Part shown: positions 1 through 64,000 of the stretch, piece by piece | How positions within the stretch are numbered: the stretch's first letter is position 1 | How the letters are laid out: each line of letters opens with the position of its first letter | From: Agromyces allii | Lineage (GTDB): Bacteria > Actinomycetota > Actinomycetes > Actinomycetales > Microbacteriaceae | Reading direction: 5' to 3' | DNA: 64,000 nucleotides | Assembly: GCF_009749385.1 (NCBI RefSeq) | Contig: NZ_WBIN01000014.1 | Location: 1-64,000 of the forward strand | Position numbers and translations under genes: made by a program | The notes under the pieces: generated by a model | The model's database searches: none | What the model was told of the DNA's origin: nothing | The model's input: only the letters and a program-made list of their open reading frames with translations

Positions 1-237
1 TTATTTGGCTAGAACCGCACCGACCGCCCGGCCCGAAGACCCGACCGCCGCGGCGACATGGATAAACATACGCAACCCCACCCCCACCACACAAATCCCA
101 CCAACACCCCGGGCGTGTCGCAACGCCCTGGACAGGCCGCTCGACACGGTCTGCGCACCGGGATCCAGGCCGGCCACCGGCATCCGCCCGGCTCGGCGCG
201 GCATCGCGAAATCAGCGTTCATCTGCATCCACTCTTC

Positions 238-255
238 TGAGTGAGCGCTCATTCA
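238..255. promoter_or_regulatory. Probable TetR operator upstream of the tetR-ABC operon
   Basis: TGAGTGAGCGCTCATTCA is a nearly perfect 18-bp palindrome; the central ten bases TGAGCGCTCA are perfectly symmetric. It ends 14 bp before the start codon of the TetR-family gene at 270. This size, symmetry and position match the autoregulatory operators typical of TetR repressors. Repression of the downstream ABC exporter by the same regulator is inferred. Confidence 0.7.
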
Positions 256-269
256 GTTATGATCCCGTC

Positions 270-953
270 ATGGCAGAACGAGCACGACGGGCGAAACCCC
301 TGAGTCGCGACGAGCGAAGGGCGTCCATCATGGACGCGGCGATCCCGCTCCTCGTGCAGTACGGGCGCGACGTGACGAGTAAGCAGCTCGCCGAGGCGGC
401 CGGTGTCGCCGAGGGCACGCTGTACTCCGTGTTCGCCGACAAGGACGAGCTCGTGCACGACTCGATCCACCGGCACATCGAGGCCACGTCGATGGTCGAC
501 GCGATCCGCGAGATCCCGGCGTCCAGCGAACTCGACGACGTGATCCGCACGATCGTGGAGCTGACCCAGCACCGCACCGAGCAGATCTTCGCGCTCGTCG
601 CGATCCTGGGCTTCCACGAACGCACGCCCGATCAGGCGAAACGCCGCCCGCCCGACAACGAGCCCGTCATCCAGGCGATCACCGACATGCTGCTGCCGCA
701 TCGCGACCAGCTCACGGTGAGTCCTCGCCGGGCCGCCCAGTTCATCCGGTACGCCACCTTCTCGATGACGCATCCGATGATCACGAACGGCGACATCGTT
801 CCGGCCGAGGAGATCAGCGCACTGCTGTTGCACGGTTTCTCGGTCACCGCAGATGCCGCAACCACGACCGCCCCCGCCGACGGACGCCGCGACGCGGCAT
901 CCGTCTCGCCCACCTTCACCGCACCGCCCACCGCCGCACCCACCACTGCGTAG
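270..953 (+). CDS. TetR/AcrR-family transcriptional regulator
   Basis: 227 aa. Residues about 15-62 form a TetR-type helix-turn-helix (an alpha-helical start, then SKQLAEAAGVAEGTLYSVF as recognition helix). The middle is the usual all-helical ligand domain, and the last 30 residues are an Ala/Pro/Thr-rich tail unlike the family core. ATG at 270 follows a clear palindromic operator. The gene is followed after 11 bp by two ABC exporter genes on the same strand, so it probably represses them and is relieved by a substrate of the pump. The ligand cannot be told from sequence. Confidence 0.9.
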   Translation: MAERARRAKPLSRDERRASIMDAAIPLLVQYGRDVTSKQLAEAAGVAEGTLYSVFADKDELVHDSIHRHIEATSMVDAIREIPASSELDDVIRTIVELTQHRTEQIFALVAILGFHERTPDQAKRRPPDNEPVIQAITDMLLPHRDQLTVSPRRAAQFIRYATFSMTHPMITNGDIVPAEEISALLLHGFSVTADAATTTAPADGRRDAASVSPTFTAPPTAAPTTA

Positions 954-964
954 AAAGCCGCACC

Positions 965-2701
965 ATGCTCATCTCCCTGCTGAAGCGCTACGTCAAGCCG
1001 TACTCGTGGCTCGTCGTCGGCGTCATCGTCTTCCAACTGGCGCAATCGATGGCCTCGCTCTACCTGCCGACGCTGAACGCCGACATCATCGACCAGGGCG
1101 TCGCCACCGGCGACACCGAGTACATCCTCACGACGGGCGGCTGGATGCTGCTCATCACGCTCGCGCAGGTCGCGTGCTCGATCACGGCGGTCTACTTCGG
1201 CGCGAAGGTCGCGATGGCCGTGGGCCGCGACCTCCGCCGCGGAGTGTTCCGCAAGGTCGGCGAGTTCTCGGAGCGCGAGGTCTCGAAGTTCGGCGCCCCG
1301 TCGCTCATCACCCGCACGACGAACGACGTCCAGCAGGTGCAGATGCTCGTGCTGATGACCTCGACGATGCTCGTCTCGGCCCCGATCCTCGCCATCGGCG
1401 GCGTGATCATGGCCATGCAGCAGGACCTCGAGCTGTCGTGGCTCATCGCGATCAGCGTGCCCGTGCTGCTCATCGCGGTCGGGCTCATCGTCACCCGCAT
1501 GGTGCCGCTGTTCCGCGTCATGCAGAAGAAGATCGACCGGGTCAACCTCGTGCTGCGCGAGCAGCTGACCGGCATCCGCGTCATCCGCGCGTTCGTGCGC
1601 GAGCCGGAGGAGCGCGATCGATTCGAGGTCGCCAACGCCGAGATCACGGATGTCGCGACGCGCGCCGGCCGCCTCATGGCCCTGATGTTCCCGGTGGTCA
1701 TGGCCGTGCTGAACGTCTCGAGCGTCGCCGTTCTCTGGTTCGGCGCGTTCCGCATCGAGGACGGCAGCATGCAGGTCGGAACGCTCATGGCGTTCCTTCA
1801 GTACCTGATGCAGATCCTCATGGCGGTCATGATGGCGACCTTCATGGCCGTCATGATCCCGCGCGCCTCGGTCAGCGCCGACCGCATCGGCGAGGTGCTC
1901 GACACGAGCTCGAGCGTCGTGCCGCCGCTCGAGCCGACGACCGTGGTGAGCATGCACGGCGCCATCGAGCTCGACGACGTGAGCTTCGCCTACCCCGGCG
2001 CCGAGTCCCCCGTGCTGCGCAACCTCACGTTCCTGACCGAGCCCGGCACCACCACCGCGGTGATCGGCAGCACCGGTGCCGGCAAGACCACGCTCGTCAA
2101 CCTGCTGCCGCGCCTGTTCGACGCGACCGAGGGGAGCGTGCGCATCGACGGCGTCGATGTGCGCGACCTCGAGCCCGACGCGCTCTGGGAGCGCATCGGA
2201 CTCGTGCCGCAGAAGCCATACCTGTTCTCGGGCACGGTCGCCTCCAACCTGCGCTACGGAAAGCCGGATGCCACCGACGACGAGCTCTGGCACGCACTCG
2301 AGGTCGCGCAGGCACGCGCCTTCGTGTCGGCCATGCCGGGCGGTCTCGAGGCCCCCATCGCCCAGGGCGGCACCAACGTCTCGGGTGGTCAACGCCAACG
2401 ACTGGCGATCGCGAGAGCGCTCGTGAAACGCCCGGAGATCTACGTGTTCGACGACTCGTTCTCGGCGCTCGACGTCGCGACCGACGGGCGCCTCCGCCGC
2501 GCCCTTCGCGCCGACATCGGCGACGCCTCGATGTTCGTGGTCGCCCAGAGGGTCTCGAGCATCGTCGACGCCGACCAGATCCTCGTGCTCGAGCACGGCG
2601 AGATCGTGGCCCGCGGCACCCACGAGGAGCTGCTCGCGAACTCGCCCACCTACGAGGAGATCGTCTCCAGCCAGCTCAGCGCCGAGGAGGCCGCAGCATG
2701 A
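965..2701 (+). CDS. ABC exporter half-transporter, subunit with degenerate ATPase site
   Basis: 578 aa: six-helix exporter membrane domain (about 1-320) followed by a nucleotide-binding domain. Walker A is GSTGAGKTT near residue 370 and the signature is canonical (VSGGQRQRL). After Walker B the catalytic Glu is replaced by Asp (YVFDDSFSALD), and the switch His is replaced by Gln (VAQRVSSI). These are the changes seen in the non-catalytic site of heterodimeric exporters such as TM287/288 and BmrCD. The stop overlaps the next gene's start (ATGA), so the two halves are translationally coupled and very probably form one heterodimeric multidrug-type pump. Substrate unknown. Confidence 0.9.
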   Translation: MLISLLKRYVKPYSWLVVGVIVFQLAQSMASLYLPTLNADIIDQGVATGDTEYILTTGGWMLLITLAQVACSITAVYFGAKVAMAVGRDLRRGVFRKVGEFSEREVSKFGAPSLITRTTNDVQQVQMLVLMTSTMLVSAPILAIGGVIMAMQQDLELSWLIAISVPVLLIAVGLIVTRMVPLFRVMQKKIDRVNLVLREQLTGIRVIRAFVREPEERDRFEVANAEITDVATRAGRLMALMFPVVMAVLNVSSVAVLWFGAFRIEDGSMQVGTLMAFLQYLMQILMAVMMATFMAVMIPRASVSADRIGEVLDTSSSVVPPLEPTTVVSMHGAIELDDVSFAYPGAESPVLRNLTFLTEPGTTTAVIGSTGAGKTTLVNLLPRLFDATEGSVRIDGVDVRDLEPDALWERIGLVPQKPYLFSGTVASNLRYGKPDATDDELWHALEVAQARAFVSAMPGGLEAPIAQGGTNVSGGQRQRLAIARALVKRPEIYVFDDSFSALDVATDGRLRRALRADIGDASMFVVAQRVSSIVDADQILVLEHGEIVARGTHEELLANSPTYEEIVSSQLSAEEAAA

Positions 2702-4770
2702 CCACCGAGCAGCGCAACGACGCCCAGCCCGACACGGGCTCGATCAGCGCGGCCACCCAGGCCGAGATCGCCTCCGAGGCCGAGGCCGCCCCCGCGCCCG
2801 CCGCGCCTCCCCGCCGCGGCGGCGGTCCGTTCGGCGGCGGCATGCAGGCGCCCGTGCAGAAGGCCATCGACTTCTGGCCCTCGGCCAAGCGGCTCATCGG
2901 CCGGCTGCGACCCGAGGCGTGGCCCGTCATCTCCGTGACGGTGCTCGCCATCATCGGCGTCGTGTTCAGCGTGCTCGGGCCGAAGCTCCTCGGCGAGGGC
3001 ACGAACATCATCTTCGAGGGCGTCGTCTCGTCGGCGCTCGGCGAGCAGCTGCCGGCCGGCACCACGCAGGCGCAGGCCATCGAGATGCTGCGCGCCGCAG
3101 GCCAGGACGACATCGCCAACATGGTCTCGGCCATGAACGACTTCCAGGTCGGTCAGGGCATCGACTTCCAGGCGCTCGGCATGGTGCTCATGGGCGTGCT
3201 CGCGCTCTACCTGCTCGCCTCGCTGTTCATGTGGCTGCAGGGCTGGGTGCTGAACGGCGCGATCCAGCGCACGGTGTTCCGCCTGCGCGAGGACGTCGAG
3301 GAGAAGATCAACCGCCTGCCGCTGAAGTACTTCGACGGCCTGCAGCGCGGCGAGGTGCTCTCGCGGGTCACCAACGACATGGACAACGTGTCGCAGAGCC
3401 TGCAGCAGACCATGAGCCAGATGCTCACCTCGCTGCTCACCGTGGTCGGCGTGCTCGTCATGATGTTCACGATCTCGCCGCTGCTCGCGCTCGTCGCGCT
3501 CGTGACCATTCCGCTCTCGGCCGTCATCACGGTCGTGATCGCGAAGCGGTCGCAGAAGATGTTCGCCGCGCAGTGGAAGCACACCGGCGCGCTCAACGCC
3601 CGCATCGAGGAGACCTTCACGGGCCACGCGCTCGTGAAGGTGTTCGGCCGCCAGAAGGAGGTCGACGAGGCCTTCGACGCCAAGAACGACGAGCTGTTCA
3701 CCGCGAGCTTCGGCGCCCAGTTCGTCTCGGGCATCATCATGCCCGCGATGATGTTCGTCGGGAACCTCGTCTACGTCGCGATCGCGGTCGTCGGCGGGCT
3801 CATGGTCGCCGGCGGCACCATGCGCCTCGGCGACGTGCAGGCGTTCATCCAGTACTCGCGCCAGTTCACGCAGCCGCTCAGCCAGCTCGGCTCCATGGCC
3901 AACCTGCTGCAGTCCGGCGTTGCGAGCGCCGAGCGCATCTTCGAACTACTCGACGCCGAGGAGCAGGACCCCGACCCCGAGACGCCCGCGTCACCGGCAT
4001 CCGTCGCCGAGGGCGGCGAAGCCGGTGCACGCCTGGCGTTCGAGGACGTCTCGTTCAGCTACTCGCCCGACAAGCCGCTCATCGAGCACATGAACCTCGT
4101 CGCCGAGCCCGGCTCGACCGTCGCGATCGTCGGCCCGACGGGCGCCGGCAAGACGACGCTCGTGAACCTCATCATGCGGTTCTACGACGTCGACTCGGGC
4201 CGCATCACCTACAACGGCGTCGACATCAACGACATGACCCGCGACGACCTGCGCTCGCGCACGGGCATGGTGCTGCAGGACACCTGGCTGTTCGGCGGCA
4301 CCATCCGCGAGAACATCGCCTACGGGCGACCGGATGCCACGGAGGAGGAGATCCTCGCCGCGGCCGTCGCCGCCTACGTCGACCGGTTCGTGCACGCGCT
4401 GCCCGACGGGTACGACACCGTGCTCGACGACGAGGCCGGCAACCTCTCGGCCGGAGAGAAGCAGCTCATCACCATCGCCCGGGCGTTCCTCGCCCGACCG
4501 AACGTGCTGATCCTCGACGAGGCGACGAGCTCGGTCGACACGCGCACCGAGGTGCTCGTGCAGAAGGCCATGGCCGCGCTCCGCGAGAACCGCACGAGCT
4601 TCGTCATCGCGCACCGGCTCTCGACGATCCGCGACGCCGACGTGATCCTCGTCATGGAGAACGGCTCGATCGTCGAGCAGGGCTCGCACACGCAACTGCT
4701 CGCCGCGAAGGGCGCGTACTACCGCCTCTACAACGCGCAGTTCGAGGCGCCGGTCGACGAACAGGTCTGA
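2698..4770 (+). CDS. ABC exporter half-transporter, catalytic partner subunit
   Basis: 690 aa. An Ala/Pro/Gly-rich cytosolic N-terminus (about 1-65) precedes the six-helix exporter domain, which has an unusually long loop after the first helix (about residues 95-165). The C-terminal NBD has Walker A GPTGAGKTT, intact Walker B with catalytic Glu (LILDEATSSVD) and switch His (IAHRLSTI). The signature motif, however, is LSAGEKQ rather than LSGGQ. In a heterodimer this altered signature faces the degenerate Walker site of the partner, so one composite site is dead and the other intact. ATG at 2698 overlaps the previous stop by 4 nt. A strong terminator follows. Confidence 0.9.
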   Translation: MTTEQRNDAQPDTGSISAATQAEIASEAEAAPAPAAPPRRGGGPFGGGMQAPVQKAIDFWPSAKRLIGRLRPEAWPVISVTVLAIIGVVFSVLGPKLLGEGTNIIFEGVVSSALGEQLPAGTTQAQAIEMLRAAGQDDIANMVSAMNDFQVGQGIDFQALGMVLMGVLALYLLASLFMWLQGWVLNGAIQRTVFRLREDVEEKINRLPLKYFDGLQRGEVLSRVTNDMDNVSQSLQQTMSQMLTSLLTVVGVLVMMFTISPLLALVALVTIPLSAVITVVIAKRSQKMFAAQWKHTGALNARIEETFTGHALVKVFGRQKEVDEAFDAKNDELFTASFGAQFVSGIIMPAMMFVGNLVYVAIAVVGGLMVAGGTMRLGDVQAFIQYSRQFTQPLSQLGSMANLLQSGVASAERIFELLDAEEQDPDPETPASPASVAEGGEAGARLAFEDVSFSYSPDKPLIEHMNLVAEPGSTVAIVGPTGAGKTTLVNLIMRFYDVDSGRITYNGVDINDMTRDDLRSRTGMVLQDTWLFGGTIRENIAYGRPDATEEEILAAAVAAYVDRFVHALPDGYDTVLDDEAGNLSAGEKQLITIARAFLARPNVLILDEATSSVDTRTEVLVQKAMAALRENRTSFVIAHRLSTIRDADVILVMENGSIVEQGSHTQLLAAKGAYYRLYNAQFEAPVDEQV

Positions 4771-4783
4771 CCTCACGAACGAA

Positions 4784-4818
4784 GGGGCCGCGTGCGAGCG
4801 ATCGCACGCGGCCCCTTT
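4784..4818. terminator. Intrinsic terminator between convergent ABC and RND genes
   Basis: A perfect 14-bp stem (4784-4797 with 4802-4815), loop GCGA, followed by TTT. It lies 13 bp past the ABC stop and 24 bp past the stop of the convergent RND gene, so it probably serves both directions. Confidence 0.85.
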
Positions 4819-4841
4819 CGCATTCGGGCGGATGCCGCGGG

Positions 4842-7800
4842 TCAGGTCCCCGGCCGCGGCTCGGTCGAGTCGGGGCCGGCGTCGTCGGGGCCGGCGTCGT
4901 CGGGGCCGGCGTCGTCGGGGCCGGCGTCGTCGGGGCCGGCGTCGTCGGGGCGGGCGGCGCTGGAATCGGTCGGCGCACTCGGTTCGCCGGTCAGACGCTC
5001 CACTCCTCGGCCGGCCGAGTCGGACGCGCCGGGCTCGCTCGGCGCCTGCCGGACGCCGTCGGCGTCGGCCGCGACCGCGGGCGCTCCGGCGGGTACCAGG
5101 GCCGGCTCCGCGACCGTCTCGGCCGCCTCGGCACGCGCCGCGCGCTTGGCCGCGCGACGTTCGCGTCCGCCCTCGACGAGGTTGCAGAGCACGGGCAGCA
5201 CCACGAGCGTGAGCACGGTCGACGAGAGCAGGCCGCCGATCACGACGATCGCGAGCGGCTGCGAGATGAAGCCGCCGTGGCCCGTGACGCCGAGCGCCAT
5301 CGGCACGAGCGCGAAGATCGTCGCGAGCGCCGTCATGAGGATCGGGCGCAGACGGCGCGAGGCGCCGTGCACGAGCGCATCGCGCACGCTCATGCCGCGA
5401 TCCCGATACTGGTTCACGAGGTCGACGAGCACGATCGCGTTCGTCACCACGATGCCGACGAGCATGAGCACGCCGATGAGCGACGGCACGCCGAGCGGCA
5501 CGCCCGTGATGACCTGCAGCGCGATCGCACCGGTGGCCGCGAACGGCACCGAGACGAGGAGCAGCAGCGGCTGCAGCAGCGAGCGGAACGTCGCGACCAT
5601 GACGATGTAGACGATCAGGATCGCCGCGAGCAGCGCGAGGCCGAGCTGCGAGAACGACTCGGCCTGGTCGGCCGACACCCCGCCGATCTCGGCCGAGGTG
5701 CCCGCGGGCAGGTCGGCCTCGGCGAGCGCGACCTGCACGTCGGCATTCGCTGTCGTGAGGTCGTCGCCTGCCGGCGTGGCCGTCACGGTCGCGCTGCGGA
5801 GGCCCTGCACGGTCGTGATCGAGGTCGGGCCGTCGACCGTCTCGACCGTGGCGAGCTCGTCGAGGCGCACGACGCCGGTCGCGGTCGGGACCTCGAGGGC
5901 CCGGAGCTCCTCGATGGTCGTCGGCGGGTTCTCGTCGGCGACGTAGATCGTGAGGGTCTGCTCGTCGATGACGACCGAGCCCTTGGCCTGGGGCGACATC
6001 TTGGAGGACACGAAGCCGCCGAGGGCGACCTCGGTGAACCCGGCCTCGGCCGCGGCATCCCGATCGATCTCGATGGCGATGTACTCGCGCGACTCGGCGA
6101 GGTTCGACGAGACCTGCGTGAGCGAGTCGAAGCCCTCGAACTCGGCGACCATGGCGTCGGTCGCCGACTGGAGGTCTTCCGCGTTCGACGCCGTGATGTT
6201 GACCGCGATGTCGTTCGAGGCGCCGAAGCCGCTCGACGCCGTGAGCGTGACCTCGCCGACGTCGGAGAGCCCGTCGAGGGCCTCGCGCACCTCGGCCTGG
6301 AGCGCCTCCTGGTCGGCGTCTTCATCGGTCGTGATCGAGTACGTGACGGTCGCGCCGCCGCTGCCGAAGATCGCCGCGAGGTCCTGCCCGCTCGACCCGA
6401 TCGAGGTCTCGACGGTCTCGACCCCCTCGGTGTCGCGGATCGCGTCTTCGACCGGCTTAGACGCCTCGTCCATGGCGTCGAGGCTCGAGCCGACCGGCAG
6501 CTCCTGCGTGACCTGGAACGTGTTCTGGCCCGAGGACCCGAGGAAGTTCGTCTTCATGAGCGGCACCATCGCGATCGTGCCGCCGAGCACGAGCACCGCG
6601 AGCAGCAGCGTCACGACGCTGTGCTTGAGGGTCCACGCGATGATCGGCAGGTACCCGCGCTGGAGACGCGACGGGTGCTCGAGCTCGTCGGGGGCACCGG
6701 CGCCGGCCTCGTCGACGAAGGCGGCGGCCGCGGCATCCGTTCCGGAATCACCGGCGTGGGCGTGCACCTTGGCCGGCTTCAGGAACCAGTACGCGAGCAC
6801 GGGCACGATCGTGAGCGAGACGAGCAGCGAGGCGAGCAGCGCGATCGTGACCGTGAGCGAGAACGGTCGGAAGAGTTCGCCGGTGACGCCCTCGACGAGC
6901 GCGATCGGGAGGAACACCGCGACCGTGGTGATGGTCGACGCCGTGATGGCGCCGGCGACCTCGCGCACCGCGCGCACGATCGTGGCCGACTTGTCGACCC
7001 CCGCGACGAGATGCCGCTTGATGTTCTCGATGACGACGATGGAGTCGTCGACGACGCGACCGATGGCGATCGTCAGGGCGCCGAGCGTCAGGATGTTGAG
7101 CGTGTACCCAGTGGCCTGCAGTCCGATGAACGTGATGAGCACCGACGTCGGGATCGAGATCGCCGTCACGAGGGTCGCGCGCACCGACATCAGGAACAGC
7201 AGGATGATGATGACCGCGAACGCGAGGCCGAGCAGGCCCTCGGTCGCGAGCGATTCGATGGACTGCTGGATGTACGGCGCCTGATCGAACACGACCGTGA
7301 ACTCGGCCCCCGGGTTGGTCGTGTCGAGCGCGGCCTGCAGGTCGGGCAGCATCGCGTTGACCGCCGTCGACACCTCGACCGTGTTGGCCGCGGGGAGCTT
7401 CGTGACCGCGATCGTGAGCGCGGGCTCGCCGTTCACGCGCGAGATGCTCGTGACCGGGCTCTCTTCGAGCTCGACGGATGCCACGTCGCCGATGGTGATC
7501 GCCACGGGCACGGCGAGGGTGGTCGGCGCCGTGACCGCCCCCGGGATGCCCGTCGCGACGCCGTCGGGGATCGCTCCCGCATCGGGCGCCGCCTGCGTCT
7601 CGGTCGCACCCAGCACGGGGAGCGCGGCGAGCTCGTCGACGCTCGCGATGCGGTCGCCGGTCTGCACGGCGTAGGTCGTGTCGCCCTCGGTGATCGAGCC
7701 GGCGGGGATCAGCACGCCGTTCTGCGCGAGCGCGTCGCCGATGGCCTGCGAGGTGAGGCCGTAGGTCGCGAGCTTCTCGACGTCGGGCACGATCGTGACG

Positions 7801-8345
7801 CGCTTGCCGGTGTCACCGGTGAGGGTCGCATCGCGGACGCCGTCGACGTCCTTGATCTCGCCGAGCGTGGTGCGGGTGAGCTCGTCGGAGAGCGCGGCCG
7901 TGTCTTCGGCGCCGGTGACCGCGACCTGCAGCACCGGGAAGTCGTCGAGGCTCAGCGCGAAGACTTGGGGGTCGACGTCTTCGGGCAACTGGCTCTGGAT
8001 GCGGTTCACCGACGAGAGCAGCTTCTGCTCGGCGTACGCGAGGTCGGTGCCGTACGTGAAGCTCGCGGTCACGCGCGAGAAGCCGGTCGAGCTCGTGGTC
8101 GACGTGTCCTCGAGGCCGGTGATGCCCTGGATCGCGGTCTCGATCGGCGTCGAGACATCGGTGTTCACGACGTCGGGCGACGCGCCCGGGTACGACGTGA
8201 CGATCATCAGCTGTGGGAAGGAGATCGAGGGTGCCAGCTCCTGCTTGAGCGAGCCCAGCGAGATGCCTCCGAAAATCGCCACCACGACGGTGACGAGCGC
8301 GATGAGCGCGCGGTTCTTCATGCTGAGCGCAGCGAGCAGTGACAT
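4842..8345 (-). CDS. RND-superfamily efflux transporter (AcrB/SwrC-like)
   Basis: 1167 aa, ATG at 8345. It has the full HAE1/AcrB layout: an N-terminal helix, a large external domain (about 35-330), helices 2-6, a cytosolic linker, helix 7, a second external domain and helices 8-12. The helix-4 acidic pair is present (GRVVDDSIVVIEN, near 425-440). The helix-10 segment reads GIVVTNAIVLVDL near 965, with Thr where AcrB has the proton-relay Lys940. No membrane-fusion or outer-membrane partner is nearby, as expected for a monoderm; SwrC/YerP of Bacillus is the closest known model. The last 120 residues are a cytosolic, Ala/Glu/Asp/Pro-rich tail ending in five DDAGP repeats. It would export lipophilic or amphipathic compounds using proton motive force; substrate unknown. 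Confidence 0.88.
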   Translation of the reverse strand: MSLLAALSMKNRALIALVTVVVAIFGGISLGSLKQELAPSISFPQLMIVTSYPGASPDVVNTDVSTPIETAIQGITGLEDTSTTSSTGFSRVTASFTYGTDLAYAEQKLLSSVNRIQSQLPEDVDPQVFALSLDDFPVLQVAVTGAEDTAALSDELTRTTLGEIKDVDGVRDATLTGDTGKRVTIVPDVEKLATYGLTSQAIGDALAQNGVLIPAGSITEGDTTYAVQTGDRIASVDELAALPVLGATETQAAPDAGAIPDGVATGIPGAVTAPTTLAVPVAITIGDVASVELEESPVTSISRVNGEPALTIAVTKLPAANTVEVSTAVNAMLPDLQAALDTTNPGAEFTVVFDQAPYIQQSIESLATEGLLGLAFAVIIILLFLMSVRATLVTAISIPTSVLITFIGLQATGYTLNILTLGALTIAIGRVVDDSIVVIENIKRHLVAGVDKSATIVRAVREVAGAITASTITTVAVFLPIALVEGVTGELFRPFSLTVTIALLASLLVSLTIVPVLAYWFLKPAKVHAHAGDSGTDAAAAAFVDEAGAGAPDELEHPSRLQRGYLPIIAWTLKHSVVTLLLAVLVLGGTIAMVPLMKTNFLGSSGQNTFQVTQELPVGSSLDAMDEASKPVEDAIRDTEGVETVETSIGSSGQDLAAIFGSGGATVTYSITTDEDADQEALQAEVREALDGLSDVGEVTLTASSGFGASNDIAVNITASNAEDLQSATDAMVAEFEGFDSLTQVSSNLAESREYIAIEIDRDAAAEAGFTEVALGGFVSSKMSPQAKGSVVIDEQTLTIYVADENPPTTIEELRALEVPTATGVVRLDELATVETVDGPTSITTVQGLRSATVTATPAGDDLTTANADVQVALAEADLPAGTSAEIGGVSADQAESFSQLGLALLAAILIVYIVMVATFRSLLQPLLLLVSVPFAATGAIALQVITGVPLGVPSLIGVLMLVGIVVTNAIVLVDLVNQYRDRGMSVRDALVHGASRRLRPILMTALATIFALVPMALGVTGHGGFISQPLAIVVIGGLLSSTVLTLVVLPVLCNLVEGGRERRAAKRAARAEAAETVAEPALVPAGAPAVAADADGVRQAPSEPGASDSAGRGVERLTGEPSAPTDSSAARPDDAGPDDAGPDDAGPDDAGPDDAGPDSTEPRPGT
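4872..4946. repeat. Five tandem 15-bp units in the RND C-terminus
   Basis: Five identical copies of GGGGCCGGCGTCGTC in frame within the RND gene, encoding five DDAGP pentapeptides on the minus strand. The identical third bases imply recent expansion by slippage, so copy number is likely to vary between strains. Confidence 0.95.
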
Positions 8346-8460
8346 GGGGTCAATCCTCGCAGGGTCGGCGCACCGATTCGGTCACGGATGCCTGTGAAGA
8401 ACGGGCCGTCGTGCACCCGATCCGGCGCGTGCCTCTAGCCCTGTTCGAGGGACAGCCGAT

Positions 8461-9573
8461 ATGGTGCAGACAGGGTTGGGGGTGATCCGGTTGACGCAGA
8501 CGACGAGCGCGATGCGCAGGTCCGGTGTTCGCTACGCCCTCATCGGGGTCGGGTTCTCGGCCGCCTGGCTCGCCGTCTCGCTGGTCTCCGGCGCGCAGAG
8601 CGCCTCGGCCGACGAACGCGACGGCGGCGGCCTGCTCGGTGCGGTCGGCTCCCTGCTCGGCGGAGTCTCGGCCACGACCGACGCCGTCGGAGACACCCTC
8701 GGAACCGTCGTCGACACGGTTGTCGAACCCGTGAACTCCGTGCTCGAACCCGTCACCGCGGTGGTTCCGGCACCTGTCGCACCCGTCGTCGAACTCGTCC
8801 CGCCCGTCGTCGGCGGCGCGACCGAGGCCATCGACGCCGTCGTCGAGACGGTCGACACCGCGGTCGTCGGCACGGTCGGCGAGACGACGCAGACCGTGAC
8901 GGATGTCGCGGGCGGCGGCACCGTCGGCGCGATCCTCGATCCCGTGGTCGGCGAGGTCGACCGGGTGGTCGGCCGTGTTCCGGTCGTCGGAGGCGTGGTC
9001 GGCGGCCTGCTCGGGGACTCCGGGGTCAGTGACGTCGTGACGCCCGTGACCGGCGCCGTCGACGGCCTGCTCGGCGGCCTCATCGGCTCGACCGGCGAAC
9101 TTCCGGGCGGTGTGCTGCCCGAGATCCCCGACGTCCCCCTCCTGCCCGGCGACGGGTCGACGGGCGGCGGATCGGAGGGCCACGAGCCCTCGATCCCGGT
9201 CTCGCCTCCTGCGATCGGCGAGCCTCGCGGCCCGGTGCCGCCCGGCAGAGCCGACTCGATCGTCGCCGCGCGCGCCGCGACGTCCGGCGCCCCTCACGGC
9301 CTCGATCCACCTCGATCCGAGATCAGCGACATCGCAGCGCCGTCGGGCCTCGCGGGCTCGGTCGCGCCTCCGGGCGACGCCGGCGGTCCGAGCGGCGCGC
9401 CGCTGCCCTCCGGCGGTCCGAGTGCCGGCGCCGGTTCGGGTGCAGGCGTGCTCGGCTCCGACCTCGTCGGCGCTTCGCAGCTGCTCGACGCCACGGTCGC
9501 CACGGCTCTCTCCTCGGTCGATGACGCGCTGCCGTCGTCGCCGATCTTCGAGACCGACACCACCCCTGACTGA
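8461..9573 (+). CDS. Secreted Val/Gly/Pro-rich protein of unknown function
   Basis: 370 aa. I do not recognise a named family. Residues about 24-50 form a signal peptide or membrane segment ending ...SASA. The mature half (about 60-230) is built of short Val/Gly/Asp-rich stretches such as VDTVVEPVNSVLEPV and VVGGLLGDSGV, predicted beta-rich, followed by a Ser/Pro/Gly/Ala-rich disordered C-terminus without a sorting signal. Start ATG at 8461 has GAGGGA about 9 nt upstream. It lies 122 bp before the chaplin-like repeat protein on the same strand and shares its low-complexity, secreted character, so the two may be co-expressed surface proteins. Confidence 0.7.
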   Translation: MVQTGLGVIRLTQTTSAMRRSGVRYALIGVGFSAAWLAVSLVSGAQSASADERDGGGLLGAVGSLLGGVSATTDAVGDTLGTVVDTVVEPVNSVLEPVTAVVPAPVAPVVELVPPVVGGATEAIDAVVETVDTAVVGTVGETTQTVTDVAGGGTVGAILDPVVGEVDRVVGRVPVVGGVVGGLLGDSGVSDVVTPVTGAVDGLLGGLIGSTGELPGGVLPEIPDVPLLPGDGSTGGGSEGHEPSIPVSPPAIGEPRGPVPPGRADSIVAARAATSGAPHGLDPPRSEISDIAAPSGLAGSVAPPGDAGGPSGAPLPSGGPSAGAGSGAGVLGSDLVGASQLLDATVATALSSVDDALPSSPIFETDTTPD

Positions 9574-9695
9574 CGGGGGCCGTTCCGCCTGATCGCAGGC
9601 GCGCCGTTCCGCGCGCCTCGAGACGACGGACACGGTCATCGCTCCGCGCCGCATCGCGCCCGGAGCATCCAACCCATCCAGTCAGGAGAACACTC

Positions 9696-11069
9696 ATGAA
9701 TCTCAAGCGATTCGCCACGAGGGCGCTGTACGCGACCCTCCTCACCGGGGGCATCACGCTCCTCGGCGCCGGCGTCGCGCACGCCTCGGAGACGAGCGGC
9801 GACGACGGCCTCCTCTCGGGCACGCAGGCGATCGTCTCGCTCGCGGTGCCGGTCACGATCTCGGGCAACGGCATCTCGGTCCTCGGCGACTCGTCGTCGA
9901 CGGATGCCGCGACCGAGGTCGCACCTGCTGCCGCGGCGGCACCGGCGACCGCACCCGAAACGAGCGGCGACGACTCGCTGCTCGGCGGGCTCCAGGGCCT
10001 CGTCGACATCGCGGTTCCGGTGACGGTGAGCGGCAACGCGATCAGCGTCGCCGGCGACTCCACGTCGACGGATGCCGCGACCGAGGTCGCACCCGCGGCC
10101 GCCCCGGCCGCCGAATCGACGCCCGCTGCGGCGCCCGTCACGAGCGGCGACGACTCGCTGCTCGGCGGAACGCAGGCGATCGTCGCGGCTGCGATCCCGG
10201 TGACCGTCGGCGGCAACGCGATCAGCGCCATCGGCGACTCGTCGTCGAGCGGTGCCGAGACCGACGTCGCATCCGGAGCGGCACCTGTCACGGGTGGTGC
10301 CACGACGTCGGGCGACGACTCGCTGCTCGGCGGGCTCCAGGGCCTCGTCGACCTCGCGGTTCCGGTGACCGTGGGCGGCAACGCGATCAGCGTCATCGGC
10401 GACTCCGCGTCGACGGATGCCGCGACCGCCGTCACGCCCGGCGCACAGGCCGGATCCGGTACCGGGGGCAGCGCCTCGACCACGGGTGACGACGGCATCC
10501 TCGGGGGCACGCAGGCGATCATCGGGGCTGCGATCCCGGTGACCGTCGGCGGCAACGCCATCAGCGTCATCGGCGACTCCACGTCGACGGATGCCGCGAC
10601 GACCGTGACGCCGGGCACCGGCGGCAGCGGATCCCCGACGACGTCGGGGCTTGACGGACTGCTCGGCGGAACGCAGTTGATCCCGAGCATCTCGCTCCCC
10701 GTCACGGTGGGCGGCAACGCGATCTCGGTCGTCGGCGACAGCACGACCGGGGGATCGACCACCGTCGTGGTTCCGGGCGACCCCACCGACCCGGTGGACC
10801 CCGTCGACCCGACCGACCCGGTCGACCCGACGGACCCGGTCGACCCGACCGACCCCGTGGACCCGGGAACGCCGGGTGAGCCCGGAACCCCCGGCGGCAC
10901 CGGGACCGGGACCGGCACGACCGTCGCGAGCGAGACCGTGACCGCGGTCGCCTCGGACGCGTCGCTCGCCTCGACCGGCGTCGACTCGGGCTGGGTCGCG
11001 ATCGCAGCGCTCCTGCTCGTGATGGGGCTCGGGCTGGTCGCACTGCGCCGACGCCCGACGCAGCGCTGA
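9696..11069 (+). CDS. Chaplin-like six-repeat surface protein with LAXTG sorting signal
   Basis: 457 aa. Signal peptide 1-31 (ends AHA), then six repeats of about 55-60 aa starting near residue 33. Each carries a GDD/GLD-LLGG opening, an amphipathic PVTVGGNAISVIGDS core and an Ala/Thr/Pro linker. The core resembles the chaplin (DUF320) pattern of short beta strands around a Gly-Asn pair but lacks the chaplin cysteines. A linker of DPTDPVD-type repeats and Gly/Thr follows. The C-terminus is LASTG, a hydrophobic helix and RRRPTQR, which fits the LAXTG signal of class E sortases. So it is probably a wall-anchored, surface-active or amyloid-like protein. SD AGGAG lies 9-13 nt before ATG. Confidence 0.75.
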   Translation: MNLKRFATRALYATLLTGGITLLGAGVAHASETSGDDGLLSGTQAIVSLAVPVTISGNGISVLGDSSSTDAATEVAPAAAAAPATAPETSGDDSLLGGLQGLVDIAVPVTVSGNAISVAGDSTSTDAATEVAPAAAPAAESTPAAAPVTSGDDSLLGGTQAIVAAAIPVTVGGNAISAIGDSSSSGAETDVASGAAPVTGGATTSGDDSLLGGLQGLVDLAVPVTVGGNAISVIGDSASTDAATAVTPGAQAGSGTGGSASTTGDDGILGGTQAIIGAAIPVTVGGNAISVIGDSTSTDAATTVTPGTGGSGSPTTSGLDGLLGGTQLIPSISLPVTVGGNAISVVGDSTTGGSTTVVVPGDPTDPVDPVDPTDPVDPTDPVDPTDPVDPGTPGEPGTPGGTGTGTGTTVASETVTAVASDASLASTGVDSGWVAIAALLLVMGLGLVALRRRPTQR

Positions 11070-11128
11070 GCGAGACGGTCGGGGTCGCCGGTTTCGGCGG
11101 CCTCGACCGTCCGCGCCCGGCGGGCGCC

Positions 11129-12589
11129 TCAGACCACCGAGGCCAGCAGCTCGGGATCGGGTGCGCCGAGCGGCACGCCGCCGAGCGAGCGCCAGGCCCG
11201 GGCGAGCGCCTGCAACGCGGCATCCGTCGCCTCGAGCGGCTGGCAGATCGGCACGCGCAGGAACCGCTCGAACGCACCGTCGATGCCGAACCTCGGTCCT
11301 GCGGTGACGATGAGCCCCTCCTGCCGGGCCGCGAGCACGAGCTGCGAGCTCACGGGCGCATCGAGTCCGATCCAGGTCACGATGCCGCCGTCGACGTGCG
11401 GCACGTGCCACTCGGGCACCAGTTCGGCGACCCGTCGTTCGACGAGATCCCGGCCGGCCCGAAGCTGCTCGCGACGCAGGTCGAGGATGTCGTCCATGCG
11501 CTCGAGGCCGCGCGTCACGAGCAGCTGGTCGAGGATCGGCGTGCCCAGGTCGCCGGGCGCCCGGACCGCGAGCAGGCGGCGGATGAGCGGCCGGTCGGCC
11601 CGGATCCAGCCGATGCGCAGCCCGCCCCAGATCGTCTTGCCGACGCTGCCGATGAGCACGGCCGGGCCGTCGGCGGCCATGGGCGGGAACGCCTCGGCGC
11701 GATCGATGTCGAGCTCGGCGATCGTCTCGTCGGCGATGACGACCGTGCCCTGGCGGGCGGCCGCGTCGAGCACGCGCGCCCGCGACTCACGGCTCAGCGT
11801 GCGGCCGGTCGGGTTCTGGAAGTCGGGCATGAGGTAGGCGAGCACGGGGTTCGAGTGGCGGATCGACTGCACGAGGCTCGCGGCCTCCTCCCGGTCGGCG
11901 TCGACGCGGGCGGCGGCACCGGCGCCGGCCGCATGCGGCACGACCGGCGAGCCCACGAGCCTGGCCCCGGCGCCCCGCAGCGCCTCGTACGCGTGCGGGT
12001 AGGTCGGCATCTCGATGAGCGCCCGGTCGCCGCGGGCGATCACGGTGCGTGCGACGAGCGCGATCGCGTGCTGCGCGCCGATCGTGACCATGATCTGGTC
12101 GGGCGAGGTCGGCAGGCCGCGACGCGTGTACCGGTCGGCGATCGCCTCGCGCAGCGGCAGGATGCCGACGGGGTCGTAGCCCGAGTCGCCGAGGTGCGCG
12201 GGCAGGTCTTCGGCCGCCTGCCTGGCCAGGTCGGGAAGCCAGGGCAGGGCGGGCGGCGCCGCCTTCGAGAAGTCGAGGTACTCGGACTCGAACGACGCAG
12301 GAAGGATCGCGGGGGCTCCGGGAAGTCGCGCGACGCTGCCGGAGCCCCGCACGCTGTGCAGGTGGTCGAGTTCGCGCAGGCGGCGGTAGGCGGCCGCGAC
12401 CGTCGTGCGGCTGAGGCCGAGTCGTTCGGCGAGGTCGCGCTCGGCCGGCAGCCGCGTCTCGACGGGGATGCGCCCGTCGACGATGAGCAGGCGGATGCGG
12501 TCGGCGAGCGCCTCGTAGGCGCTGCCTCGGCCGCGCCAGTCGCCGAGGAGCACCTCGAGGGAACGGGCGCTGAGCGATCGGTCAACCAT
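11129..12589 (-). CDS. MocR-type regulator (GntR helix-turn-helix plus aminotransferase-like domain)
   Basis: 486 aa. Residues about 20-90 are a GntR winged helix (GRIPVETRLPAERDLAERLG). The rest is a fold-type I aminotransferase-like domain, with the PLP-lysine region SVGKTIWGGLRIGWI near residue 320. MocR proteins sense PLP or amino-containing ligands and usually control the divergent neighbour, here a YczE-type membrane protein. TAAAGT lies 6 nt before the ATG on the minus strand (12596-12601), so the mRNA is probably leaderless. A separate GntR-less aminotransferase role is unlikely given the N-terminal domain. Confidence 0.9.
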   Translation of the reverse strand: MVDRSLSARSLEVLLGDWRGRGSAYEALADRIRLLIVDGRIPVETRLPAERDLAERLGLSRTTVAAAYRRLRELDHLHSVRGSGSVARLPGAPAILPASFESEYLDFSKAAPPALPWLPDLARQAAEDLPAHLGDSGYDPVGILPLREAIADRYTRRGLPTSPDQIMVTIGAQHAIALVARTVIARGDRALIEMPTYPHAYEALRGAGARLVGSPVVPHAAGAGAAARVDADREEAASLVQSIRHSNPVLAYLMPDFQNPTGRTLSRESRARVLDAAARQGTVVIADETIAELDIDRAEAFPPMAADGPAVLIGSVGKTIWGGLRIGWIRADRPLIRRLLAVRAPGDLGTPILDQLLVTRGLERMDDILDLRREQLRAGRDLVERRVAELVPEWHVPHVDGGIVTWIGLDAPVSSQLVLAARQEGLIVTAGPRFGIDGAFERFLRVPICQPLEATDAALQALARAWRSLGGVPLGAPDPELLASVV

Positions 12590-12595
12590 GAGGCC

Positions 12596-12644
12596 ACTTT
12601 AGGAGAATTGGATGTATACGGAAAGGCCAATCGTGCAATTGGAT
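12596..12644. promoter_or_regulatory. Divergent mocR/yczE control region with repeated AATTGGAT
   Basis: AATTGGAT occurs at 12606-12613 and 12637-12644, spaced 31 bp (three helical turns) in direct orientation. The second copy is part of the inverted pair CCAATCGTGCAATTGG (12627-12642). The minus-strand -10 box TAAAGT is at 12596-12601, so the first copy lies in the mocR promoter spacer. Direct repeats are typical of MocR binding. A similar CCAATC...AATTGG motif lies at the start of the second MocR gene of this window. Confidence 0.55.
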
Positions 12645-13346
12645 CGCCTCATGCTCCCCCGCCACGCCTCCTTCCGCGACCCGGCCCCGATCCTCGTGCG
12701 TCGGCTCGTGCAGCTCTACGTCGGCCTGCTGTTCTACGGCATCGGCATCGCGCTGATCGTGCGCGGCGAGCTCGGGGTCGCCCCGTGGGACGTGCTGACG
12801 CAGGGCATCTCCAAGCAGACCGGCCTCAACTTCGGGCTGGTCACGGTCATCACGAGCGTGTTCGTGCTGCTGCTCTGGATCCCGATCCGGCAGAAGCCCG
12901 GATTCGGCACGATCATGAACGTGCTGCTCGTGGGGCCGGCCGCCGACCTCGGGCTCTGGCTGATCCCATCGGGTCTCGACCTCTGGGTGCGCATCGTGCT
13001 GCTGCCCGCCGGCATCCTCGTGCTCGCGATGGCGACCGGCCTCTACATAGGCGCGCACTTCGGCCCCGGGCCTCGCGACGGCCTCATGACCGGCATCCAC
13101 GCACGCACCGGATGGCGCATCTGGATCGTGCGCACGAGCATCGAGCTCGTGGTGCTCGCCGCCGGCTGGCTGCTCGGCGGCAACGTCGGCATCGGCACAG
13201 TCGCCTTCGCGCTGCTCATCGGCCCGCTGTGCGGATACACGATCCCGTTGTTCGCCATCAAGCGGCCGACGGTCGAGCATGCGGATGCCGGCGCCTCCGG
13301 CGAGCGCGAGTCGACGTCGCCGGCTGCCGCCCCGGCGGCACCCTGA
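12612..13346 (+). CDS. YczE/YyaS-family integral membrane protein
   Basis: 244 aa with about five or six hydrophobic helices between residues 35 and 220. The family-type segment GELGVAPWDVLTQGIS near residue 55 and the second-half motif GPGPRDGLMTGI identify the YczE (BCR/YitT-like) family, often encoded beside MocR regulators; the transported compound is unknown. ATG at 12612 has AGGAG 6 nt upstream. An alternative ATG at 12651 would leave the operator-like repeats outside the gene. The C-terminal 25 residues are a charged, Ala/Pro-rich tail. Confidence 0.8.
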   Translation: MYTERPIVQLDRLMLPRHASFRDPAPILVRRLVQLYVGLLFYGIGIALIVRGELGVAPWDVLTQGISKQTGLNFGLVTVITSVFVLLLWIPIRQKPGFGTIMNVLLVGPAADLGLWLIPSGLDLWVRIVLLPAGILVLAMATGLYIGAHFGPGPRDGLMTGIHARTGWRIWIVRTSIELVVLAAGWLLGGNVGIGTVAFALLIGPLCGYTIPLFAIKRPTVEHADAGASGERESTSPAAAPAAP

Positions 13347-13430
13347 ACTCGGCGGGTCGGCGCGGAGGGACACCCGCCGACCCGTCGTACTCCTCTCGGC
13401 GCGGAAGCGGGCCGAACCCCCGGGCCGGGC

Positions 13431-13520
13431 GCTGGTCTCGAGACGGCGCCGACGCGCCTCCTCGACCGGCGAGGTGTGGCGCGGGGCGCTGGTCTCGAGA
13501 CGCTGCGCTCCGCGACCGGC
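13431..13520. repeat. Two REP-like palindromic elements
   Basis: Two copies (13431-13470 and 13488-13520) of an intergenic element of the form GCTGGTCTCGAGACGGCGC, short loop, GCGCCTCCTCGACCGGC. The arms are complementary apart from a two-base bulge. The second copy is shorter. Related copies occur at 23988-24027 and 56331-56423, always between genes, here between the ends of the convergent yczE-like and padR genes. Confidence 0.8.
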
Positions 13521-13553
13521 GCGGGTGGCCGACCGGGGGTCGACCGGCGCCCG

Positions 13554-14213
13554 TCAGTGCTGGGCGAGCGTCGCGAGCACGTCGGCCCGCACCTGCGCGA
13601 GGCGCGCCGTGAGCAACGTGACGGACTCGGGCCGCACACGCCCGCGATGCGAACGCAGGTCGGTGCGCAGCTGCTGGCGGAACTCCGCGATCGCCAGGTC
13701 GGCGTCTTGGAGGGCGCGCTCGGACTCGATGCGCTCGGAGTCGGCCGAACCCGGACCACCGGTCGCACCGGTCGACCCCGCGCCCGCGCCACCGGCTGCA
13801 CCCGCGGTCGTCGTGGTCGCCGCACGCTTGGCCTCGCGCGCGGCGCTGGCCAGCTCGGCGCGCAGCGAACGCATCGCGTCGTTCACCTCGGCGCGCACGC
13901 CGTCGGCGAGGCGTCGCACCGAGTCGGTGACCTCGTTCTCGATGTCGTCGAGCTCGTGCCGCCGCGACTCGAGCTCTGCGCGCCCGGCAGCGGTGATCTC
14001 GTAGACGGTCTTGCGACCGTCGGCCGCCTTGGTGACGAGTCCCTCTTCTTCGAGCTTCGCCAGGCGCGGGTAGATCGTGCCGGCACTCGGGGTGTACGTG
14101 CCGCCGAACTGGTCGCTGAGCGCCTGGATCAGCTCGTAGCCGTGCCGCGACTGCTCGGCGAGGAGCGCCAGCAGGTAGAGCCGCAGGCTGCCGTGGGCGA
14201 AGACGGGGGTCAT
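13554..14213 (-). CDS. PadR-family transcriptional regulator
   Basis: 219 aa. Residues 1-85 are the PadR winged helix (LLAEQSRHGYELIQALSDQF, then GTIYPRLAKLEEEGLV). A coiled-coil-like helix, a Gly/Ala/Ser linker with a TTTT stretch (about 130-155) and a second helical segment follow, longer than usual for the family. Its ATG overlaps the stop of the upstream DUF4097 gene (ATGA), so the two form one operon. Twin CGATATATCG palindromes ahead of the operon are its likely operators, giving autorepression. Confidence 0.88.
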   Translation of the reverse strand: MTPVFAHGSLRLYLLALLAEQSRHGYELIQALSDQFGGTYTPSAGTIYPRLAKLEEEGLVTKAADGRKTVYEITAAGRAELESRRHELDDIENEVTDSVRRLADGVRAEVNDAMRSLRAELASAAREAKRAATTTTAGAAGGAGAGSTGATGGPGSADSERIESERALQDADLAIAEFRQQLRTDLRSHRGRVRPESVTLLTARLAQVRADVLATLAQH

Positions 14214-15103
14214 ACGGATGCCTCGGCGTCGCGTTCGGCGCCGACTCCGGCCTCGGCGGAGCCGCCGGCATCCGCCCCTTCACTGCTGCTCGATTCGTGG
14301 CGCACCCGCGTCATCACCGAGATCGACCCGGAGACGCTGTTCGCGGCGAGGTCGAGCCAGGTGCCCGCGAGTTCGCCGGTGATGCGCTCGAAGCCCTTGC
14401 CGAGCACGCCCTTGATGCGGGTGTCGTCGAGGAGCACCGTGCCGCCGACCGTGTTGATGCGGTAGCGGGCACCGGCTCCGGCGTCGAAGCGGACCGTGAG
14501 CGAACCCGAGACGGTGTTCGTGTCGATCTTGCCGGGCGTGCCCTTGGCGTCGACGATCATGCTGCCCGAGACGGTGTCGGCGTCGAAGCCGTAGATCTCG
14601 CCGGTTGCGACGACGTCGCCCGACACGGAGTGCGCGTCGATCGAACCGAGGTGGTTGCCGACCGAGATCTCGCCCGAGACGCTCGACACGTCGAGGTCGC
14701 CCTCGTGGTTGTCGACGACGATGCTGCCCGAGACGGTGCTGATCTTCGCGTCGGTCGTGAAGCCGGCGATGAGGGCGTCGCCCGAGATCATGCCGAGCTT
14801 CAGCGCGACGTGGCGCGGAGCGAGGATCGACACGTCGGCCTTCGCGTTGCCGGCCCATCCCTTGAAGACGTCGATGAAGTTGTCCCAGCCGAGCTGGGGG
14901 TGGTCGATCTCGAGCACGTCGCCGTTGATCGAGACCTTCAGGTCCTTGCCGGTGACGCCGCTGATCTCGACGCGTGCGCCGGGCTCGTCGTGCGCGATGA
15001 CGTCGACCTTGCCTCCGATGAGGCCGACCTTGAGGCGCCGGACGAGCTCGAGGTCGATCACGCGCGATTCGCCGGGGTTGATGACCCACTGCTCGATGCT
15101 CAT
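14210..15103 (-). CDS. DUF4097-type beta-strand repeat protein
   Basis: 297 aa. Consists of repeating short strands of the form TVSGSIVVDNHEGDL and SVSGDVVATGEI, a right-handed beta-solenoid pattern characteristic of DUF4097/DUF4098. There is no signal peptide or membrane helix, so it is probably cytosolic. The ATG at 15103 has AAGGAG upstream. It is first gene of an operon with the PadR regulator, a recurrent pairing in Actinobacteria. Molecular function is not known; envelope-stress sensing has been suggested for related proteins but nothing here proves it. Confidence 0.85.
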   Translation of the reverse strand: MSIEQWVINPGESRVIDLELVRRLKVGLIGGKVDVIAHDEPGARVEISGVTGKDLKVSINGDVLEIDHPQLGWDNFIDVFKGWAGNAKADVSILAPRHVALKLGMISGDALIAGFTTDAKISTVSGSIVVDNHEGDLDVSSVSGEISVGNHLGSIDAHSVSGDVVATGEIYGFDADTVSGSMIVDAKGTPGKIDTNTVSGSLTVRFDAGAGARYRINTVGGTVLLDDTRIKGVLGKGFERITGELAGTWLDLAANSVSGSISVMTRVRHESSSSEGADAGGSAEAGVGAERDAEASV

Positions 15104-15156
15104 GGGGTGCTCCTTCTGTTGCGGGCGGATGCCGCGGCATCCGGAAGTCCTCGTAT

Positions 15157-15195
15157 CGCGATATATCGCGTCTTCTCCAAACACGATATATCGCG
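15157..15195. promoter_or_regulatory. Twin palindromic operators for the DUF4097-padR operon
   Basis: CGCGATATATCGCG (15157-15170) is a perfect 14-bp palindrome. A second copy with core CGATATATCG is at 15184-15193, centres 25 bp apart. They are AT-rich islands 54-92 bp upstream of the DUF4097 start. The spacing and symmetry suit two dimers of the PadR regulator encoded in the operon. Confidence 0.75.
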
Positions 15196-15232
15196 TTGCC
15201 GCGAATTGCAAGGAACGACGGATGCCGCGGGC

Positions 15233-15263
15233 TTGACCTTGACGTAACGTCAACCTCTAACGT
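15233..15263 (+). promoter_or_regulatory. MerR-type promoter with 19-bp spacer
   Basis: -35 TTGACC (15233-15238) and -10 TAACGT (15258-15263) are separated by 19 bp, the long spacer that MerR activators untwist. The spacer holds a perfect inverted repeat, TTGACGTAACGTCAA (15239-15253). It lies 54 bp upstream of the TipA-like MerR gene, so autoactivation is expected. Confidence 0.85.
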
Positions 15264-15316
15264 GGCATCCGTCGGGCGAACGACCCGACGACCACCGCAT
15301 GAGAAGGGAGCCGGCC

Positions 15317-16075
15317 GTGGACTGGTCGATCCAGGAGATCGCGAAGCTCGCCGGGACCACGAGCCGCACGCTGCGTCACTACGACGACATCGGGCTGCTC
15401 GCGCCGGCGCGCATCGGTTCGAACGGCTACCGGTACTACGACGCCGAGGCGCTCGTGCGACTGCAGCGCATCATGCTGCTGCGCGAGCTCGGCCTCGGGC
15501 TCCCTGCGGTGGCCGACGTGCTCGAGCGCGAAGAGCGCGCTCCGCACGCCCTGCGGAGCCATCTCGAGTGGCTCGTCAGGGAGCAGCAGCGGCTGGCACG
15601 GCAGATCGTGTCGGTCGAACGGACCATCGACGCATTGGAAGGAGGTGAACGACTCATGGCAGAGCAGATGTTCGACGGGTTCGACCACACCGAGTACAAG
15701 GAGGAGGTCGAGCAGCGCTGGGGCGCCGACGCGTACGCGAAGAGCGACGCATGGTGGCGCTCGATGGGCGCAGACGAGAAGCGGGCCTGGCAGCAGCGTC
15801 TCGCGAGCCTCAACGCCGACTGGATCGCCGCGCACGAACGCGGCATCGACCCCGCCGGCGACGAGGCGCAGGCGCTCGCGCAGCGTCAGTTCGAGTGGTT
15901 GCGCGGCATTCCCGGCACCCCGGGCGGCGGAGCGGCGGGCCCGAGCAGGGAGTACTTCCTCGGCCTCGCCGAGATGTACGTGGCCGATGAGCGCTTCGGC
16001 GCGAACTACGGCGGCGTCGACGGCGCCCGCTTCGTGCGGGACGCGATGACCGCGTACGCGGAGCGCGAGCTCTAG
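15317..16075 (+). CDS. MerR-family regulator with TipAS-like ligand domain
   Basis: 252 aa. Residues 1-70 are a MerR winged helix (IQEIAKLAGTTSRTLRHYDDIGLL), 75-110 the dimerisation helix, and 113-252 a TipAS-type all-helical antibiotic-binding domain (EQMFDGFDHTEYKEEVEQRWG opening, ending in FVRDAMTAYAERE). GTG at 15317 is preferred because GGGAG lies 7 nt upstream, while an in-frame ATG at 15299 has no ribosome site. Length matches Streptomyces TipAL (253 aa). No cysteine occurs in the ligand domain, so covalent thiopeptide capture as I recall it for TipAS is unlikely. A strong internal start at 15656 may give a second, ligand-domain-only product. Confidence 0.88.
   Translation: MDWSIQEIAKLAGTTSRTLRHYDDIGLLAPARIGSNGYRYYDAEALVRLQRIMLLRELGLGLPAVADVLEREERAPHALRSHLEWLVREQQRLARQIVSVERTIDALEGGERLMAEQMFDGFDHTEYKEEVEQRWGADAYAKSDAWWRSMGADEKRAWQQRLASLNADWIAAHERGIDPAGDEAQALAQRQFEWLRGIPGTPGGGAAGPSREYFLGLAEMYVADERFGANYGGVDGARFVRDAMTAYAEREL
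15639..15658 (+). promoter_or_regulatory. Internal ribosome binding site and in-frame start in the tipA-like gene
   Basis: AAGGAGGTGA (15639-15648), an essentially perfect match to the 16S rRNA tail, precedes an in-frame ATG at 15656. Translation from there gives a 139-aa protein consisting of the ligand domain alone. Streptomyces tipA makes its 144-aa TipAS this way. Confidence 0.7.
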
Positions 16076-16113
16076 CATCGAGCGTCGTCGGTGGGCCGTG
16101 GTTGGGTGAGGAC

Positions 16114-16635
16114 ATGACGGATGTCTCGCTCGTGCCATGGTCGGCCGACGACCTCGACGTGCTTCGCCGCGCGAACACGCCCGAACTCATGGACCAGATG
16201 GGCGGCGTCGAGACCGACGAACAGGTCATCGCCCGCCACGCCAGGTACCTGCGCCTGCGGGCCGAGGGCACGGCGCGCCATTTCCGCATCGTGATCCCCG
16301 GGCACCCCGAGGGCGTCGGAATGGTCGGCTACTGGCAGCACGAGCACGATGGCGAGCCCGCCCTCGAGTCGGGCTGGTCGGTCGAGGCCGAGTACCGCGG
16401 CCTCGGCATCGCGCCGGCCGCGGTCGGCGCCATGCTCGAGTTCGCACGAGCCGATGGCGAGGTACTGCGCGTGCACGCGTACCCGCGCGTCGACAACCTC
16501 CCGTCGAACGCGGTCTGCCGCAAGGCCGGCTTCACGCTGCTCGGCCCGCTGGAGTTCGAGGTCAAGCCCGGCATCGTGCTGCACACGAACGACTGGGTGC
16601 ACGACCTGTCGGCGACGGCCGCGAGCACGGCGTAG
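16114..16635 (+). CDS. GNAT-family N-acetyltransferase
   Basis: 173 aa. The GNAT fold is seen in the order strand-helix, then SGWSVEAEYRGLGIAPAAVG near residue 90, a variant of the acetyl-CoA loop (RxxGxG/A), and the conserved RVDNLPSNAVCRKAGFTLLG segment near residue 130, typical of RimJ-like acetyltransferases. ATG at 16114 (GTGAGG upstream) is preferred to the in-frame TTG at 16102. The acceptor substrate is unknown. The stop codon TAG also forms part of the -10 box of the next gene. Confidence 0.82.
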   Translation: MTDVSLVPWSADDLDVLRRANTPELMDQMGGVETDEQVIARHARYLRLRAEGTARHFRIVIPGHPEGVGMVGYWQHEHDGEPALESGWSVEAEYRGLGIAPAAVGAMLEFARADGEVLRVHAYPRVDNLPSNAVCRKAGFTLLGPLEFEVKPGIVLHTNDWVHDLSATAASTA

Positions 16636-16644
16636 CCTCGACGC

Positions 16645-17064
16645 GTGCGCTCCTACCTCGCCGTCGCGATCGGCGGCCTCCTCGGCACCGGGCTCCGCCT
16701 CACGATCGATCTCGCGCTGCCGCACGCCGATCACGAGTTCCCGGTGAGCACGCTCATCATCAACCTCGTCGGCGCCTTCGTGCTCGGCTGGCTCGTCGGC
16801 GGGCTCTGGACCCGCCCGTCGACGCCGAACTGGGTGAAGGCGGGCATCGGCTCGGGCGTGCTCGGCTCCTTCACGACGATGTCGGCCGTCCTGGCGGCGG
16901 TCGCGCTGCTCTCCGGGGCAGGCGAGGCGTGGCTCGCGGCCCTCTACCTGGCCGTCTCGGCGATCGGAGGCCTGCTGCTCGCGGCCGCCGGACTGCGGAT
17001 CGGGTCGCTCATCGCGCACCGCCCCATGCCGAGCACCGTCACGGATGCCGGGCAGACCCTGTGA
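16645..17064 (+). CDS. crcB: Fluoride channel subunit CrcB/Fluc (first copy)
   Basis: 139 aa, four membrane helices. Family motifs: GGLLGTGLRLTIDL at the N-terminus, TLIINLVGAFVLG with the conserved Asn in helix 2, and GSGVLGSFTTMSAV in helix 3. The last differs from the usual TTFS: Met takes the place of the pore Phe. CrcB forms small dimers that export fluoride. GTG at 16645 follows TAGCCT by 6 nt, suggesting a leaderless mRNA. It overlaps the second crcB by 4 nt, so the two probably form a heterodimeric channel. Confidence 0.9.
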   Translation: MRSYLAVAIGGLLGTGLRLTIDLALPHADHEFPVSTLIINLVGAFVLGWLVGGLWTRPSTPNWVKAGIGSGVLGSFTTMSAVLAAVALLSGAGEAWLAALYLAVSAIGGLLLAAAGLRIGSLIAHRPMPSTVTDAGQTL

Positions 17065-17441
17065 CCGGGCAGCTCACGCCGCTCGTGGTCGTCGCCGTGC
17101 TCGTCGCCGGCTCGCTCGGCGCCTTGCTCCGCTTCGCGCTCTCGCGCGCCCTGCCCGTGCGGCCCGGACACCTGCCGGGCGGCATCCTCATCGTCAACGT
17201 CGTCGGCTCGGGCCTCGCGGGCGCGTTCCTCGGCCTCGCCGAGCGCGCGGCGATCGACGGCGACCTGCGGCTCATCCTCGTCACGGGGTTCTGCGGCGGG
17301 CTCACGACGTTCAGCACGTGGAGCGTCGAGACCGTCGAACTGCTCGACGGCGGGCGGTGGCGCGCCGCGATCCTCAACGTGCTGCTGACACTCGCGCTCG
17401 GCCTCGCGGCCGCGGCCGGCGCGTACTTGCTGACGCGCTGA
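17061..17441 (+). CDS. crcB: Fluoride channel subunit CrcB/Fluc (second copy)
   Basis: 126 aa, four membrane helices. SLGALLRFALSRALP, ILIVNVVGSGLAG and GFCGGLTTFSTWSVE are canonical, including the TTFS pore Phe missing from the first copy. The GTG start overlaps the preceding stop (GTGA), giving coupled translation and probably equimolar subunits. Tandem crcB pairs acting as heterodimers are known in other bacteria. No fluoride riboswitch is visible upstream of either copy. Confidence 0.9.
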   Translation: MTGQLTPLVVVAVLVAGSLGALLRFALSRALPVRPGHLPGGILIVNVVGSGLAGAFLGLAERAAIDGDLRLILVTGFCGGLTTFSTWSVETVELLDGGRWRAAILNVLLTLALGLAAAAGAYLLTR

Positions 17442-17508
17442 GCACTCGCCCGATTCGTGGCTGACCGGCCGTTCTGCGCGGATGTCGAGCCACGCGGCAT
17501 CCGCCGAC

Positions 17509-17547
17509 TTGACATGGGCAGTGGCGGGTGTAGTCTCATCCGCCGTG
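17509..17547 (+). promoter_or_regulatory. Promoter and leaderless start of the APC permease
   Basis: -35 TTGACA (17509-17514), 16-bp spacer, -10 TAGTCT (17531-17536), then eight bases to GTG at 17545. The predicted transcript begins at or within two bases of the start codon. The segment ATCCGCC...GGCGGAT around the start could also form a small hairpin. Confidence 0.65.
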
Positions 17548-19653
17548 ACAAATGAGGCGGATTCACCGCCACCAGAACTGAAATCGCCGAAGCACTGGAT
17601 CATCGGCGACCCGCTGCCGACCGAGAAGCTCGAGGGGCAGCTCCTTCCGAAGCACCTGGCGCTGCCGATCTTCGCGAGCGACCCGCTGAGCTCCGTGGCG
17701 TACGCGCCGCAGGAACTGCTCATGATCCTCACGGTCGGCGGGCTCGCGTTCCTGAGCTTCGCGCCGTGGGTCGCCGTCGCCGTGGTCGTGCTGCTCGTGA
17801 CGGTCGTCGCGTCGTACCGGCAGCTGATCCGCGCGTACCCTTCGGGCGGCGGCGACTACGAGGTCGCGCACCGCAACCTGGGCGAGAAGGCGGGCCTCGT
17901 CGTGGCCTCCGCGCTGCTCGTCGACTACGTCATGACGGTCGTCGTGTCGGTCGCCTCGGGCGTCGACAACATCATCTCGGCGATCCCCGAGCTCGACCCG
18001 TTCCGCGTCGAGCTCGCGGTGATCTTCGTCATCATCCTGGCGGCGGTCAACCTCCGCGGCGTGAGCGAGTCGTCGAAGGCGTTCGCCGTGCCGACCTACC
18101 TCTTCATCGGCAGCGTCTTCGTCATGATCGTGGTGGGCCTGACCCGCACGGTGATGGGCAACCCACCGGTCGCATCGTCGGCGCACTTCCAGGTCGACGC
18201 CGAGTCGCTGACCCAGGCCGGCGTCATCCTGCTGCTCCTGCGTTCCTTCGCGAGCGGATGCTCCGCCCTCACGGGCGTCGAGGCCATCGCGAACGGCGTG
18301 CCCGCGTTCCGTCGCCCCAAGGTGCGCAACGCGCAGCGCACGCTCGTGCTCATGGGCGGCATCGCGATCGTGCTGTTCGCCGGGCTCACGGCGCTCGCGC
18401 TCATCTCGCAGGTGCACTACGCCGAGGATCCATGCCACCTCATCGGCTGGGCCGAGTGCGCGACGGAACCTCAGCAGAGCCTCATGGCCCAGGTCGCCGG
18501 CGCGACGTTCGGCGACTCGAGCGTCTTCTTCTACCTGATCCAGGCCACCACGGCGCTCGTGCTCCTGCTGGCCGCGAACACGGCGTTCAACGGGTTCCCG
18601 CTGCTCGGCTCCGTGCTCGCGCGCGACGGCTACGCGCCCAAGTCGCTCTCGACGCGCGGCGACCGCCTGATCTACTCGAACGGCGTGCTCATTCTCGCGC
18701 TCGCGGCATCCGTGATCCTCGTGGTCTTCCAGGCGAACCTGACGGTGCTCATCCAGCTGTACATCATCGGCGTGTTCGTCTCGTTCACGCTCGGGCAGAC
18801 CGGCATGGTGCGGCACTGGCTGCGCGAGCTCTCGAAGAACCGGCACCCCACGTCGAAGTCGGCCGCGGCTCGCCGTGCGCCTGACGACGACCGCGCCCTT
18901 TCGCGCTCGGCGATGCTGCGCGCGCTCGTGATCAACTCCATCGGCGCGGGCATGACCGCGGTCGTGCTCATCGTCGTGACCGTCACGAAGTTCACGCACG
19001 GCGCCTGGATCGTCTTCGTCATGATGCCGATCCTGTTCACGCTCATGGTCGGCGTGAACCGGTACTACCGCGATGTCGAACGCGAGATCGAGCCCGACCC
19101 GATCACCACGTTCGGCGCGACCGGCGACCACGCGATCGTGCTCGTGGGTCGCATGCAGAAGCCCGTGCTGAAGGCCCTCGACTACGCCATCGCGGCGCGC
19201 CACGACTCCCTCGAGGCGGTGCACGTCTCGCTCGACGAAGACGCGACGAAGCAACTGAAGAAGGACTGGGTCAAGCAGAACGTGCACGTGAAGCTGCGCA
19301 TCCTGTCGTCGCCGTACCGCGACCTCAGCCACCCGCTCATCCAGTACATCAAGCAGCGTCGCGAGGAGCACGGCTCCGAGGTCGTGACGGTCTACCTGCC
19401 GCAGTTCATCGTCGGCCACTGGTGGGAGAGCATCCTCCACAACCACAAGGCTCGCCGCATCAGCCAGAAGCTGTTGCTCGTGCACGGCGTCACCGTGACC
19501 CTCGTGCCGTGGCTGCTCGACTCGTCGGACCTCATCTACGGCCGACGCTCGCGCCCCCTGCCCGGCCAGGACCGCCGCGGCGAGCCCGTGCGTCCGCCGC
19601 GCCGCTCGACCGTCGACAGCGGCCCCTCGACGAAGCAGCAGCACAAGCCGTAG
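17545..19653 (+). CDS. APC-superfamily permease, KimA (YdaO)-like
   Basis: 702 aa. About twelve membrane helices between residues 55 and 525, starting with LALPIFASDPLSSVAYAPQE, the opening typical of the KimA/YdaO group, followed by a roughly 170-aa cytosolic C-terminal domain (contains ATGDHAIVLVGRMQKPVLKAL). KimA of Bacillus is a high-affinity K+/H+ symporter shut off by c-di-AMP through this domain; amino-acid transport is the alternative. GTG at 17545 is chosen because a consensus promoter ends 8 nt upstream. A basic, Pro-rich tail of about 30 residues is extra. A 17-bp hairpin terminator follows. Confidence 0.8.
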   Translation: MTNEADSPPPELKSPKHWIIGDPLPTEKLEGQLLPKHLALPIFASDPLSSVAYAPQELLMILTVGGLAFLSFAPWVAVAVVVLLVTVVASYRQLIRAYPSGGGDYEVAHRNLGEKAGLVVASALLVDYVMTVVVSVASGVDNIISAIPELDPFRVELAVIFVIILAAVNLRGVSESSKAFAVPTYLFIGSVFVMIVVGLTRTVMGNPPVASSAHFQVDAESLTQAGVILLLLRSFASGCSALTGVEAIANGVPAFRRPKVRNAQRTLVLMGGIAIVLFAGLTALALISQVHYAEDPCHLIGWAECATEPQQSLMAQVAGATFGDSSVFFYLIQATTALVLLLAANTAFNGFPLLGSVLARDGYAPKSLSTRGDRLIYSNGVLILALAASVILVVFQANLTVLIQLYIIGVFVSFTLGQTGMVRHWLRELSKNRHPTSKSAAARRAPDDDRALSRSAMLRALVINSIGAGMTAVVLIVVTVTKFTHGAWIVFVMMPILFTLMVGVNRYYRDVEREIEPDPITTFGATGDHAIVLVGRMQKPVLKALDYAIAARHDSLEAVHVSLDEDATKQLKKDWVKQNVHVKLRILSSPYRDLSHPLIQYIKQRREEHGSEVVTVYLPQFIVGHWWESILHNHKARRISQKLLLVHGVTVTLVPWLLDSSDLIYGRRSRPLPGQDRRGEPVRPPRRSTVDSGPSTKQQHKP

Positions 19654-19680
19654 GCGTCGACCCCGCACGCGGTGGTCGCG

Positions 19681-19717
19681 ATCGAGGCGAGCGGATGTCG
19701 CATCCGCTCGCCTCGAT
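19681..19717. terminator. Bidirectional hairpin terminator
   Basis: A perfect 17-bp inverted repeat (19681-19697 with 19701-19717), loop TCG, between the convergent APC permease and monooxygenase genes. The stem contains CGGATG/CATCCG, part of the window-wide over-represented word. There is no long T-run. Confidence 0.75.
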
Positions 19718-19736
19718 GCCGTTCGAGCCCGCTCGG

Positions 19737-20921
19737 CTAGAGCATCGCCATGATCTGGCGGGCGATCATGCGTCCGGCGCGGCTCGCGCCGATGGTCGAC
19801 GCCTGCGGGCCGTACCCGGCGAGGAAGATGCGCGGGTCGTTCCACGAGGCGCCCTGGCCGACGCTGATGCCGCCCGCCTTCTCGCGGAGCTTCAGCGGCG
19901 AGAGGTGGCGCAGCTCGGGCCGGAACCCCGTGGCCCAGATGATCGCGTCGGCGCGCACCTCGCTCGCGGGGTGGTCGTCGTCGCCCTCCCACACGACCCG
20001 GTCGGCGTCGATGCGATCGAACATGGATCGCGCGACGAGCAGGCCCCGCTCGATGCCCGCGGCGATGCGGCGGTTCTTCGGCACGCCCGTGCCGCTCACG
20101 ATCGAGGGCAGTGCGCGGCCGGAGCGGGCCGCCTCGTCTTGCTTGGCGACGGCGGCCGACGCGCCCTCGAGGTCGAGTTCTTGACGATCGAGCCAGTCGA
20201 TCGGCCGACGGGAGACCCACGTGAGCTCGGCGGCGATGCCCTCGAGCTCGAGCATGAAGCCGATCGCCGAGGTGCCGCCGCCGACCACGACGACGTGCTT
20301 GTCGCGGAAGTCCTCGGCGTCGGCGAAGTCGGACGTGTGCAGGTGCCGCCCCTGGAAGGCGGTCATGCCGGGGTAGTACGGCACGAACGGCGAACCCCAC
20401 GTGCCCGTGGCGTTCACGAGGAACTGGACCGCGAGCTCGTGACGCGGTGCCGCCTGCTCGGGCGGCTCCTGGAACGACTTGCGCATGCGCCCGAAGAAGC
20501 CGCGCGCGCGCTGCTCGTCGAGCGGCTGCGGGCTGAGGTCGTCGTAGCGGACGACGAGGTCGACGCCCTCGTTCGTGACCGAGCGCACGTCCATCGGGCG
20601 GCGCACCTGGAGGCCGAAGTGCTCCTCGAAGCGGCCGTAGTAGTCGGCGACGACCTCGCGTGCCGGAAGCGAGCGGTCGGCCGTGTCGAAGCTCAGGCCG
20701 AGGTCGGCCATGCCCGGCAGGTCGTTGACGCGATGCGCGGTGCCGAGCCGAAGCGACGACCATCGGTGCTGCCACGCGCCGCCGGGGCCGGGAGCCCGAT
20801 CGAGCATCACGAAGTCCTCGCCGGCGACCAGCTCGAAGCGGCGCAGGTAGTAGGCGACCGAGAGGCCCGCCTGCCCTGCGCCGATCACCGCGATCTTCAC
20901 GCGTTCAGGGCTCGACGTCAC
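19737..20921 (-). CDS. Flavin-dependent monooxygenase (FMO/CzcO-like)
   Basis: 394 aa. FAD-binding Rossmann motif near residue 12 (VIGAGQAGLSVAYYLRR) and a second, NADPH-type motif near 190 (VVVVGGGTSAIGF), then ATGFRPEL near 320, as in class B flavoprotein monooxygenases and the CzcO group. A 20-residue insertion (ARGFFGRMRKS region) interrupts the first half. GTG at 20921 has GGAG 5-8 nt upstream; a longer reading lacks a ribosome site. Substrate is unknown. It stands alone, convergent with the permease gene. Confidence 0.85.
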   Translation of the reverse strand: MTSSPERVKIAVIGAGQAGLSVAYYLRRFELVAGEDFVMLDRAPGPGGAWQHRWSSLRLGTAHRVNDLPGMADLGLSFDTADRSLPAREVVADYYGRFEEHFGLQVRRPMDVRSVTNEGVDLVVRYDDLSPQPLDEQRARGFFGRMRKSFQEPPEQAAPRHELAVQFLVNATGTWGSPFVPYYPGMTAFQGRHLHTSDFADAEDFRDKHVVVVGGGTSAIGFMLELEGIAAELTWVSRRPIDWLDRQELDLEGASAAVAKQDEAARSGRALPSIVSGTGVPKNRRIAAGIERGLLVARSMFDRIDADRVVWEGDDDHPASEVRADAIIWATGFRPELRHLSPLKLREKAGGISVGQGASWNDPRIFLAGYGPQASTIGASRAGRMIARQIMAML

Positions 20922-21104
20922 GTCTCCATCGAACCATGTCCAGCTGTGCGCATGCCCAATTCCGAGCGCACTTCGGCGCCTGTGCATGGCAACGTCTGAC
21001 TGCCTGACGGCGGTGCTAAACTGACGGCCGGACGAAATTCATACAAACCAGAAGCGCCGGGTGAAGAACATTCCACCTGGCCAGACGTCGTAAGGGGGTC
21101 ACGC

Positions 21105-21314
21105 ATGGGGCGCGGCCGTCAGAAAGCCAAGCACACCAAGGTCGCTCGGGAGCTGAAGTACTTCAGCCCGAACACCGACTACAACGCGCTTGAGCGCGAA
21201 CTCACGAGTTCGCATGACGAATATTCCGAAGAAGCTGCGAAGTGGGCGGAGTACGCCGACGACGAAGACGACAGCTACGTGACCGACGACGAACAGCACG
21301 AGCAGCGCGCCTAG
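21105..21314 (+). CDS. DUF3073-family small protein
   Basis: 69 aa, starting MGRGRQKAKHTKVARELKY, the invariant DUF3073 opening: a basic N-terminal half that could bind nucleic acid, then an acidic C-terminal half (YADDEDDSYVTDDEQ). AAGGGGG lies 10 nt before the ATG. The gene habitually neighbours purM in Actinobacteria, as it does here, separated only by the luciferase-like gene. Function unknown. Confidence 0.88.
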   Translation: MGRGRQKAKHTKVARELKYFSPNTDYNALERELTSSHDEYSEEAAKWAEYADDEDDSYVTDDEQHEQRA

Positions 21315-21319
21315 CCTGC

Positions 21320-22153
21320 TCAGCTGTCGGTGTGTGATTCCGCGAGTTCCGCGAGCCATGCCGCCGCGTGCTCGACGAACGACTCGAGTTCGGCGAGCGT
21401 CGACCCGGGCGTGATCGCGCGCAGCACGATCTCGTCGAGCGGCTCACTCGCCTGGGCGTACGCCGCGAGGCCGGACGCATCGTCGATCGTCGAGTCGATC
21501 GCCGGGAATCCGAGGCGGTCGAAGTTCGCCGAGTACGCCGGGAACGCGTCGTACTTCGCGGACTCCGCGACGAGCGTCGGCCTGGCCGCCTCGTCGACGA
21601 TCGTGCGCACGTAGAGCACCCCGCGCACCGATCGGCCGGCCGCATCGGCCGCGAGTTCGCGCATCGCGGTGGCCGCGGCATCCGGAGTCAGCCAGTTCAG
21701 CAGCACGCCGTCGGCCACCTCGGCCGCGAGCCGACGCATGCGCGGGCCGAGCGCGCCGACCACGATCGACGCGTCGGTGCGCTCGCGCAGCCCGGCGATC
21801 GCGTCGCGCACGGCTGCGAGCGGTGACGCCGCCCCGCCCGAGCCGATGCCGATCGACGTGCGCTCGATCGGGAGCCCGGCGAGGTCGAGCGAGTCGACCG
21901 GCCTGCGGTCGACGGGGATCACGCCGGTCGCGAGGCGCAGGGTCGAGGTGACGGATGCCGCGACGCGGAGCGCTGCGAGCGAGTCGCCGCCCGGTACGTC
22001 GTTGAGCCAGAGCGCGTCGAAGCCGAGGCGCTCGATGCGCGGCGCGAGGGCGAGCAGCGTCTCGGGCGAGGTCGTGCCCATGAGGCCGATGGAGACGGCC
22101 TGCGCGATGCGCGCCGGCGATACGTGCGCTGCCGGTGCGTTCGTCTGCGACAT
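21320..22153 (-). CDS. Luciferase-like (LLM) flavin/F420-type oxidoreductase
   Basis: 277 aa, shorter than most LLM enzymes (300-350). Features of the TIM-barrel LLM family: GFDALWLNDVPGGDS near 48, TSTLRLATGVIPV near 70, IGIGSGGAASPLAAVRDAI near 100, and VADGVLLNWLTP near 140. Cofactor (FMN or F420) cannot be decided. It starts 17 bp after purM on the same strand, so it is the second gene of a purM operon and may be expressed with purine synthesis, though no functional link is known. Its stop lies 6 bp from that of the convergent DUF3073 gene. Confidence 0.8.
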   Translation of the reverse strand: MSQTNAPAAHVSPARIAQAVSIGLMGTTSPETLLALAPRIERLGFDALWLNDVPGGDSLAALRVAASVTSTLRLATGVIPVDRRPVDSLDLAGLPIERTSIGIGSGGAASPLAAVRDAIAGLRERTDASIVVGALGPRMRRLAAEVADGVLLNWLTPDAAATAMRELAADAAGRSVRGVLYVRTIVDEAARPTLVAESAKYDAFPAYSANFDRLGFPAIDSTIDDASGLAAYAQASEPLDEIVLRAITPGSTLAELESFVEHAAAWLAELAESHTDS

Positions 22154-22170
22154 GCGTCGGAACCCGGAGG

Positions 22171-23277
22171 TCAGCTCGCGTAGCCGCCGACGAGGCGGAC
22201 CGCTCCGCCGTCGACGCCCTTGGCACCCTGCTCGAACCCGTCGAGGTCGCGTGCGCCGATCGTGACGGTGCCCGCCTGCCAGGACGGGAGCCCGAGCTGC
22301 TCGAGCGCCGCGATGACGTCGGCCGCGGCATCTGCCTCGACGACCGCGAAGAAGCCGATGCCGAGGTTCCAGGTGCCCTCGGAGCTCTCGAGGGTCGACC
22401 CCGCGAGCGCGCTCAGCGAACGGAAGACCGCGGCCGGCGACCAGGTCGACCGGTCGACCTCGACCCACGAGCCCACGGGCAGCACGCGCGCGAGGTTCGC
22501 GGCGATGCCGCCGCCAGTGACGTGCGAGAGCGAGTGCACGGCCGAGCCGAGTCGTTCGTCGGCGAGGAGCTCGACGAGCGGGCCGCTGTAGAGGCGGGTC
22601 GGCTCGAGGAGCGCCTCGCCCCACGTCGTGCCGAGATCGGCCGCGGTGTCGCCGTAGTGCAGACCGGCGTTCGCGAGGATGTGACGCACGAGCGAGAAGC
22701 CGTTGGAGTGCAGGCCGCTCGAGGAGATCGCGATGACCGCGTCGCCGTTCTGAACGCGCTCGGCGCCGAGCAGACGATCGGCCTCGACCACGCCGACGGC
22801 CGCGCCGGCCACGTCGTAGTCGTTCACGCCCATGAGCCCGGGGTGTTCGGCGGTCTCGCCGCCGACGAGGGCGGTGCCGGTCTCGGCGCACGCCTTCGCG
22901 ATGCCCGTGACGATCGAGGCGATGCGCTCGGGCACGACCTTGCCGCACGCGATGTAGTCGGTCATGAACAGCGGCTTCGCGCCCACCACGACGATGTCGT
23001 CGACGACCATGCCGACCAGGTCCTGACCGATGGTGTCGTGCTTGTCGAGCGCCTGCGCGATCGCGATCTTCGTGCCGACGCCGTCGGTGGAGGTCGCGAG
23101 CAGCGGCCGCTCGTACGCCTTCGCGAAGGACAGGTCGAAGAGCCCCGCGAAGCCGCCGACGCCGCCGAGCACGTTTGGACCGTGCGTCGCGGCCACGGAG
23201 GCCTTCATGAGTTCGACGGCGAGGTCGCCTGCTGCGGTGTCGACTCCGGCAGCGGCGTAGGACGAGTTCGCGCTCAC
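22171..23277 (-). CDS. purM: Phosphoribosylformylglycinamidine cyclo-ligase
   Basis: 368 aa. Closes the imidazole ring in step 5 of purine synthesis (FGAM + ATP to AIR). Signature residues: YAAAGVDTAAGD at the N-terminus, LLATSTDGVGTK near 60, DLVGMVVDDIVVVGAKPLF near 85, and GGETAEHPG near 140, which bind ATP and substrate. The start is GTG at 23277; TACCCT ends 6 nt before it, indicating a leaderless mRNA with nearly the same promoter-start sequence as apt (55769). It leads an operon with the LLM oxidoreductase. Confidence 0.97.
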   Translation of the reverse strand: MSANSSYAAAGVDTAAGDLAVELMKASVAATHGPNVLGGVGGFAGLFDLSFAKAYERPLLATSTDGVGTKIAIAQALDKHDTIGQDLVGMVVDDIVVVGAKPLFMTDYIACGKVVPERIASIVTGIAKACAETGTALVGGETAEHPGLMGVNDYDVAGAAVGVVEADRLLGAERVQNGDAVIAISSSGLHSNGFSLVRHILANAGLHYGDTAADLGTTWGEALLEPTRLYSGPLVELLADERLGSAVHSLSHVTGGGIAANLARVLPVGSWVEVDRSTWSPAAVFRSLSALAGSTLESSEGTWNLGIGFFAVVEADAAADVIAALEQLGLPSWQAGTVTIGARDLDGFEQGAKGVDGGAVRLVGGYAS

Positions 23278-23365
23278 CCGTCAAGGGTACCCGGCGCACG
23301 GCGCGCCGAAACCCGCCCGTCCCGGCATCCCGGCCGCGGGCCGTGCCCGAGCGTAGAATCCGGGC

Positions 23366-23974
23366 ATGCACGAGGGCACACCGTCGTGGGTGATCCGAGA
23401 GAACGCGAGTCGGCCTGTGCTGATCGCGCTGTACCTCCGCGCGGCCCTCGGGGTCGCCTCCCCGGTCGAGTTGCCGCGCGTGCGCGACGTCGGCAAGGTC
23501 GGCGCGACGCTCGCCATCGACCAGCACGACCTGCTCGAGGCGCAGTGGCGCGACTGGTGGGCCATGACCGTCGAGCCCGAGGCGCATCCGTCGCCCGTGC
23601 CGCTGCAGCTCGTCGAGGCGTACGAGACCGAGATCGCGCTGCCCGTCTCGGGCGCCGAGGTGCTGCTCGCCGCGGTCGTGCCCCACGCCGAGGCCGCGCG
23701 CGCCTGGGCCGAGTGGACGCAGGACGCCTACCGCTCGGCATCCAGCGCGCGCCACGGGGACTCGTATCGCGCCTACGCCGGCACGATCGCCGAGCACGAG
23801 CGCGAGGTCGGGCGACGGGCCCACTCGTTCGAGTTGAACGTCGAGGTGCTGCCGCTCGCGACATCCGGCGTCTGGTGGATCGGCGAGAAGACCGTCGCGG
23901 TCACCGATTCGCTGCGATCGGACGCCTCGGCGTTCGACGATGCGATCCATCCGATCATCGCGGAGCTGGCGTAG
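23366..23974 (+). CDS. Conserved actinobacterial protein of unknown function
   Basis: 202 aa, not recognised. No signal peptide or membrane helix. It has a mixed alpha/beta composition with several Trp residues (EAQWRDWWAM, GVWWIGEKTV) and an Ala/Glu-rich helix in the middle. TAGAAT lies 6 nt upstream of the ATG at 23366, so the gene is probably leaderless. It is divergent from purM, 88 bp apart. Confidence 0.75.
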   Translation: MHEGTPSWVIRENASRPVLIALYLRAALGVASPVELPRVRDVGKVGATLAIDQHDLLEAQWRDWWAMTVEPEAHPSPVPLQLVEAYETEIALPVSGAEVLLAAVVPHAEAARAWAEWTQDAYRSASSARHGDSYRAYAGTIAEHEREVGRRAHSFELNVEVLPLATSGVWWIGEKTVAVTDSLRSDASAFDDAIHPIIAELA

Positions 23975-23987
23975 GGGTTCCTTGGGC

Positions 23988-24027
23988 GCTGGTCTCGATA
24001 CGGCGCTGGCGCGCCTACTCGACCGGC
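23988..24027. repeat. REP-like palindromic element
   Basis: A third copy of the intergenic element: GCTGGTCTCGATACGGCGC, loop, GCGCCTACTCGACCGGC. It differs from the 13431 copy at two paired positions (GAG to GAT on one arm, CTC to TAC on the other), 14 bp after a stop codon. Confidence 0.8.
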
Positions 24028-24073
24028 GGGGACGGGTGGGTGGCTGGGCGGACGGCGTGCCAGACTCTGAGGC

Positions 24074-24508
24074 ATGAGCATCTGGTTCGGCGAGCCCTCG
24101 GTCGAGTGGGCGAACGCACGCTGCGAGGGCACCGCGATCCGGGCCCTCGGCATCGAGATGACCGAGGTCACCGACGAATCCCTGAAGGGTCGGATGCCGG
24201 TCGACGGCCGCACGCGTCAGCCCGGCGGAGTGCTGCACGGCGGGGCATCCGTGGCGCTGGCCGAGACGCTCGCGAGCTGGGGTGCGAGCTTCACGGTCGA
24301 CCCCGAGCAGTTCTACTGCGTCGGCATGGAGATCAACGCGAACCACGTGCGGCCGGTCGCCGACGGGTTCGTGCACGGCGAGGCTCGGCCGATCACGCGC
24401 GGCCGCACGACGCAGGTGTGGGACATCCGCATCACCGACGACAACGGCAAGCTCGTGTGCGTGTCGCGCTGCACGATGGCCGTGCTCGCGAAGCCCTCCG
24501 AGTACTGA
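24074..24508 (+). CDS. PaaI/YbgC-type hotdog-fold thioesterase
   Basis: 144 aa. The PaaI-like motif RQPGGVLHGGASVALAETLAS near residue 50 carries the hotdog HGG turn and catalytic acidic residue on the long helix, followed by INANHVRPVADGFVHGEARP. These enzymes cleave small acyl-CoA (menaquinone-type or phenylacetate-type). The substrate is not determined. CAGACT 7 nt before the ATG may be a weak leaderless -10 box. It runs convergent to the MocR gene. Confidence 0.88.
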   Translation: MSIWFGEPSVEWANARCEGTAIRALGIEMTEVTDESLKGRMPVDGRTRQPGGVLHGGASVALAETLASWGASFTVDPEQFYCVGMEINANHVRPVADGFVHGEARPITRGRTTQVWDIRITDDNGKLVCVSRCTMAVLAKPSEY

Positions 24509-24521
24509 CGCGTCGCGCGGC

Positions 24522-25931
24522 TCAGCGGGCCGCGTCGATCGCCGCGATGACGGCCGCGACGGCCTGCTCGAACCGCAGGTCGGGCGGCGCGCCGAACCCC
24601 ACGACCATCGTGGCCGGGCGGCTCGACGCCGTCGCCGCGTCGGCCGCGTACGCGGCGAGGCCGTCGAAGCGCAGGCCGCGTGCCGCTCCGGCGGCGACGA
24701 CGTCGGCCTCGCGAACGCCGTCGGGCAGTTCGAGCAGGCAGTGGATGCCGGCGGCGAGGCCGAGCACCCTCGCGTCGGGCGCTCCGTCGGCGAGCCTCGC
24801 CTCGAACCGCTCGCGGCGGGCCCGGTAGCGCGTGCGCAGGGTTCGCACGCTTCGGTCGTACCCGCCCGAGCCGATGAGCACCGCGAGTGCCGCCTGGCCG
24901 ATCGCGTCGGTGGCCGCGCCCGTTCGCCGGCGCGCCGCGAGCACCTCGTCGCGGAGCACGGGCGGCACGACGCCCCATCCGATGCCCACGGCCGGCGAGA
25001 GCGCCTTGCTCGCGGTGCCGCCGTAGACCGTGGCGTCGGGCGCGAGGGACTGGAACGCCCCGATCGAGCGCCCGTCGAAGCGGAACTCGCCGTCGTAGTC
25101 GTCCTCGATCACGATGCCGCCGGCGGTCATCGCCCACTCGGCCAGTGCGGTGCGGCGCGCCGAGGAGAGCGGCACGCCCGTCGGGAACTGGTGCGCGGGG
25201 GTCAGCAGCACGGCGTCGACGCCCGAGTCGTGGAGGCGCGCCACGTCGGCCCCCTCGGCGTCGACTGCGAGCGGCACGGGTTCGAGCCCGGCGGCCTGGA
25301 GCACCTCGCGGTGCGAGGCGTGCCCGTAGGCCTCGACCGCGATGCGGCGACCGCCGCGCGCTGCGATCGCGCGAGCGACGAGCCCGAGCAGTTCGCCGAA
25401 ACCGTGCGTCACGATGACGTCGTCGGCCTGCACGCGCACCCCCCTGGCCCGGGCGAGGTACTCGGCGAGTGCGGCGCGCAACGGCGCGACCCCTTCGGGC
25501 GGGCCGTATCCGAGCGAGGCGCTCGACGCCTCGGCGAGAGCCTGGCGCATCGCCGCCAGCCAGGCCGACCGGGGGAACGCGGAGGCGTCGGGCAGGCCCC
25601 CGCGGAGGTCGAGCTCGAACCGCGTGGACCGGTTGACGAGGGCCCCCGAGGATGCCGACGCGGAGGCGAGGCGCTCGCGCACCCTGGTGCCCGACCCGAC
25701 GCGCGCCTCGAGGCGCCCTTCGCCGAGCAGCCGCTCGTAGACCTCGACGACGCTGTTGCGCGCGATGCCGAGGTCTGCAGCGAGGGCGCGCGACGACGGC
25801 AGCCGGGTGCCCGCCCGGAGCGAGCCGTCGTCGATCGCGTCCCGCAGCGCGCGTTCGAGCGACTGCACCTTGTGCCGGGGGTCGAGCACGACGAGCAGAT
25901 CCAATCCTGAATTGGCCCAATCATCCGCCAT
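24522..25931 (-). CDS. MocR-type regulator (GntR plus aminotransferase-like domain)
   Basis: 469 aa. GntR winged helix at residues 20-85 (RAGTRLPSSRALAADLGIARN), then an aminotransferase-like domain with IEDDYDGEFRF near 250 and the PLP-lysine motif GGTASKALSPAVGIGW near 290. Divergent from an AhpD-like gene (47-bp gap), which it probably controls. TAACGT lies 8 nt before the ATG on the minus strand. The motif CCAATCCTGAATTGG (25901-25915) falls inside the first ten codons, so the operator and start region overlap. Confidence 0.88.
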   Translation of the reverse strand: MADDWANSGLDLLVVLDPRHKVQSLERALRDAIDDGSLRAGTRLPSSRALAADLGIARNSVVEVYERLLGEGRLEARVGSGTRVRERLASASASSGALVNRSTRFELDLRGGLPDASAFPRSAWLAAMRQALAEASSASLGYGPPEGVAPLRAALAEYLARARGVRVQADDVIVTHGFGELLGLVARAIAARGGRRIAVEAYGHASHREVLQAAGLEPVPLAVDAEGADVARLHDSGVDAVLLTPAHQFPTGVPLSSARRTALAEWAMTAGGIVIEDDYDGEFRFDGRSIGAFQSLAPDATVYGGTASKALSPAVGIGWGVVPPVLRDEVLAARRRTGAATDAIGQAALAVLIGSGGYDRSVRTLRTRYRARRERFEARLADGAPDARVLGLAAGIHCLLELPDGVREADVVAAGAARGLRFDGLAAYAADAATASSRPATMVVGFGAPPDLRFEQAVAAVIAAIDAAR

Positions 25932-25978
25932 GCGAATGGACGTTACCAGCGGCGGCCGCGCTCCGTAGCGTGAACCAC
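25901..25978. promoter_or_regulatory. Divergent mocR/ahpD-like control region
   Basis: Contains the minus -10 TAACGT (25940-25945) for mocR and the plus -10 TAGCGT (25966-25971) for the AhpD-like gene, only 20 bp apart, and CCAATCCTGAATTGG plus a further CCAATC at 25901-25922. The motif matches that of the other MocR locus at 12627-12642. Confidence 0.55.
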
Positions 25979-26464
25979 ATGACCACCACGACGACCATCA
26001 CCCCCGCCCGCCGCCTCGACTTCGAAGGCGTCGCCCCGGCCTTCACGCGCGCCGTCAGCGCACTCGACGACGCCGCCTCCGCCGAGGCCGACCGCGCCGG
26101 CATCGAGAAGGGACTCCGCGACCTCCTGAAGCTGCGGGCCTCGCAGCTCAACGGCTGCGCGTACTGCGTCGACCTGCACTCGCACGACGCCCGCGAGGCC
26201 GGCGAATCCGACCAGCGGATCTTCGCGGTCGCCGTCTGGCCCGAGGCGAACTTCTTCACGGCGCGCGAACGGGCCGCCCTCGCACTCACCGACTCGGTGA
26301 CCCGCCTCTCGGAGACGCACGTGCCCGAAGGCGTGTGGAACGAGGCATCCGCCCACTTCTCGGACGACGAGCTCGCCGCCCTGCTCGCGCTGCTCGTCTC
26401 GATCAACGCGTGGAACGAGATCTCGGTCGCGACGCGCGGATGGCGGGCCAAGACCCGCGGATGA
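25979..26464 (+). CDS. AhpD-like carboxymuconolactone decarboxylase-family protein
   Basis: 161 aa. The redox motif LNGCAYCVDLHSHDAREAG near residue 55 (CxxC followed by H) defines AhpD-type alkylhydroperoxidase proteins of the carboxymuconolactone decarboxylase family. ATG at 25979 lies 7 nt after TAGCGT, so it is probably leaderless. The divergent MocR regulator is the likely controller; this pairing recurs in Actinobacteria. Likely a peroxidase-type antioxidant; physiological reductant unknown. Confidence 0.88.
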   Translation: MTTTTTITPARRLDFEGVAPAFTRAVSALDDAASAEADRAGIEKGLRDLLKLRASQLNGCAYCVDLHSHDAREAGESDQRIFAVAVWPEANFFTARERAALALTDSVTRLSETHVPEGVWNEASAHFSDDELAALLALLVSINAWNEISVATRGWRAKTRG

Positions 26465-26606
26465 CGGCGGGCGAATCCGCGCGGATGAGGCGGGCGATGC
26501 TCAGCCGAGCACCAGCCCGCACTCAGTCGGCTCACCCGCGCACGTGTGGGAGGATTGTCCAGTCCGCTCGGACACCTTCCCCCACCTTCGAGGAGCCATT
26601 GCTCGC

Positions 26607-28064
26607 ATGTGCGGCATCGTCGGAATCGTCTCGACCGAACCCGTCAACCAGCAGGTGTACGACAGCCTGCTCCTCCTGCAACACCGCGGCCAGGATTCGA
26701 CGGGCATCGCGACCGCCGACGGCTCGGCCTTCCACATGGCGAAGGCGCGGGGGCAGGTGCGCGAGGCGTTCCGCACGCGCGACATGCGCTCGCTCATCGG
26801 CAACATGGGCCTCGGCCACGTGCGCTACACGACCAAGGGTGCCGCCGAGCGCGAGGAGGAGGCGCAGCCGTTCTACGTGAACGCGCCGTACGGCATCATC
26901 CTCGTGCACAACGGCAACCTCACGAACACCCGCGAACTCTCGCAGGACCTCTTCAACATCGACCGTCGGCACGTGAACTCCACGAGCGACACCGAGATGC
27001 TGCTGAACGTGCTCGCCACCGAGCTGCAGGGGCAGATCACGGGCCTCGACCTCGACCCCGACCAGATCTTCGCGGCGGTCGAGCAGGTGAACGAGCGCGT
27101 CGAGGGCTCCTACGCCGTCATCGCGCTCATCGCCGGTCACGGCCTGCTCGCGTTCCGCGACCCGTTCGGCATCCGCCCGCTGATCCTCGGGCGCCGCCTG
27201 ACCGCGAAGGGCAAGGAGGAGTGGATCGTCGCCTCCGAGTCTCTCGTGCTCGAGAACGGCGACTACGAGATCGTGCGCGACGTCGAGCCCGGCGAAGCGA
27301 TCTTCATCACGCTCGACGGCCAGATGACCTCGCGCCAGTGCGCGAAGAACCCGCGCCTCGTGCCGTGCTCGTTCGAGTACGTCTACCTCGCCCGCCCCGA
27401 CTCCGTCATGAACGGCATCTCGGTCTACGAGTCGCGCCTGCGCATGGGCGACCGCCTCGCCGACACCATCGCGAAGCACATGCCGCTCGGCGACGCCGAC
27501 GTGGTCATGCCCATTCCCGACTCGTCGCGCCCGTCGGCCATGCAGGTCGCCCAGAAGCTCGGCATCGAGTACCGCGAGGGCTTCTACAAGAACCGCTACG
27601 TCGGCCGGACGTTCATCATGCCCGGGCAGTCGGAGCGCAAGCGATCGGTGCGCCAGAAGCTGAACGCCATGGGCACCGAGTTCCGCGGCAAGAACATCCT
27701 CATCGTCGACGACTCGATCGTGCGCGGCACGACCTCGCAGCAGATCGTGCAGATGGCCCGCGACGCCGGCGCCAACAAGGTGACCTTCGCCTCGGCGGCG
27801 CCTCCCGTGCGCTTCCCGCACGTGTACGGCATCAACATGCCGAGCCGTCAGGAGCTCATCGCCCACGGACGCAAGATCCCCGAGATCGCGGCCGAGCTCG
27901 GCGCCGACCACATGATCTACCAGGAGGTCGCCGACCTGCAGGCGGCGATCACTGAGGGCACGTCGATCGAGTCGCTCGACCTGTCGTGCTTCACGGGCGA
28001 TTACGTCACCGGCACGGTCACCGAGGAGTACCTCGGCTGGGTCGAGCAGACGCAGCTCAGCTGA
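26607..28064 (+). CDS. purF: Amidophosphoribosyltransferase
   Basis: 485 aa. First committed enzyme of purine synthesis (PRPP + glutamine to phosphoribosylamine). The chain starts MCGIVGIVS, so the Ntn-type catalytic Cys is exposed when Met is removed. The glutaminase half has QHRGQDSTGIA; the phosphoribosyltransferase half has the PRPP loop ILIVDDSIVRGTTS near 370. Four cysteines in the second half (including CAKN, PCSFEY and LSCF) are compatible with the iron-sulfur form. AGGAG lies upstream of ATG. A bidirectional terminator follows. Confidence 0.97.
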   Translation: MCGIVGIVSTEPVNQQVYDSLLLLQHRGQDSTGIATADGSAFHMAKARGQVREAFRTRDMRSLIGNMGLGHVRYTTKGAAEREEEAQPFYVNAPYGIILVHNGNLTNTRELSQDLFNIDRRHVNSTSDTEMLLNVLATELQGQITGLDLDPDQIFAAVEQVNERVEGSYAVIALIAGHGLLAFRDPFGIRPLILGRRLTAKGKEEWIVASESLVLENGDYEIVRDVEPGEAIFITLDGQMTSRQCAKNPRLVPCSFEYVYLARPDSVMNGISVYESRLRMGDRLADTIAKHMPLGDADVVMPIPDSSRPSAMQVAQKLGIEYREGFYKNRYVGRTFIMPGQSERKRSVRQKLNAMGTEFRGKNILIVDDSIVRGTTSQQIVQMARDAGANKVTFASAAPPVRFPHVYGINMPSRQELIAHGRKIPEIAAELGADHMIYQEVADLQAAITEGTSIESLDLSCFTGDYVTGTVTEEYLGWVEQTQLS

Positions 28065-28112
28065 CCTGCGCCTGGCACGCGGCATCCGGATGTCGCGTGC
28101 CCGGCGAAATGC

Positions 28113-28146
28113 ACGAAGGCCGCCCCGATCTCGGGGCGGCCTTCGT
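28113..28146. terminator. Bidirectional terminator after purF
   Basis: A perfect 16-bp inverted repeat (28113-28128 with 28131-28146), arms CGAAGGCCGCCCCGA and complement, with a two-base centre. It lies between the convergent purF and a small membrane-protein gene. Confidence 0.85.
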
Positions 28147-28164
28147 CGTACCGGGCGGTGAGCG

Positions 28165-28608
28165 CTACGGCGTCTCGTCGACGCGGTGCGCGACCTCGTG
28201 CTCGACGGCGACCGAGGCCGTGCGCTTGGCCAGTGCGCGGTCGAACGCGAGGGCGACGAGCGCGCCCAGTGCGACGCCGATCGACGCGCAGATCAGCAGC
28301 AGGAAGCCGAACACCTGGCCGCCGTCGACCCCGAGGGGCTCGATCTCGCTCTGGGTCGGGGTGAACGCGAGCGTGAGCACGAGCGCGACGATCGCGCCGA
28401 GACCGGCGCCGAGCGTCATGAACCGACCGTACTTCGGCGCGCGCCGCACGGTCACGGTGTCGCTCGTGACCTCGGTCTCGATGAGGATCTCGGGTGCCGG
28501 CACGGGTGCGGTGGGCTCGACGATGATCGGCTCGACGGCTGCGGGGGCCGCGGAGTCGTTCGGCTCGGCGGGGATGGGGGCGTTGCTCACCCCACCATTG
28601 TCGCGCAT
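28165..28608 (-). CDS. Small two-helix membrane protein of unknown function
   Basis: 147 aa from ATG at 28608, or 141 aa from GTG at 28590; neither has a convincing ribosome site. A Pro/Ala/Glu-rich cytosolic N-terminus (about 1-60) is followed by two membrane helices (YGRFMTLGAGLGAIVALVLT and VFGFLLLICASIGVALGALV) and a short charged tail. Similar proteins sit beside purF in other actinobacteria. I know no function for them. Confidence 0.7.
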   Translation of the reverse strand: MRDNGGVSNAPIPAEPNDSAAPAAVEPIIVEPTAPVPAPEILIETEVTSDTVTVRRAPKYGRFMTLGAGLGAIVALVLTLAFTPTQSEIEPLGVDGGQVFGFLLLICASIGVALGALVALAFDRALAKRTASVAVEHEVAHRVDETP

Positions 28609-28702
28609 GCGGCTGAACGCCCGCCGCGCGGCATCCGAACACCGAAGACGACGCCGGGCCGCCGACCAGGTGAGGTCGACGGCCCGGCGTGGCGGTTCGG
28701 TG

Positions 28703-31700
28703 TCAGCTCTCGGTCGAGTTGCGACGCGAGCGGATGACGAGCACCGCGATGATCGCGAGCACGATCACCAGCAGCGCGGCCGAGAGCGCCCAGATCCACC
28801 AGGTGGATCCGGTCTCGCTGATCGGCTCGACCGCCTCGGTCTCGGCGGACTCCGAGTCGGCCTCGACGGCCTCGACGGCGGCCGGTGCGGCCACGACGCA
28901 GTCGCTCGAGACCGTGGCGGTGAACGACACCGGGTCGAGCGCCTCGCCGGCCGGGTAGGTGCCGAACGCGGCCGAGCCGTCGGCGGTGAGCACCGCGGTC
29001 GCCTCGCCGTTCAGCACGCCGTCGACCACCGCGACGCCGTCGCCGAGCTCGAGTTCGGCGAACCGCACCGACTTCAGGTCGATCGGCTGGCCGTCCTGCG
29101 TGGTGCCGGTGACGTCGAGGAGCAGGAACGCGCCGCCGTCGCCGTCGAGCTCGACCTTCGGGTTCGCGATGGTCGTGTCGAGTGCGCCGTCGTGGCCCGT
29201 GAACTCGACCGCACCGGTGTAGGCGAGCACGCCGCGACCGGACTCGTCGAGCGAGCCCGATCCGTCGACGAACGTGAACACGCCCGCGTCCTCGGTCGTG
29301 CCCGAGAGCGTCCAGTCGCCGTTGGCGATGCCGCTCGTCAGGTAGCTGCGGAACGACTCCTTGAAGCCCCAGTCGAGGCTTCCGGCCGTCACCTTGCAGA
29401 CGCCGGCCTTCTCGACCGGAACCGTGAACTCCACACCGACGTTTGTCGACCCCTGGAAGGTGAGCGTGTGCACGCCGGGCTCGAGCGAGGCCGGGATGCT
29501 TCCCGTCCACGTCACGTTGCCCGCGGCATCGGCCGAGAGGTCGTCGGCGAGCACGATCGGCGTGGAGTACACGACCGCGGCGATGTCCTCCTCGTTCGCC
29601 TCGAAACCGGCGGCGGTCACGGTGACCGTCTCGCCCGCGCCGAGGGCGGCGAGGGTCGCGGTGTCGAGCACGATGCCCGTCGTGGCCGGGGGCGTCGCGG
29701 GGATGTCGCGCTTGGTGCTCGCCGTCGCGGTCGAGGCCGCGGAGACCACGGTGCCGCTGTCGCCGGCCGGTGCCGCAGCGGGCGACCCGATCACGGCCGT
29801 CAGCGGTGCGAGCACCTGGCCCGCTCCGTAGAAGCCGTCGAAGGCGGACACGCCCGTGGCGAGCAGCGACACCGGCGCGTTCGCGAAGCGGGTCGCACCG
29901 TTCTGCACGCTCGTCGACGCGGCGCCGAGGTCGACGCTCGCCAGGTCGACGCGCGACCCGTTGACGGCCACGCTCAGCACGCCGGACTGCGGCGAGGTGA
30001 CGCGGAGCACCGGGTCGGCGAAGGTCAGGTCGAGCAGTCCGCCATGGCCTCGGAAGCTCACGGACCCCGAGTACTCCGCGGTGCCGCGACCCGTGCCGGC
30101 GTTGTAGTCGCCGCCCGACTGGCCGAACTGGAACGCACCGCCCGAACGCGTCGCACCGCTCACGGTGATGCTGCCGTTGGCGATCGGGCCGCCGATGTAC
30201 GCGACGAATCGCTCCGAGACGCCCCAGCTGAGCGAACCGCCGTCGACGGACGTGCCTGGGGCCACGACGGGAGGCGTGGTCGGCTTCGTGGGCGTGGTGG
30301 GCTCCGTCGGCGTCGTCGGATCCGGCTTCGTGCCGGCCTTCACCGTCACCGGGGCGAACACGTCGAGGCTGCGATCGGTCTGCGACAGGCCGTGCGCGGC
30401 CGAGGTGGCCACGACGTAGGAGCGCGCCGCGTCGAGCTTGCCCGCGGGCACGGTGACCTTCACCGTGAATGCGCCCTTCGAGATCTGGTCGGGGCGCACC
30501 CACTCGAGTGCGATCCAGCCGTCGGCCGGGAGCGGACCGTTGCCGGCCCAGACCGACTTCTCGCCGAACACGACGTAGACGCCCTGCGCGGCCGACGCGC
30601 CCGTGTAGCCGGAGCCCGTGACCGTGAGCACGTTCGACTTCGCCCCGTCGAGGTCCTTCGAGGGCGAGACGACGAGCTTCAGGACGCTCGGGTCGACCGG
30701 GACCTCGGGATCGACGGGATCGACGGGATCGACGGTGCCGCTCGCCACGGTGATCGAAGCGAACGCATCCATGCTCCGGTCGGTGACCGACAGGCCGTGG
30801 GCCGCGGAGGACGCCGCGACGTAGTCCTTGGCCGAATCGAACTTGCCGGCCGTCACCGTCAGCGTGGTGGAGAACGTGCCGCCCACGATCTGCTGCGGCA
30901 TCACCCAGCCCTGAGCGAGCCATCCGTCGGCGACCAGGGGGCCTTCGCCGCTCCAGATGCCGTCTTCGCCGATGAGCACGTAGACGCCCTGCGACGCGCC
31001 GAATCCGGTGTAGCCGGCGCCGGTGACCGTGAACGTGTTCGAGACCGTGCCGTCGACATTCGTCGACGGGGTCACCGAGAGGGTCGGCCCGGTCGGCACG
31101 ATGGACGCGACCGTGATGGGTGCGAACGCATCGAGCGTGCGGTCGGTGGCCGACAGGCCGTGCGCCGCGGACGATGCGACCACATAGCGCTTCGCCGGGT
31201 CGAGCTTGCCGGCAGCAACCGTCAGCGTCGTCGTGAACGCGCCGTCCGTGATCTGCTGCGGCATCACCCAGCCCTGCACGAGCCACCCGGTCGACGGCAG
31301 CGGCCCGCTGCCGTCCCACACGCCCTCCTCACCGATCAGCACGTACGCGCCGTTCTTCGCGCCGTCGCCGATGAAGCCCGTGCCGGAGACCGTGAACGTG
31401 TTCGACACCGTCGAATCGACATCCGTCGACGGCGACACCGTCAGCTTCGGGTCGATCACCGGCGCCACCTGGGCGACCGTGATGGGTGCGAATGCATCGA
31501 GCGTGCGGTCCGTGACCGACAGACCGTGCGCCGCGGACGATGCGACCACATAGCGCTTCGCCGGGTCGAGCTTGCCGGCAGCAACCGTCAGCGTCGTCGT
31601 GAACGCGCCGTCCGTGATCTGCTGCGGCATCACCCAGCCCTGCACGAGCCACCCGGTCGACGGCAGCGGCCCGCTGCCGTCCCACACGCCCTCCTCACCG

Positions 31701-33799
31701 ATCAGCACGTACGCGCCGTTCTTCGCGCCGTCACCGATGAAGCCCGTGCCGGAGACAGTGAACGTGTTCGACACCGTCGAATCGACATCCGTCGACGGCG
31801 ACACCGTCAACTTCGGGTCCGCGACCGGTACCGGCTCGGCGAACTCGAGCGGTGTCGCGGTCTCGAACGGGGCGTACTTCGCGCCACCGCCCGGATAGGT
31901 GTAGACGCCATAGCTGCCGTTCGCGAGCGCGCCCTCGAACTCGCGCACGGTGAGCGTGGTCTCGAAGGTGCCGCCGGTGCCGATCGCGATGCCGCCGGCG
32001 TTCGCGCCGCCGATCGTCGCGAGTTCGGCGTCCTGCACGGCCCACTTCTGGGCGTCGACCTTGCGGAGCGCGCTCGCACCGCCGGTGCTCGGCTGCCAGC
32101 CGTCGGCGAACGAGCCGAAGACGACGTAGGCGCCCGTGAACTTGCCCGCCAGCGGCGGGCGGGTGCCGGTCGTCGCGGAGCCGGCGGGAAGGAAGCCCGC
32201 GCCGCGGACCGTCACGGTCTCGCCTGCCGGGTCGAGTTCGCTCGTCTTGGAGACCGTCACCTTGGGAGCGAAGGAGACGGTGGTCGCGGTCTCGAACGGG
32301 GCGTACTTCGCGCCACCGCCCGGGTAGGTGTAGATGCCGTACGTGCCGTCGGCCTTGAGGTTCGCGTAGGCGGCGCTCACGTGGAGCTCGGTCTCGAAGG
32401 TGCCGTCCGCGTCGATGACGATGCCGCCGGCGTTGGCGCCGCCGATCGTCGCGAGGTCCGCCGCGTGCACGCCCCACTTGACGTCACCGGTGGGCCTGGT
32501 CGCCGCGGCCGCGCCGGTGCTCGGCGCCCAGGCGTCGGCGAACGCGCCGAACGCGACGTAGGCGCCGCTGAACTTGCCGGCGAGCGGCGGACGGGCTCCG
32601 GTGGTCGCCGCGGTCTGCGTGAAGCCGACGCCCTTGACCGTGACCGTGTCGCCGAAGGGGTCGAGATCGGCCGTCTTCGAGACGAAGACGCCCGGCTTGA
32701 AGGTGATCGGCGTGAAGGTCTCGAACTCGGCGTTCTTGGCGCCGCCGCCCGGGTAGGTGTAGATGCCGTAGTTGCCGTCGGCGAGCGCGCCCGCGTAGTC
32801 GTACGAGACGGTCAGCGTCGTCTCGAAGGTGCCGTCCTCTGCGATGACGATGCCGCCCTTGGAGGCACCGCCGATCGTCGCGAGATCGGCCTCGTGCACG
32901 CCCCACCTCACCTCGGCGGCAGGCCGGGTCGCGCCGACGGCACCCGTGCTCGGCGCCCAGACATCGGCGAAGGCGCCGAAGGCGATGTACGTGCCCGTGA
33001 ACTTGCCTGCGAGCGGCGGACGGGTGCCCGTGGTCGCTGCGCCGTTCGGGACGAATCCGGAACCCGTGATCGTGACGGTCTCGCCGTGCGGGTCGAGCCC
33101 GTCCACCTTCGACACGACGATCGACGGCGCCGCGGCGACCGGCTCCTCGGTGCCCGGCTCCTCAGTGCCCGGCTCCTCAGTGCCCGGCTCCTCAGTGCCC
33201 GGCTCCTCAGTGCCCGGCTCCTCAGTGCCCGGCTCCTCAGTGCCCGGCTCCTCAGTGCCCGGCTCCTCAGTGCCCGGCTCCTCAGTGCCAGGCTCCTCGG
33301 GAGCGGCGGCGTAGGCCACCGGGGTCTTCGTGTCCTGGGTCAGATCGCCCATCATGCCGCCGCCGTGCGCGCGGGAGGTGAACACGGCGAGCTCGGTGTC
33401 GCCCGCTGCGGGAACCGCGAGCTCGAGCGAGAAGGAGCCGTCGGCGTTCATCGGCGCACGGGTCGCGGTCGATGCCAGGCCGGTCGCCACCCAGACCGTT
33501 CCGGCTTCGGTGATGCTCGCGGTGTAGAAGCCCGCGGATGCCGCGGAGCCGATGCCGACGTAGATGCCCGTGCCGTCGGCCTTGAATCCGCTGCCGGCGA
33601 CCGTGACCGTTCCACCCTCGCGGGGCGCCTCGGTCACCGTGACCGTCGGCGCGCCGTCGGCGAAGGCCGGAGCGGCGGCCGTGACGGAGCCTCCGAACGC
33701 GAGCGCCGCGGCGAGGATGGCCGCGAGCCAACGCCGGCGCCGGGGTCGGCCGCCGATCTCGGTTTCGGGCGGCGGAGCTGTGGGCAGTTGCGACGTCAA
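28703..33799 (-). CDS. Giant cell-surface hemin-binding protein with two HtaA domains
   Basis: 1698 aa, far larger than known HtaA (about 600). TTG at 33799 is chosen because GGAGG lies 8 nt upstream; longer readings would run through the iron box. Signal peptide 1-47; a beta domain; ten EEPGT repeats (about 168-220); three A modules of about 143 aa (from 227); four B modules of about 120 aa (from 661); HtaA domain 1 (about 1189-1347); a beta-sandwich-like segment; HtaA domain 2 (about 1470-1630); a membrane helix and basic tail. Both HtaA domains keep the Tyr, His and Tyr heme ligands (ERFVAYI, FRGHGG, FYGAGQ; ESFRSYL, FTGHDG, FGTYPAG). Divergent from hmuTUV across iron boxes. It should capture hemin at the surface and pass it to HmuT. 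Confidence 0.88.
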   Translation of the reverse strand: MTSQLPTAPPPETEIGGRPRRRRWLAAILAAALAFGGSVTAAAPAFADGAPTVTVTEAPREGGTVTVAGSGFKADGTGIYVGIGSAASAGFYTASITEAGTVWVATGLASTATRAPMNADGSFSLELAVPAAGDTELAVFTSRAHGGGMMGDLTQDTKTPVAYAAAPEEPGTEEPGTEEPGTEEPGTEEPGTEEPGTEEPGTEEPGTEEPGTEEPGTEEPVAAAPSIVVSKVDGLDPHGETVTITGSGFVPNGAATTGTRPPLAGKFTGTYIAFGAFADVWAPSTGAVGATRPAAEVRWGVHEADLATIGGASKGGIVIAEDGTFETTLTVSYDYAGALADGNYGIYTYPGGGAKNAEFETFTPITFKPGVFVSKTADLDPFGDTVTVKGVGFTQTAATTGARPPLAGKFSGAYVAFGAFADAWAPSTGAAAATRPTGDVKWGVHAADLATIGGANAGGIVIDADGTFETELHVSAAYANLKADGTYGIYTYPGGGAKYAPFETATTVSFAPKVTVSKTSELDPAGETVTVRGAGFLPAGSATTGTRPPLAGKFTGAYVVFGSFADGWQPSTGGASALRKVDAQKWAVQDAELATIGGANAGGIAIGTGGTFETTLTVREFEGALANGSYGVYTYPGGGAKYAPFETATPLEFAEPVPVADPKLTVSPSTDVDSTVSNTFTVSGTGFIGDGAKNGAYVLIGEEGVWDGSGPLPSTGWLVQGWVMPQQITDGAFTTTLTVAAGKLDPAKRYVVASSAAHGLSVTDRTLDAFAPITVAQVAPVIDPKLTVSPSTDVDSTVSNTFTVSGTGFIGDGAKNGAYVLIGEEGVWDGSGPLPSTGWLVQGWVMPQQITDGAFTTTLTVAAGKLDPAKRYVVASSAAHGLSATDRTLDAFAPITVASIVPTGPTLSVTPSTNVDGTVSNTFTVTGAGYTGFGASQGVYVLIGEDGIWSGEGPLVADGWLAQGWVMPQQIVGGTFSTTLTVTAGKFDSAKDYVAASSAAHGLSVTDRSMDAFASITVASGTVDPVDPVDPEVPVDPSVLKLVVSPSKDLDGAKSNVLTVTGSGYTGASAAQGVYVVFGEKSVWAGNGPLPADGWIALEWVRPDQISKGAFTVKVTVPAGKLDAARSYVVATSAAHGLSQTDRSLDVFAPVTVKAGTKPDPTTPTEPTTPTKPTTPPVVAPGTSVDGGSLSWGVSERFVAYIGGPIANGSITVSGATRSGGAFQFGQSGGDYNAGTGRGTAEYSGSVSFRGHGGLLDLTFADPVLRVTSPQSGVLSVAVNGSRVDLASVDLGAASTSVQNGATRFANAPVSLLATGVSAFDGFYGAGQVLAPLTAVIGSPAAAPAGDSGTVVSAASTATASTKRDIPATPPATTGIVLDTATLAALGAGETVTVTAAGFEANEEDIAAVVYSTPIVLADDLSADAAGNVTWTGSIPASLEPGVHTLTFQGSTNVGVEFTVPVEKAGVCKVTAGSLDWGFKESFRSYLTSGIANGDWTLSGTTEDAGVFTFVDGSGSLDESGRGVLAYTGAVEFTGHDGALDTTIANPKVELDGDGGAFLLLDVTGTTQDGQPIDLKSVRFAELELGDGVAVVDGVLNGEATAVLTADGSAAFGTYPAGEALDPVSFTATVSSDCVVAAPAAVEAVEADSESAETEAVEPISETGSTWWIWALSAALLVIVLAIIAVLVIRSRRNSTES
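31113..31826. repeat. Near-identical 366-bp tandem duplication in the HtaA gene
   Basis: The first two B modules (copies from 31113 and from 31479, offset exactly 366 bp) are almost base-for-base identical over about 345 bp, including silent positions. The other two B modules have diverged. This indicates recent duplication or gene conversion and is a site where array length may vary. Confidence 0.92.
33141..33290. repeat. Ten tandem 15-bp units encoding EEPGT
   Basis: Ten copies of GGCTCCTCAGTGCCC, with one changed base in the first and one in the last, followed by a partial unit. In frame they encode EEPGT repeats, an acidic, extended spacer typical of wall-spanning surface proteins. Direct repeats without spacers, so not a CRISPR array. 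Confidence 0.95.
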
Positions 33800-33882
33800 G
33801 ACGCGGACCTCCGGGTCGGCGCGCGAGCGCGACGAAACCAGGGGTTCCGAGGCGAAGCAGCGGGTGAGGGGGATGCCTGAAG

Positions 33883-33950
33883 TTAGGTTAGGCTCATCTA
33901 ACATATGCGGACGAATACTCACCGCGCAAGGTGAGGTAAGGCTAACCTTA
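33883..33950. promoter_or_regulatory. Two IdeR/DtxR iron boxes in the divergent hemin promoter region
   Basis: Box 1, TTAGGTTAGGCTCATCTAA (33883-33901), differs from the consensus TTAGGTTAGGCTAACCTAA at two positions. Box 2, TGAGGTAAGGCTAACCTTA (33932-33950), differs at three and ends two bases before the hmuT start. One box is placed for each direction, so both the HtaA gene and hmuTUV should be repressed when iron is plentiful. The iron-regulator gene is not in this window. Confidence 0.9.
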
Positions 33951-33952
33951 AG

Positions 33953-35134
33953 ATGACGAAGATTCGAACTGCGCGCACCGCCCTCACGGCGCTCGCGGCA
34001 CTCGTGGCGCTGTCGCTCACGGGCTGCGCGACCCCCGGCAGCGATTCGGGCGCAGGCACCTCCGCCGACGGCGCATCCGCCGAAGCCGAGTGCCCCGGCG
34101 CCTCCACCCCGTTCGACGAACTCGACCTCGCCGCCGACGTGCGCACGATCGACGGCCCGTCGACGGCCTGCCTCGCCGACACCAGCCTCCCGGTCATCGA
34201 GTCCGACGAGGCATCCGCCGTGCCCCTGACCGTGACCGGCGTCGACGGCGTCGAGGTCACCGTCGACTCGACCGAGCGCATCCTGCCGCTCGACATCACC
34301 GGCACGATCGCCGCGACCGTCTTCAGCCTCGGCCTCGGCGACCAGGTCGTCGGCCGCGACTCCTCGACCGGCTTCGCCGAGGCCGCCGGCCTGCCCGAGG
34401 TCACCCAGGAGGGCCACACGCTGTCGGCCGAGGCCGTGCTCTCGCTCGCTCCGACGGTCGTCATCACCGACACGACGCTCGGTCCGCGCGACGCGCTCGC
34501 GCAGCTGCGCGACGCCGGCATCCCGGTGGTCATCGTCACGAAGGAGCGCAGCGTCGAGAACATCGGCGAGCTCGTCGACCAGATCGCCGCCGCGCTCGGC
34601 GTGCCCGAGCGCGCCGAGCTGCTGAAGTCCGCGATCGATTCCGACCTCACGGCCGTCACGTTGCCGATCGAGGCGTCGATCCCGGCCGACCCGGCCGACC
34701 GGCCCCGCATGATCTTCCTCTACGTGCGCGGCAGCGCGAACGTCTACTACCTCTTCGGCGAGGAGTCGGGCGCCGACTCGCTCATCGACGCGGTCGGCGG
34801 CTTCGATGTCGCCGGCGAGATCGGCTGGGAGGGCATGCGGCCCGTCACCGCCGAGGCCCTCGTGCAGGCCGCCCCCGACGTCGTGCTCGTCATGACCGAG
34901 GGCCTCGCCTCCACCGGCGGCGTCGACGGGCTGCTCGAACGCCTGCCCGCACTCGCCGCCACACCAGCGGGCGAGCACCGGCGCATCGTCGACATGGCCG
35001 ACACCGAGATCCTCGGGTTCGGGCCGCGCACGCCGGCGGTCGTCGACGCCCTCGCTCGGGCGGTGTACGCGCCCCAGACCGCGGTCGCGGCATCCGACAG
35101 CGGCCCCGACACTGCAGACGGCACCAACGGATGA
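33953..35134 (+). CDS. hmuT: Hemin ABC transporter substrate-binding lipoprotein
   Basis: 393 aa. Lipoprotein signal with lipobox LTGC (Cys about 25), then a type III (FhuD/BtuF-like) binding fold: ILPLDITGTIAATVFSLGLGD near 105 and LSLAPTVVITDTTLGP near 162. EGHTLSAEAVL near 154 and FLYVRGSANVYY near 256 match the axial His and the Tyr-x-Arg described for C. glutamicum HmuT (H141, Y240, R242). It would receive heme from the HtaA protein and deliver it to HmuU. ATG at 33953 lies two bases after iron box 2. Its stop overlaps hmuU. Confidence 0.92.
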   Translation: MTKIRTARTALTALAALVALSLTGCATPGSDSGAGTSADGASAEAECPGASTPFDELDLAADVRTIDGPSTACLADTSLPVIESDEASAVPLTVTGVDGVEVTVDSTERILPLDITGTIAATVFSLGLGDQVVGRDSSTGFAEAAGLPEVTQEGHTLSAEAVLSLAPTVVITDTTLGPRDALAQLRDAGIPVVIVTKERSVENIGELVDQIAAALGVPERAELLKSAIDSDLTAVTLPIEASIPADPADRPRMIFLYVRGSANVYYLFGEESGADSLIDAVGGFDVAGEIGWEGMRPVTAEALVQAAPDVVLVMTEGLASTGGVDGLLERLPALAATPAGEHRRIVDMADTEILGFGPRTPAVVDALARAVYAPQTAVAASDSGPDTADGTNG

Positions 35135-36228
35135 CTCGGCTCGAGTCCTCCGCAGACGCCGCCGTCGCGACATCCGCCCCGCTCGAGACCCGACGATCGA
35201 CGGGCCGACGGGTCGCCCTGTTCACGGGGCTCTCGGTCGCGCTCGTCGTGTTCGCGCTCGTCTCGGCGGGCATGGGGCAGCTGCAGATCGCGCCCGGCGA
35301 GGTGTGGAACAGCCTGCTGCGCGGTCTCGGCCTGAGCGACGCGCCGGCGACGGCGCCGCACGTCGACGCGGCGCTCTGGACGATCCGGTTCCCGCGCATC
35401 GTCGCCGCGATCCTGATCGGCGCCGCCCTCTCGGTCGCCGGAACGATCATGCAGGCGGTGTTCGCCAACCCGCTCGCCGAGCCGGGCGTCGTCGGCGTCT
35501 CGTCGGGCGCGGCACTCGGCGCCGCGGTCACGATCGTCTTCGGCCTGACCGCGACGAGCGACTGGGTGACCGCCGGGGCGTCGTTCCTGGCGGGGCTCGC
35601 GACGACGATGGTCGTCTACCTCGCGAGCCGTTCGGGCGGACGCACCGAGGTCGTCACGCTCGTGCTCACGGGCATCGCCGTGAACGCGTTCGCCGCGGGC
35701 GGGCTCGCGCTGCTCACGTTCCTGGGCGACACCGCCAGCCGCGAGGAGATCATCTTCTGGCAGCTCGGATCGCTGAACGGATCGCGCTGGCAGGAGATCG
35801 GCGTCATCGCGCCGCTCGTGGCGGTTTCGCTCGTGTTCGCGTTCGTGCTCGCCCGGCAGCTCGACCTGTTCTCGCTCGGCGAGCGCAGCGCACGCCACCT
35901 GGGCGTCAACGTCGAACGCGTGCGCATCGTCTCGATCGTGCTCGTCGCCGTGCTGACCTGCGCCGCCGTCGCCTTCGCGGGCATCATCAGCTTCGTCGGC
36001 CTCATCGTGCCGCACCTCATGCGCATGGTCATCGGCCCGGCCCATCGCGGCCTCATCGCGGCGAGCGCGCTCGGCGGCGCGCTGCTGCTGCTCGTCGCCG
36101 ACCTCGTCGCACGCACGGCCGTTCCGATGGCCGACCTGCCGATCGGCATGCTCACCTCGCTCGTGGGCGGCCCGTTCTTCTTCTGGCTGCTCCGGCGTCA
36201 GCGCAAGGGTGCCGGAGGGTGGCGATGA
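35131..36228 (+). CDS. hmuU: Hemin ABC transporter permease
   Basis: 365 aa, FecCD/BtuC family with about ten helices. Characteristic segments: RFPRIVAAILIGAALSVAGTIMQ near 90, NPLAEPGVVGVSSGAALGA near 110, and GIISFVGLIVPHLMRM near 285, the coupling region that contacts the ATPase. ATG overlaps the hmuT stop and its own stop overlaps hmuV, so the three genes are translationally coupled. It forms the membrane channel for heme entry. Confidence 0.93.
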   Translation: MTRLESSADAAVATSAPLETRRSTGRRVALFTGLSVALVVFALVSAGMGQLQIAPGEVWNSLLRGLGLSDAPATAPHVDAALWTIRFPRIVAAILIGAALSVAGTIMQAVFANPLAEPGVVGVSSGAALGAAVTIVFGLTATSDWVTAGASFLAGLATTMVVYLASRSGGRTEVVTLVLTGIAVNAFAAGGLALLTFLGDTASREEIIFWQLGSLNGSRWQEIGVIAPLVAVSLVFAFVLARQLDLFSLGERSARHLGVNVERVRIVSIVLVAVLTCAAVAFAGIISFVGLIVPHLMRMVIGPAHRGLIAASALGGALLLLVADLVARTAVPMADLPIGMLTSLVGGPFFFWLLRRQRKGAGGWR

Positions 36229-36989
36229 GCCTCGTCGCCGAGAACGTCTCGGTCACGATCGATCGTGCGCACCTGCTGACGGATGTCTCGTTCGCGGCGA
36301 TTCCCGGACGCGTGCACTCGTTGCTCGGCCCGAACGGGGCCGGCAAGTCGACCCTGCTCTCGGTGCTGGCCGGCGACCGCGTGCCGTCCTCCGGGAGGGT
36401 CGTCCTCCGGGATCGCCCGCTCGCCGACTGGCCGCTGCGCGAGCTCGCCCGCACGCGCGCCGTGCTCACGCAGGAGCACAGCGTGACCTTCTCGTTCCGC
36501 TCGCGCGAGATCGTCGAGATGGGCCGCCACCCGTGGGCGCGAACCTCCGCCGAAGACGACGACGATCGCGAGATCGAGCGCGCCATGACGGCGACGGATG
36601 TCTCGCACCTCGCCGATCGCCCCGTCGCCGACCTCTCGGGCGGCGAGAAGGCCCGCGTCGCGCTCGCCCGCGTGCTCGCCCAGCGCTCCCCCGTGCTGCT
36701 GCTCGACGAGCCGACCGCGGCCCTCGATCTGCGGCACCAGGAGGACGTGCTGCGACTCGCGCGCGCACAGGCCGCCGAGGGCGACGCGGTCGTCGTCGTG
36801 CTGCACGACCTGAACCTCGCGGCGGCCTACTCCGACGAGATCACCCTGCTCGAGCGAGGTCGCGTCGTGGCCCACGGCGCCCCGGCCGACGTGCTCACGG
36901 CCGACCGCATCAAGGCCGTCTACGGGCAGCCGGTCGACGTGATCGAGCACCCGCGCACGGGCGTGCCGCTTGTGCTGCCGGTTCGGTGA
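36225..36989 (+). CDS. hmuV: Hemin ABC transporter ATP-binding protein
   Basis: 254 aa, a single NBD. Walker A LLGPNGAGKSTLL near 37, signature DLSGGEKARVALARVLA near 140, Walker B VLLLDEPTAALD near 160 and switch His VVLHDLNLAA near 195 are all intact. ATG at 36225 overlaps the hmuU stop. It powers hemin import with HmuT and HmuU. No heme oxygenase gene is seen in the cluster. Confidence 0.93.
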   Translation: MSLVAENVSVTIDRAHLLTDVSFAAIPGRVHSLLGPNGAGKSTLLSVLAGDRVPSSGRVVLRDRPLADWPLRELARTRAVLTQEHSVTFSFRSREIVEMGRHPWARTSAEDDDDREIERAMTATDVSHLADRPVADLSGGEKARVALARVLAQRSPVLLLDEPTAALDLRHQEDVLRLARAQAAEGDAVVVVLHDLNLAAAYSDEITLLERGRVVAHGAPADVLTADRIKAVYGQPVDVIEHPRTGVPLVLPVR

Positions 36990-37098
36990 ATCGGTCGGTC
37001 TTCCGGCCTCGGCGCGCATGGAAGAGTGTGCCTATGACCGGACCGGGCGATCGCCACCTCGTCGCGATGCTCACCGCGCGCCCTGGCACGGGCGCAGC

Positions 37099-37599
37099 GT
37101 GACGCATCCGCAGCTGCCGATCTGGCCGGCGGGCGGCGCCGACGGGTTCCGCCGCAGCGAGGTGTCGGCGCGCATCGGCAGCGGCGACGATTTCTGGGAG
37201 CGGGCGAGCCGCGACATCCTGCATTGGAAGGTGAAGACGCGGAGCGGGTTCCGCGTCGACGACGCGCGCGCCGTGACATCCGGTGCCAGCCTGACGATCA
37301 CCGCTCGGGTTCTCGGCATCACCGTGCGCGAGCCCATCGAGGTGGCGGATGTCGTCATCACTCCGTCGCGCGTGGGGTTCGCGTACCGCACGCTCCCGGG
37401 GCATCCGGTGTCGGGCGAGGAGGCGTTCATCGTCCATCGCGAGGGCGCCGATGTGTTCCTGACCGTCCGCTCGCTCACGAGCCCCGCGCCGCAGCAACCG
37501 TGGCGGTCGCTGCACCCGCTGCTCCGCATCGCGCAGATCGTGGCTCGGCGCAGGTACCTGCGCTCGCTGCGCTCGCGCGGCAGCGGAAAGGGTGCCTAG
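37099..37599 (+). CDS. DUF1990-family protein
   Basis: 166 aa from GTG at 37099. The DUF1990 pattern is present: DDFWERASRDILHWKVKTRSGF near 30, then GFAYRTLPGHPVSGEEAFIV near 95, ending in a basic RRRYLRSLRSRG tail. Function is unknown. A 22-codon open frame (37034-37102) ends across this start (GTGA) and might couple translation. The stop overlaps that of the convergent Imm5-like gene by four bases. Confidence 0.78.
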   Translation: MTHPQLPIWPAGGADGFRRSEVSARIGSGDDFWERASRDILHWKVKTRSGFRVDDARAVTSGASLTITARVLGITVREPIEVADVVITPSRVGFAYRTLPGHPVSGEEAFIVHREGADVFLTVRSLTSPAPQQPWRSLHPLLRIAQIVARRRYLRSLRSRGSGKGA

Positions 37600-38156
37600 T
37601 GCGCGGCGCCATTCGGCGTGGGCGCGTCGCCGAGCGCAGCCTGGATCTCGCGGATCGTCGACCCGAGCACGCCCGACGCGAGCAAGCCCGAGCCGAGCGG
37701 GCCCGCCGAGTCCGTGCCGAGCAGGGGCAACTGCAGCAACGCCGAGCGCGTCTCGTCGGTCAGGTGATCGAGCTGCCAGGCGATCTCGTCATGCAGGGCC
37801 TCCGGACGATCGGGGGCGGCGAGTCCCGCTGCCTTCGCGGCGTAGGCGGCCGCGCCGAGCGCGTGCGCGCCCATGTGCGCGACTCCGGCGGCTTGGGCGG
37901 CGGCCCGGGCAGCAGCGACGGCAGCCGGCGAGCTCACCGCCTGCGCGGCCCTGCCCGCGACGAACCGGATGCGGATCTGGCCGGCGGCATCGAGTTCGCC
38001 TCGGGCGAAGGCTCTGGTGCGCGCGATGCCCTCGCGGGGCCGATCGTCGTCGGGCGCCTCCGCCTCGAACAACGGCAGGACGCGCTCGGCGCAGTCGGCC
38101 GCCCACGATGCGACCAGGCGACGATCGGGTTCACTCAGCGTCTGCGGTGAGAGCAT
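37596..38156 (-). CDS. Imm5-like putative immunity protein
   Basis: 186 aa from ATG at 38156. Helical, Ala-rich; LSEPDRRLVASWAADCAERVLP at the N-terminus and PREGIARTRAFARGE near 45 match the Imm_5-like family, which is named for association with polymorphic-toxin immunity, with HMGAHALGAAAYAAKAAG near 105. No toxin gene is adjacent, so a real immunity role is doubtful. CAGGCT 6 nt before the ATG may be a leaderless -10 box. The 30-residue C-terminal part is variable-looking (Gly/Ser/Leu). Confidence 0.72.
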   Translation of the reverse strand: MLSPQTLSEPDRRLVASWAADCAERVLPLFEAEAPDDDRPREGIARTRAFARGELDAAGQIRIRFVAGRAAQAVSSPAAVAAARAAAQAAGVAHMGAHALGAAAYAAKAAGLAAPDRPEALHDEIAWQLDHLTDETRSALLQLPLLGTDSAGPLGSGLLASGVLGSTIREIQAALGDAPTPNGAAH

Positions 38157-38289
38157 CACAGCAGCCTGCCACACCGCTCCGCGAGCCCGTCGGGACTCAC
38201 AGACATGCGCCGAGCACCGGCTCCTGATCCCAGACCGCTGCGAGCACCTCTTGGAGCCGGGAGTCGCCACGCGTCGATACAGTTTCGGG

Positions 38290-38631
38290 ATGGGAACCGA
38301 CTGCGCGACGTGCGACACCGCTCTGGTGCACAACGCCGGCACTCCGCCGCACGACGTCGACATCGCGAAGACCTCCGCGGCACTCGAAGAACGTGTCGTG
38401 GAAGGACGCATGCGCATCGTGCGGGCCGACGTCCCGCTCGGCGACATGCTTGCGCTCGCGGAGTCCGACCGGAAGTTCACGATCGTGAGCTTCCTGACGT
38501 GCGAGTCGTGCGGGCGCACCCGCTTCTGGGGGCTCTGCATCCGTGGCGCGCCCACCTACAAGGTCGTCGAGGCCGGCGCACCCGCGACGTGGCCGTGGGA
38601 CGCGGTGCCGCCTCGGCACCTCTGGGCGTAG
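38290..38631 (+). CDS. Small Cys-containing protein of unknown function
   Basis: 113 aa. An N-terminal CATC pair (residues 5 and 8) and a CESCGRTRFWGLC cluster near 70 could together bind a metal such as zinc. The C-terminus is Trp/Pro-rich (TWPWDAVPPRHLW). I do not recognise the family. TACAGT lies 6 nt before ATG, so the mRNA is probably leaderless. Confidence 0.7.
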   Translation: MGTDCATCDTALVHNAGTPPHDVDIAKTSAALEERVVEGRMRIVRADVPLGDMLALAESDRKFTIVSFLTCESCGRTRFWGLCIRGAPTYKVVEAGAPATWPWDAVPPRHLWA

Positions 38632-38667
38632 GCCGTCACGCCTGCATCGATCACGACGGTGAGGCGC

Positions 38668-39114
38668 TCAGCCGCGCAGCACCGGCAGCAGGCCCTCGAG
38701 GTCGGCGCGCTGGCCCGAGGCGTGCACGCGGCCCGCGTCTCGGGCGTCAGCCCACGCGAGGCTGCCGGTGGCCAGCGACAGCCACGTCGCGGCATCCGTC
38801 TCGATGACGTTGGGGGGGGTGCCGCGCGTGTGCTTGGGGCCCTCGACGCACTGCACGGCCGCGAACGGCGGAACCCGCACCTCGACGGTGCCGCCGGGCG
38901 CGCGCTCGGCGAGCAGCTGCAGCGAGTAGCGCACGGCCAGCGCCAGGGTCGTGCGGTCGACCACGGTCGGGGCGGATGCCGCGGGCGACCCGTCTGCGGC
39001 CGAGTCGCCGTCACCGGCAGCACCGCCGGCCGCACCGGCAGCGACTCCGGATGCCGCCCGCCAGGCGGCCACCGCCGCGCGTCCTTCGTCGTCGCCGATC
39101 CTCGCTCGTGCCAT
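38668..39114 (-). CDS. Sterol carrier (SCP2-like) family protein
   Basis: 148 aa. An N-terminal helix and an Ala/Gly/Ser/Asp low-complexity linker (about 20-50) lead to an SCP2-like fold with TLALAVRYSLQLLAERAPGG, VRVPPFAAVQCVEGPKHTRG and ETDAATWLSLATG. This gene is regularly the neighbour of purD in actinobacteria, divergent as here. Lipid-carrier function is only inferred from fold. Confidence 0.78.
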   Translation of the reverse strand: MARARIGDDEGRAAVAAWRAASGVAAGAAGGAAGDGDSAADGSPAASAPTVVDRTTLALAVRYSLQLLAERAPGGTVEVRVPPFAAVQCVEGPKHTRGTPPNVIETDAATWLSLATGSLAWADARDAGRVHASGQRADLEGLLPVLRG

Positions 39115-39324
39115 GCTTCCATCCTCCCGCACACCGCCGACCCTGCCGGATGCCCTGCTGATGCCCACCGTGCGGACGCGAGTGGTCGCCATTCGAGCCG
39201 CGAGGCGACCATCTGCGTCCGCGCGCGAACGGGGTGCCCGGGCTCGTCGGCGGTGCGCGTCCGCAGTGCGCGCGAGCGGCGTCACGCCGCGGGCGGCGCG
39301 GGCCCGATCGGGTAGCCTGAACCG

Positions 39325-40638
39325 GTGCGAATCCTCATCCTCGGCTCGGGCGCGCGCGAGCACGCCATCATCCTCGCGCTCCTCGACGAGGAGGCCGGGC
39401 ACGAGATCGTCGCCGCACCGGGCAACGCCGGCATCGCGGCATCCGCGACCTCGTCTGCCCGCGGCAGCGTCGAGACGATCGCGCTCGACCCGACCGACCG
39501 CTCGGTGGTCACCGACTACGCGCTCGAGAACGACATCGACCTCGTGATCGTGGGCCCCGAGGCCCCGCTCGTCGCGGGCGTCGCCGATGCGCTCCGCACG
39601 CGCGGCATCCCGGTGTTCGGTCCGGGCAAGGCCGCGGCCGCGCTCGAGGGCTCGAAGACCTTCGCGAAGCGCATCATGGAGGAGGCGAACGTGCCCACCG
39701 GCCGTGCGCGCCTCGCCGAGAACCTCGCCGACGTCGAGGCCTCGCTCGAGGAGTACGGTGCGCCGTACGTCGTGAAGGCCGACGGCCTCGCGGCGGGCAA
39801 GGGCGTGCTCGTCACCGAAGACCGCGATGCGGCGCTCGCGCACGCGACCCACTACCTGCAGCAGGGGCCGGTGCTCGTCGAGGAGTTCCTCGACGGCCAG
39901 GAGGTCTCGCTCTTCCTGCTCTCCGACGGCACGAACGTGCTGCCGCTCTCACCCGCCCAGGACTACAAGCGCCTGCGCGACGGCGACCAGGGTCCGAACA
40001 CCGGCGGCATGGGCGCCTACTCGCCGCTGCCGTGGCTCGACGCCGACTTCGGCAGCGAGCAGGCGTTCGTCGACGAGGTCATCGAGACCATCGCGCTGCC
40101 GACCGTGAAGCAGCTCGCCGACGAGCAGACCCCGTTCATCGGGCTGCTCTACGCGGGCCTCATCCTCACGACGCGCGGCATCCGCGTGATCGAGTTCAAC
40201 GCGCGCTTCGGCGACCCCGAGACCCAGGTCGTGCTGCCGCGACTCGCGACCCCGCTGTCGGGCCTGCTGCTGGCCGCGTCCACGGGCGGGCTCGGCGAGC
40301 TGCCCCGCCCCGAGTTCCGCCCCGACGCCGCGGTCACGGTCGTGCTCGCGAGCGAGGGCTACCCCGAGGCCCCCGAGACGGGCCGGGCCATCGAGGGGCT
40401 GGATGCCGCGGCATCCGTTCCCGGTGTGCACATCGCGCATGCGGCGACCGCCATCGGCGCGGTGACCGAGCCCGACGTCGACCCGCCCCTGCTCGCGACC
40501 GGGGGCCGCGTGCTCAACGTCGTCGCCGTCGGCGAGGACTTCGGCGAGGCCCGTCGCCGCGCCTACGAGGCGCTCGGCCACCTGCGCCTCGATGGCGGCC
40601 AGTACCGCACCGACATCGCCGCGCGCGTCGCCGAATAA
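39325..40638 (+). CDS. purD: Phosphoribosylamine-glycine ligase
   Basis: 437 aa. Step 2 of purine synthesis (phosphoribosylamine + glycine + ATP to GAR). N-terminal MRILILGSGAREHAI; ATP-grasp motifs VVKADGLAAGKGVLV near 150 and NTGGMGAYSPLPW near 228; IEFNARFGDPETQV near 290. GTG at 39325 follows TAGCCT by 6 nt, so it is probably leaderless. It is followed after 19 bp by purC, an operon. Confidence 0.97.
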   Translation: MRILILGSGAREHAIILALLDEEAGHEIVAAPGNAGIAASATSSARGSVETIALDPTDRSVVTDYALENDIDLVIVGPEAPLVAGVADALRTRGIPVFGPGKAAAALEGSKTFAKRIMEEANVPTGRARLAENLADVEASLEEYGAPYVVKADGLAAGKGVLVTEDRDAALAHATHYLQQGPVLVEEFLDGQEVSLFLLSDGTNVLPLSPAQDYKRLRDGDQGPNTGGMGAYSPLPWLDADFGSEQAFVDEVIETIALPTVKQLADEQTPFIGLLYAGLILTTRGIRVIEFNARFGDPETQVVLPRLATPLSGLLLAASTGGLGELPRPEFRPDAAVTVVLASEGYPEAPETGRAIEGLDAAASVPGVHIAHAATAIGAVTEPDVDPPLLATGGRVLNVVAVGEDFGEARRRAYEALGHLRLDGGQYRTDIAARVAE

Positions 40639-40657
40639 CCAGAGCAAAGGAAGCACC

Positions 40658-41599
40658 ATGAGCGACACCGAGTACGCCGGCTGGACCCACGTCTACTCGG
40701 GCAAGGTGCGAGACCTCTACGTGCCGACCTCGGTGCTCGACGACGACGACACGTGGACCGGCGACCCGCTGCGGCTCTCGCCCGTGGTGCTCGTGGTCGC
40801 GAGCGACCGCGTGAGCGCGTTCGACGAGGTGCTCGAGCCCGCGATCCCGGGCAAGGGCGCGATGCTCACCGAGCTCACGCGCTGGTGGTTCGACCAGCTG
40901 CCCGAGGTGCCGAACCACCTCGCGCACCCGCTCGACGACCGGCTACAGGCACTCGGCCTGCCCGAGGTGCCCGCCGAGCTCGCCGACCGGGCGACGCTCT
41001 GCCGCACGCTCGACATGTTCCCGATCGAGTGCGTCGTGCGGGGCTTCATCACGGGCGGCGGCTGGAAGGAGTACCAGCAGACGGGCGCCATCGGCGGCAT
41101 CGCGCTGCCCGAGGGGCTCTCGAACGGCGACCGTCTTCCCGAGCCGATCTTCACGCCCGCGTGGAAGGCGCCGCTCGGCGAGCACGACGAGAACATCAGC
41201 TACGAGCGCACGGTCGAGATCGTGGGCGAGGTCGTCGCGGCCCAGCTGCGCGAGCTCTCGCTCGAGATCTTCGCCAAGGCGCAGGCCATCGCCGAGTCGC
41301 GCGGGCTCATCCTCGCCGACACGAAGTTCGAGTTCGGCGCCGACCGGGCGACGGGCATCGTGACCCTCGGCGACGAGGTGCTCACGAGCGATTCGAGCCG
41401 GTACTGGGATGCCGCGACGTACGCGACCGAGACCACGCCCGAGCGTCGCATGGCGAGCTTCGACAAGCAGATCGTGCGCGACTGGCTCGCCGCGAACTGG
41501 GACCAGTCCGCCGTCGAGCACGCGCCGACGCTCCCGCACGAGATCGTCGAGCAGACCGCGGCGAAGTACCGCGAGCTGCTCGACCGTCTCGGCGTCTAG
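40658..41599 (+). CDS. purC: SAICAR synthetase
   Basis: 313 aa, the longer (about 300-aa) type. Ligates aspartate to CAIR. Motifs: GKVRDLYVP near 15, VVASDRVSAFDEVLEPAIPGKG near 45, ECVVRGFITGGGWKEYQ near 125, and LADTKFEFGADR near 220. ATG at 40658 has AAAGGA upstream. It shares an operon with purD. The convergent DUF1269 gene ends only 16 bp away, leaving no room for a separate terminator. Confidence 0.97.
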   Translation: MSDTEYAGWTHVYSGKVRDLYVPTSVLDDDDTWTGDPLRLSPVVLVVASDRVSAFDEVLEPAIPGKGAMLTELTRWWFDQLPEVPNHLAHPLDDRLQALGLPEVPAELADRATLCRTLDMFPIECVVRGFITGGGWKEYQQTGAIGGIALPEGLSNGDRLPEPIFTPAWKAPLGEHDENISYERTVEIVGEVVAAQLRELSLEIFAKAQAIAESRGLILADTKFEFGADRATGIVTLGDEVLTSDSSRYWDAATYATETTPERRMASFDKQIVRDWLAANWDQSAVEHAPTLPHEIVEQTAAKYRELLDRLGV

Positions 41600-41615
41600 C
41601 GTCTAGCAGTCGGGC

Positions 41616-42143
41616 CTAGGAGGCGATGGCCTTCGCGATCTTGTCGCCGCCCTCGCTGATGGCCTTCTCGAGCGCCTCGAAGTCGTCGCGGTCGATCACC
41701 TTGTCGACCTTCTTGGTGGTCTGCCCGAGCGCCTTGTCGATGCGATCGAGGTAGCGGTCGTCGATGACCGCGACGATCGCGGAGCTGCCGGAGGGCAGGT
41801 ACTGCTCGAGGTCGAGCCCGACCTTCTTCTCGTCGTGCTTCTTCGCCAGCTTGCCCGAGATCGCTCCGATGCCGGCGCCGATGGCCGTGGCCGCGAGCAG
41901 CGGCGGGGAGAACAATCCGACGACGAGGCCGGCGGCGCCGCCGATCCACGCGCCGGCGGCGACCTGGCCGGTGCCGTGCTCATCGACGGTGACGCGGCCG
42001 TCGTCACTGCGGCGCAGCACGACCGACGAGACGACCTCGATGTCGTCGGCCGACTGGGCGTCCTTCAGGAGTCGGTAGTCGTCGGTCGCCGTCGCGGCGT
42101 CGTCGTACGTCGCCACGTAGAGCACCAGGTTGTCCATACCCAT
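41616..42143 (-). CDS. DUF1269-family membrane-associated protein
   Basis: 175 aa. Starts with a ferredoxin-like strand-helix (LVLYVATYDDAATATDDYRLLKD), followed by a Gly/Ala-rich hydrophobic segment (AAGAWIGGAAGLVVGLFSPP and AATAIGAGIGAISGKLAKKH) and a second alpha/beta part (SSAIVAVIDDRYLDRIDKAL). This is the DUF1269 layout. A GAGGGGG ribosome site precedes the ATG. Function unknown; often stress-linked in actinobacteria, which is only suggestive. Confidence 0.8.
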   Translation of the reverse strand: MGMDNLVLYVATYDDAATATDDYRLLKDAQSADDIEVVSSVVLRRSDDGRVTVDEHGTGQVAAGAWIGGAAGLVVGLFSPPLLAATAIGAGIGAISGKLAKKHDEKKVGLDLEQYLPSGSSAIVAVIDDRYLDRIDKALGQTTKKVDKVIDRDDFEALEKAISEGGDKIAKAIAS

Positions 42144-42272
42144 GATTCGTTCCCCCTCGAAGAATGCTCCCGGCATCCCCCCGGAGCGTGTGGCCTCCAC
42201 TCTATGGACCCGGAGAACGCCGGTTCAAGGGGGATTTCGCCCTCCGGCGGAATACCCGGCCGGCGTCCGCGT

Positions 42273-42298
42273 TACTATTAGTTGTGCTTACAACTAAT
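42273..42298. promoter_or_regulatory. Perfect inverted-repeat operator over the -10 box and start codon
   Basis: ATTAGTTGT-GCTT-ACAACTAAT (42277-42298) is a perfect 9-bp inverted repeat, an AT-rich island in GC-rich DNA. The -10 box TACTAT (42273-42278) overlaps its left edge and the GTG start (42284) lies within it. The form suits a MarR/DUF24-type repressor, as for thiol- and quinone-responsive dioxygenase genes (CatDE, MhqNOP) in Bacillus. Confidence 0.75.
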
Positions 42299-43183
42299 GG
42301 AACCCCGAACGGCGCCGGCCTGCTCGCCGCAGACACCGGCATGGGCGCCGTGACCCTGCGCGTCGGCGACCTCGACGGCATGATCCGCTACTACCGCGAC
42401 GGCGTCACGCTCGACGTGCTGAGCCACGACGGCCCGGTCGCCGTGCTCGGCCGCGGCACGACGCCCGTCGTGATCCTGCAGCACTCCCCCGAGCTCAAGC
42501 ACGCCTCGCCGCGCGACGCGGGGCTCTACCACACGGCCGTGCTCTTCGAATCGCGCGAGGCGCTCGCGACCGCGATCTACTCGGTCGCCTCGCGCTACCC
42601 GGGCACCTTCACGGGCAGCGCCGACCACCTCGTCAGCGAGGCGTTCTACTTCACCGACCCCGAGGGCAACGGCGTCGAGCTCTACTTCGACCGCGACCGC
42701 TCCGGCTGGAGCTGGGTGCACGGCCAGATCGAGATGGCGACGATCTACCTCGACCCCAACGAGTACCTCCGCGAGCACCTCGGTCAGCGAGGGGCGGATG
42801 CCGCGGCATCCGGCACGGGCATCGGCGACGCGGTCGTCGGGCACGTGCACCTCTCGGTCGGCGACATCGCGAGCGCGCGGGAGTTCTACGTCGACCGCCT
42901 CGGATTCGAGACCACCGCCGCCATGGGCGACCAGGCGCTGTTCGTCTCGGCCGGCGGCTACCACCACCACATGGCCATGAACACGTGGGGCAGCCGCGGT
43001 GCGGGTCGCCGCGGTCTCGCGCTCGGCCTCGGCAAGGTCGAGATCGTCGTGCCGAGCGCCGACGACCTCGGCGAGCTGGGCGAGCGGATGTCGCACTTCA
43101 AGGTCGCGACACGTGACGACGGCCGCAGCCTGGCGTTCGACGACCCGTGGGCGAACCTCGTCGAGGTGCGCGCCGGAGCGTAG
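42284..43183 (+). CDS. Two-domain VOC (extradiol dioxygenase/CatE-like) protein
   Basis: 299 aa from GTG at 42284. Two vicinal-oxygen-chelate domains: the first starts GAVTLRVGDLDGMIRYYRD, the second GHVHLSVGDIASAREFYVD near 185. YHHHMAMNTWGSRG near 225 and FYFTDPEGNGVELYFDRD near 125 resemble the catechol-2,3-dioxygenase CatE/MhqO group, in which His, His and Glu bind the metal. It likely opens or detoxifies quinone/catechol-type compounds. Regulated through the palindrome spanning its start; no MarR-type gene is adjacent. Confidence 0.82.
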   Translation: MLTTNGTPNGAGLLAADTGMGAVTLRVGDLDGMIRYYRDGVTLDVLSHDGPVAVLGRGTTPVVILQHSPELKHASPRDAGLYHTAVLFESREALATAIYSVASRYPGTFTGSADHLVSEAFYFTDPEGNGVELYFDRDRSGWSWVHGQIEMATIYLDPNEYLREHLGQRGADAAASGTGIGDAVVGHVHLSVGDIASAREFYVDRLGFETTAAMGDQALFVSAGGYHHHMAMNTWGSRGAGRRGLALGLGKVEIVVPSADDLGELGERMSHFKVATRDDGRSLAFDDPWANLVEVRAGA

Positions 43184-43224
43184 CCGGGTAGGCCACCGGG
43201 TCAGGCCACGGGTCAGGCCACGGG

Positions 43225-43506
43225 TCAGGGCGCAGGCGTACCGGAACCGTCGAGCGCGGCGACGAGGTCGTCGAGCCGCGGCTTCTGCTCGTCGTCGACC
43301 GTGAGCGACATGAACGACGCCATCGCGAGCAGCACCTCGTAGGTGTCGGGCCGGCCGCGCTTGCCGGGCCGGTGCTTCACCTGGATGCTGCGGTAGGTCG
43401 ACACGGGATTGCGCGCGACCTCCTCCAAGCCGTTGTGCCGGAACTTCGCGACGCTCGCGCCGTCGAAGAGCAGGCGTTCGCCGTTCGCTCCCTTGACCTC
43501 GATCAT
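43225..43506 (-). CDS. Small conserved protein of unknown function
   Basis: 93 aa. N-terminal beta-type segment (IEVKGANGERLLFDGASVAKF) followed by a basic stretch (VKHRPGKRGRPDTYEVL) and a helical C-terminus. No membrane segment. Its start is 10 bp after the stop of a 60-aa membrane-protein gene on the same strand, so the pair forms an operon. Downstream, GGTCAGGCCACG is imperfectly repeated (43190-43225). I do not know a function. Confidence 0.6.
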   Translation of the reverse strand: MIEVKGANGERLLFDGASVAKFRHNGLEEVARNPVSTYRSIQVKHRPGKRGRPDTYEVLLAMASFMSLTVDDEQKPRLDDLVAALDGSGTPAP

Positions 43507-43516
43507 CGGTCGCGCC

Positions 43517-43699
43517 TCAGAACCGTCGGCCCTGGGGGCCGTCGAAGGCGTTCTCGACGCCCTGGAAGACGGCGGTGAGGTCGGCGCCCGTGAAGCCGCC
43601 GACCGCCAGGAGGAAGCCGGCGATGGCGACGACGCCGAGGACCACGAGGGTCGACGTCTTGGGGCGACGCTTGGTCGATGCGGTGGTCGTTCTGTTCAT
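43517..43699 (-). CDS. Single-helix 60-aa membrane protein
   Basis: 60 aa from ATG at 43699. A basic N-terminus (RTTTASTKRRPKTS) precedes one hydrophobic helix (TLVVLGVVAIAGFLLAVGGF) and a short soluble tail. Small and of unknown function. It probably forms an operon with the 93-aa gene that follows. Confidence 0.6.
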   Translation of the reverse strand: MNRTTTASTKRRPKTSTLVVLGVVAIAGFLLAVGGFTGADLTAVFQGVENAFDGPQGRRF

Positions 43700-43780
43700 G
43701 TCGGCGAAGCTACCGAGGTGGCGCACGGTGCCCATGAGCAACGATTGCTCAGCTTCGCGTGGAGGCTTTGCCTACGCCCG

Positions 43781-44431
43781 TCAGTCGTGCGACGGCTTCG
43801 GCCCCTTGGCGTGCGACATGTCGTGGAACTCGTCGAACTCCTGCCCGACGCCCGGCACGGGCGTGTTGTCGGGCCGCGCACGCAGCCCGTCGAGCACGAT
43901 CGTGAGCTGGCGTCGCCAGAACGGCAGGTAGGCGCCGCCGTACTGCCCGAGGCTGCCGAGCATGTCGACGAGCACGCTGAGGTCGACGGCCGTGACATCG
44001 GGCCGGAGGGTGCCCTCCTCCTGCGCGCGGGCGACCATTCCGGCGATCGCCTCGGCGAACTCGGTGCCCGGCTTGTACGTCGGATCGAGGTCGGCCATGC
44101 GCCGCATCACCGCAGGCACGTACGGCGAGGCCGCGAGCCACTCGGCGAGGCGCTCGAGGTAGAGCTCGATCGAGCGCCAGCCGGTCTCGGCACTGAGGAT
44201 CCCTGGGGCGAGGCCGTGCAGGTCGGAGACGCCCGCGTCGTACAGCTCGCGGATCAGGGCATCGCGGTTCGCGAAATGACGGTAGACGGTACCGGGCCCG
44301 ACCCCTGCACGCGTGGCCAGTTCGTCGAGCGGCGCGTCGATGCCGCGCTCGGTGAAGAGGGTCCTCGCCTCGGCGAGGAGCCGCTCGTGATTGCGTCGCG
44401 CATCGCGACGGGGCGAGGCGCTCGATGTCAT
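43781..44431 (-). CDS. TetR/AcrR-family transcriptional regulator
   Basis: 216 aa. Helix-turn-helix at residues about 12-58 (DELATRAGVGPGTVYRHFANRDALI), then the helical ligand domain. Divergent from the kynurenine operon, with 192 bp between. ATG at 44431 follows TACAGT by 7 nt, so the mRNA is probably leaderless. Candidate operators in the gap: TCGGCTC...GAGCCGA and CGGAG-N6-CTCCG near 44470-44510. Control of kynA is possible but not shown; autoregulation is more certain from family knowledge. Confidence 0.85.
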   Translation of the reverse strand: MTSSASPRRDARRNHERLLAEARTLFTERGIDAPLDELATRAGVGPGTVYRHFANRDALIRELYDAGVSDLHGLAPGILSAETGWRSIELYLERLAEWLAASPYVPAVMRRMADLDPTYKPGTEFAEAIAGMVARAQEEGTLRPDVTAVDLSVLVDMLGSLGQYGGAYLPFWRRQLTIVLDGLRARPDNTPVPGVGQEFDEFHDMSHAKGPKPSHD

Positions 44432-44623
44432 GGGGTTCACTGTACGCCGCGACATCGGATATGATTCGGAGGGTCGGCTCCGTTTCATCCATTTCTGAGC
44501 CGAACGGCCTTCTTGGGGGAGAAGGATGCGGTGCGGCGGGCAGACCGCCGGTTCTACCGGTCGGGGGGAGCGCCCGCCGCGCCCGACCCGCCTCCGGCGA
44601 GACCCCGCGGCTAGGCTGAACGT

Positions 44624-45523
44624 GTGAGTACCGAGCAGCCCGACGCCGGCGTCGACGATCGCGCGAGCGACGGCGTCGAAGGCAACACCCGCCGCATCGA
44701 GGCATCCGTCGTCACCGATTTCAGCGACCGCATGAGCTACGGCGGCTACCTCGACCTGCCGACGCTGCTCAGTGCGCAGCGACCGATCTCGCGGCCCGAG
44801 CACCACGACGAGCTGCTGTTCATCATCCAGCACCAGACCACCGAGCTGTGGCTGAAGCTCGTGCTGCACGAGCTCGAGACCGCGCGCGACCTGCTGCGGG
44901 CCGACGAACTCGCGCGGGCGCTCAAGTGCGTCGCGCGCGTGAAGCACATCCAGAAGACGCTGACCGAGCAGTGGTCGGTGCTCGCGACCCTGACGCCGGC
45001 CGAGTACGCGCAGTTCCGCGGGGTGCTCGGCAACGCGAGCGGGTTCCAGTCGTACCAGTACCGTGCGGTCGAGTTCGTGCTCGGCAACAAGAACGCCCGC
45101 ATGCTGAAGGTCTTCGAGGCGGATGCCGACGCCACCGCCATGCTGACCACGGCCCTCGAGACGCCGAGCCTCTACGACGAGTTCCTGCGGCTGCTCGCTC
45201 GCGCGGGCTACCCGATCCCCGAGTCGGTGCTCGAGCGCGACGTCACGCAGGCGTGGACCTTCGTGCCGGAGCTCGTGCCGGTCTTCGCGCAGATCTACGC
45301 GCACACCGACCAGCACTGGGCCGCGTACGAGACGTGCGAGGAGCTCGTCGACCTCGAGGACAACTTCCAGCTGTGGCGGTTCCGGCATCTGAAGACCGTC
45401 GAGCGCATCATCGGCTCGAAGCCGGGCACGGGCGGGTCGAGCGGTGCGCCGTTCCTGCAGCGTGCGCTCGAGCTCACGTTCTTCCCCGAGCTCTACGCCG
45501 TGCGCACCGAGATCCCGGGGTGA
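44624..45523 (+). CDS. kynA: Tryptophan 2,3-dioxygenase
   Basis: 299 aa. Heme enzyme opening the indole ring of tryptophan to N-formylkynurenine. Family blocks: SYGGYLDLPTLLSAQRP near 38, ELLFIIQHQTTELWLKL near 63, FRGVLGNASGFQSYQYR near 125, and RFRHLKTVERIIGSKPGTGG near 250, which holds the proximal heme His. GTG at 44624 follows TAGGCT by 6 nt, suggesting a leaderless mRNA. It is first of a three-gene operon with an amidohydrolase and kynU. Confidence 0.97.
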   Translation: MSTEQPDAGVDDRASDGVEGNTRRIEASVVTDFSDRMSYGGYLDLPTLLSAQRPISRPEHHDELLFIIQHQTTELWLKLVLHELETARDLLRADELARALKCVARVKHIQKTLTEQWSVLATLTPAEYAQFRGVLGNASGFQSYQYRAVEFVLGNKNARMLKVFEADADATAMLTTALETPSLYDEFLRLLARAGYPIPESVLERDVTQAWTFVPELVPVFAQIYAHTDQHWAAYETCEELVDLEDNFQLWRFRHLKTVERIIGSKPGTGGSSGAPFLQRALELTFFPELYAVRTEIPG

Positions 45524-45527
45524 TCGG

Positions 45528-46529
45528 ATGCCGCAGCTCGACGACTCCTCCCGGCTCGACCTCGGCCCGCTCGCCGCTCGCGCGCGGCGGTCGCTGAACG
45601 GCGGGCATCCCGGCGAGACGGGCGTCGCGCTGCCGCCGTTCGTCGACCACCACGTGCACCTCATGCTCGTGAGCCCAGATGCGCTCGCGGGCGGCAACCT
45701 CGCCGGTGTCGTCGACCTCGGCGCGCCGCTCGACGTGGTGACCGCGGCCCGCGGCCGCGAGGGCCTGCCCCGCACCGATTTCGCGGGCGCGTTCCTCACG
45801 ACGCCCGGCGGGTATCCGGTCGGTCGCACCTGGGCCGTCGAGGGCTGCGCGCGCGAGGTGCCGCCCATCGACGGCGACGGGCGGGGCGCACTGCCCTCGC
45901 CCGCCGAGGCGGCCGTGGCCGAACAGCACGCGTTCGGGGCATCCGTCGTCAAGGTCGCGCTGAACGCCTCGGCCGGTCCCGTGTTCGACGCCGCGACGCT
46001 CGGCGCGATCGTCGCGGCCGCACACGAACGACGGATGCCGGTGGTCGCCCACGTCGAAGGCGAGGGCATGACCCGACTGGCCGTCGAGGCCGGGGTCGAC
46101 GCGCTCGCGCACACGCCCTTCACCGAACGGGTCGACGACGAGCTCATCGCCCGCGCCGTCGCGCTCGGGCAGCGGTGGATCTCGACGCTGTTCGTCGCCG
46201 GCTACGGCGAGCGCACACCCGAGGCCGAACGCGCGGTCGACAACCTCCGCCGATTCCACGCCGCGGGCGGGCGCGTGCTCTACGGCACCGACCTCGGCAA
46301 CGGCGACCAGCCGCTCGGCGTCAACGCCCGCGAGCTCGAGCTGCTCGCCGAGGCGGGGCTCGCGGCATCCGAAGTGCTCGAAGCCCTGACCGACCCATGG
46401 CCGCGCGACGAACCCGCCGAGGGCGTCGTGACGTTCGCGGCCGACCCCGCGCCCGCGACGCTCGCCCACCTGCCCGCGTGGCTCGCCGCGGCCGTCGTCG
46501 TGCCCGCCGAAGAACTGGAGACCCTGTGA
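45528..46529 (+). CDS. Amidohydrolase; candidate N-formylkynurenine formamidase
   Basis: 333 aa. Amidohydrolase superfamily: PPFVDHHVHL (metal HxH) near 38, ASVVKVALNA (possible carboxylated Lys) near 145, VVAHVEGEG near 175, ALAHTPFTE near 195 and LYGTDLGNGDQ near 255 (metal Asp). All metal ligands expected for an imidazolonepropionase-like enzyme are there. It sits between kynA and kynU, overlapping kynU by 4 nt, exactly where a formamidase is needed, and no KynB or alpha/beta-hydrolase formamidase is present. Assigning that step to it is inference from context. Confidence 0.8.
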   Translation: MPQLDDSSRLDLGPLAARARRSLNGGHPGETGVALPPFVDHHVHLMLVSPDALAGGNLAGVVDLGAPLDVVTAARGREGLPRTDFAGAFLTTPGGYPVGRTWAVEGCAREVPPIDGDGRGALPSPAEAAVAEQHAFGASVVKVALNASAGPVFDAATLGAIVAAAHERRMPVVAHVEGEGMTRLAVEAGVDALAHTPFTERVDDELIARAVALGQRWISTLFVAGYGERTPEAERAVDNLRRFHAAGGRVLYGTDLGNGDQPLGVNARELELLAEAGLAASEVLEALTDPWPRDEPAEGVVTFAADPAPATLAHLPAWLAAAVVVPAEELETL

Positions 46530-47785
46530 CGCTCGACCCCCAGCTCGCGTTCGCCCGGCGCATGGACCGCTCCGACGGGCTCGCGCATCACCGGGCGAAG
46601 TTCGAGGGGACCGACACCGACCTCGTCTACTTCGACGGCAACTCGCTCGGGCGCCCGCCGAAGTCGGCGATCAGGCGCGTCGAGGAGTTCCTGCGCGAGA
46701 GCTGGGGCGGGCGCCTGATCCGCGGGTGGGACGAATCCTGGCTTCGCCTGCCGAACGAGATCGGCGACCGCATCGGCCGCGCCGTGATCGACGCCAAGGC
46801 GGGCCAGACCGTCATCGGCGACTCGACGACCGTGCTGCTCTACAAGCTCGCGCGCGCGGCCGTCGACGCGCAGGTCGCCCGCGACCCCGCCCGCCGCGAG
46901 ATCGTGCTCGACACCGACAACTTCCCGACCGACCGCTACGTGCTCGACGGCATCGCCAAGGAGCGCGGACTGACCCTGCGGTGGATCGAGGTCGACACCT
47001 CGTCGGGCGTGACGCCCGAGCAGCTCGCCGCGGTCGTCGGCCCGCAGACCGCGCTCGTCGTGATCTCGCACGTGGCCTACCGCTCGGCCTACCTCGCCGA
47101 CGCGCCCGAGTTGACGCGCATCGCCCACGATGCCGGCGCCCTCGTGCTCTGGGACCTCTGCCACTCGGCCGGCTCGGTGCCCGTGAAGGCCGACGAGTGG
47201 GGCTTCGACCTCGCCGTGGGCTGCACGTACAAGTACCTCAACGGCGGGCCCGGGTCCCCGGCGTTCGCCTACGTGCGCGAAGACCTGCAGGAGGTGCTCG
47301 AGCAGCCGATCCAAGGCTGGTGGGGCACGACCGGCATGTTCCTCATGGGGCCCGAGTACCGGCCGGCGCCCGGCATGCAGCGCTTCATCAGCGGCACCGC
47401 GCCCGTCGTCGGCATGATCGCCATGCAGGAGACGCTCGCGATGATCGAGGAGGCGGGCATGCCCGCGATCCGGGCGAAGTCGATCGCCCTCACCGAGTAC
47501 GCGATCTCGCTCGCCGCCGACTGGCTCGCGCCGCTCGGCGTGACCCTCGCCTCCCCCGACGACGTCGAACGGCGCGGCGGCCACGTCACGCTCTTCCACC
47601 CCGAGATGCGCGAGGTCGTGGCGCGTCTCTGGCAGCAGGACGTGATTCCCGACTACCGCGACCCCGGCGGCATCCGCATCGGCCTGTCGCCGCTCTCGAC
47701 GAGCTTCGAAGAGGTGCACCGCGGCATGGCGGCGACCCGCGACGTGCTCAAGCAGGTGCTGCTCGAGCGCGCCGGGCTCGCGTAG
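46526..47785 (+). CDS. kynU: Kynureninase
   Basis: 419 aa, PLP enzyme cleaving kynurenine to anthranilate and alanine. Motifs: VYFDGNSLGRPPKSA near 33, GDSTTVLLYKLARAA near 98, LWDLCHSAGSVPV near 210, and GCTYKYLNGGPGSPAF near 235, in which the Tyr-Lys pair carries PLP. GTG overlaps the amidohydrolase stop. With no 3-hydroxylase or anthranilate genes nearby, the operon most simply recycles tryptophan to anthranilate plus alanine. Confidence 0.96.
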   Translation: MTLDPQLAFARRMDRSDGLAHHRAKFEGTDTDLVYFDGNSLGRPPKSAIRRVEEFLRESWGGRLIRGWDESWLRLPNEIGDRIGRAVIDAKAGQTVIGDSTTVLLYKLARAAVDAQVARDPARREIVLDTDNFPTDRYVLDGIAKERGLTLRWIEVDTSSGVTPEQLAAVVGPQTALVVISHVAYRSAYLADAPELTRIAHDAGALVLWDLCHSAGSVPVKADEWGFDLAVGCTYKYLNGGPGSPAFAYVREDLQEVLEQPIQGWWGTTGMFLMGPEYRPAPGMQRFISGTAPVVGMIAMQETLAMIEEAGMPAIRAKSIALTEYAISLAADWLAPLGVTLASPDDVERRGGHVTLFHPEMREVVARLWQQDVIPDYRDPGGIRIGLSPLSTSFEEVHRGMAATRDVLKQVLLERAGLA

Positions 47786-47937
47786 CAGGGGGCTCGGTTA
47801 CCACCCGCGTCGCCCCGTGACAACCCCACCGCCCCGATCAGGCGTTCCCCCGATGCGCGCCCTACCATGGCCGGATCATCGGAACGGCGAGCGCTCGTCA
47901 CGAGCCGGCTCCCGTTCCCGAACGGCAGGAGGGCACC

Positions 47938-48408
47938 ATGTCAGACGCGGAGCGAACCATCTCGGAAGCACGGGCGACGGCACGCGACACCGCTGATCAG
48001 GTGACGGATGCCGCGGCGCACGCGGCCGACCAGGTGAAGGACGCCGCGGGGTCGGCGGCCGAAAACGCGCAGGACGCCGTGAAGAACGCGCGCGGTGCGG
48101 CCGAGTCGGCGGTCTCGGCGGCGAAGGAGGCGGCGGGCGACGCCGTCGACACCGCGAAGGACACCGTCGACGACGTGATCGACGGCCTCAAGTCGGCCGC
48201 GTCGCAGGCCAAGGACGCGAGTGCCGACGCACTCGACTCGGCTCAGGCCCAAGCCCGGCAGGCCTACGACTCCGGCCGCGGCATCGTCGACGACGGCGTC
48301 GGATTCGTGCAGGAGAAGTACCGCGAGAACCCCGGACTCGTGATCGCGGTGGGTGCCGCGGCCCTGCTCGCGGTCGTCTTCATCGTGCGGGCGATCACCC
48401 GTCGCTGA
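47938..48408 (+). CDS. LEA/apolipoprotein-like amphipathic helix protein with C-terminal anchor
   Basis: 156 aa. Residues 1-120 are one long amphipathic helix with 11-residue-type periodicity rich in Ala, Asp and Lys (DQVKDAAGSAAENAQDAV), resembling late-embryogenesis-abundant or YtxH-type stress proteins. A C-terminal helix (PGLVIAVGAAALLAVVFIV) anchors it in the membrane. AGGAGGG precedes ATG. Likely a membrane-protecting stress protein; no specific role can be assigned. Confidence 0.75.
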   Translation: MSDAERTISEARATARDTADQVTDAAAHAADQVKDAAGSAAENAQDAVKNARGAAESAVSAAKEAAGDAVDTAKDTVDDVIDGLKSAASQAKDASADALDSAQAQARQAYDSGRGIVDDGVGFVQEKYRENPGLVIAVGAAALLAVVFIVRAITRR

Positions 48409-48494
48409 CGCGACGCCGGCCGGCCGCCGGTCAAGGAGCGCGCAGCGCGCCTCGGCCGACGGTCTGCACTCGGCGACCGGCGGGTATCGGACGC

Positions 48495-50015
48495 CTAGTC
48501 GACGGCCGTGAGCGATCCGGTCGTGGGCGCGCCCGCGGCATCCGACCAGGAGGCGGCGCCCTTGTGCTCGCCCCACGCGACCGTGACCTTGGGCTTGGCG
48601 AAGAAGAGCACGACGAACGCGCCGACGACGAACGCGCCGACCGCGAGCCACAGCGATTGGCTCATGGCGGCCGTGAAGCCCTCGACGGCCTCGGGCGGCA
48701 GCGCGCCACCGCCCGCGCTGTTCTGGTCGAACCCGGGCAGCTCGACCGCGAGGCGTGCGCTCAGCAGGGCGGCGATCGCGGCGGAACCGAGCACGGCGCC
48801 GACCTGGCGGGTGAGGTTGTAGACACCCGAGCCGGCGCCGGCCTGCGACATCGGCAGGTTGCGCGTGGCCGTCGAGGCGAGCGGCGACCAGACGCCGGCC
48901 TGGCCGAGGCCGAGCAGGGCCGACGGGATCAGCAGCACCCAGAGCTCGACGTCGGGCGTCATCAGCACGGCGAAGAGCACGAGGCCGAGCGACACGATCG
49001 CGAAGCCGCTGACCGCGACCCACTTCGGGTTCACGCGGTCGTTCAGGCGCCCGGCGAGCGGCGAGGCGATGCCCATCACGACGGCCATCGGCACGAGCAT
49101 GAGCGCCGCCTGCGTCGGGTCGAGCCCGCGACCGATCTGGTAGTAGAACGCGAGCGGCATCGGCATGGCCGTCATCGCGAGGCCGACGAGCGAGATCGCG
49201 CCGTTCGCGAGCGAGAAGTTGCGGTCGCGGAAGAGCCCCAGCGGCAGCAGCGGCTCGGCCGGGTTGAACCGCTGCCAGACCACGAAGCCGATGAGCACCA
49301 CGATGCCCGAGATGATGAGCGACCACACCGTGATCGGCCCGACGATGGTGCCCCAGTCGTAGGTCTCGCCCTCCTGGATGCCGAAGACGAGCAGGAACAG
49401 GCCGACCGCCGAGAGCACCACGCCGAGCCAGTCGAAGCTGTGCGCATGCGTCTCGAGCTTCGGCACCAGCCGCCACGCGAGGACGAAGCCGATCACGCCG
49501 ACGGGCACGTTGACGATGAAGATCCACTCCCAGCCGAGGGAGTCGACGAGCAGGCCGCCGAGGATCGGGCCCACGAGCGCCGCGACACCGGCGACGGCGC
49601 CCCAGAGGCCCATGGCCGCACCGCGCTGCTGCGGCGGGAAGATGCGGGTGATGATCGCCATCGTCTGAGGGGTCATGAGCGAGGCGCCGAGGCCCTGCAC
49701 CACGCGCGCCGCGATGAGGGTTCCGATGTCGCCCGAGAGCCCGCACCAGAGCGACGAGAGCGTGAAGACCACGAGCCCGACGAGGTAGAGGTTCTTCGGC
49801 CCGAAGCGGTCGCCGAGACGGCCGGTGATGAGCAGCGGCACGGCGTAGGCGAGCAGGTACGCGCTCGTGACCCAGATCACCATCGTGAGGTCGGTGTTCA
49901 GGTCGGCCATGATGGCCGGGTTCGCGATCGAGACGATGGTCGAGTCGACCAGGATCATGAAGAAGCCGATGACGAGCGCCCAGAGCGCCGGCCACGGCTT
50001 TCGTTCGGTGTTCAT
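48495..50015 (-). CDS. MFS drug efflux transporter, DHA2 (EmrB/QacA) family
   Basis: 506 aa, about fourteen membrane helices. DHA2 markers: MILVDSTIVSIANPAI near 18 (motif D1), GRLGDRFGPKNLYL near 65 (motif A), RVVQGLGASLMTPQTM near 100 and GPILGGLLVDSLGWEWIF near 145 (motif C). ATG at 50015 has GGAGG 5 nt upstream. The PadR gene lies 41 bp upstream on the same strand and controls the pair. A proton-driven exporter of cationic or lipophilic drugs; substrate unknown. Confidence 0.92.
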   Translation of the reverse strand: MNTERKPWPALWALVIGFFMILVDSTIVSIANPAIMADLNTDLTMVIWVTSAYLLAYAVPLLITGRLGDRFGPKNLYLVGLVVFTLSSLWCGLSGDIGTLIAARVVQGLGASLMTPQTMAIITRIFPPQQRGAAMGLWGAVAGVAALVGPILGGLLVDSLGWEWIFIVNVPVGVIGFVLAWRLVPKLETHAHSFDWLGVVLSAVGLFLLVFGIQEGETYDWGTIVGPITVWSLIISGIVVLIGFVVWQRFNPAEPLLPLGLFRDRNFSLANGAISLVGLAMTAMPMPLAFYYQIGRGLDPTQAALMLVPMAVVMGIASPLAGRLNDRVNPKWVAVSGFAIVSLGLVLFAVLMTPDVELWVLLIPSALLGLGQAGVWSPLASTATRNLPMSQAGAGSGVYNLTRQVGAVLGSAAIAALLSARLAVELPGFDQNSAGGGALPPEAVEGFTAAMSQSLWLAVGAFVVGAFVVLFFAKPKVTVAWGEHKGAASWSDAAGAPTTGSLTAVD

Positions 50016-50056
50016 GTATGCCTCCAGTGGACCGCGATGCGGTCGGTTCAGACGGG

Positions 50057-50626
50057 TCAGTCGGTGGTCGACGGCCACTCGAGGGCGCCCGAGCGGAGTT
50101 CGTCGATGGTCTGTGCGAGCCAGTCGGCTTCGGCGATGAGCATCGCCCTCGTGTAGTAGACGTTCAGCACGACGGACTTGGGCTTGCCCTTGTCGGCGAT
50201 GCGCACCACGGCGACGTCGTGCCAGGCGATGTTGTCGCGCACGGCGTCGAGCCGGGTCGAGAGCAGTTCGATGACGCGTTCGGCCGGGAGGTTGTGCGCC
50301 TCGCCGACCGCGAGCGGGAACTCGGGGAACTCGTTGACCTGCCGCCCGAGCATCTCCTCGAGGCTCTCGTCGAACGCCGCACGCCCGGCCTCGGTCACGG
50401 TGTAGACCGTGCGCTCGGGTCGGTTGCCCATGCGCTCGGTCGCGCTCTCGACGATGAGGCCGTCACGGGCGAGCCGCTCGACGGCACGGTAGAGCGATCC
50501 GGCGCTCACCTTGACGACACGGTCCTCCTTGCGGGCCAGCATGAGCTGGTACATCTCGTACGGATGCATCGGCGCGTCGATCAGGATCGCGAGCGCCGAG
50601 AAGGCCAGCGGGTTCAGCTGCGGCAT
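50057..50626 (-). CDS. PadR-family regulator of the downstream MFS pump
   Basis: 189 aa. Winged helix ([17 protein letters not shown], then [20 protein letters not shown]) at residues 15-80 and a C-terminal helical dimerisation domain (DUF4180-like, [15 protein letters not shown] onward), the PadR-s2 architecture. GGAGG precedes ATG at 50626. A perfect inverted repeat overlaps its promoter. The ligand is probably a substrate of the pump. Confidence 0.9.
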
Positions 50627-50667
50627 CCGTTCGCCTCCGTTCTGTTCGCATGTCGGGTCGTCGTTGG

Positions 50668-50710
50668 TTATTCCATCCGGAATAATACACGCGGAACAAC
50701 CCGCGCCCAA
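50668..50710 (-). promoter_or_regulatory. Promoter and operator of the padR-MFS operon
   Basis: On the minus strand: -35 TTGGGC (50710-50705), 17-bp spacer, -10 TATTAT (50687-50682). The perfect inverted repeat TTATTCC-ATCC-GGAATAA (50668-50685) covers the -10 box and start point, so repressor binding would block polymerase. Confidence 0.8.
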
Positions 50711-50865
50711 CCGGCAGCGGCATCGGCGACCGAACCTGCGACGATCCGGATCGCGGATGCCGGTGCGCCGCCGTTCGCCCCTCGGCGCGGCGCCCGTGCG
50801 GCGCGCACGCCCGCGGCCGGTAGAATCGAGGCAAACCACCCCTCGACACCGGACGGAGAACCGCG

Positions 50866-51129
50866 GTGCCCACCATCGTCGTCGACGTGATGCCCAAGGC
50901 CGAACTGCTCGATCCCCAGGGGAAGGCCGTCGCCGGCGCCCTCGCACGCACCGGTCACGCGGGGTTCGCCTCCGTGCGCATCGGCAAGCGTTTCGAACTC
51001 ACCGTCGACGGACCCGTCGACGACGCGCTGCGCGCGAACGTGCAGCAGATCGCCGAAGAGATCCTCTCGAACTCGGTCATCGAAGACGTCGTGAACATCG
51101 ACTTCGGCGACGAGAGCCCCGAGGCCTGA
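50866..51129 (+). CDS. purS: Phosphoribosylformylglycinamidine synthase subunit PurS
   Basis: 87 aa, GTG start with GGACGGAG upstream. Small ferredoxin-like subunit ([18 protein letters not shown], then [13 protein letters not shown]) that bridges PurQ and PurL in the three-part FGAM synthase. TAGAAT (50821-50826) is a likely -10 box, giving a leader of about 33 nt, unlike leaderless purM and purD. It is followed after 5 bp by purQ. Confidence 0.95.
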
Positions 51130-51134
51130 CGCCC

Positions 51135-51833
<699 letters not shown>

Positions 51834-51855
51834 CCCCGCACTCTCGAATACGTGG

Positions 51856-51881
51856 ATGGGCGACCGGCGACGGTCGCCCAT
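51856..51881 (+). terminator. Hairpin terminator after purQ
   Basis: A perfect 11-bp stem (51856-51866 with 51871-51881), loop GCGA, beginning 22 bp after the purQ stop, followed by TTC rather than a clear T-run. Confidence 0.7.
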
Positions 51882-52012
51882 TCGCGTCTCCGCCCTTCGG
51901 CGGCACGCACTCTCGGCCGATTCATTGGCGCATGAGGGGTTCCGCATAGCGGCTCGGGGTCGACTGGAGGCCAGCGCGGGGAACCGCCCCGCTCCCGCCT
52001 CCGGAGGAGCCC

Positions 52013-52399
52013 ATGACCGCCACGTACCCCACGCCGCGCGCCGACGGAGCGGCGGCACCGACCGGTGCGACACCGGCATCCGCTCCCGCGATCGGTGCGA
52101 CGCCGGCAGCGAAGACCCCGTGGTACCGCCGCGTGTGGGTGCTCGTCTCGGGCGGCGTGCTGCTGGTGCTGCTCTCGTTCACGGGCGGGTTCGCCGCCGG
52201 ATCGGCGAGCTCGCTGCTGAACGGCATGCTCGGGGTGCCGTCGGGCGGCGACTTCCAGGGCGGACCCGGCCAGTTCCCCGGCGGCGACGGCGAGATGCCC
52301 GAACCTCCGAACGGCGGCGGCCCGTGGCAGGGCGGGCAGCCCGGCGACCAGGGCACGCAGGGCGACGACACGGGAACCTCCGACGGCACCAACTCCTGA
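52013..52399 (+). CDS. Small single-pass membrane protein, Gly/Pro-rich exterior
   Basis: 128 aa. An Ala/Pro/Thr-rich N-terminus, then WYRRVWVLVSGGVLLVLLSF, a membrane helix near 38-62, then a disordered Gly/Gln/Pro-rich tail (GGDFQGGPGQFPGGDGEMPE). GGAGG lies upstream of ATG. Similar low-complexity proteins are common and poorly conserved in Microbacteriaceae. Function unknown. Confidence 0.65.
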   Translation: MTATYPTPRADGAAAPTGATPASAPAIGATPAAKTPWYRRVWVLVSGGVLLVLLSFTGGFAAGSASSLLNGMLGVPSGGDFQGGPGQFPGGDGEMPEPPNGGGPWQGGQPGDQGTQGDDTGTSDGTNS

Positions 52400-52491
52400 C
52401 CTCGACGGATGCGGCCGACCGCGGCATCCGCCCTTCCCTCGATCGTTTCGATGACGGATGATGGCTGCACCCGTTGATCGAAGGAGATCCG

Positions 52492-54084
52492 ATGGCCGGC
52501 AGCCCGCGCCCCGACACGACCGTTCCCGAACTGTCCGTCTACGACTACCTGTTCGGGAGCCTGGCCGAGGCCGACCTCGACGCCGTCGCGATCGTCGACG
52601 GCACCAGCGGGGCCACGACGACCTACCGCCAGCTGGTCGGCCAGATCCAGCTGCTCGCCGGAGCGCTGGCCGCGCGCGGCGTCGGCGTGGGCGACGTGGT
52701 GGCGGTGCTCTGCCCGAACGTCCCCGCCTTCGCGACGGTGTTCCACGGCATCCTGCGGTCGGGGGCCACGGCGACGACCGTGAACTCGCTCTACACGCCC
52801 GACGAGATCGCGAACCAGCTGACGGATGCCGGTGCCACCTGGTTCTTCACGGTGTCGCCGCTGCTCCCCCAGGCGAAGGCCGCCGCCGAACGGGTCGGCA
52901 TCGCCGACGACCACCTCGTCGTGCTCGACGGCGCCGAGGGGTACCCGTCCCTGCGCGACCTGCTGTCGGAGGGGCACGCAGCACCCGAGGCCTCCTTCGA
53001 CCCGGCCGAGCACCTCGCCGTGCTGCCGTACTCGTCGGGCACCACCGGTCGTCCGAAGGGCGTCATGCTCACGCACCGCAACCTCGTGGCCAACGTCGCC
53101 CAGAACGTCGAGTCGATCGGCCTCGAGTCGTCGGACCGCGTGCTCGCGGTGCTGCCGTTCTTCCACATCTACGGCATGACCGTGCTGCTGAACTACGCGC
53201 TGAAGTGCCGCGCGAGCCTCGTCACGATGCCGAAGTTCGACCTCGTCGAGTTCCTGCGGGTCATCGGCGAGTACCGGGCGACGTGGGTGTTCATCGCGCC
53301 GCCGATCGCCGTCGCGCTCGCGAAGCACCCGCTCGTCGCCGAGGCCGACCTCTCGAGCGTCAAGGTCGTCTTCTCGGGTGCGGCGCCGCTCGACGGGGCG
53401 CTCGCCGAACTCGTCGCCGAACGCCTCGACTGCATCGTCTGCCAGGGCTACGGCATGACCGAGACGAGCCCGGTGACCCACGTCATCCCGCTCGACCGGC
53501 CCGATCTCGATCGCTCGAGCATCGGCCACCTGCTGCCGAGCACCGAGGCGCGGGTCGTCGACGTCGAGTCCGGCGCCGACGTCGACGTGCCGGCCGACGG
53601 CCCGAGCGAGCCGGGCGAGCTGTGGATCCGCGGCCCGCAGGTCATGAAGGGCTACCTGAACAACGCCGAGGCGACGGCCCAGATGCTCGACGCCGACGGA
53701 TGGCTGCACACGGGCGACATCGCGACCGTCACGGCCGACGGCGTCTACCGCATCGTCGACCGGCTCAAGGAGCTCATCAAGTACAAGGGCTACCAGGTCG
53801 CGCCGGCCGTGCTCGAGGCCGTTCTGCTCGGGCATCCGGATGTCGCGGACGCCGCGGTCATCGGCGTGCTCGACGACGACGGGCAGGAGATCCCGAAGGC
53901 GTTCGTCGTGGCCCAGGCCGGCGCCGACCTCGACGCCGACGCGGTCATCGCGTACGTGGCCGAGCACGTCGCGCCGCACGAGAAGGTGCGCGCGGTCGAG
54001 TTCATCGACGTGGTGCCGAAGTCGAGCTCGGGCAAGATCCTGCGCAAGGACCTGCGGGCGCGGCAGGCGGCTGCACCCGCATGA
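52492..54084 (+). CDS. Acyl-/4-coumarate-CoA ligase-like AMP-binding enzyme
   Basis: 530 aa. ANL superfamily: AMP-binding motif YSSGTTGRPKGVMLTH near 180, GYGMTETSPVTHV near 325, TGDIATVTADGVYRIVDRLKE near 412, and catalytic Lys in SSSGKILRKDLR near 515. Closest in form to 4-coumarate/medium-chain acyl-CoA ligases. AAGGAG precedes ATG at 52492. It stands alone, so the acid it activates cannot be inferred. Confidence 0.88.
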   Translation: MAGSPRPDTTVPELSVYDYLFGSLAEADLDAVAIVDGTSGATTTYRQLVGQIQLLAGALAARGVGVGDVVAVLCPNVPAFATVFHGILRSGATATTVNSLYTPDEIANQLTDAGATWFFTVSPLLPQAKAAAERVGIADDHLVVLDGAEGYPSLRDLLSEGHAAPEASFDPAEHLAVLPYSSGTTGRPKGVMLTHRNLVANVAQNVESIGLESSDRVLAVLPFFHIYGMTVLLNYALKCRASLVTMPKFDLVEFLRVIGEYRATWVFIAPPIAVALAKHPLVAEADLSSVKVVFSGAAPLDGALAELVAERLDCIVCQGYGMTETSPVTHVIPLDRPDLDRSSIGHLLPSTEARVVDVESGADVDVPADGPSEPGELWIRGPQVMKGYLNNAEATAQMLDADGWLHTGDIATVTADGVYRIVDRLKELIKYKGYQVAPAVLEAVLLGHPDVADAAVIGVLDDDGQEIPKAFVVAQAGADLDADAVIAYVAEHVAPHEKVRAVEFIDVVPKSSSGKILRKDLRARQAAAPA

Positions 54085-54198
54085 GCGGCGTCGGCGCCGC
54101 CCGCCTGCCTCGGCGTGTCTACGGAGGCTGCCACAGGCCCGCGTCCGCACGCGGATAGGCTCGGCGAGCACCCATCGACGCGACGATCGGCGGACCGG

Positions 54199-55218
54199 AT
54201 GACCGACGCAGCCCCTCTGAAGCCCAAGCCCCAGCTGAACGACATCGTGTACATGCGCGACGCCGTGCTGTTCGAGGGCCCCCAGGCGCCGCACAAGATC
54301 AGTCGATTCTGGATCCTGCTGATCCTCGCGTCGATCATCGCCGCCGCCGGCGTGGTCGCCGATTCGACCGCCACCGTCATCGGCGCGATGATCGTGGCGC
54401 CGCTCATGCTGCCCATCCAGGGCACGATGCTCGCGACCGTGCTGGGCGATCGCAGCGGGTTGTTCCGTTCACTGTTCCTGCTCGTCGCCGGTGCGGGCAC
54501 CGCGATCGGCATCGGCTTCGTCGTCGGCCTGCTCACGGTGACGGATGTCACGGCCGCCACGAACTCGCAGGTCGCCGGTCGGGTCTCCCCGGGCCTCATC
54601 GACCTCCTCGCCGCGCTCGCGACCGGCGTCGTCGGATCGATCGCACTTGTGCGCCGCGACATCGCCGACGCACTGCCGGGCGTCGCGATCGCGATCTCGC
54701 TCGTGCCCCCGCTGTCGGTCGTCGGGCTGACGCTCGAATCGGGCGTCCCCGACGAGTCGCTCGGCGCGATGCTGCTGTTCCTCACGAACGTCGCCGCGAT
54801 CATCGGCACGGGCATCGTCGTGATGGCCGTCTACGGTGCGGGTCGACTCGCGACGCCCCCGCGAGACCCCGCGGTGCTCGGCCGGAGTCGCCGCAACACG
54901 GCGATCGTGCTCTCGCTCATGGCGATCGTGGTGGTCGTGCCGCTCACCGTCACGACCGTGCAGCGCGTACAGGACTTCACGGACCAGACCACCGTCAACG
55001 CCGCGGCCGAGCAGTGGGTCGACGGCACCGGCTGGAGCGTCGTCGGCGTGACCGGCGGCAGCGGCGCCGTCACCGTCGAGCTCGAGGGCAGTGGTGACGA
55101 CCCCGACCCCTCGACGTTCGCCGACGCCCTGCGAGCGCAGGGCGTCGACCCTGCCGAGGTCGAGGTGAAGTTCGTGCCGACGCACACCGTCGAACTGGGC
55201 GTGGGCTCAGGCGAGTAG
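54199..55218 (+). CDS. DUF389-family membrane protein
   Basis: 339 aa from ATG at 54199. About six or seven membrane helices; DSTATVIGAMIVAPLMLPIQG near 55 and VGSIALVRRDIADALPGVAIAISLVPPL near 150 are the conserved DUF389 (TIGR00341-type) blocks. A soluble C-terminal domain of about 80 residues follows. Function is unknown. TAGGCT at 54156 is a likely -10 box giving a 31-nt leader. Convergent with apt. Confidence 0.85.
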   Translation: MTDAAPLKPKPQLNDIVYMRDAVLFEGPQAPHKISRFWILLILASIIAAAGVVADSTATVIGAMIVAPLMLPIQGTMLATVLGDRSGLFRSLFLLVAGAGTAIGIGFVVGLLTVTDVTAATNSQVAGRVSPGLIDLLAALATGVVGSIALVRRDIADALPGVAIAISLVPPLSVVGLTLESGVPDESLGAMLLFLTNVAAIIGTGIVVMAVYGAGRLATPPRDPAVLGRSRRNTAIVLSLMAIVVVVPLTVTTVQRVQDFTDQTTVNAAAEQWVDGTGWSVVGVTGGSGAVTVELEGSGDDPDPSTFADALRAQGVDPAEVEVKFVPTHTVELGVGSGE

Positions 55219-55235
55219 AACTCCTCGCCGCCGGC

Positions 55236-55769
55236 TCAGTACTGCAGCAGCGAGAAGATCTCGTAGCGGTCGCCGAGCGCCTCGCGCCCGCCGAGGTCGA
55301 CGAGCTCGATCGCGACCGCGATGCCGGCCACCTGCCATCCGGCGCGCTCGACGAGCCGTGCGGCCGCCCCGACCGTGCCGCCCGTGGCGAGCACGTCGTC
55401 GACGACGAGCACGCGCGTGCCGGGCGGGAGCTCGCCCTCGTGGACCTCGAGCGCAGCGGTGCCGTACTCGAGCGCGTACTCCTCGCGGAGCACCTTGCGC
55501 GGCAGCTTGCCCGCCTTGCGCACGGGCAGCACGCCCGCGCCGCTCAGCACCGACGCGGCCCCGGCGAGCAGGAATCCGCGCGCCTCCACGCCGGCGAGCA
55601 CGTCGAAGCGCCCGGCGAAGGGCTCGGTCAGCGCCTCGGACAGCGCGTGGAAGGCGGGACCGTCGGCGAACACCGGCGTCAGGTCGCGGAAGAGGATGCC
55701 CGGTTCGGGGAAGTCGGGAATCGTCGCCAGATGCGATTCGACGAGCGTGCGTACGTCTTGATCGGTCAC
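55236..55769 (-). CDS. apt: Adenine phosphoribosyltransferase
   Basis: 177 aa. Salvages adenine with PRPP to AMP. DFPEPGILFRDLTPVF near 19, GVEARGFLLAGAAS near 60, and PRPP loop VLVVDDVLATGGTVGAA near 120. The start is GTG at 55769; TACCCT ends 6 nt upstream (55776-55781), so it is probably leaderless, and the promoter-start sequence closely resembles that of purM. It stands apart from any rel gene, its usual neighbour in actinobacteria. Confidence 0.96.
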   Translation of the reverse strand: MTDQDVRTLVESHLATIPDFPEPGILFRDLTPVFADGPAFHALSEALTEPFAGRFDVLAGVEARGFLLAGAASVLSGAGVLPVRKAGKLPRKVLREEYALEYGTAALEVHEGELPPGTRVLVVDDVLATGGTVGAAARLVERAGWQVAGIAVAIELVDLGGREALGDRYEIFSLLQY

Positions 55770-55862
55770 CGGTCAAGGGTACGCGTTCAATCAATCGTTC
55801 GGCTGAGGCATCCGCCCAGGCCCTGATGACACGATGGAAGGACCCCCACCCGAGGAGCCCCC

Positions 55863-56324
55863 GTGTCACCGAAACGCCTGTACCGAACGTTCGCCGTCGC
55901 CGAGGCGATCACCTGGACCCTGCTCATCGCGGGCATGGTGCTGAAGTACGGGTTCGGCGTCGACATCGCCGTGACGATCGGCGGCGGCATCCACGGGTTC
56001 GTGTTCCTCGCCTACGCCGTGATCGCCGTCGTGGTCGGCGTCAACCAGCGCTGGAACCTCGGCCGCATCGCCTTCGCGCTGCTGACGGCGATCGTGCCCT
56101 ACGCGACCGTGCCGTTCGAGCTCTGGCTCGTGCGCCGAGGCCACCTCGAGGGCGACTGGCGTCGGGTGGCGGGCGACCACCCCGCCGACGGCTCGTTCCC
56201 GAACCGCGTGCTGCGTCTCGTGCTCGCACGCCCGGTCGTCTCGATCGCCGTGGGCGTCATCGGCGTCGCGGCGGCGTTCACCGTGCTGCTGATGATCGGC
56301 CCGACCGGGGGCGGCGCGGCCTGA
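55863..56324 (+). CDS. DUF3817-family membrane protein
   Basis: 153 aa, GTG start. Three helices in the DUF3817 core (YRTFAVAEAITWTLLIAGMV; GGGIHGFVFLAYAVIAVVV; WNLGRIAFALLTAIVPYATV) plus a fourth near the C-terminus. GAGGAG lies upstream. The family is common in actinobacteria, function unknown. A REP-like repeat pair follows its stop. Confidence 0.82.
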   Translation: MSPKRLYRTFAVAEAITWTLLIAGMVLKYGFGVDIAVTIGGGIHGFVFLAYAVIAVVVGVNQRWNLGRIAFALLTAIVPYATVPFELWLVRRGHLEGDWRRVAGDHPADGSFPNRVLRLVLARPVVSIAVGVIGVAAAFTVLLMIGPTGGGAA

Positions 56325-56330
56325 CGTCTC

Positions 56331-56423
56331 GCCGGTCGAGGAGCGAAGCGTCTCGAAACCAGCGTGACGAGCGTTGGGGGGCGCTGGTCTCGAGACGGCG
56401 CTGAAGCGCCTCCTCGACCGGCG
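56331..56423. repeat. Pair of REP-like palindromic elements in opposite orientation
   Basis: One copy in reverse (56331-56363, GCCGGTCGAGGAGCG onward) and one forward (56383-56423, GCTGGTCTCGAGACGGCGC...GACCGGC), between convergent DUF3817 and MFS genes. The two are complementary and could form a larger cruciform. Same family as 13431-13520 and 23988-24027. Confidence 0.8.
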
Positions 56424-56429
56424 GAACGG

Positions 56430-57629
56430 CTACCGGCCGGCGCGGTTGACGAGCGCCGTCCAGACGAGCGCCGTCGTGGCGCACGCGAACAGCACCACGA
56501 GCACCCACGGCAGCGCGGCGAGGCCGATGATGCCGTAGAGCGCCGCGCCGAGCAGGGCTCCACCGCCGATGCCCGTGTTGAACGCGGTCGTGTAGAAGGA
56601 TGCCGCAGCGTCGCGGATCTTCGCCGAGGCAGAGTGCAGCAGCCGCGTGTTGAGCATCGTCGGCAGCGCGCCGAACGCGGTGCCGAACAGCAGGAACGCG
56701 GCGATCGAGACGCCCGGCACCTCGGGGAACGCCGCGAGCCCGGCCGCGCCCAGGGCCGTCGCGACCATCGCGACGACGAGCCCGATGGTCGGACGCCGCC
56801 CGAGGACCGCGCCCGCGAGCACGAGGCCGACCGCGCCGGCGATGCCGTAGGCGAGCAGCATGGGGCTGATCGCGCTGGACGGCAGGCCCATGACATCCGT
56901 CATGTACGGCGCGATGTACGTGTAGAAGCTGTACATGCCGATCATCGCGGTCGCGGTGATGACGCAGACGACGATCACCGGCAGGAACGTCGGGTCCTTG
57001 CGCACCCGAACGGGCGCGGCATCCGCCTCACCGGCGTGGTGCCGGACGGCCGGCAGGAACCGCCACACGAGCAGGGCGCCGAGCAGCGTGAGCGCGCCCA
57101 TCGCGGCGAACGCGACGCGCCAGCCGAGCGCCTGGCCCAGCGCGGTGCCGAGCGGCACGCCGAGCACGAATGCAGCCGATCCGCCGGCGACCGAGATCGA
57201 CACGGCGCGGGCGAGCTGCTCCTTCGGCACGAGGTGGCCGGCGTACGCGCCGACGACCGACCAGAACACGCCGTGCGCCGCACCGCCGATCACGCGCGTC
57301 ACGAGCACCGTCGGGTAGTTCGGAGCGATCGAGGTCAGCACGCAGCTGAGCGCGAGCACGGCGAGCGTGATCACGATGAGCCGGCGGCGCCCGACGCGCT
57401 TCGTGAGCGCCGCGAGCGGCACGGTCAGCACGACGACCGTCGCGGCGAACACCGTGACGAGCAGGCCGATGAGCGGCTCCGGAACGTCGAGCTCGCGGCT
57501 CATGTCGGGCAGCAGGCCCGTGGGGAGCATCTCGATCGTGACCGAGAGGAAGACGGCCGAGGCGAGCACGATGAGCCCGAGCCACGGGAACGGCGGCGCG
57601 GGATGCACCGTAGGAATCGAAGAGGTCAT
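56430..57629 (-). CDS. MFS transporter, DHA1 family (AraJ/Bcr-like)
   Basis: 399 aa, twelve membrane helices. DHA1 features: VFLSVTIEMLPTGLLPDMS near 28, PLAALTKRVGRRRLIVITL near 75 (motif A), and LGVPLGTALGQALGWRVAF near 155 (motif C). Of the drug/sugar efflux type (YdhP, AraJ). The ATG at 57629 has no strong ribosome site; no regulator gene is adjacent. Divergent from purL. Substrate unknown. Confidence 0.88.
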   Translation of the reverse strand: MTSSIPTVHPAPPFPWLGLIVLASAVFLSVTIEMLPTGLLPDMSRELDVPEPLIGLLVTVFAATVVVLTVPLAALTKRVGRRRLIVITLAVLALSCVLTSIAPNYPTVLVTRVIGGAAHGVFWSVVGAYAGHLVPKEQLARAVSISVAGGSAAFVLGVPLGTALGQALGWRVAFAAMGALTLLGALLVWRFLPAVRHHAGEADAAPVRVRKDPTFLPVIVVCVITATAMIGMYSFYTYIAPYMTDVMGLPSSAISPMLLAYGIAGAVGLVLAGAVLGRRPTIGLVVAMVATALGAAGLAAFPEVPGVSIAAFLLFGTAFGALPTMLNTRLLHSASAKIRDAAASFYTTAFNTGIGGGALLGAALYGIIGLAALPWVLVVLFACATTALVWTALVNRAGR

Positions 57630-57760
57630 GTGATGTGCCTGAGCGAACGTCGCTCGTGGGGGCGCGGGCGGGGCTCCGCAAGTGCGCGAACCGCCACGAG
57701 GAGTGCGCGCCGATGTGCGCGCCCAGGGCCGACGGGATCCGACGACCGCCACCAGTGTAC

Positions 57761-57812
57761 CGAGCGGATGCCGAGGGCGGGCCGAGAGGGCCGTGCACGC
57801 GGCATCCGCTCG
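57761..57812. other. Long inverted repeat built from the CGGATGCC word
   Basis: CGAGCGGATGCCG (57761-57773) is exactly complementary to 57800-57812, loop 26 nt, in the 278-bp gap between the MFS and purL starts, 27 bp before the likely purL -10 box TAGACT (57839-57844). It could be a protein site or a cruciform. The rest of the gap shows nothing else clear beyond a small GAGCGA/TCGCTC repeat near 57640. Confidence 0.6.
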
Positions 57813-57907
57813 CCGTTCTCGGGGTATGCGCGGGCAAGTAGACTGAGCGGGTCAGGCATTCGCCCCGCGGCATCCGCATCGCCGCCGTCTTCTGGAGCTC
57901 GCCACTC

Positions 57908-60241
57908 GTGACCATCAACACCCCAGCAAACATCGCCGCCCCGACGACTGCGGTGCTCGACACCGTCGACGTCGCCGCCGCCACTCCCGAGAAGGAGCAG
58001 CCGTACGCCGCGCTGGGCCTGAAGCCCGACGAGTACGAGCGCATCCGCAACATCCTCGGCCGGCGCCCGACGAGCGCCGAGCTCGCGATGTACTCGGTCA
58101 TGTGGAGCGAGCACTGCTCCTACAAGTCCTCGAAGGTGTACCTGCGCCAGTTCGGCAAGAAGGTCACGCCCGACATGAAGAAGCACCTCATGGTCGGCAT
58201 GGGCGAGAACGCCGGCGTGCTCGACATCGGCGAGGGCTGGGCCGTCACGTTCAAGATCGAGTCGCACAACCACCCCTCCTACATCGAGCCGTTCCAGGGC
58301 GCCGCGACCGGCGTCGGCGGCATCGTGCGCGACATCATCTCGATGGGCGCCCGCCCGGTGGCCGTCATGGACGCCCTGCGGTTCGGCGCCATCGACCACC
58401 CCGACACCGCGCGCGTCGTGCACGGCGTCGTCTCGGGCATCAGCTTCTACGGCAACTGCCTCGGCCTGCCGAACATCGGCGGCGAGACCTGGTTCGACTC
58501 GGTCTACCAGGCCAACCCGCTCGTGAACGCCCTCGCCGTGGGCGTGCTGCGCCACGAAGACCTGCACCTGGCCAACGCCAAGGGCGCGGGCAACAAGGTC
58601 GTGCTCTTCGGCGCCCGCACGGGCGGCGACGGCATCGGCGGCGCCTCGATCCTCGCGTCCGACACGTTCGCCGAGGGCGGCCCGACCAAGCGCCCCGCGG
58701 TGCAGGTCGGCGACCCGTTCGCCGAGAAGGTGCTCATCGAGTGCTGCCTCGAGCTCTTCCAGGGCGACCTCGTCGAGGGCATCCAAGACCTCGGCGCCGC
58801 CGGCATCTCGTGCGCGACCTCCGAGCTCGCCTCGAACGGCGACGGCGGCATGGCGATCGTGCTCGACGACGTGCTGCTGCGCGACCCCACGCTCACGCCC
58901 GAAGAGATCCTGATGAGCGAGAGCCAGGAACGCATGATGGCGATCGTCAAGCCCGAGAAGCTCGAGGGCTTCCTCGAGGTCGTCAAGAAGTGGGACGTCG
59001 AGACCAGCGTGCTCGGCGAGGTCACCGACACCGGCCGCCTCAGCATCATGTGGCACGGCCAGGAGATCGTGAACGTCGACCCGCGCACCGTCGCCGTCGA
59101 CGGCCCGGTCTACGAGCGCCCCGTCGCGTACCCCACCTGGATCGACGCGCTGCAGGCCGACACGGCCGCCAAGCTCGACCGTCCGGCGACGCCCGACGAG
59201 ATCCGCGAGCAGTTCCTGAAGCTCGTCGGCTCGGCCAACCAGGCCGACGCCGCGTGGGTCACGAACCAGTACGACTCCTACGTGCTCGGCAACACGGCGC
59301 TCGGCGCCCCCGACGACGCCGGCATGATCCGCGTCGACGAGGAGTCGGGGCTCGGCGTCTCGGTCGCGACCGACGCCAACGGCCGCTACTCGTACCTCGA
59401 CCCGCGTCAGGGCGCGAAGCTCGCGCTGGCCGAGGCGTTCCGCAACGTCGCCGTCACGGGCGCCAAGCCCATGGGCGTCAGCGACTGCCTGAACTTCGGC
59501 TCCCCCGAGAACCCCGAGGTCATGTGGCAGTTCTCCGAGACCGTCGAGGGCCTCTCCGACGGATGCCTCGAGCTCGGCATTCCCGTCACCGGCGGCAACG
59601 TCTCGTTCTACAACCAGACCGGTGACGTGCCGATCCACCCGACGCCGGTCATCGCCGTGCTCGGCGTGATCGACGACGTCGCGCGCCGCATCCCCAGCGG
59701 ATGGCAGGACGACGGCCACAACATCTACCTCCTCGGCGACACCGCGCTCGAGCTCGACGGCTCCGCGTGGGCCGGCACCGTGCACGGCCACCTCGGCGGA
59801 CGCCCGCCGGCCGTGTCGCTCGAGGGCGAGAAGACGCTCGCCGAGCTGCTCGCCGCAGCGGCGCTCGAGGGTCTCATCGACTCGGCGCACGACCTCAGCG
59901 ACGGCGGCCTCGCGATCGCCCTCGCCGAGGCGGTGTCGCGCTTCGGCGTCGGCGCTCGCGTGTTCCTCGGCGAGGTCACGGCCGACGCCGGCATCGACCT
60001 CGCGACCGCGCTCTTCTCGGAGTCGGCGGGCCGCGTCATCGTCACGGTGCCCCGTGAAGACGACGTGAAGTTCCGCGGCCTCTGCGACGGCCGGGGCTAC
60101 CCCGTGCGCCGCATCGGCGTGACCGACGCCGCGTCGGGCGCCCTCGAGGTGCAGGACGCCTTCACCGTGTCGATCGACGAGCTGCGGGGTGTCAACCGCG
60201 CCCCGCTCGCCGACGCGTTCGGCCCCATCGTCGGATACTGA
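57908..60241 (+). CDS. purL: Phosphoribosylformylglycinamidine synthase subunit PurL
   Basis: 777 aa, the small (PurS/PurQ-dependent) form. [16 protein letters not shown] near 62, [21 protein letters not shown] near 115, [15 protein letters not shown] near 240, [17 protein letters not shown] near 300, and [13 protein letters not shown] near 560 are the family blocks for ATP and FGAR binding. Start is GTG at 57908, with TAGACT about 64 nt upstream, so this mRNA has a leader. It is 6 kb from purSQ. Confidence 0.97.
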
Positions 60242-60251
60242 GCCGACGCGC

Positions 60252-61241
60252 ATGACCACCGGCCGTGGGCGGCAGGCGTACTCCGACGAGTACGCGGCCG
60301 CCCACGGCCGTTTCAGCCTGATCCCGGCGGGGTACGTCTTCCTGCTCGACGGGTCGCGCGTGCTGCTGCAGCTGCGCTCGGGCACCGGCTACTACGACGG
60401 GTGGTGGGGCGCCTCGGCCGCCGGCCACGTCGATGCGGGCGAGTCGGTCGTGCACGGCACGGTTCGCGAGGCGGCCGAGGAGATCGGCGTCGCCGTCGAG
60501 CCCGCCGATCTCGTGCCGCTCACCACCATGCACCGCACCGGCCCGACCTCGGCGACCGTCGAGCAGCGCGTCGACTTCTTCTTCGCCTGCCGCTCGTGGA
60601 GCGGCGAGCCCCGACTGCTCGAGACCACCGCATCCGACCTGCGCTGGTTCGACCTCGCCGACCTGCCCGAGCGCGTCGTGCACCACGAGCGGTTCGTGCT
60701 CGAGCAACTGCGCGACGGAACGCTCGCGCCGATCACGGCATTCGGGTTCGACCCGGGCAGCGCCCGCGACGCGGCATCCGACGCGGGATCCGTCGCCGGC
60801 ATCCGAGCGGATGCCGCGCACGACGGCATCTCCTACGGCACCGCGACCCGCGACGACATCCCCGGGCTGATCGCGTTCTGGCAGGTCGCCGGCGAGAACG
60901 ACGGCCGCCCGATCGACACCCCCGACGCCGTGGCCCGCCAGCTCGAACGCGACCCCGACGCACTCATCGTCGCGCGGGCCGAGGGACGCATCGTCGGCAC
61001 CGTGATCGCCGGCTACGACGGTTGGCGCGCGCACCTGTACCGGCTCGCCGTGCTGCCGTCGCACCGACGACGCGGCATCGCGCGCGAGCTCATGCGGCGC
61101 GCGGAGGCGCGCCTCGCGGCGTTCGGCGTGAGCCGGATCGACGCCATGGTGCTCGAGTACAACGACCTCGGGCAGTCGCTCTGGTCCTCGCTCGGCTACA
61201 CCCAGCAGTCCGACTGGCGGCGATGGGTGCGGGGCGTCTGA
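60252..61241 (+). CDS. NUDIX hydrolase-GNAT acetyltransferase fusion protein
   Basis: 329 aa. Residues about 1-160 are a NUDIX domain with the complete box GHVDAGESVVHGTVREAAEE (then IGV), able to hydrolyse nucleoside diphosphate-linked substrates. A linker (about 165-195) made of Ala, Asp and Gly leads to a GNAT domain with RLAVLPSHRRRGIARELMRR near 265 for acetyl-CoA. The linker DNA holds three copies of the CGGATGCC word. The fusion suggests sequential modification of a metabolite, but neither substrate is known. It lies 10 bp after purL. Confidence 0.85.
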   Translation: MTTGRGRQAYSDEYAAAHGRFSLIPAGYVFLLDGSRVLLQLRSGTGYYDGWWGASAAGHVDAGESVVHGTVREAAEEIGVAVEPADLVPLTTMHRTGPTSATVEQRVDFFFACRSWSGEPRLLETTASDLRWFDLADLPERVVHHERFVLEQLRDGTLAPITAFGFDPGSARDAASDAGSVAGIRADAAHDGISYGTATRDDIPGLIAFWQVAGENDGRPIDTPDAVARQLERDPDALIVARAEGRIVGTVIAGYDGWRAHLYRLAVLPSHRRRGIARELMRRAEARLAAFGVSRIDAMVLEYNDLGQSLWSSLGYTQQSDWRRWVRGV

Positions 61242-61498
61242 TGGGCGGCATGGAGATGATCATCGGCGGCCTCACGGCGCTGTTCGTGCTCGCGCTCGTC
61301 GTCGGCATGACCGTGCGCGCGGTACGCGCCGAACGGGGTCAGCGCATGCGCGCGGCCTTCGGCCCGCTCATGGGCTCGCTCGAGATCCACCAGGAGCTGC
61401 ACACCGGCCAGAAGGGCCTGCAGGACTCGGTCATCGAGTCGATCCAGGCCAGCGAGGTGCGTCCGTCGCGCACCGACGGGGATCCCGAGCGCGACTGA
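61241..61498 (+). CDS. Small single-helix membrane protein
   Basis: 85 aa. One N-terminal membrane helix (MIIGGLTALFVLALVVGMTV), then a basic stretch and a soluble helical tail (LEIHQELHTGQKGLQDSVIE). The ATG shares one base with the preceding stop (TGATG), so it is translationally coupled to the NUDIX-GNAT gene. I do not recognise it. Confidence 0.65.
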   Translation: MGGMEMIIGGLTALFVLALVVGMTVRAVRAERGQRMRAAFGPLMGSLEIHQELHTGQKGLQDSVIESIQASEVRPSRTDGDPERD

Positions 61499-61522
61499 CG
61501 CTCCCCTGCTTCACGGGCCTCT

Positions 61523-61583
61523 CCGCGAGTGGGCGAAGTTGGCGGCATCCGCACGCCAAGGTTCGCCGACAGCCCACTCGCGG
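61523..61583. other. Intergenic inverted repeat between convergent genes
   Basis: CCGCGAGTGGGC (61523-61534) pairs perfectly with 61572-61583. Inside, CGAAGTTGGCG (61534-61544) pairs with 61554-61565 with a bulge. The loop holds GGCATCCG. Probably a bidirectional terminator, but longer than most and without a T-run. Confidence 0.65.
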
Positions 61584-61597
61584 ACTGGCGGGGTGCG

Positions 61598-62116
61598 TCA
61601 GGCGCCCGCAGGCGGGTGCGCGAGCAGCTCGACGCGTTCGGCGAGGTACCGCGCGAGCGGCGCGAGGGCGTCGGGCGAGGTCGGGTTCCAGCGCACGAAC
61701 ACCTCGTCGTCGCGCACGACGAGCGGGCCGGAGGCCGCGTCGCGGGCGAGCACGTCGAAGTCGACCGGGCTCGCATCGAAGGCGACGGTCTCGCCCTCCG
61801 GGATGCCGCCCTTCACCGCGGCCGCGCGGAGCGCACGCTGCTCGGCCACCGACTCCGACGTGATGCTCTTGCGGGCAGCACGCTCGGCGCGCACCACGCG
61901 CCCGGTGTCCCAGAGGTTGCCGTGCTCATCGACGAGCAGCACGCCGAGCCGCCAGACCCGCCCGACGGGCGTCATGCGCGCGGCGCGGGGGATGCCGAGC
62001 ACGCGTCGTTCGGGCACGAGTTCGGCGAGCGTCTCCTGCCGCGCTCCGGCGGTCCGCAGCAGCTCTGCGGCGTCGGCCACGAGCGTGCGCGCCTGCGCGA
62101 CCGCGGCATCCGTCAT
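61598..62116 (-). CDS. Conserved actinobacterial protein of unknown function
   Basis: 172 aa, no membrane segment. Mixed alpha/beta; VGRVWRLGVLLVDEHGNLWDTG near 50 and AEQRALRAAAVKGGIPEGETVAFD near 95 are its most conserved-looking parts, ending with a helix. I do not recognise a function; similar proteins have been labelled glutaminase in databases, as I recall, without a visible glutaminase motif here. Its ATG overlaps the stop of the upstream 139-aa gene (ATGA). Confidence 0.7.
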   Translation of the reverse strand: MTDAAVAQARTLVADAAELLRTAGARQETLAELVPERRVLGIPRAARMTPVGRVWRLGVLLVDEHGNLWDTGRVVRAERAARKSITSESVAEQRALRAAAVKGGIPEGETVAFDASPVDFDVLARDAASGPLVVRDDEVFVRWNPTSPDALAPLARYLAERVELLAHPPAGA

Positions 62117-62532
62117 CGGGACCTGCCGACGAGCTCGCGGACGGCCAGTCCGTACGCCTCGGCCACCTCTGGGTGCTCGAACCGCAGTCGTTCGCCGCCG
62201 AGTTCGATCTCGACCTCGAACGCGTCGTCGAGGCGGGTGAGCGAGCGGAACGTCGCGCGCAGCAGCTCGCGAAGCTGGTCTTCGCGGGGCAGCCACACGG
62301 CGTCGACGAGCGCGACGGAGTCGAGCGCCCACTCGGTCGTGCCGTTGAACGCGAGCACCGTGCCGGTCGGATGCCGGCGCGCCTCGATCGTCATCTCGCT
62401 CACCGTGAAGACGTCGGCCTCGGCCTCGGCCTCGACATCGCTCGGCAGGTCGAGCTGGAACCGGTCGCCCGAGAGCGGGTGCCACACGAGTCCGGCTTCG
62501 CGGAGGGCGAGGGCGAGCTCTCGGCTGATCAT
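62113..62532 (-). CDS. Conserved actinobacterial protein of unknown function (partner gene)
   Basis: 139 aa. ATG at 62532 has GGAG 2-5 nt upstream. Alpha/beta: SRELALALREAGLVWHPLSG at the N-terminus and WLPREDQLRELLRATFRSL near 80. Overlaps the 172-aa gene by 4 nt, so the two products may act together. Function unknown. Confidence 0.7.
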   Translation of the reverse strand: MISRELALALREAGLVWHPLSGDRFQLDLPSDVEAEAEADVFTVSEMTIEARRHPTGTVLAFNGTTEWALDSVALVDAVWLPREDQLRELLRATFRSLTRLDDAFEVEIELGGERLRFEHPEVAEAYGLAVRELVGRSR

Positions 62533-62590
62533 GTCTCCATCGTGCCCCGAACCGGGCACCGCGTCACGCAACCGGCCTGCGATCGGTGAG

Positions 62591-62657
62591 GCTCCCGCCG
62601 GGTCCGGGGTTCGGGGTCATCCCCCAATGTTCCCTCGAACCGGTCCCCGGCGGGAGC
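62591..62657. terminator. Long imperfect hairpin between alcohol dehydrogenase and the next unit
   Basis: GCTCCCGCCGG (62591-62601) pairs with 62647-62657, and GGTTCG near 62608 pairs with CGAACC near 62636. On the minus strand it lies just past the dehydrogenase stop, so it is best read as that gene's terminator. It lacks a T-run. Confidence 0.55.
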
Positions 62658-62659
62658 AG

Positions 62660-63820
62660 CTAGGGGGCGGCCCGCCGCCCGGGGGCGACGCCGACCCTGA
62701 TGTGTCGACCCGACGCGGCCTCGTCGAGCGCGTGGTCGAGCTTGGCGAGCGCGTGGGTCGACCCGACGAGCTCGTCGAGCGGCAGCGTGCGCCAGGCCCG
62801 TTCGAGGAAGGCGACCGCGTGCTCGAGGTGGCGGGCGTCGTAGTTGTGCACACCCGTGATGCTCGCGAGCCGCCGCACGAGCGACTCGGGGTCGATGCAG
62901 AGTTCGCTGCCGCTCGTGACGCTGCCGACGAGCACGACGACGCCGCCGACGCCCACCTTGGCGACCGCGGTGCGGACACCGGCGGCGGCCCCCGAGGCTT
63001 CGATCGCGACGAGCACCTCACGCGTGTCGGTGCCGATCGCGGCGGCCAGCACGGACTCGAGCCGCTCCGATCCGTCGGCCCGGGCGCGCGGGTCGGCGCT
63101 CAGGGCGCCGAGTCGACGCGCGAACGCCCGCCGCGAGGCATCCGGCTCGGAGACGATCACGGTCGCGCCGGCCTCGAGCGCGAGGGCCGCGGCGGTGAGC
63201 CCGATCATGCCGCCGCCGGTGATGAGCACGAGGGCGCCGTCGAGATCCACACGGGCGGATGCCGCGGCCAGCGCCGCGACCGCGGTCGCCGTCGCGCACG
63301 AGGCGGGCGCCGCCACCACCGCGGGCAGCTCCTCGGAGATGCGCACGATCGACGTGCCGGCGCGGAGCTGCACGTGCGTGGCGAATCCGCCGGAGAGCTC
63401 CCACCCTCGGTGCACGCGCTCATGGCCGTACTTGGCGAGCGTGCGGCACTTCTGCGTGAGTCCGCGGCGGCACCGGTCGCAGGTGCCGCAGCTCACGGTG
63501 ACCGACCAGACCACGCGGTCGCCGAGTTCGAGGGGCGTCCCGTCGCTGCGCACGGCTCCGGCGCCGAGCGCGATGACGCGGCCGACCTGCTCGTGTCCGA
63601 GCACGAGCGGCGACCTGGCCGGACGGTGCCCGAGCACGGTGTGGATGTCGGATCCGCAGATCGTGGCGAGCTCGACCTCGACGAGCGCCTCGCCGTCGCA
63701 GAGGTGCACACCGGGCACGGCGAGGGCGTCCTGCGGGCGCCCCGGCTCGTTCCAGACCATGGCGACGGGCGAGGGCTTCACGATCACGTCGTGCTCGCTC
63801 CGGCGGTCGACAGTGTGCAT
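62660..63820 (-). CDS. Zinc-dependent alcohol dehydrogenase, HpnZ-like (phosphonate-associated type)
   Basis: 386 aa from ATG at 63820. MDR family: catalytic zinc site ATICGSDIHTV near 52 and LGHEQVGRV, structural zinc cluster SCGTCDRCRRGLTQKC near 110, then YGHERVHRGWELSGGFATHV near 130, and the NAD-binding ITGGGMIGLTAAALALEAG near 205. The GDRVVWSV and CATATAVAAL segments resemble TIGR03366 (alcohol dehydrogenases found with phosphonate catabolism). No phosphonate genes are nearby. The true substrate is not known. The 180 bp upstream to the window end show no further gene. Confidence 0.82.
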   Translation of the reverse strand: MHTVDRRSEHDVIVKPSPVAMVWNEPGRPQDALAVPGVHLCDGEALVEVELATICGSDIHTVLGHRPARSPLVLGHEQVGRVIALGAGAVRSDGTPLELGDRVVWSVTVSCGTCDRCRRGLTQKCRTLAKYGHERVHRGWELSGGFATHVQLRAGTSIVRISEELPAVVAAPASCATATAVAALAAASARVDLDGALVLITGGGMIGLTAAALALEAGATVIVSEPDASRRAFARRLGALSADPRARADGSERLESVLAAAIGTDTREVLVAIEASGAAAGVRTAVAKVGVGGVVVLVGSVTSGSELCIDPESLVRRLASITGVHNYDARHLEHAVAFLERAWRTLPLDELVGSTHALAKLDHALDEAASGRHIRVGVAPGRRAAP

Positions 63821-64000
63821 CGCGGCTGCCCGCCTCGCTCTCCTGGGCCGAGCGCCCGGTGCGAGCGCGTGCTGTGCGTTCCGGATTCCCACCGTAGGCA
63901 GCCGCCGCCAACGGCATCCGTCGGCATGGTTACCGGCAGGTGAATGAGCTGGGGCCGCTGGGGTTCGTGCGCTCCCGCGCAGACCACGTGCAGATCGTGC

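What the first reader, a model, noticed from the sequence alone, without database searches (positions are those of the whole stretch)
1..64000. Octamer CGGATGCC is about 14-fold over-represented and ignores gene boundaries and reading frame
By hand count there are about 75 copies on the two strands; about five are expected for 70% GC random DNA (my estimate). They fall in many genes in several frames and in intergenic DNA, and they require GAT, GCA and TCC codons that are rare nearby, so protein sequence and codon bias do not explain them. Some pair into perfect palindromes (15126-15143, 42795-42812) or hairpins. Candidates: a recombination hotspot (Chi-like), uptake or segregation signal, nucleoid-protein site, or footprint of a GGATG-type methyltransferase. 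I know no described function in this group.
Basis: seen in the sequence. Interest (0 to 1): 0.72.

Follow-up and report, generated by a model that had tools for sequence, protein, structure and literature searches.

The report
Genome-wide DNA self-tag in Microbacteriaceae
A short DNA word, CGGATGCC, is repeated about once per thousand bases throughout this soil bacterium and many of its relatives, overrides normal codon choice, and is replaced by similar 'dialect' words in sister lineages, much like the self-recognition tags that some unrelated bacteria use when taking up DNA.

Summary
Confirmed, and larger than claimed. CGGATGCC occurs 76 times in the window (shuffles: 6.6) and 4,113 times in the 4.36-Mb genome (reversed word: 230). 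The organism is an Agromyces. All 37 genomes of the genus in one search are enriched 6- to 23-fold; 23 genomes of 19 other families show 1.0 to 2.4-fold. Selection acts on DNA: in the motif context 92% of Asp codons are GAT (12% overall). Copies show no strand bias, are denser between genes, and are at background in a low-GC island and four Microbacterium phages. Here the word extends to CGGATGCCGCGG (159 seen, 1.2 expected). Sister lineages use GGAGGCGCGG, AGGATCCG, CGGAGTCG or CGGATGCTG; a genome of another family uses GTATGCCG. Such dialects resemble those of Neisseriaceae DNA uptake sequences.

Best reading: a self-DNA signal kept by biased uptake and recombination (ComEC plus Tad-type pilus). 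The reader protein is unidentified, and pilus presence matches motif presence only loosely. Main rival: a Chi-like site for AdnAB (RecC in 0 of 50 genomes). Methylase footprint, strand-guided signal and mutational bias are disfavoured. New variant of a known kind; no experiment yet.

The parts
1..64000 (.). 76 copies of octamer CGGATGCC (32 on +, 44 on -), mean spacing about 850 bases, gap CV 1.0
179..186 (-). CGGATGCC (not wholly in a gene)
896..903 (-). CGGATGCC
1571..1578 (-). CGGATGCC
2265..2272 (+). CGGATGCC
3996..4003 (-). CGGATGCC
4331..4338 (+). CGGATGCC
4829..4836 (+). CGGATGCC (not wholly in a gene)
6732..6739 (-). CGGATGCC
7475..7482 (+). CGGATGCC
8385..8392 (+). CGGATGCC (not wholly in a gene)
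9901..9908 (+). CGGATGCC
10069..10076 (+). CGGATGCC
10414..10421 (+). CGGATGCC
10588..10595 (+). CGGATGCC
11219..11226 (-). CGGATGCC
13282..13289 (+). CGGATGCC
14215..14222 (+). CGGATGCC
14267..14274 (-). CGGATGCC
15126..15143 (.). perfect 18-bp palindrome CGGATGCCGCGGCATCCG: two overlapping extended motifs (15126-15133 +, 15136-15143 -), in a gap between divergent genes
15219..15226 (+). CGGATGCC (not wholly in a gene)
15264..15271 (-). CGGATGCC (not wholly in a gene)
17042..17049 (+). CGGATGCC
17496..17503 (-). CGGATGCC (not wholly in a gene)
18705..18712 (-). CGGATGCC
21677..21684 (-). CGGATGCC
21952..21959 (+). CGGATGCC
24191..24198 (+). CGGATGCC
24244..24251 (-). CGGATGCC
26344..26351 (-). 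CGGATGCC
27168..27175 (-). CGGATGCC
28081..28088 (-). CGGATGCC (not wholly in a gene)
28630..28637 (-). CGGATGCC (not wholly in a gene)
33535..33542 (+). CGGATGCC
34210..34217 (-). CGGATGCC
35089..35096 (-). CGGATGCC
37400..37407 (-). CGGATGCC
38791..38798 (-). CGGATGCC
38973..38980 (+). CGGATGCC (not wholly in a gene)
39048..39055 (+). CGGATGCC (not wholly in a gene)
39147..39154 (+). CGGATGCC (not wholly in a gene)
39438..39445 (-). CGGATGCC
40177..40184 (-). CGGATGCC
40400..40417 (.). near-palindrome TGGATGCCGCGGCATCCG holding the - strand copy 40410-40417
42795..42812 (.). perfect 18-bp palindrome CGGATGCCGCGGCATCCG (42795-42802 +, 42805-42812 -), inside a gene
44701..44708 (-). CGGATGCC
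45120..45127 (+). CGGATGCC
45525..45532 (+). CGGATGCC (not wholly in a gene)
45938..45945 (-). CGGATGCC
46032..46039 (+). CGGATGCC
46364..46371 (-). CGGATGCC
47669..47676 (-). CGGATGCC
48005..48012 (+). CGGATGCC
48537..48544 (-). CGGATGCC
50622..50629 (-). CGGATGCC (not wholly in a gene)
50754..50761 (+). CGGATGCC (not wholly in a gene)
52075..52082 (-). CGGATGCC
52423..52430 (-). CGGATGCC (not wholly in a gene)
52823..52830 (+). CGGATGCC
53831..53838 (-). CGGATGCC
55807..55814 (-). CGGATGCC (not wholly in a gene)
57018..57025 (-). CGGATGCC
57765..57772 (+). CGGATGCC (not wholly in a gene)
57801..57808 (-). CGGATGCC (not wholly in a gene)
57869..57876 (-). CGGATGCC (not wholly in a gene)
59560..59567 (+). 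CGGATGCC
60773..60780 (-). CGGATGCC
60798..60805 (-). CGGATGCC
60808..60815 (+). CGGATGCC
61544..61551 (-). CGGATGCC (not wholly in a gene)
62105..62112 (-). CGGATGCC
62368..62375 (+). CGGATGCC
63137..63144 (-). CGGATGCC
63256..63263 (+). CGGATGCC
63913..63920 (-). CGGATGCC (not wholly in a gene)

Best explanation
CGGATGCC, extended here to R-CGGATGCC-G-CG-G, is the repeated self-tag of a sequence-specific DNA-exchange system, working like the DNA uptake sequences of Neisseriaceae and Pasteurellaceae. A surface or membrane DNA receptor of the competence machinery (Tad/Flp pilus, ComEA, ComEC) prefers fragments that carry the tag. Recombination of tagged fragments then spreads and keeps the tag across the chromosome, up to the limit set by coding. 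When the receptor changes, the tag drifts into a dialect. Shown: genome-wide enrichment, DNA-level selection over codon use, strict core with tolerated positions, no strand bias, background level in a recent-looking import and in phages, several dialects in one family.
For: Density about 1 per 1,060 bases; Neisseriaceae genomes are reported with 943 to 5,918 copies of their dialects (PMC3630211, section read). No strand bias. Codon override: GAT 140 of 153 in context against 0.121 overall; repeated in a second species, 81 of 92 against 0.143. Intergenic 1.55 per kb, genic 0.89. Low-GC island C1:110-160 kb holds 4 copies in 50 kb; four Microbacterium phages hold 23 in 172 kb against 16 expected. 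Dialects: GGAGGCGCGG 24 against 0.6 in Frigoribacterium loci and 36 against 0.9 in G094; AGGATCCG 14 against 0.8 in a Frondihabitans locus and 25 against 2.4 in G063; CGGAGTCG 95 against 17.7 in four Rathayibacter loci; within one genus CGGATGCTG, 1,071 against 106 reversed-word control in the whole genome G433; species differ at base 9 within Agromyces. A genome of another family has GTATGCCG, 11 in 20 kb and 7 in a separate 8 kb where 0.3 and 0.1 are expected. Substitution and one-base-insertion dialects and overlapping dyad pairs are reported for Neisseriaceae. ComEC in 50 of 50 genomes; a ComEA-like frame lies beside ComEC in the window's genome (by position and look, not searched). Micrococcus luteus, also an actinobacterium, needs comEC and its tad genes for transformation (PMC4322843, abstract and passages).
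Against: No receptor identified; no competence shown here. ComEC is equally present in genomes without any detected tag. The type IVa pilus marker PilM matches poorly: absent from tag-rich G004, G008, G116, G119, G164, G066, G078 and G111, present in tag-poor G075, G090, G092, G109, G127, G114 and G129. T2SSF is weak or absent in ten tag-rich species of genus g29; a T2SSE (TadA-like) ATPase was then found in the three of those tested, but not over the cut-off in tag-rich G376. Within genus g106, tag-poor G221 keeps as many pilus hits as tag-rich sisters. Inverted pairs do not mark terminators: of 29 convergent pairs within 60 bases, 2 lie between convergent genes, unlike DUS. Tag sites turn over: 26 of 55 aligned sites kept across nine Agromyces loci (0 of 8 in two of them together), only modestly above control words at 0.30 to 0.36. 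Eight sampled tag-poor genera showed no dialect.
Confidence: 0.45

Rival explanations
1. A Chi-type recombination hotspot: the AdnAB helicase-nuclease degrades DNA ends until it meets the octamer, then switches to recombination. The tag is selected wherever breaks occur, and its dialects follow AdnAB change.
For: The core is an octamer in most genera looked at, with weaker flanks outside Agromyces. RecC, the Chi reader of RecBCD, is absent in 50 of 50 genomes, while PDDEXK_1 hits are in 50 of 50, mostly as two long neighbouring frames as expected of AdnAB (G064 has one hit only); one such frame matches PDB chains 6ppj_A and 7sjr_A, which I recall as mycobacterial AdnA. Whether AdnAB answers to Chi is stated to be unknown (PMC4824097, passages read). 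Phages and a low-GC island are at background.
Against: No orientation bias along the chromosome, whereas known Chi sites are biased (recalled). Many dialects within one family, even within a genus, where Chi is conserved across larger groups (recalled). The PDDEXK_1 pair is also present in tag-free genomes. AdnA is not less conserved than ComEC between Agromyces species: G000 to G004 70% against 61%, to G005 58% against 52%, so no special sign of coevolution; the comparison around G433 (35 changes in 339 otherwise invariant columns, against 7 to 29 for tag-rich species) is confounded by descent.
Confidence: 0.25
2. Binding site of an unknown chromosome-organising or other DNA-binding protein (or an epigenetic mark) with no role in DNA exchange.
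For: Strict core with graded flanks looks like protein recognition; copies are on both strands throughout the sampled chromosome.
Against: Does not by itself explain rapid dialect change, or why thousands of sites are kept inside genes at the cost of codon preference. GGATG outside the tag is not enriched, against a 5-base methylase.
Confidence: 0.2
3. Neutral product of codon use, base composition or mutational bias.
For: High-order Markov models reproduce the count, but only because they include most of the word.
Against: Order-2 and order-3 models predict 53 and 62 where 465 are seen. Codons switch in the tag context. Neutral decay products are missing at most positions: substitutions at bases 2 to 6 and 8 of the 12-mer give 0 to 4 copies each against 159 intact, although some octamer variants (base 1, base 6 to A or T, base 7 to T) are raised 2.4- to 5.4-fold. 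The word is near background in 23 genomes of other families of the order.
Confidence: 0.04

Closest known systems
DNA uptake sequence (DUS) of Neisseriaceae, 10- to 12-mers with eight dialects (PMC3630211)
   Same: About 1 copy per kb, genic and intergenic copies with intergenic DNA more permissive, a conserved core with family dialects that differ by single substitutions or a one-base insertion, overlapping dyad pairs in some genomes, some family members without a detected tag.
   Different: Different sequence, Gram-positive family, no type IVa pilin receptor tracked with it, inverted pairs not at terminators, uptake not demonstrated.
Uptake signal sequence (USS) of Pasteurellaceae
   Same: Dense strand-neutral repeat with a strict core and looser flank (recalled).
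   Different: Unrelated sequence and phylum; its receptor is described as unknown, with a prediction (PMC12616744, search listing).
Chi sites of RecBCD and AddAB
   Same: Octamer core, not enriched in phages or in a recent-looking import.
   Different: No strand bias here, higher density (recalled figures), several dialects in one family, no RecC; response of AdnAB to Chi is unknown (PMC4824097, passages).
HIP1 of cyanobacteria (recalled)
   Same: Very abundant octamer through genes and gaps.
   Different: HIP1 is palindromic; this core is not, and it forms dialects.
Flp/Tad-pilus transformation of Micrococcus luteus (PMC4322843)
   Same: Comparable gene set: ComEC, a ComEA-like frame and Tad-type genes are found here too.
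   Different: That paper's text has 0 occurrences of 'uptake sequence' and 'uptake signal'.

Membership tests
DNA uptake sequence systems (DUS/USS) | Short word enriched at about 1 per kb through the genome | tested here: met
   4,113 copies in 4.36 Mb, control word 230
DNA uptake sequence systems (DUS/USS) | No strand or replichore bias | tested here: met
   81/79, 116/113, 32/44; 149/162 in 20 samples of a complete chromosome, correlation with GC skew 0.06 and gene strand -0.19, one sample 5/21
DNA uptake sequence systems (DUS/USS) | Selection at DNA level in genes, more copies where coding allows | tested here: met
DNA uptake sequence systems (DUS/USS) | Dialects among related species around a shared core | tested here: met
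   whole-genome counts only for CGGATGCC and CGGATGCTG, the rest from samples of 22 to 126 kb
DNA uptake sequence systems (DUS/USS) | Inverted pairs at transcription terminators | tested here: not met
   29 convergent pairs within 60 bases; 18 in genes, 2 between convergent genes
DNA uptake sequence systems (DUS/USS) | Competence machinery present | tested here: inconclusive
   ComEC 50 of 50; ComEA-like frame beside ComEC (not searched); T2SSE ATPase over the cut-off in 10 of 11 tested; DprA not tested
DNA uptake sequence systems (DUS/USS) | Presence of the tag follows the uptake machinery | tested here: inconclusive
   T2SSF 3 or more hits in 26 of 28 tag- or dialect-bearing against 12 of 22 others, Fisher 0.002; PilM over cut-off 19 of 28 against 7 of 22, Fisher 0.02; groups set by me after the counts, no correction for descent; exceptions both ways
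DNA uptake sequence systems (DUS/USS) | The tag raises uptake or transformation | not testable with these tools
   needs experiment
Chi sites | A RecBCD/AddAB-type enzyme that reads it | tested here: inconclusive
   RecC 0 of 50; PDDEXK_1 50 of 50, mostly as AdnAB-like pairs; reading of Chi by AdnAB unknown
Chi sites | Orientation bias relative to replication (recalled criterion) | tested here: not met
GGATG (FokI-type) methyltransferase footprint | GGATG itself enriched regardless of flanks | tested here: not met
   605 GGATG left after removing GGATGCC and GGATGTC; order-2 model 573 for the same remainder (702 - 94 - 35)
Strand-guided segregation signals (KOPS-like) | Strong strand skew toward the terminus (recalled criterion) | tested here: not met

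The most novel reading that the evidence does not exclude
The first DNA uptake sequence system in Gram-positive bacteria: a dialect-forming self-tag in Microbacteriaceae and at least one further family of the order, read by a Tad-pilus or ComEA-type receptor, that sets barriers to gene exchange between genera and even between species of one genus.
Probability: 0.45. Interest if true: 0.9.

Novelty: new variant of a known kind. Interest (0 to 1): 0.8.

Why it matters
Uptake sequences are, to my knowledge (recalled), described only in two Gram-negative families, and how they arise and switch dialect is debated. Either outcome (uptake tag or AdnAB Chi) answers an open question, and it would give a handle for genetics in this family.

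Tried and rejected
Rejected: composition or codon bias; GGATG methylase footprint; strand-guided signal; RecBCD Chi; DUS-like terminators.

Tried without clear result: type IVa pilus (PilM) as the matching machinery. Loss of all pili in genus g29 looked like an argument against uptake, but a T2SSE ATPase turned up in the three g29 genomes tested, so I withdrew that argument except for G376. AdnA divergence as a sign of coevolution: no more divergent than ComEC. Dialect search in other families of the order: of 20 stretches fetched, three were under 10 kb and were dropped; of the 17 analysed one, G053, has a clear word of its own (GTATGCCG, followed up); I had first overlooked it. The other 16 gave nothing as clear, but 15 to 20 kb each is little. 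No dialect was seen in samples of g36, g38, g53, g55, g67, g72, g77 and g90 (40 to 60 kb each), which does not prove there is none; Clavibacter (GGATCCGCG 10 against 1.6, one locus) and g95 (GGATGCGC 25 against 6.6) are weak candidates. Literature: the octamer as text gave 520 papers, 20 listed, none on this subject by title; searches gave none with all terms; (any two of six terms) gave 1,015, eight listed, none with an occurrence of 'uptake sequence'.
Full report
Observation. CGGATGCC occurs 76 times in the 64-kb window; shuffles that keep dinucleotides give 6.6 on average and never more than 15. Order-2 and order-3 Markov models give 7.3 and 9.4. In the whole genome of the window (G000, 4,360,803 bases, 23 contigs) there are 2,125 copies on one strand and 1,988 on the other; the same word read backwards gives 115 and 115.

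Organism and spread. The window's PurL is 92 to 94% identical to that of seven named Agromyces in the list of the best 80 of 594 hits, 88 to 89% to two more (A. seonyuensis, A. binzhouensis) and 84% or less to other genera, so this is an Agromyces (Microbacteriaceae). In one search, all 37 genomes of the genus (window genome included) exceed the reversed-word control 6- to 23-fold; three more (G335, G370, G446) do so 13- to 15-fold. The 23 genomes of 19 other families of the order show 1.0 to 2.4-fold. In 398 genomes of the family the word is strongly enriched in many genera (for example G116, 4,041 against 116) and at background in others (for example G110, 43 against 115). Named loci around purL agree: high in Agromyces, Microbacterium, Cryobacterium, Herbiconiux, Salinibacterium, Galbitalea, Glaciibacter and others, low in Curtobacterium, Rathayibacter, Frigoribacterium, Clavibacter, Plantibacter, Labedella and some Leifsonia.

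Anatomy. In 463 kb of this genome (window plus parts of two contigs) the word extends to R-CGGATGCC-G-CG-G; the 12-mer CGGATGCCGCGG is seen 159 times where 1.2 are expected. Excluding the island, each substitution at bases 2 to 6 and 8 of the 12-mer gives 0 to 4 copies, T at base 7 gives 19, and bases 9 to 12 are graded. At octamer level the raised variants are those of base 1, base 6 to A or T, and base 7 to T (2.4- to 5.4-fold). Decayed copies at the strict bases are thus missing, which speaks for active upkeep. In a sister species (G004) base 9 is A, C or T rather than G, while CG at 10-11 is kept. Outside Agromyces the octamer core is kept and the 3' extension fades.

DNA-level selection. 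Of 353 genic copies, 142 sit in frame xCG GAT GCC and 132 in the antisense frame GCG GCA TCC; 161 are sense and 192 antisense. In the first context 140 of 153 Asp codons are GAT, against 994 of 8,204 overall; in the second 132 of 167 Ala codons are GCA, against 6.7% overall. The first result repeats in G004: 81 of 92 against 14%. Protein sequence and codon habit cannot do this.

Distribution. 1.55 copies per kb between genes and 0.89 in genes; 8 copies at gene edges are in neither count (genes from a simple script, not a curated annotation). Strands are balanced in long stretches (81/79, 116/113, 32/44) and along a complete sister chromosome sampled 20 times (149/162; no correlation with GC skew or gene strand, though one sample is 5/21). 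Gaps are random (CV 1.0 to 1.05) in the window and C2; C1, with the island, has 1.87. The low-GC (0.63 to 0.65) stretch C1:110-160 kb has 4 copies in 50 kb, background for its composition (3 against 5.3 in 112.5-162.5 kb). Four Microbacterium phages have 23 copies in 172 kb, 16 expected; the density of the tag in their own host species was not measured. Convergent pairs two bases apart form an 18-bp palindrome 11 times in 412 kb, because the extension GCGG overlaps its own complement; of 29 close convergent pairs 18 are in genes and 2 between convergent genes, so they are not terminators.

Dialects. Lineages low in CGGATGCC often carry another word of similar make: Frigoribacterium and g57 GGAGGCGCGG (24 against 0.6, and 36 against 0.9), Frondihabitans and g26 AGGATCCG (14 against 0.8, and 25 against 2.4), four Rathayibacter loci CGGAGTCG (95 against 17.7). 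Weaker candidates are Clavibacter GGATCCGCG (10 against 1.6, one locus) and g95 GGATGCGC (25 against 6.6). By eye most line up as GGA, two or three bases, then CG or CGCG. These counts come from samples of 22 to 126 kb. In genus g106, where six of eight species are rich in CGGATGCC, G433 has instead CGGATGCTG genome-wide: 1,071 against 106, while its six tag-rich sisters have 189 to 514 and G221 has 48; G433 keeps 619 CGGATGCC against 168. Outside the family, one of 17 sampled genomes, G053, has GTATGCCG: 11 copies in 20 kb (0.3 expected) and 7 in 8 kb a megabase away (0.1 expected), on both strands, and all 18 TATGCC in these 28 kb are part of it. So the phenomenon is not confined to Microbacteriaceae. 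Dialects with substitutions and a one-base insertion are what is reported for the DNA uptake sequences of Neisseriaceae (PMC3630211; abstract and section 6 read), with overlapping dyad pairs in some genomes and family members without a tag.

Machinery. RecC is absent from 50 of 50 family genomes tested. ComEC is in 50 of 50. PDDEXK_1 hits are in 50 of 50, mostly as pairs of long neighbouring frames as in AdnAB. PilM of type IVa pili is in 27 of 50 (26 over the cut-off) and does not follow the tag closely. T2SSF counts are higher in tag- or dialect-bearing genomes (26 of 28 with three or more hits, against 12 of 22), but this is not corrected for descent and I set the groups after seeing the counts; the tag-rich genus g29 has 0 to 2 weak hits in ten of ten species searched. 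A T2SSE (TadA-like) ATPase is nevertheless over the cut-off in 10 of 11 genomes checked; the exception, G376, is tag-rich. Micrococcus luteus needs comEC and tad genes for transformation (PMC4322843, abstract and passages), so the tools for uptake are plausibly present. AdnA is no more divergent than ComEC.

Verdict. What it works like: a self-DNA tag of the uptake-sequence kind, probability about 0.45; a Chi-like site for AdnAB, 0.25; another protein's site, 0.2. Membership in the DUS/USS kind is not claimed: the functional test is missing and the terminator feature was not met. Either leading reading would, as far as the searches made here and my recall go, be new for this phylum or this enzyme class.

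Noticed in passing
G053:C1:1-20000 (L220) and C1:1000001-1008000 (L282): A genome of another family of the order carries its own octamer GTATGCCG, 18 copies in 28 kb on both strands, about 0.5 expected.
   Followed up: partly
G000 contig C1:110000-163000 (L094-L097): Low-GC genomic island (sulfatase-like, sugar transport and related genes by eye) almost without the tag; just beyond its right edge, C1:165506-165527, CGGATGCC occurs three times in tandem, overlapping by one base.
   Followed up: partly
G005 chromosome, e.g. C1:17200-17275, 544561-544636, 1147235-1147310: CGGATGCTG occurs as inverted pairs 67 bases apart at many places, which suggests a dispersed short repeat element.
   Followed up: no
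L124, L125, L139 (G110, genus g73): Dispersed hairpin-like repeat around GGAGCCTGGTACTGAGGAGCC (pieced together from overlapping words; AGGAGCCT 23 against 1.4 expected) in a genome depleted of CGGATGCC.
   Followed up: no
L036, L042, L067 (Agreia): Repeated words around GACAGGCTCAGGGAACG; GCTCAGGGAA 12 copies in 64 kb.
   Followed up: no
G000:C12:221085-225199 and C19:261731-266028: PDDEXK_1 hits suggest two AdnAB-type pairs in the window's genome; the AdnA search found only the first.
   Followed up: partly
L147:40945-43272: Microbacterium phage Min1 carries an annotated purL gene.
   Followed up: no
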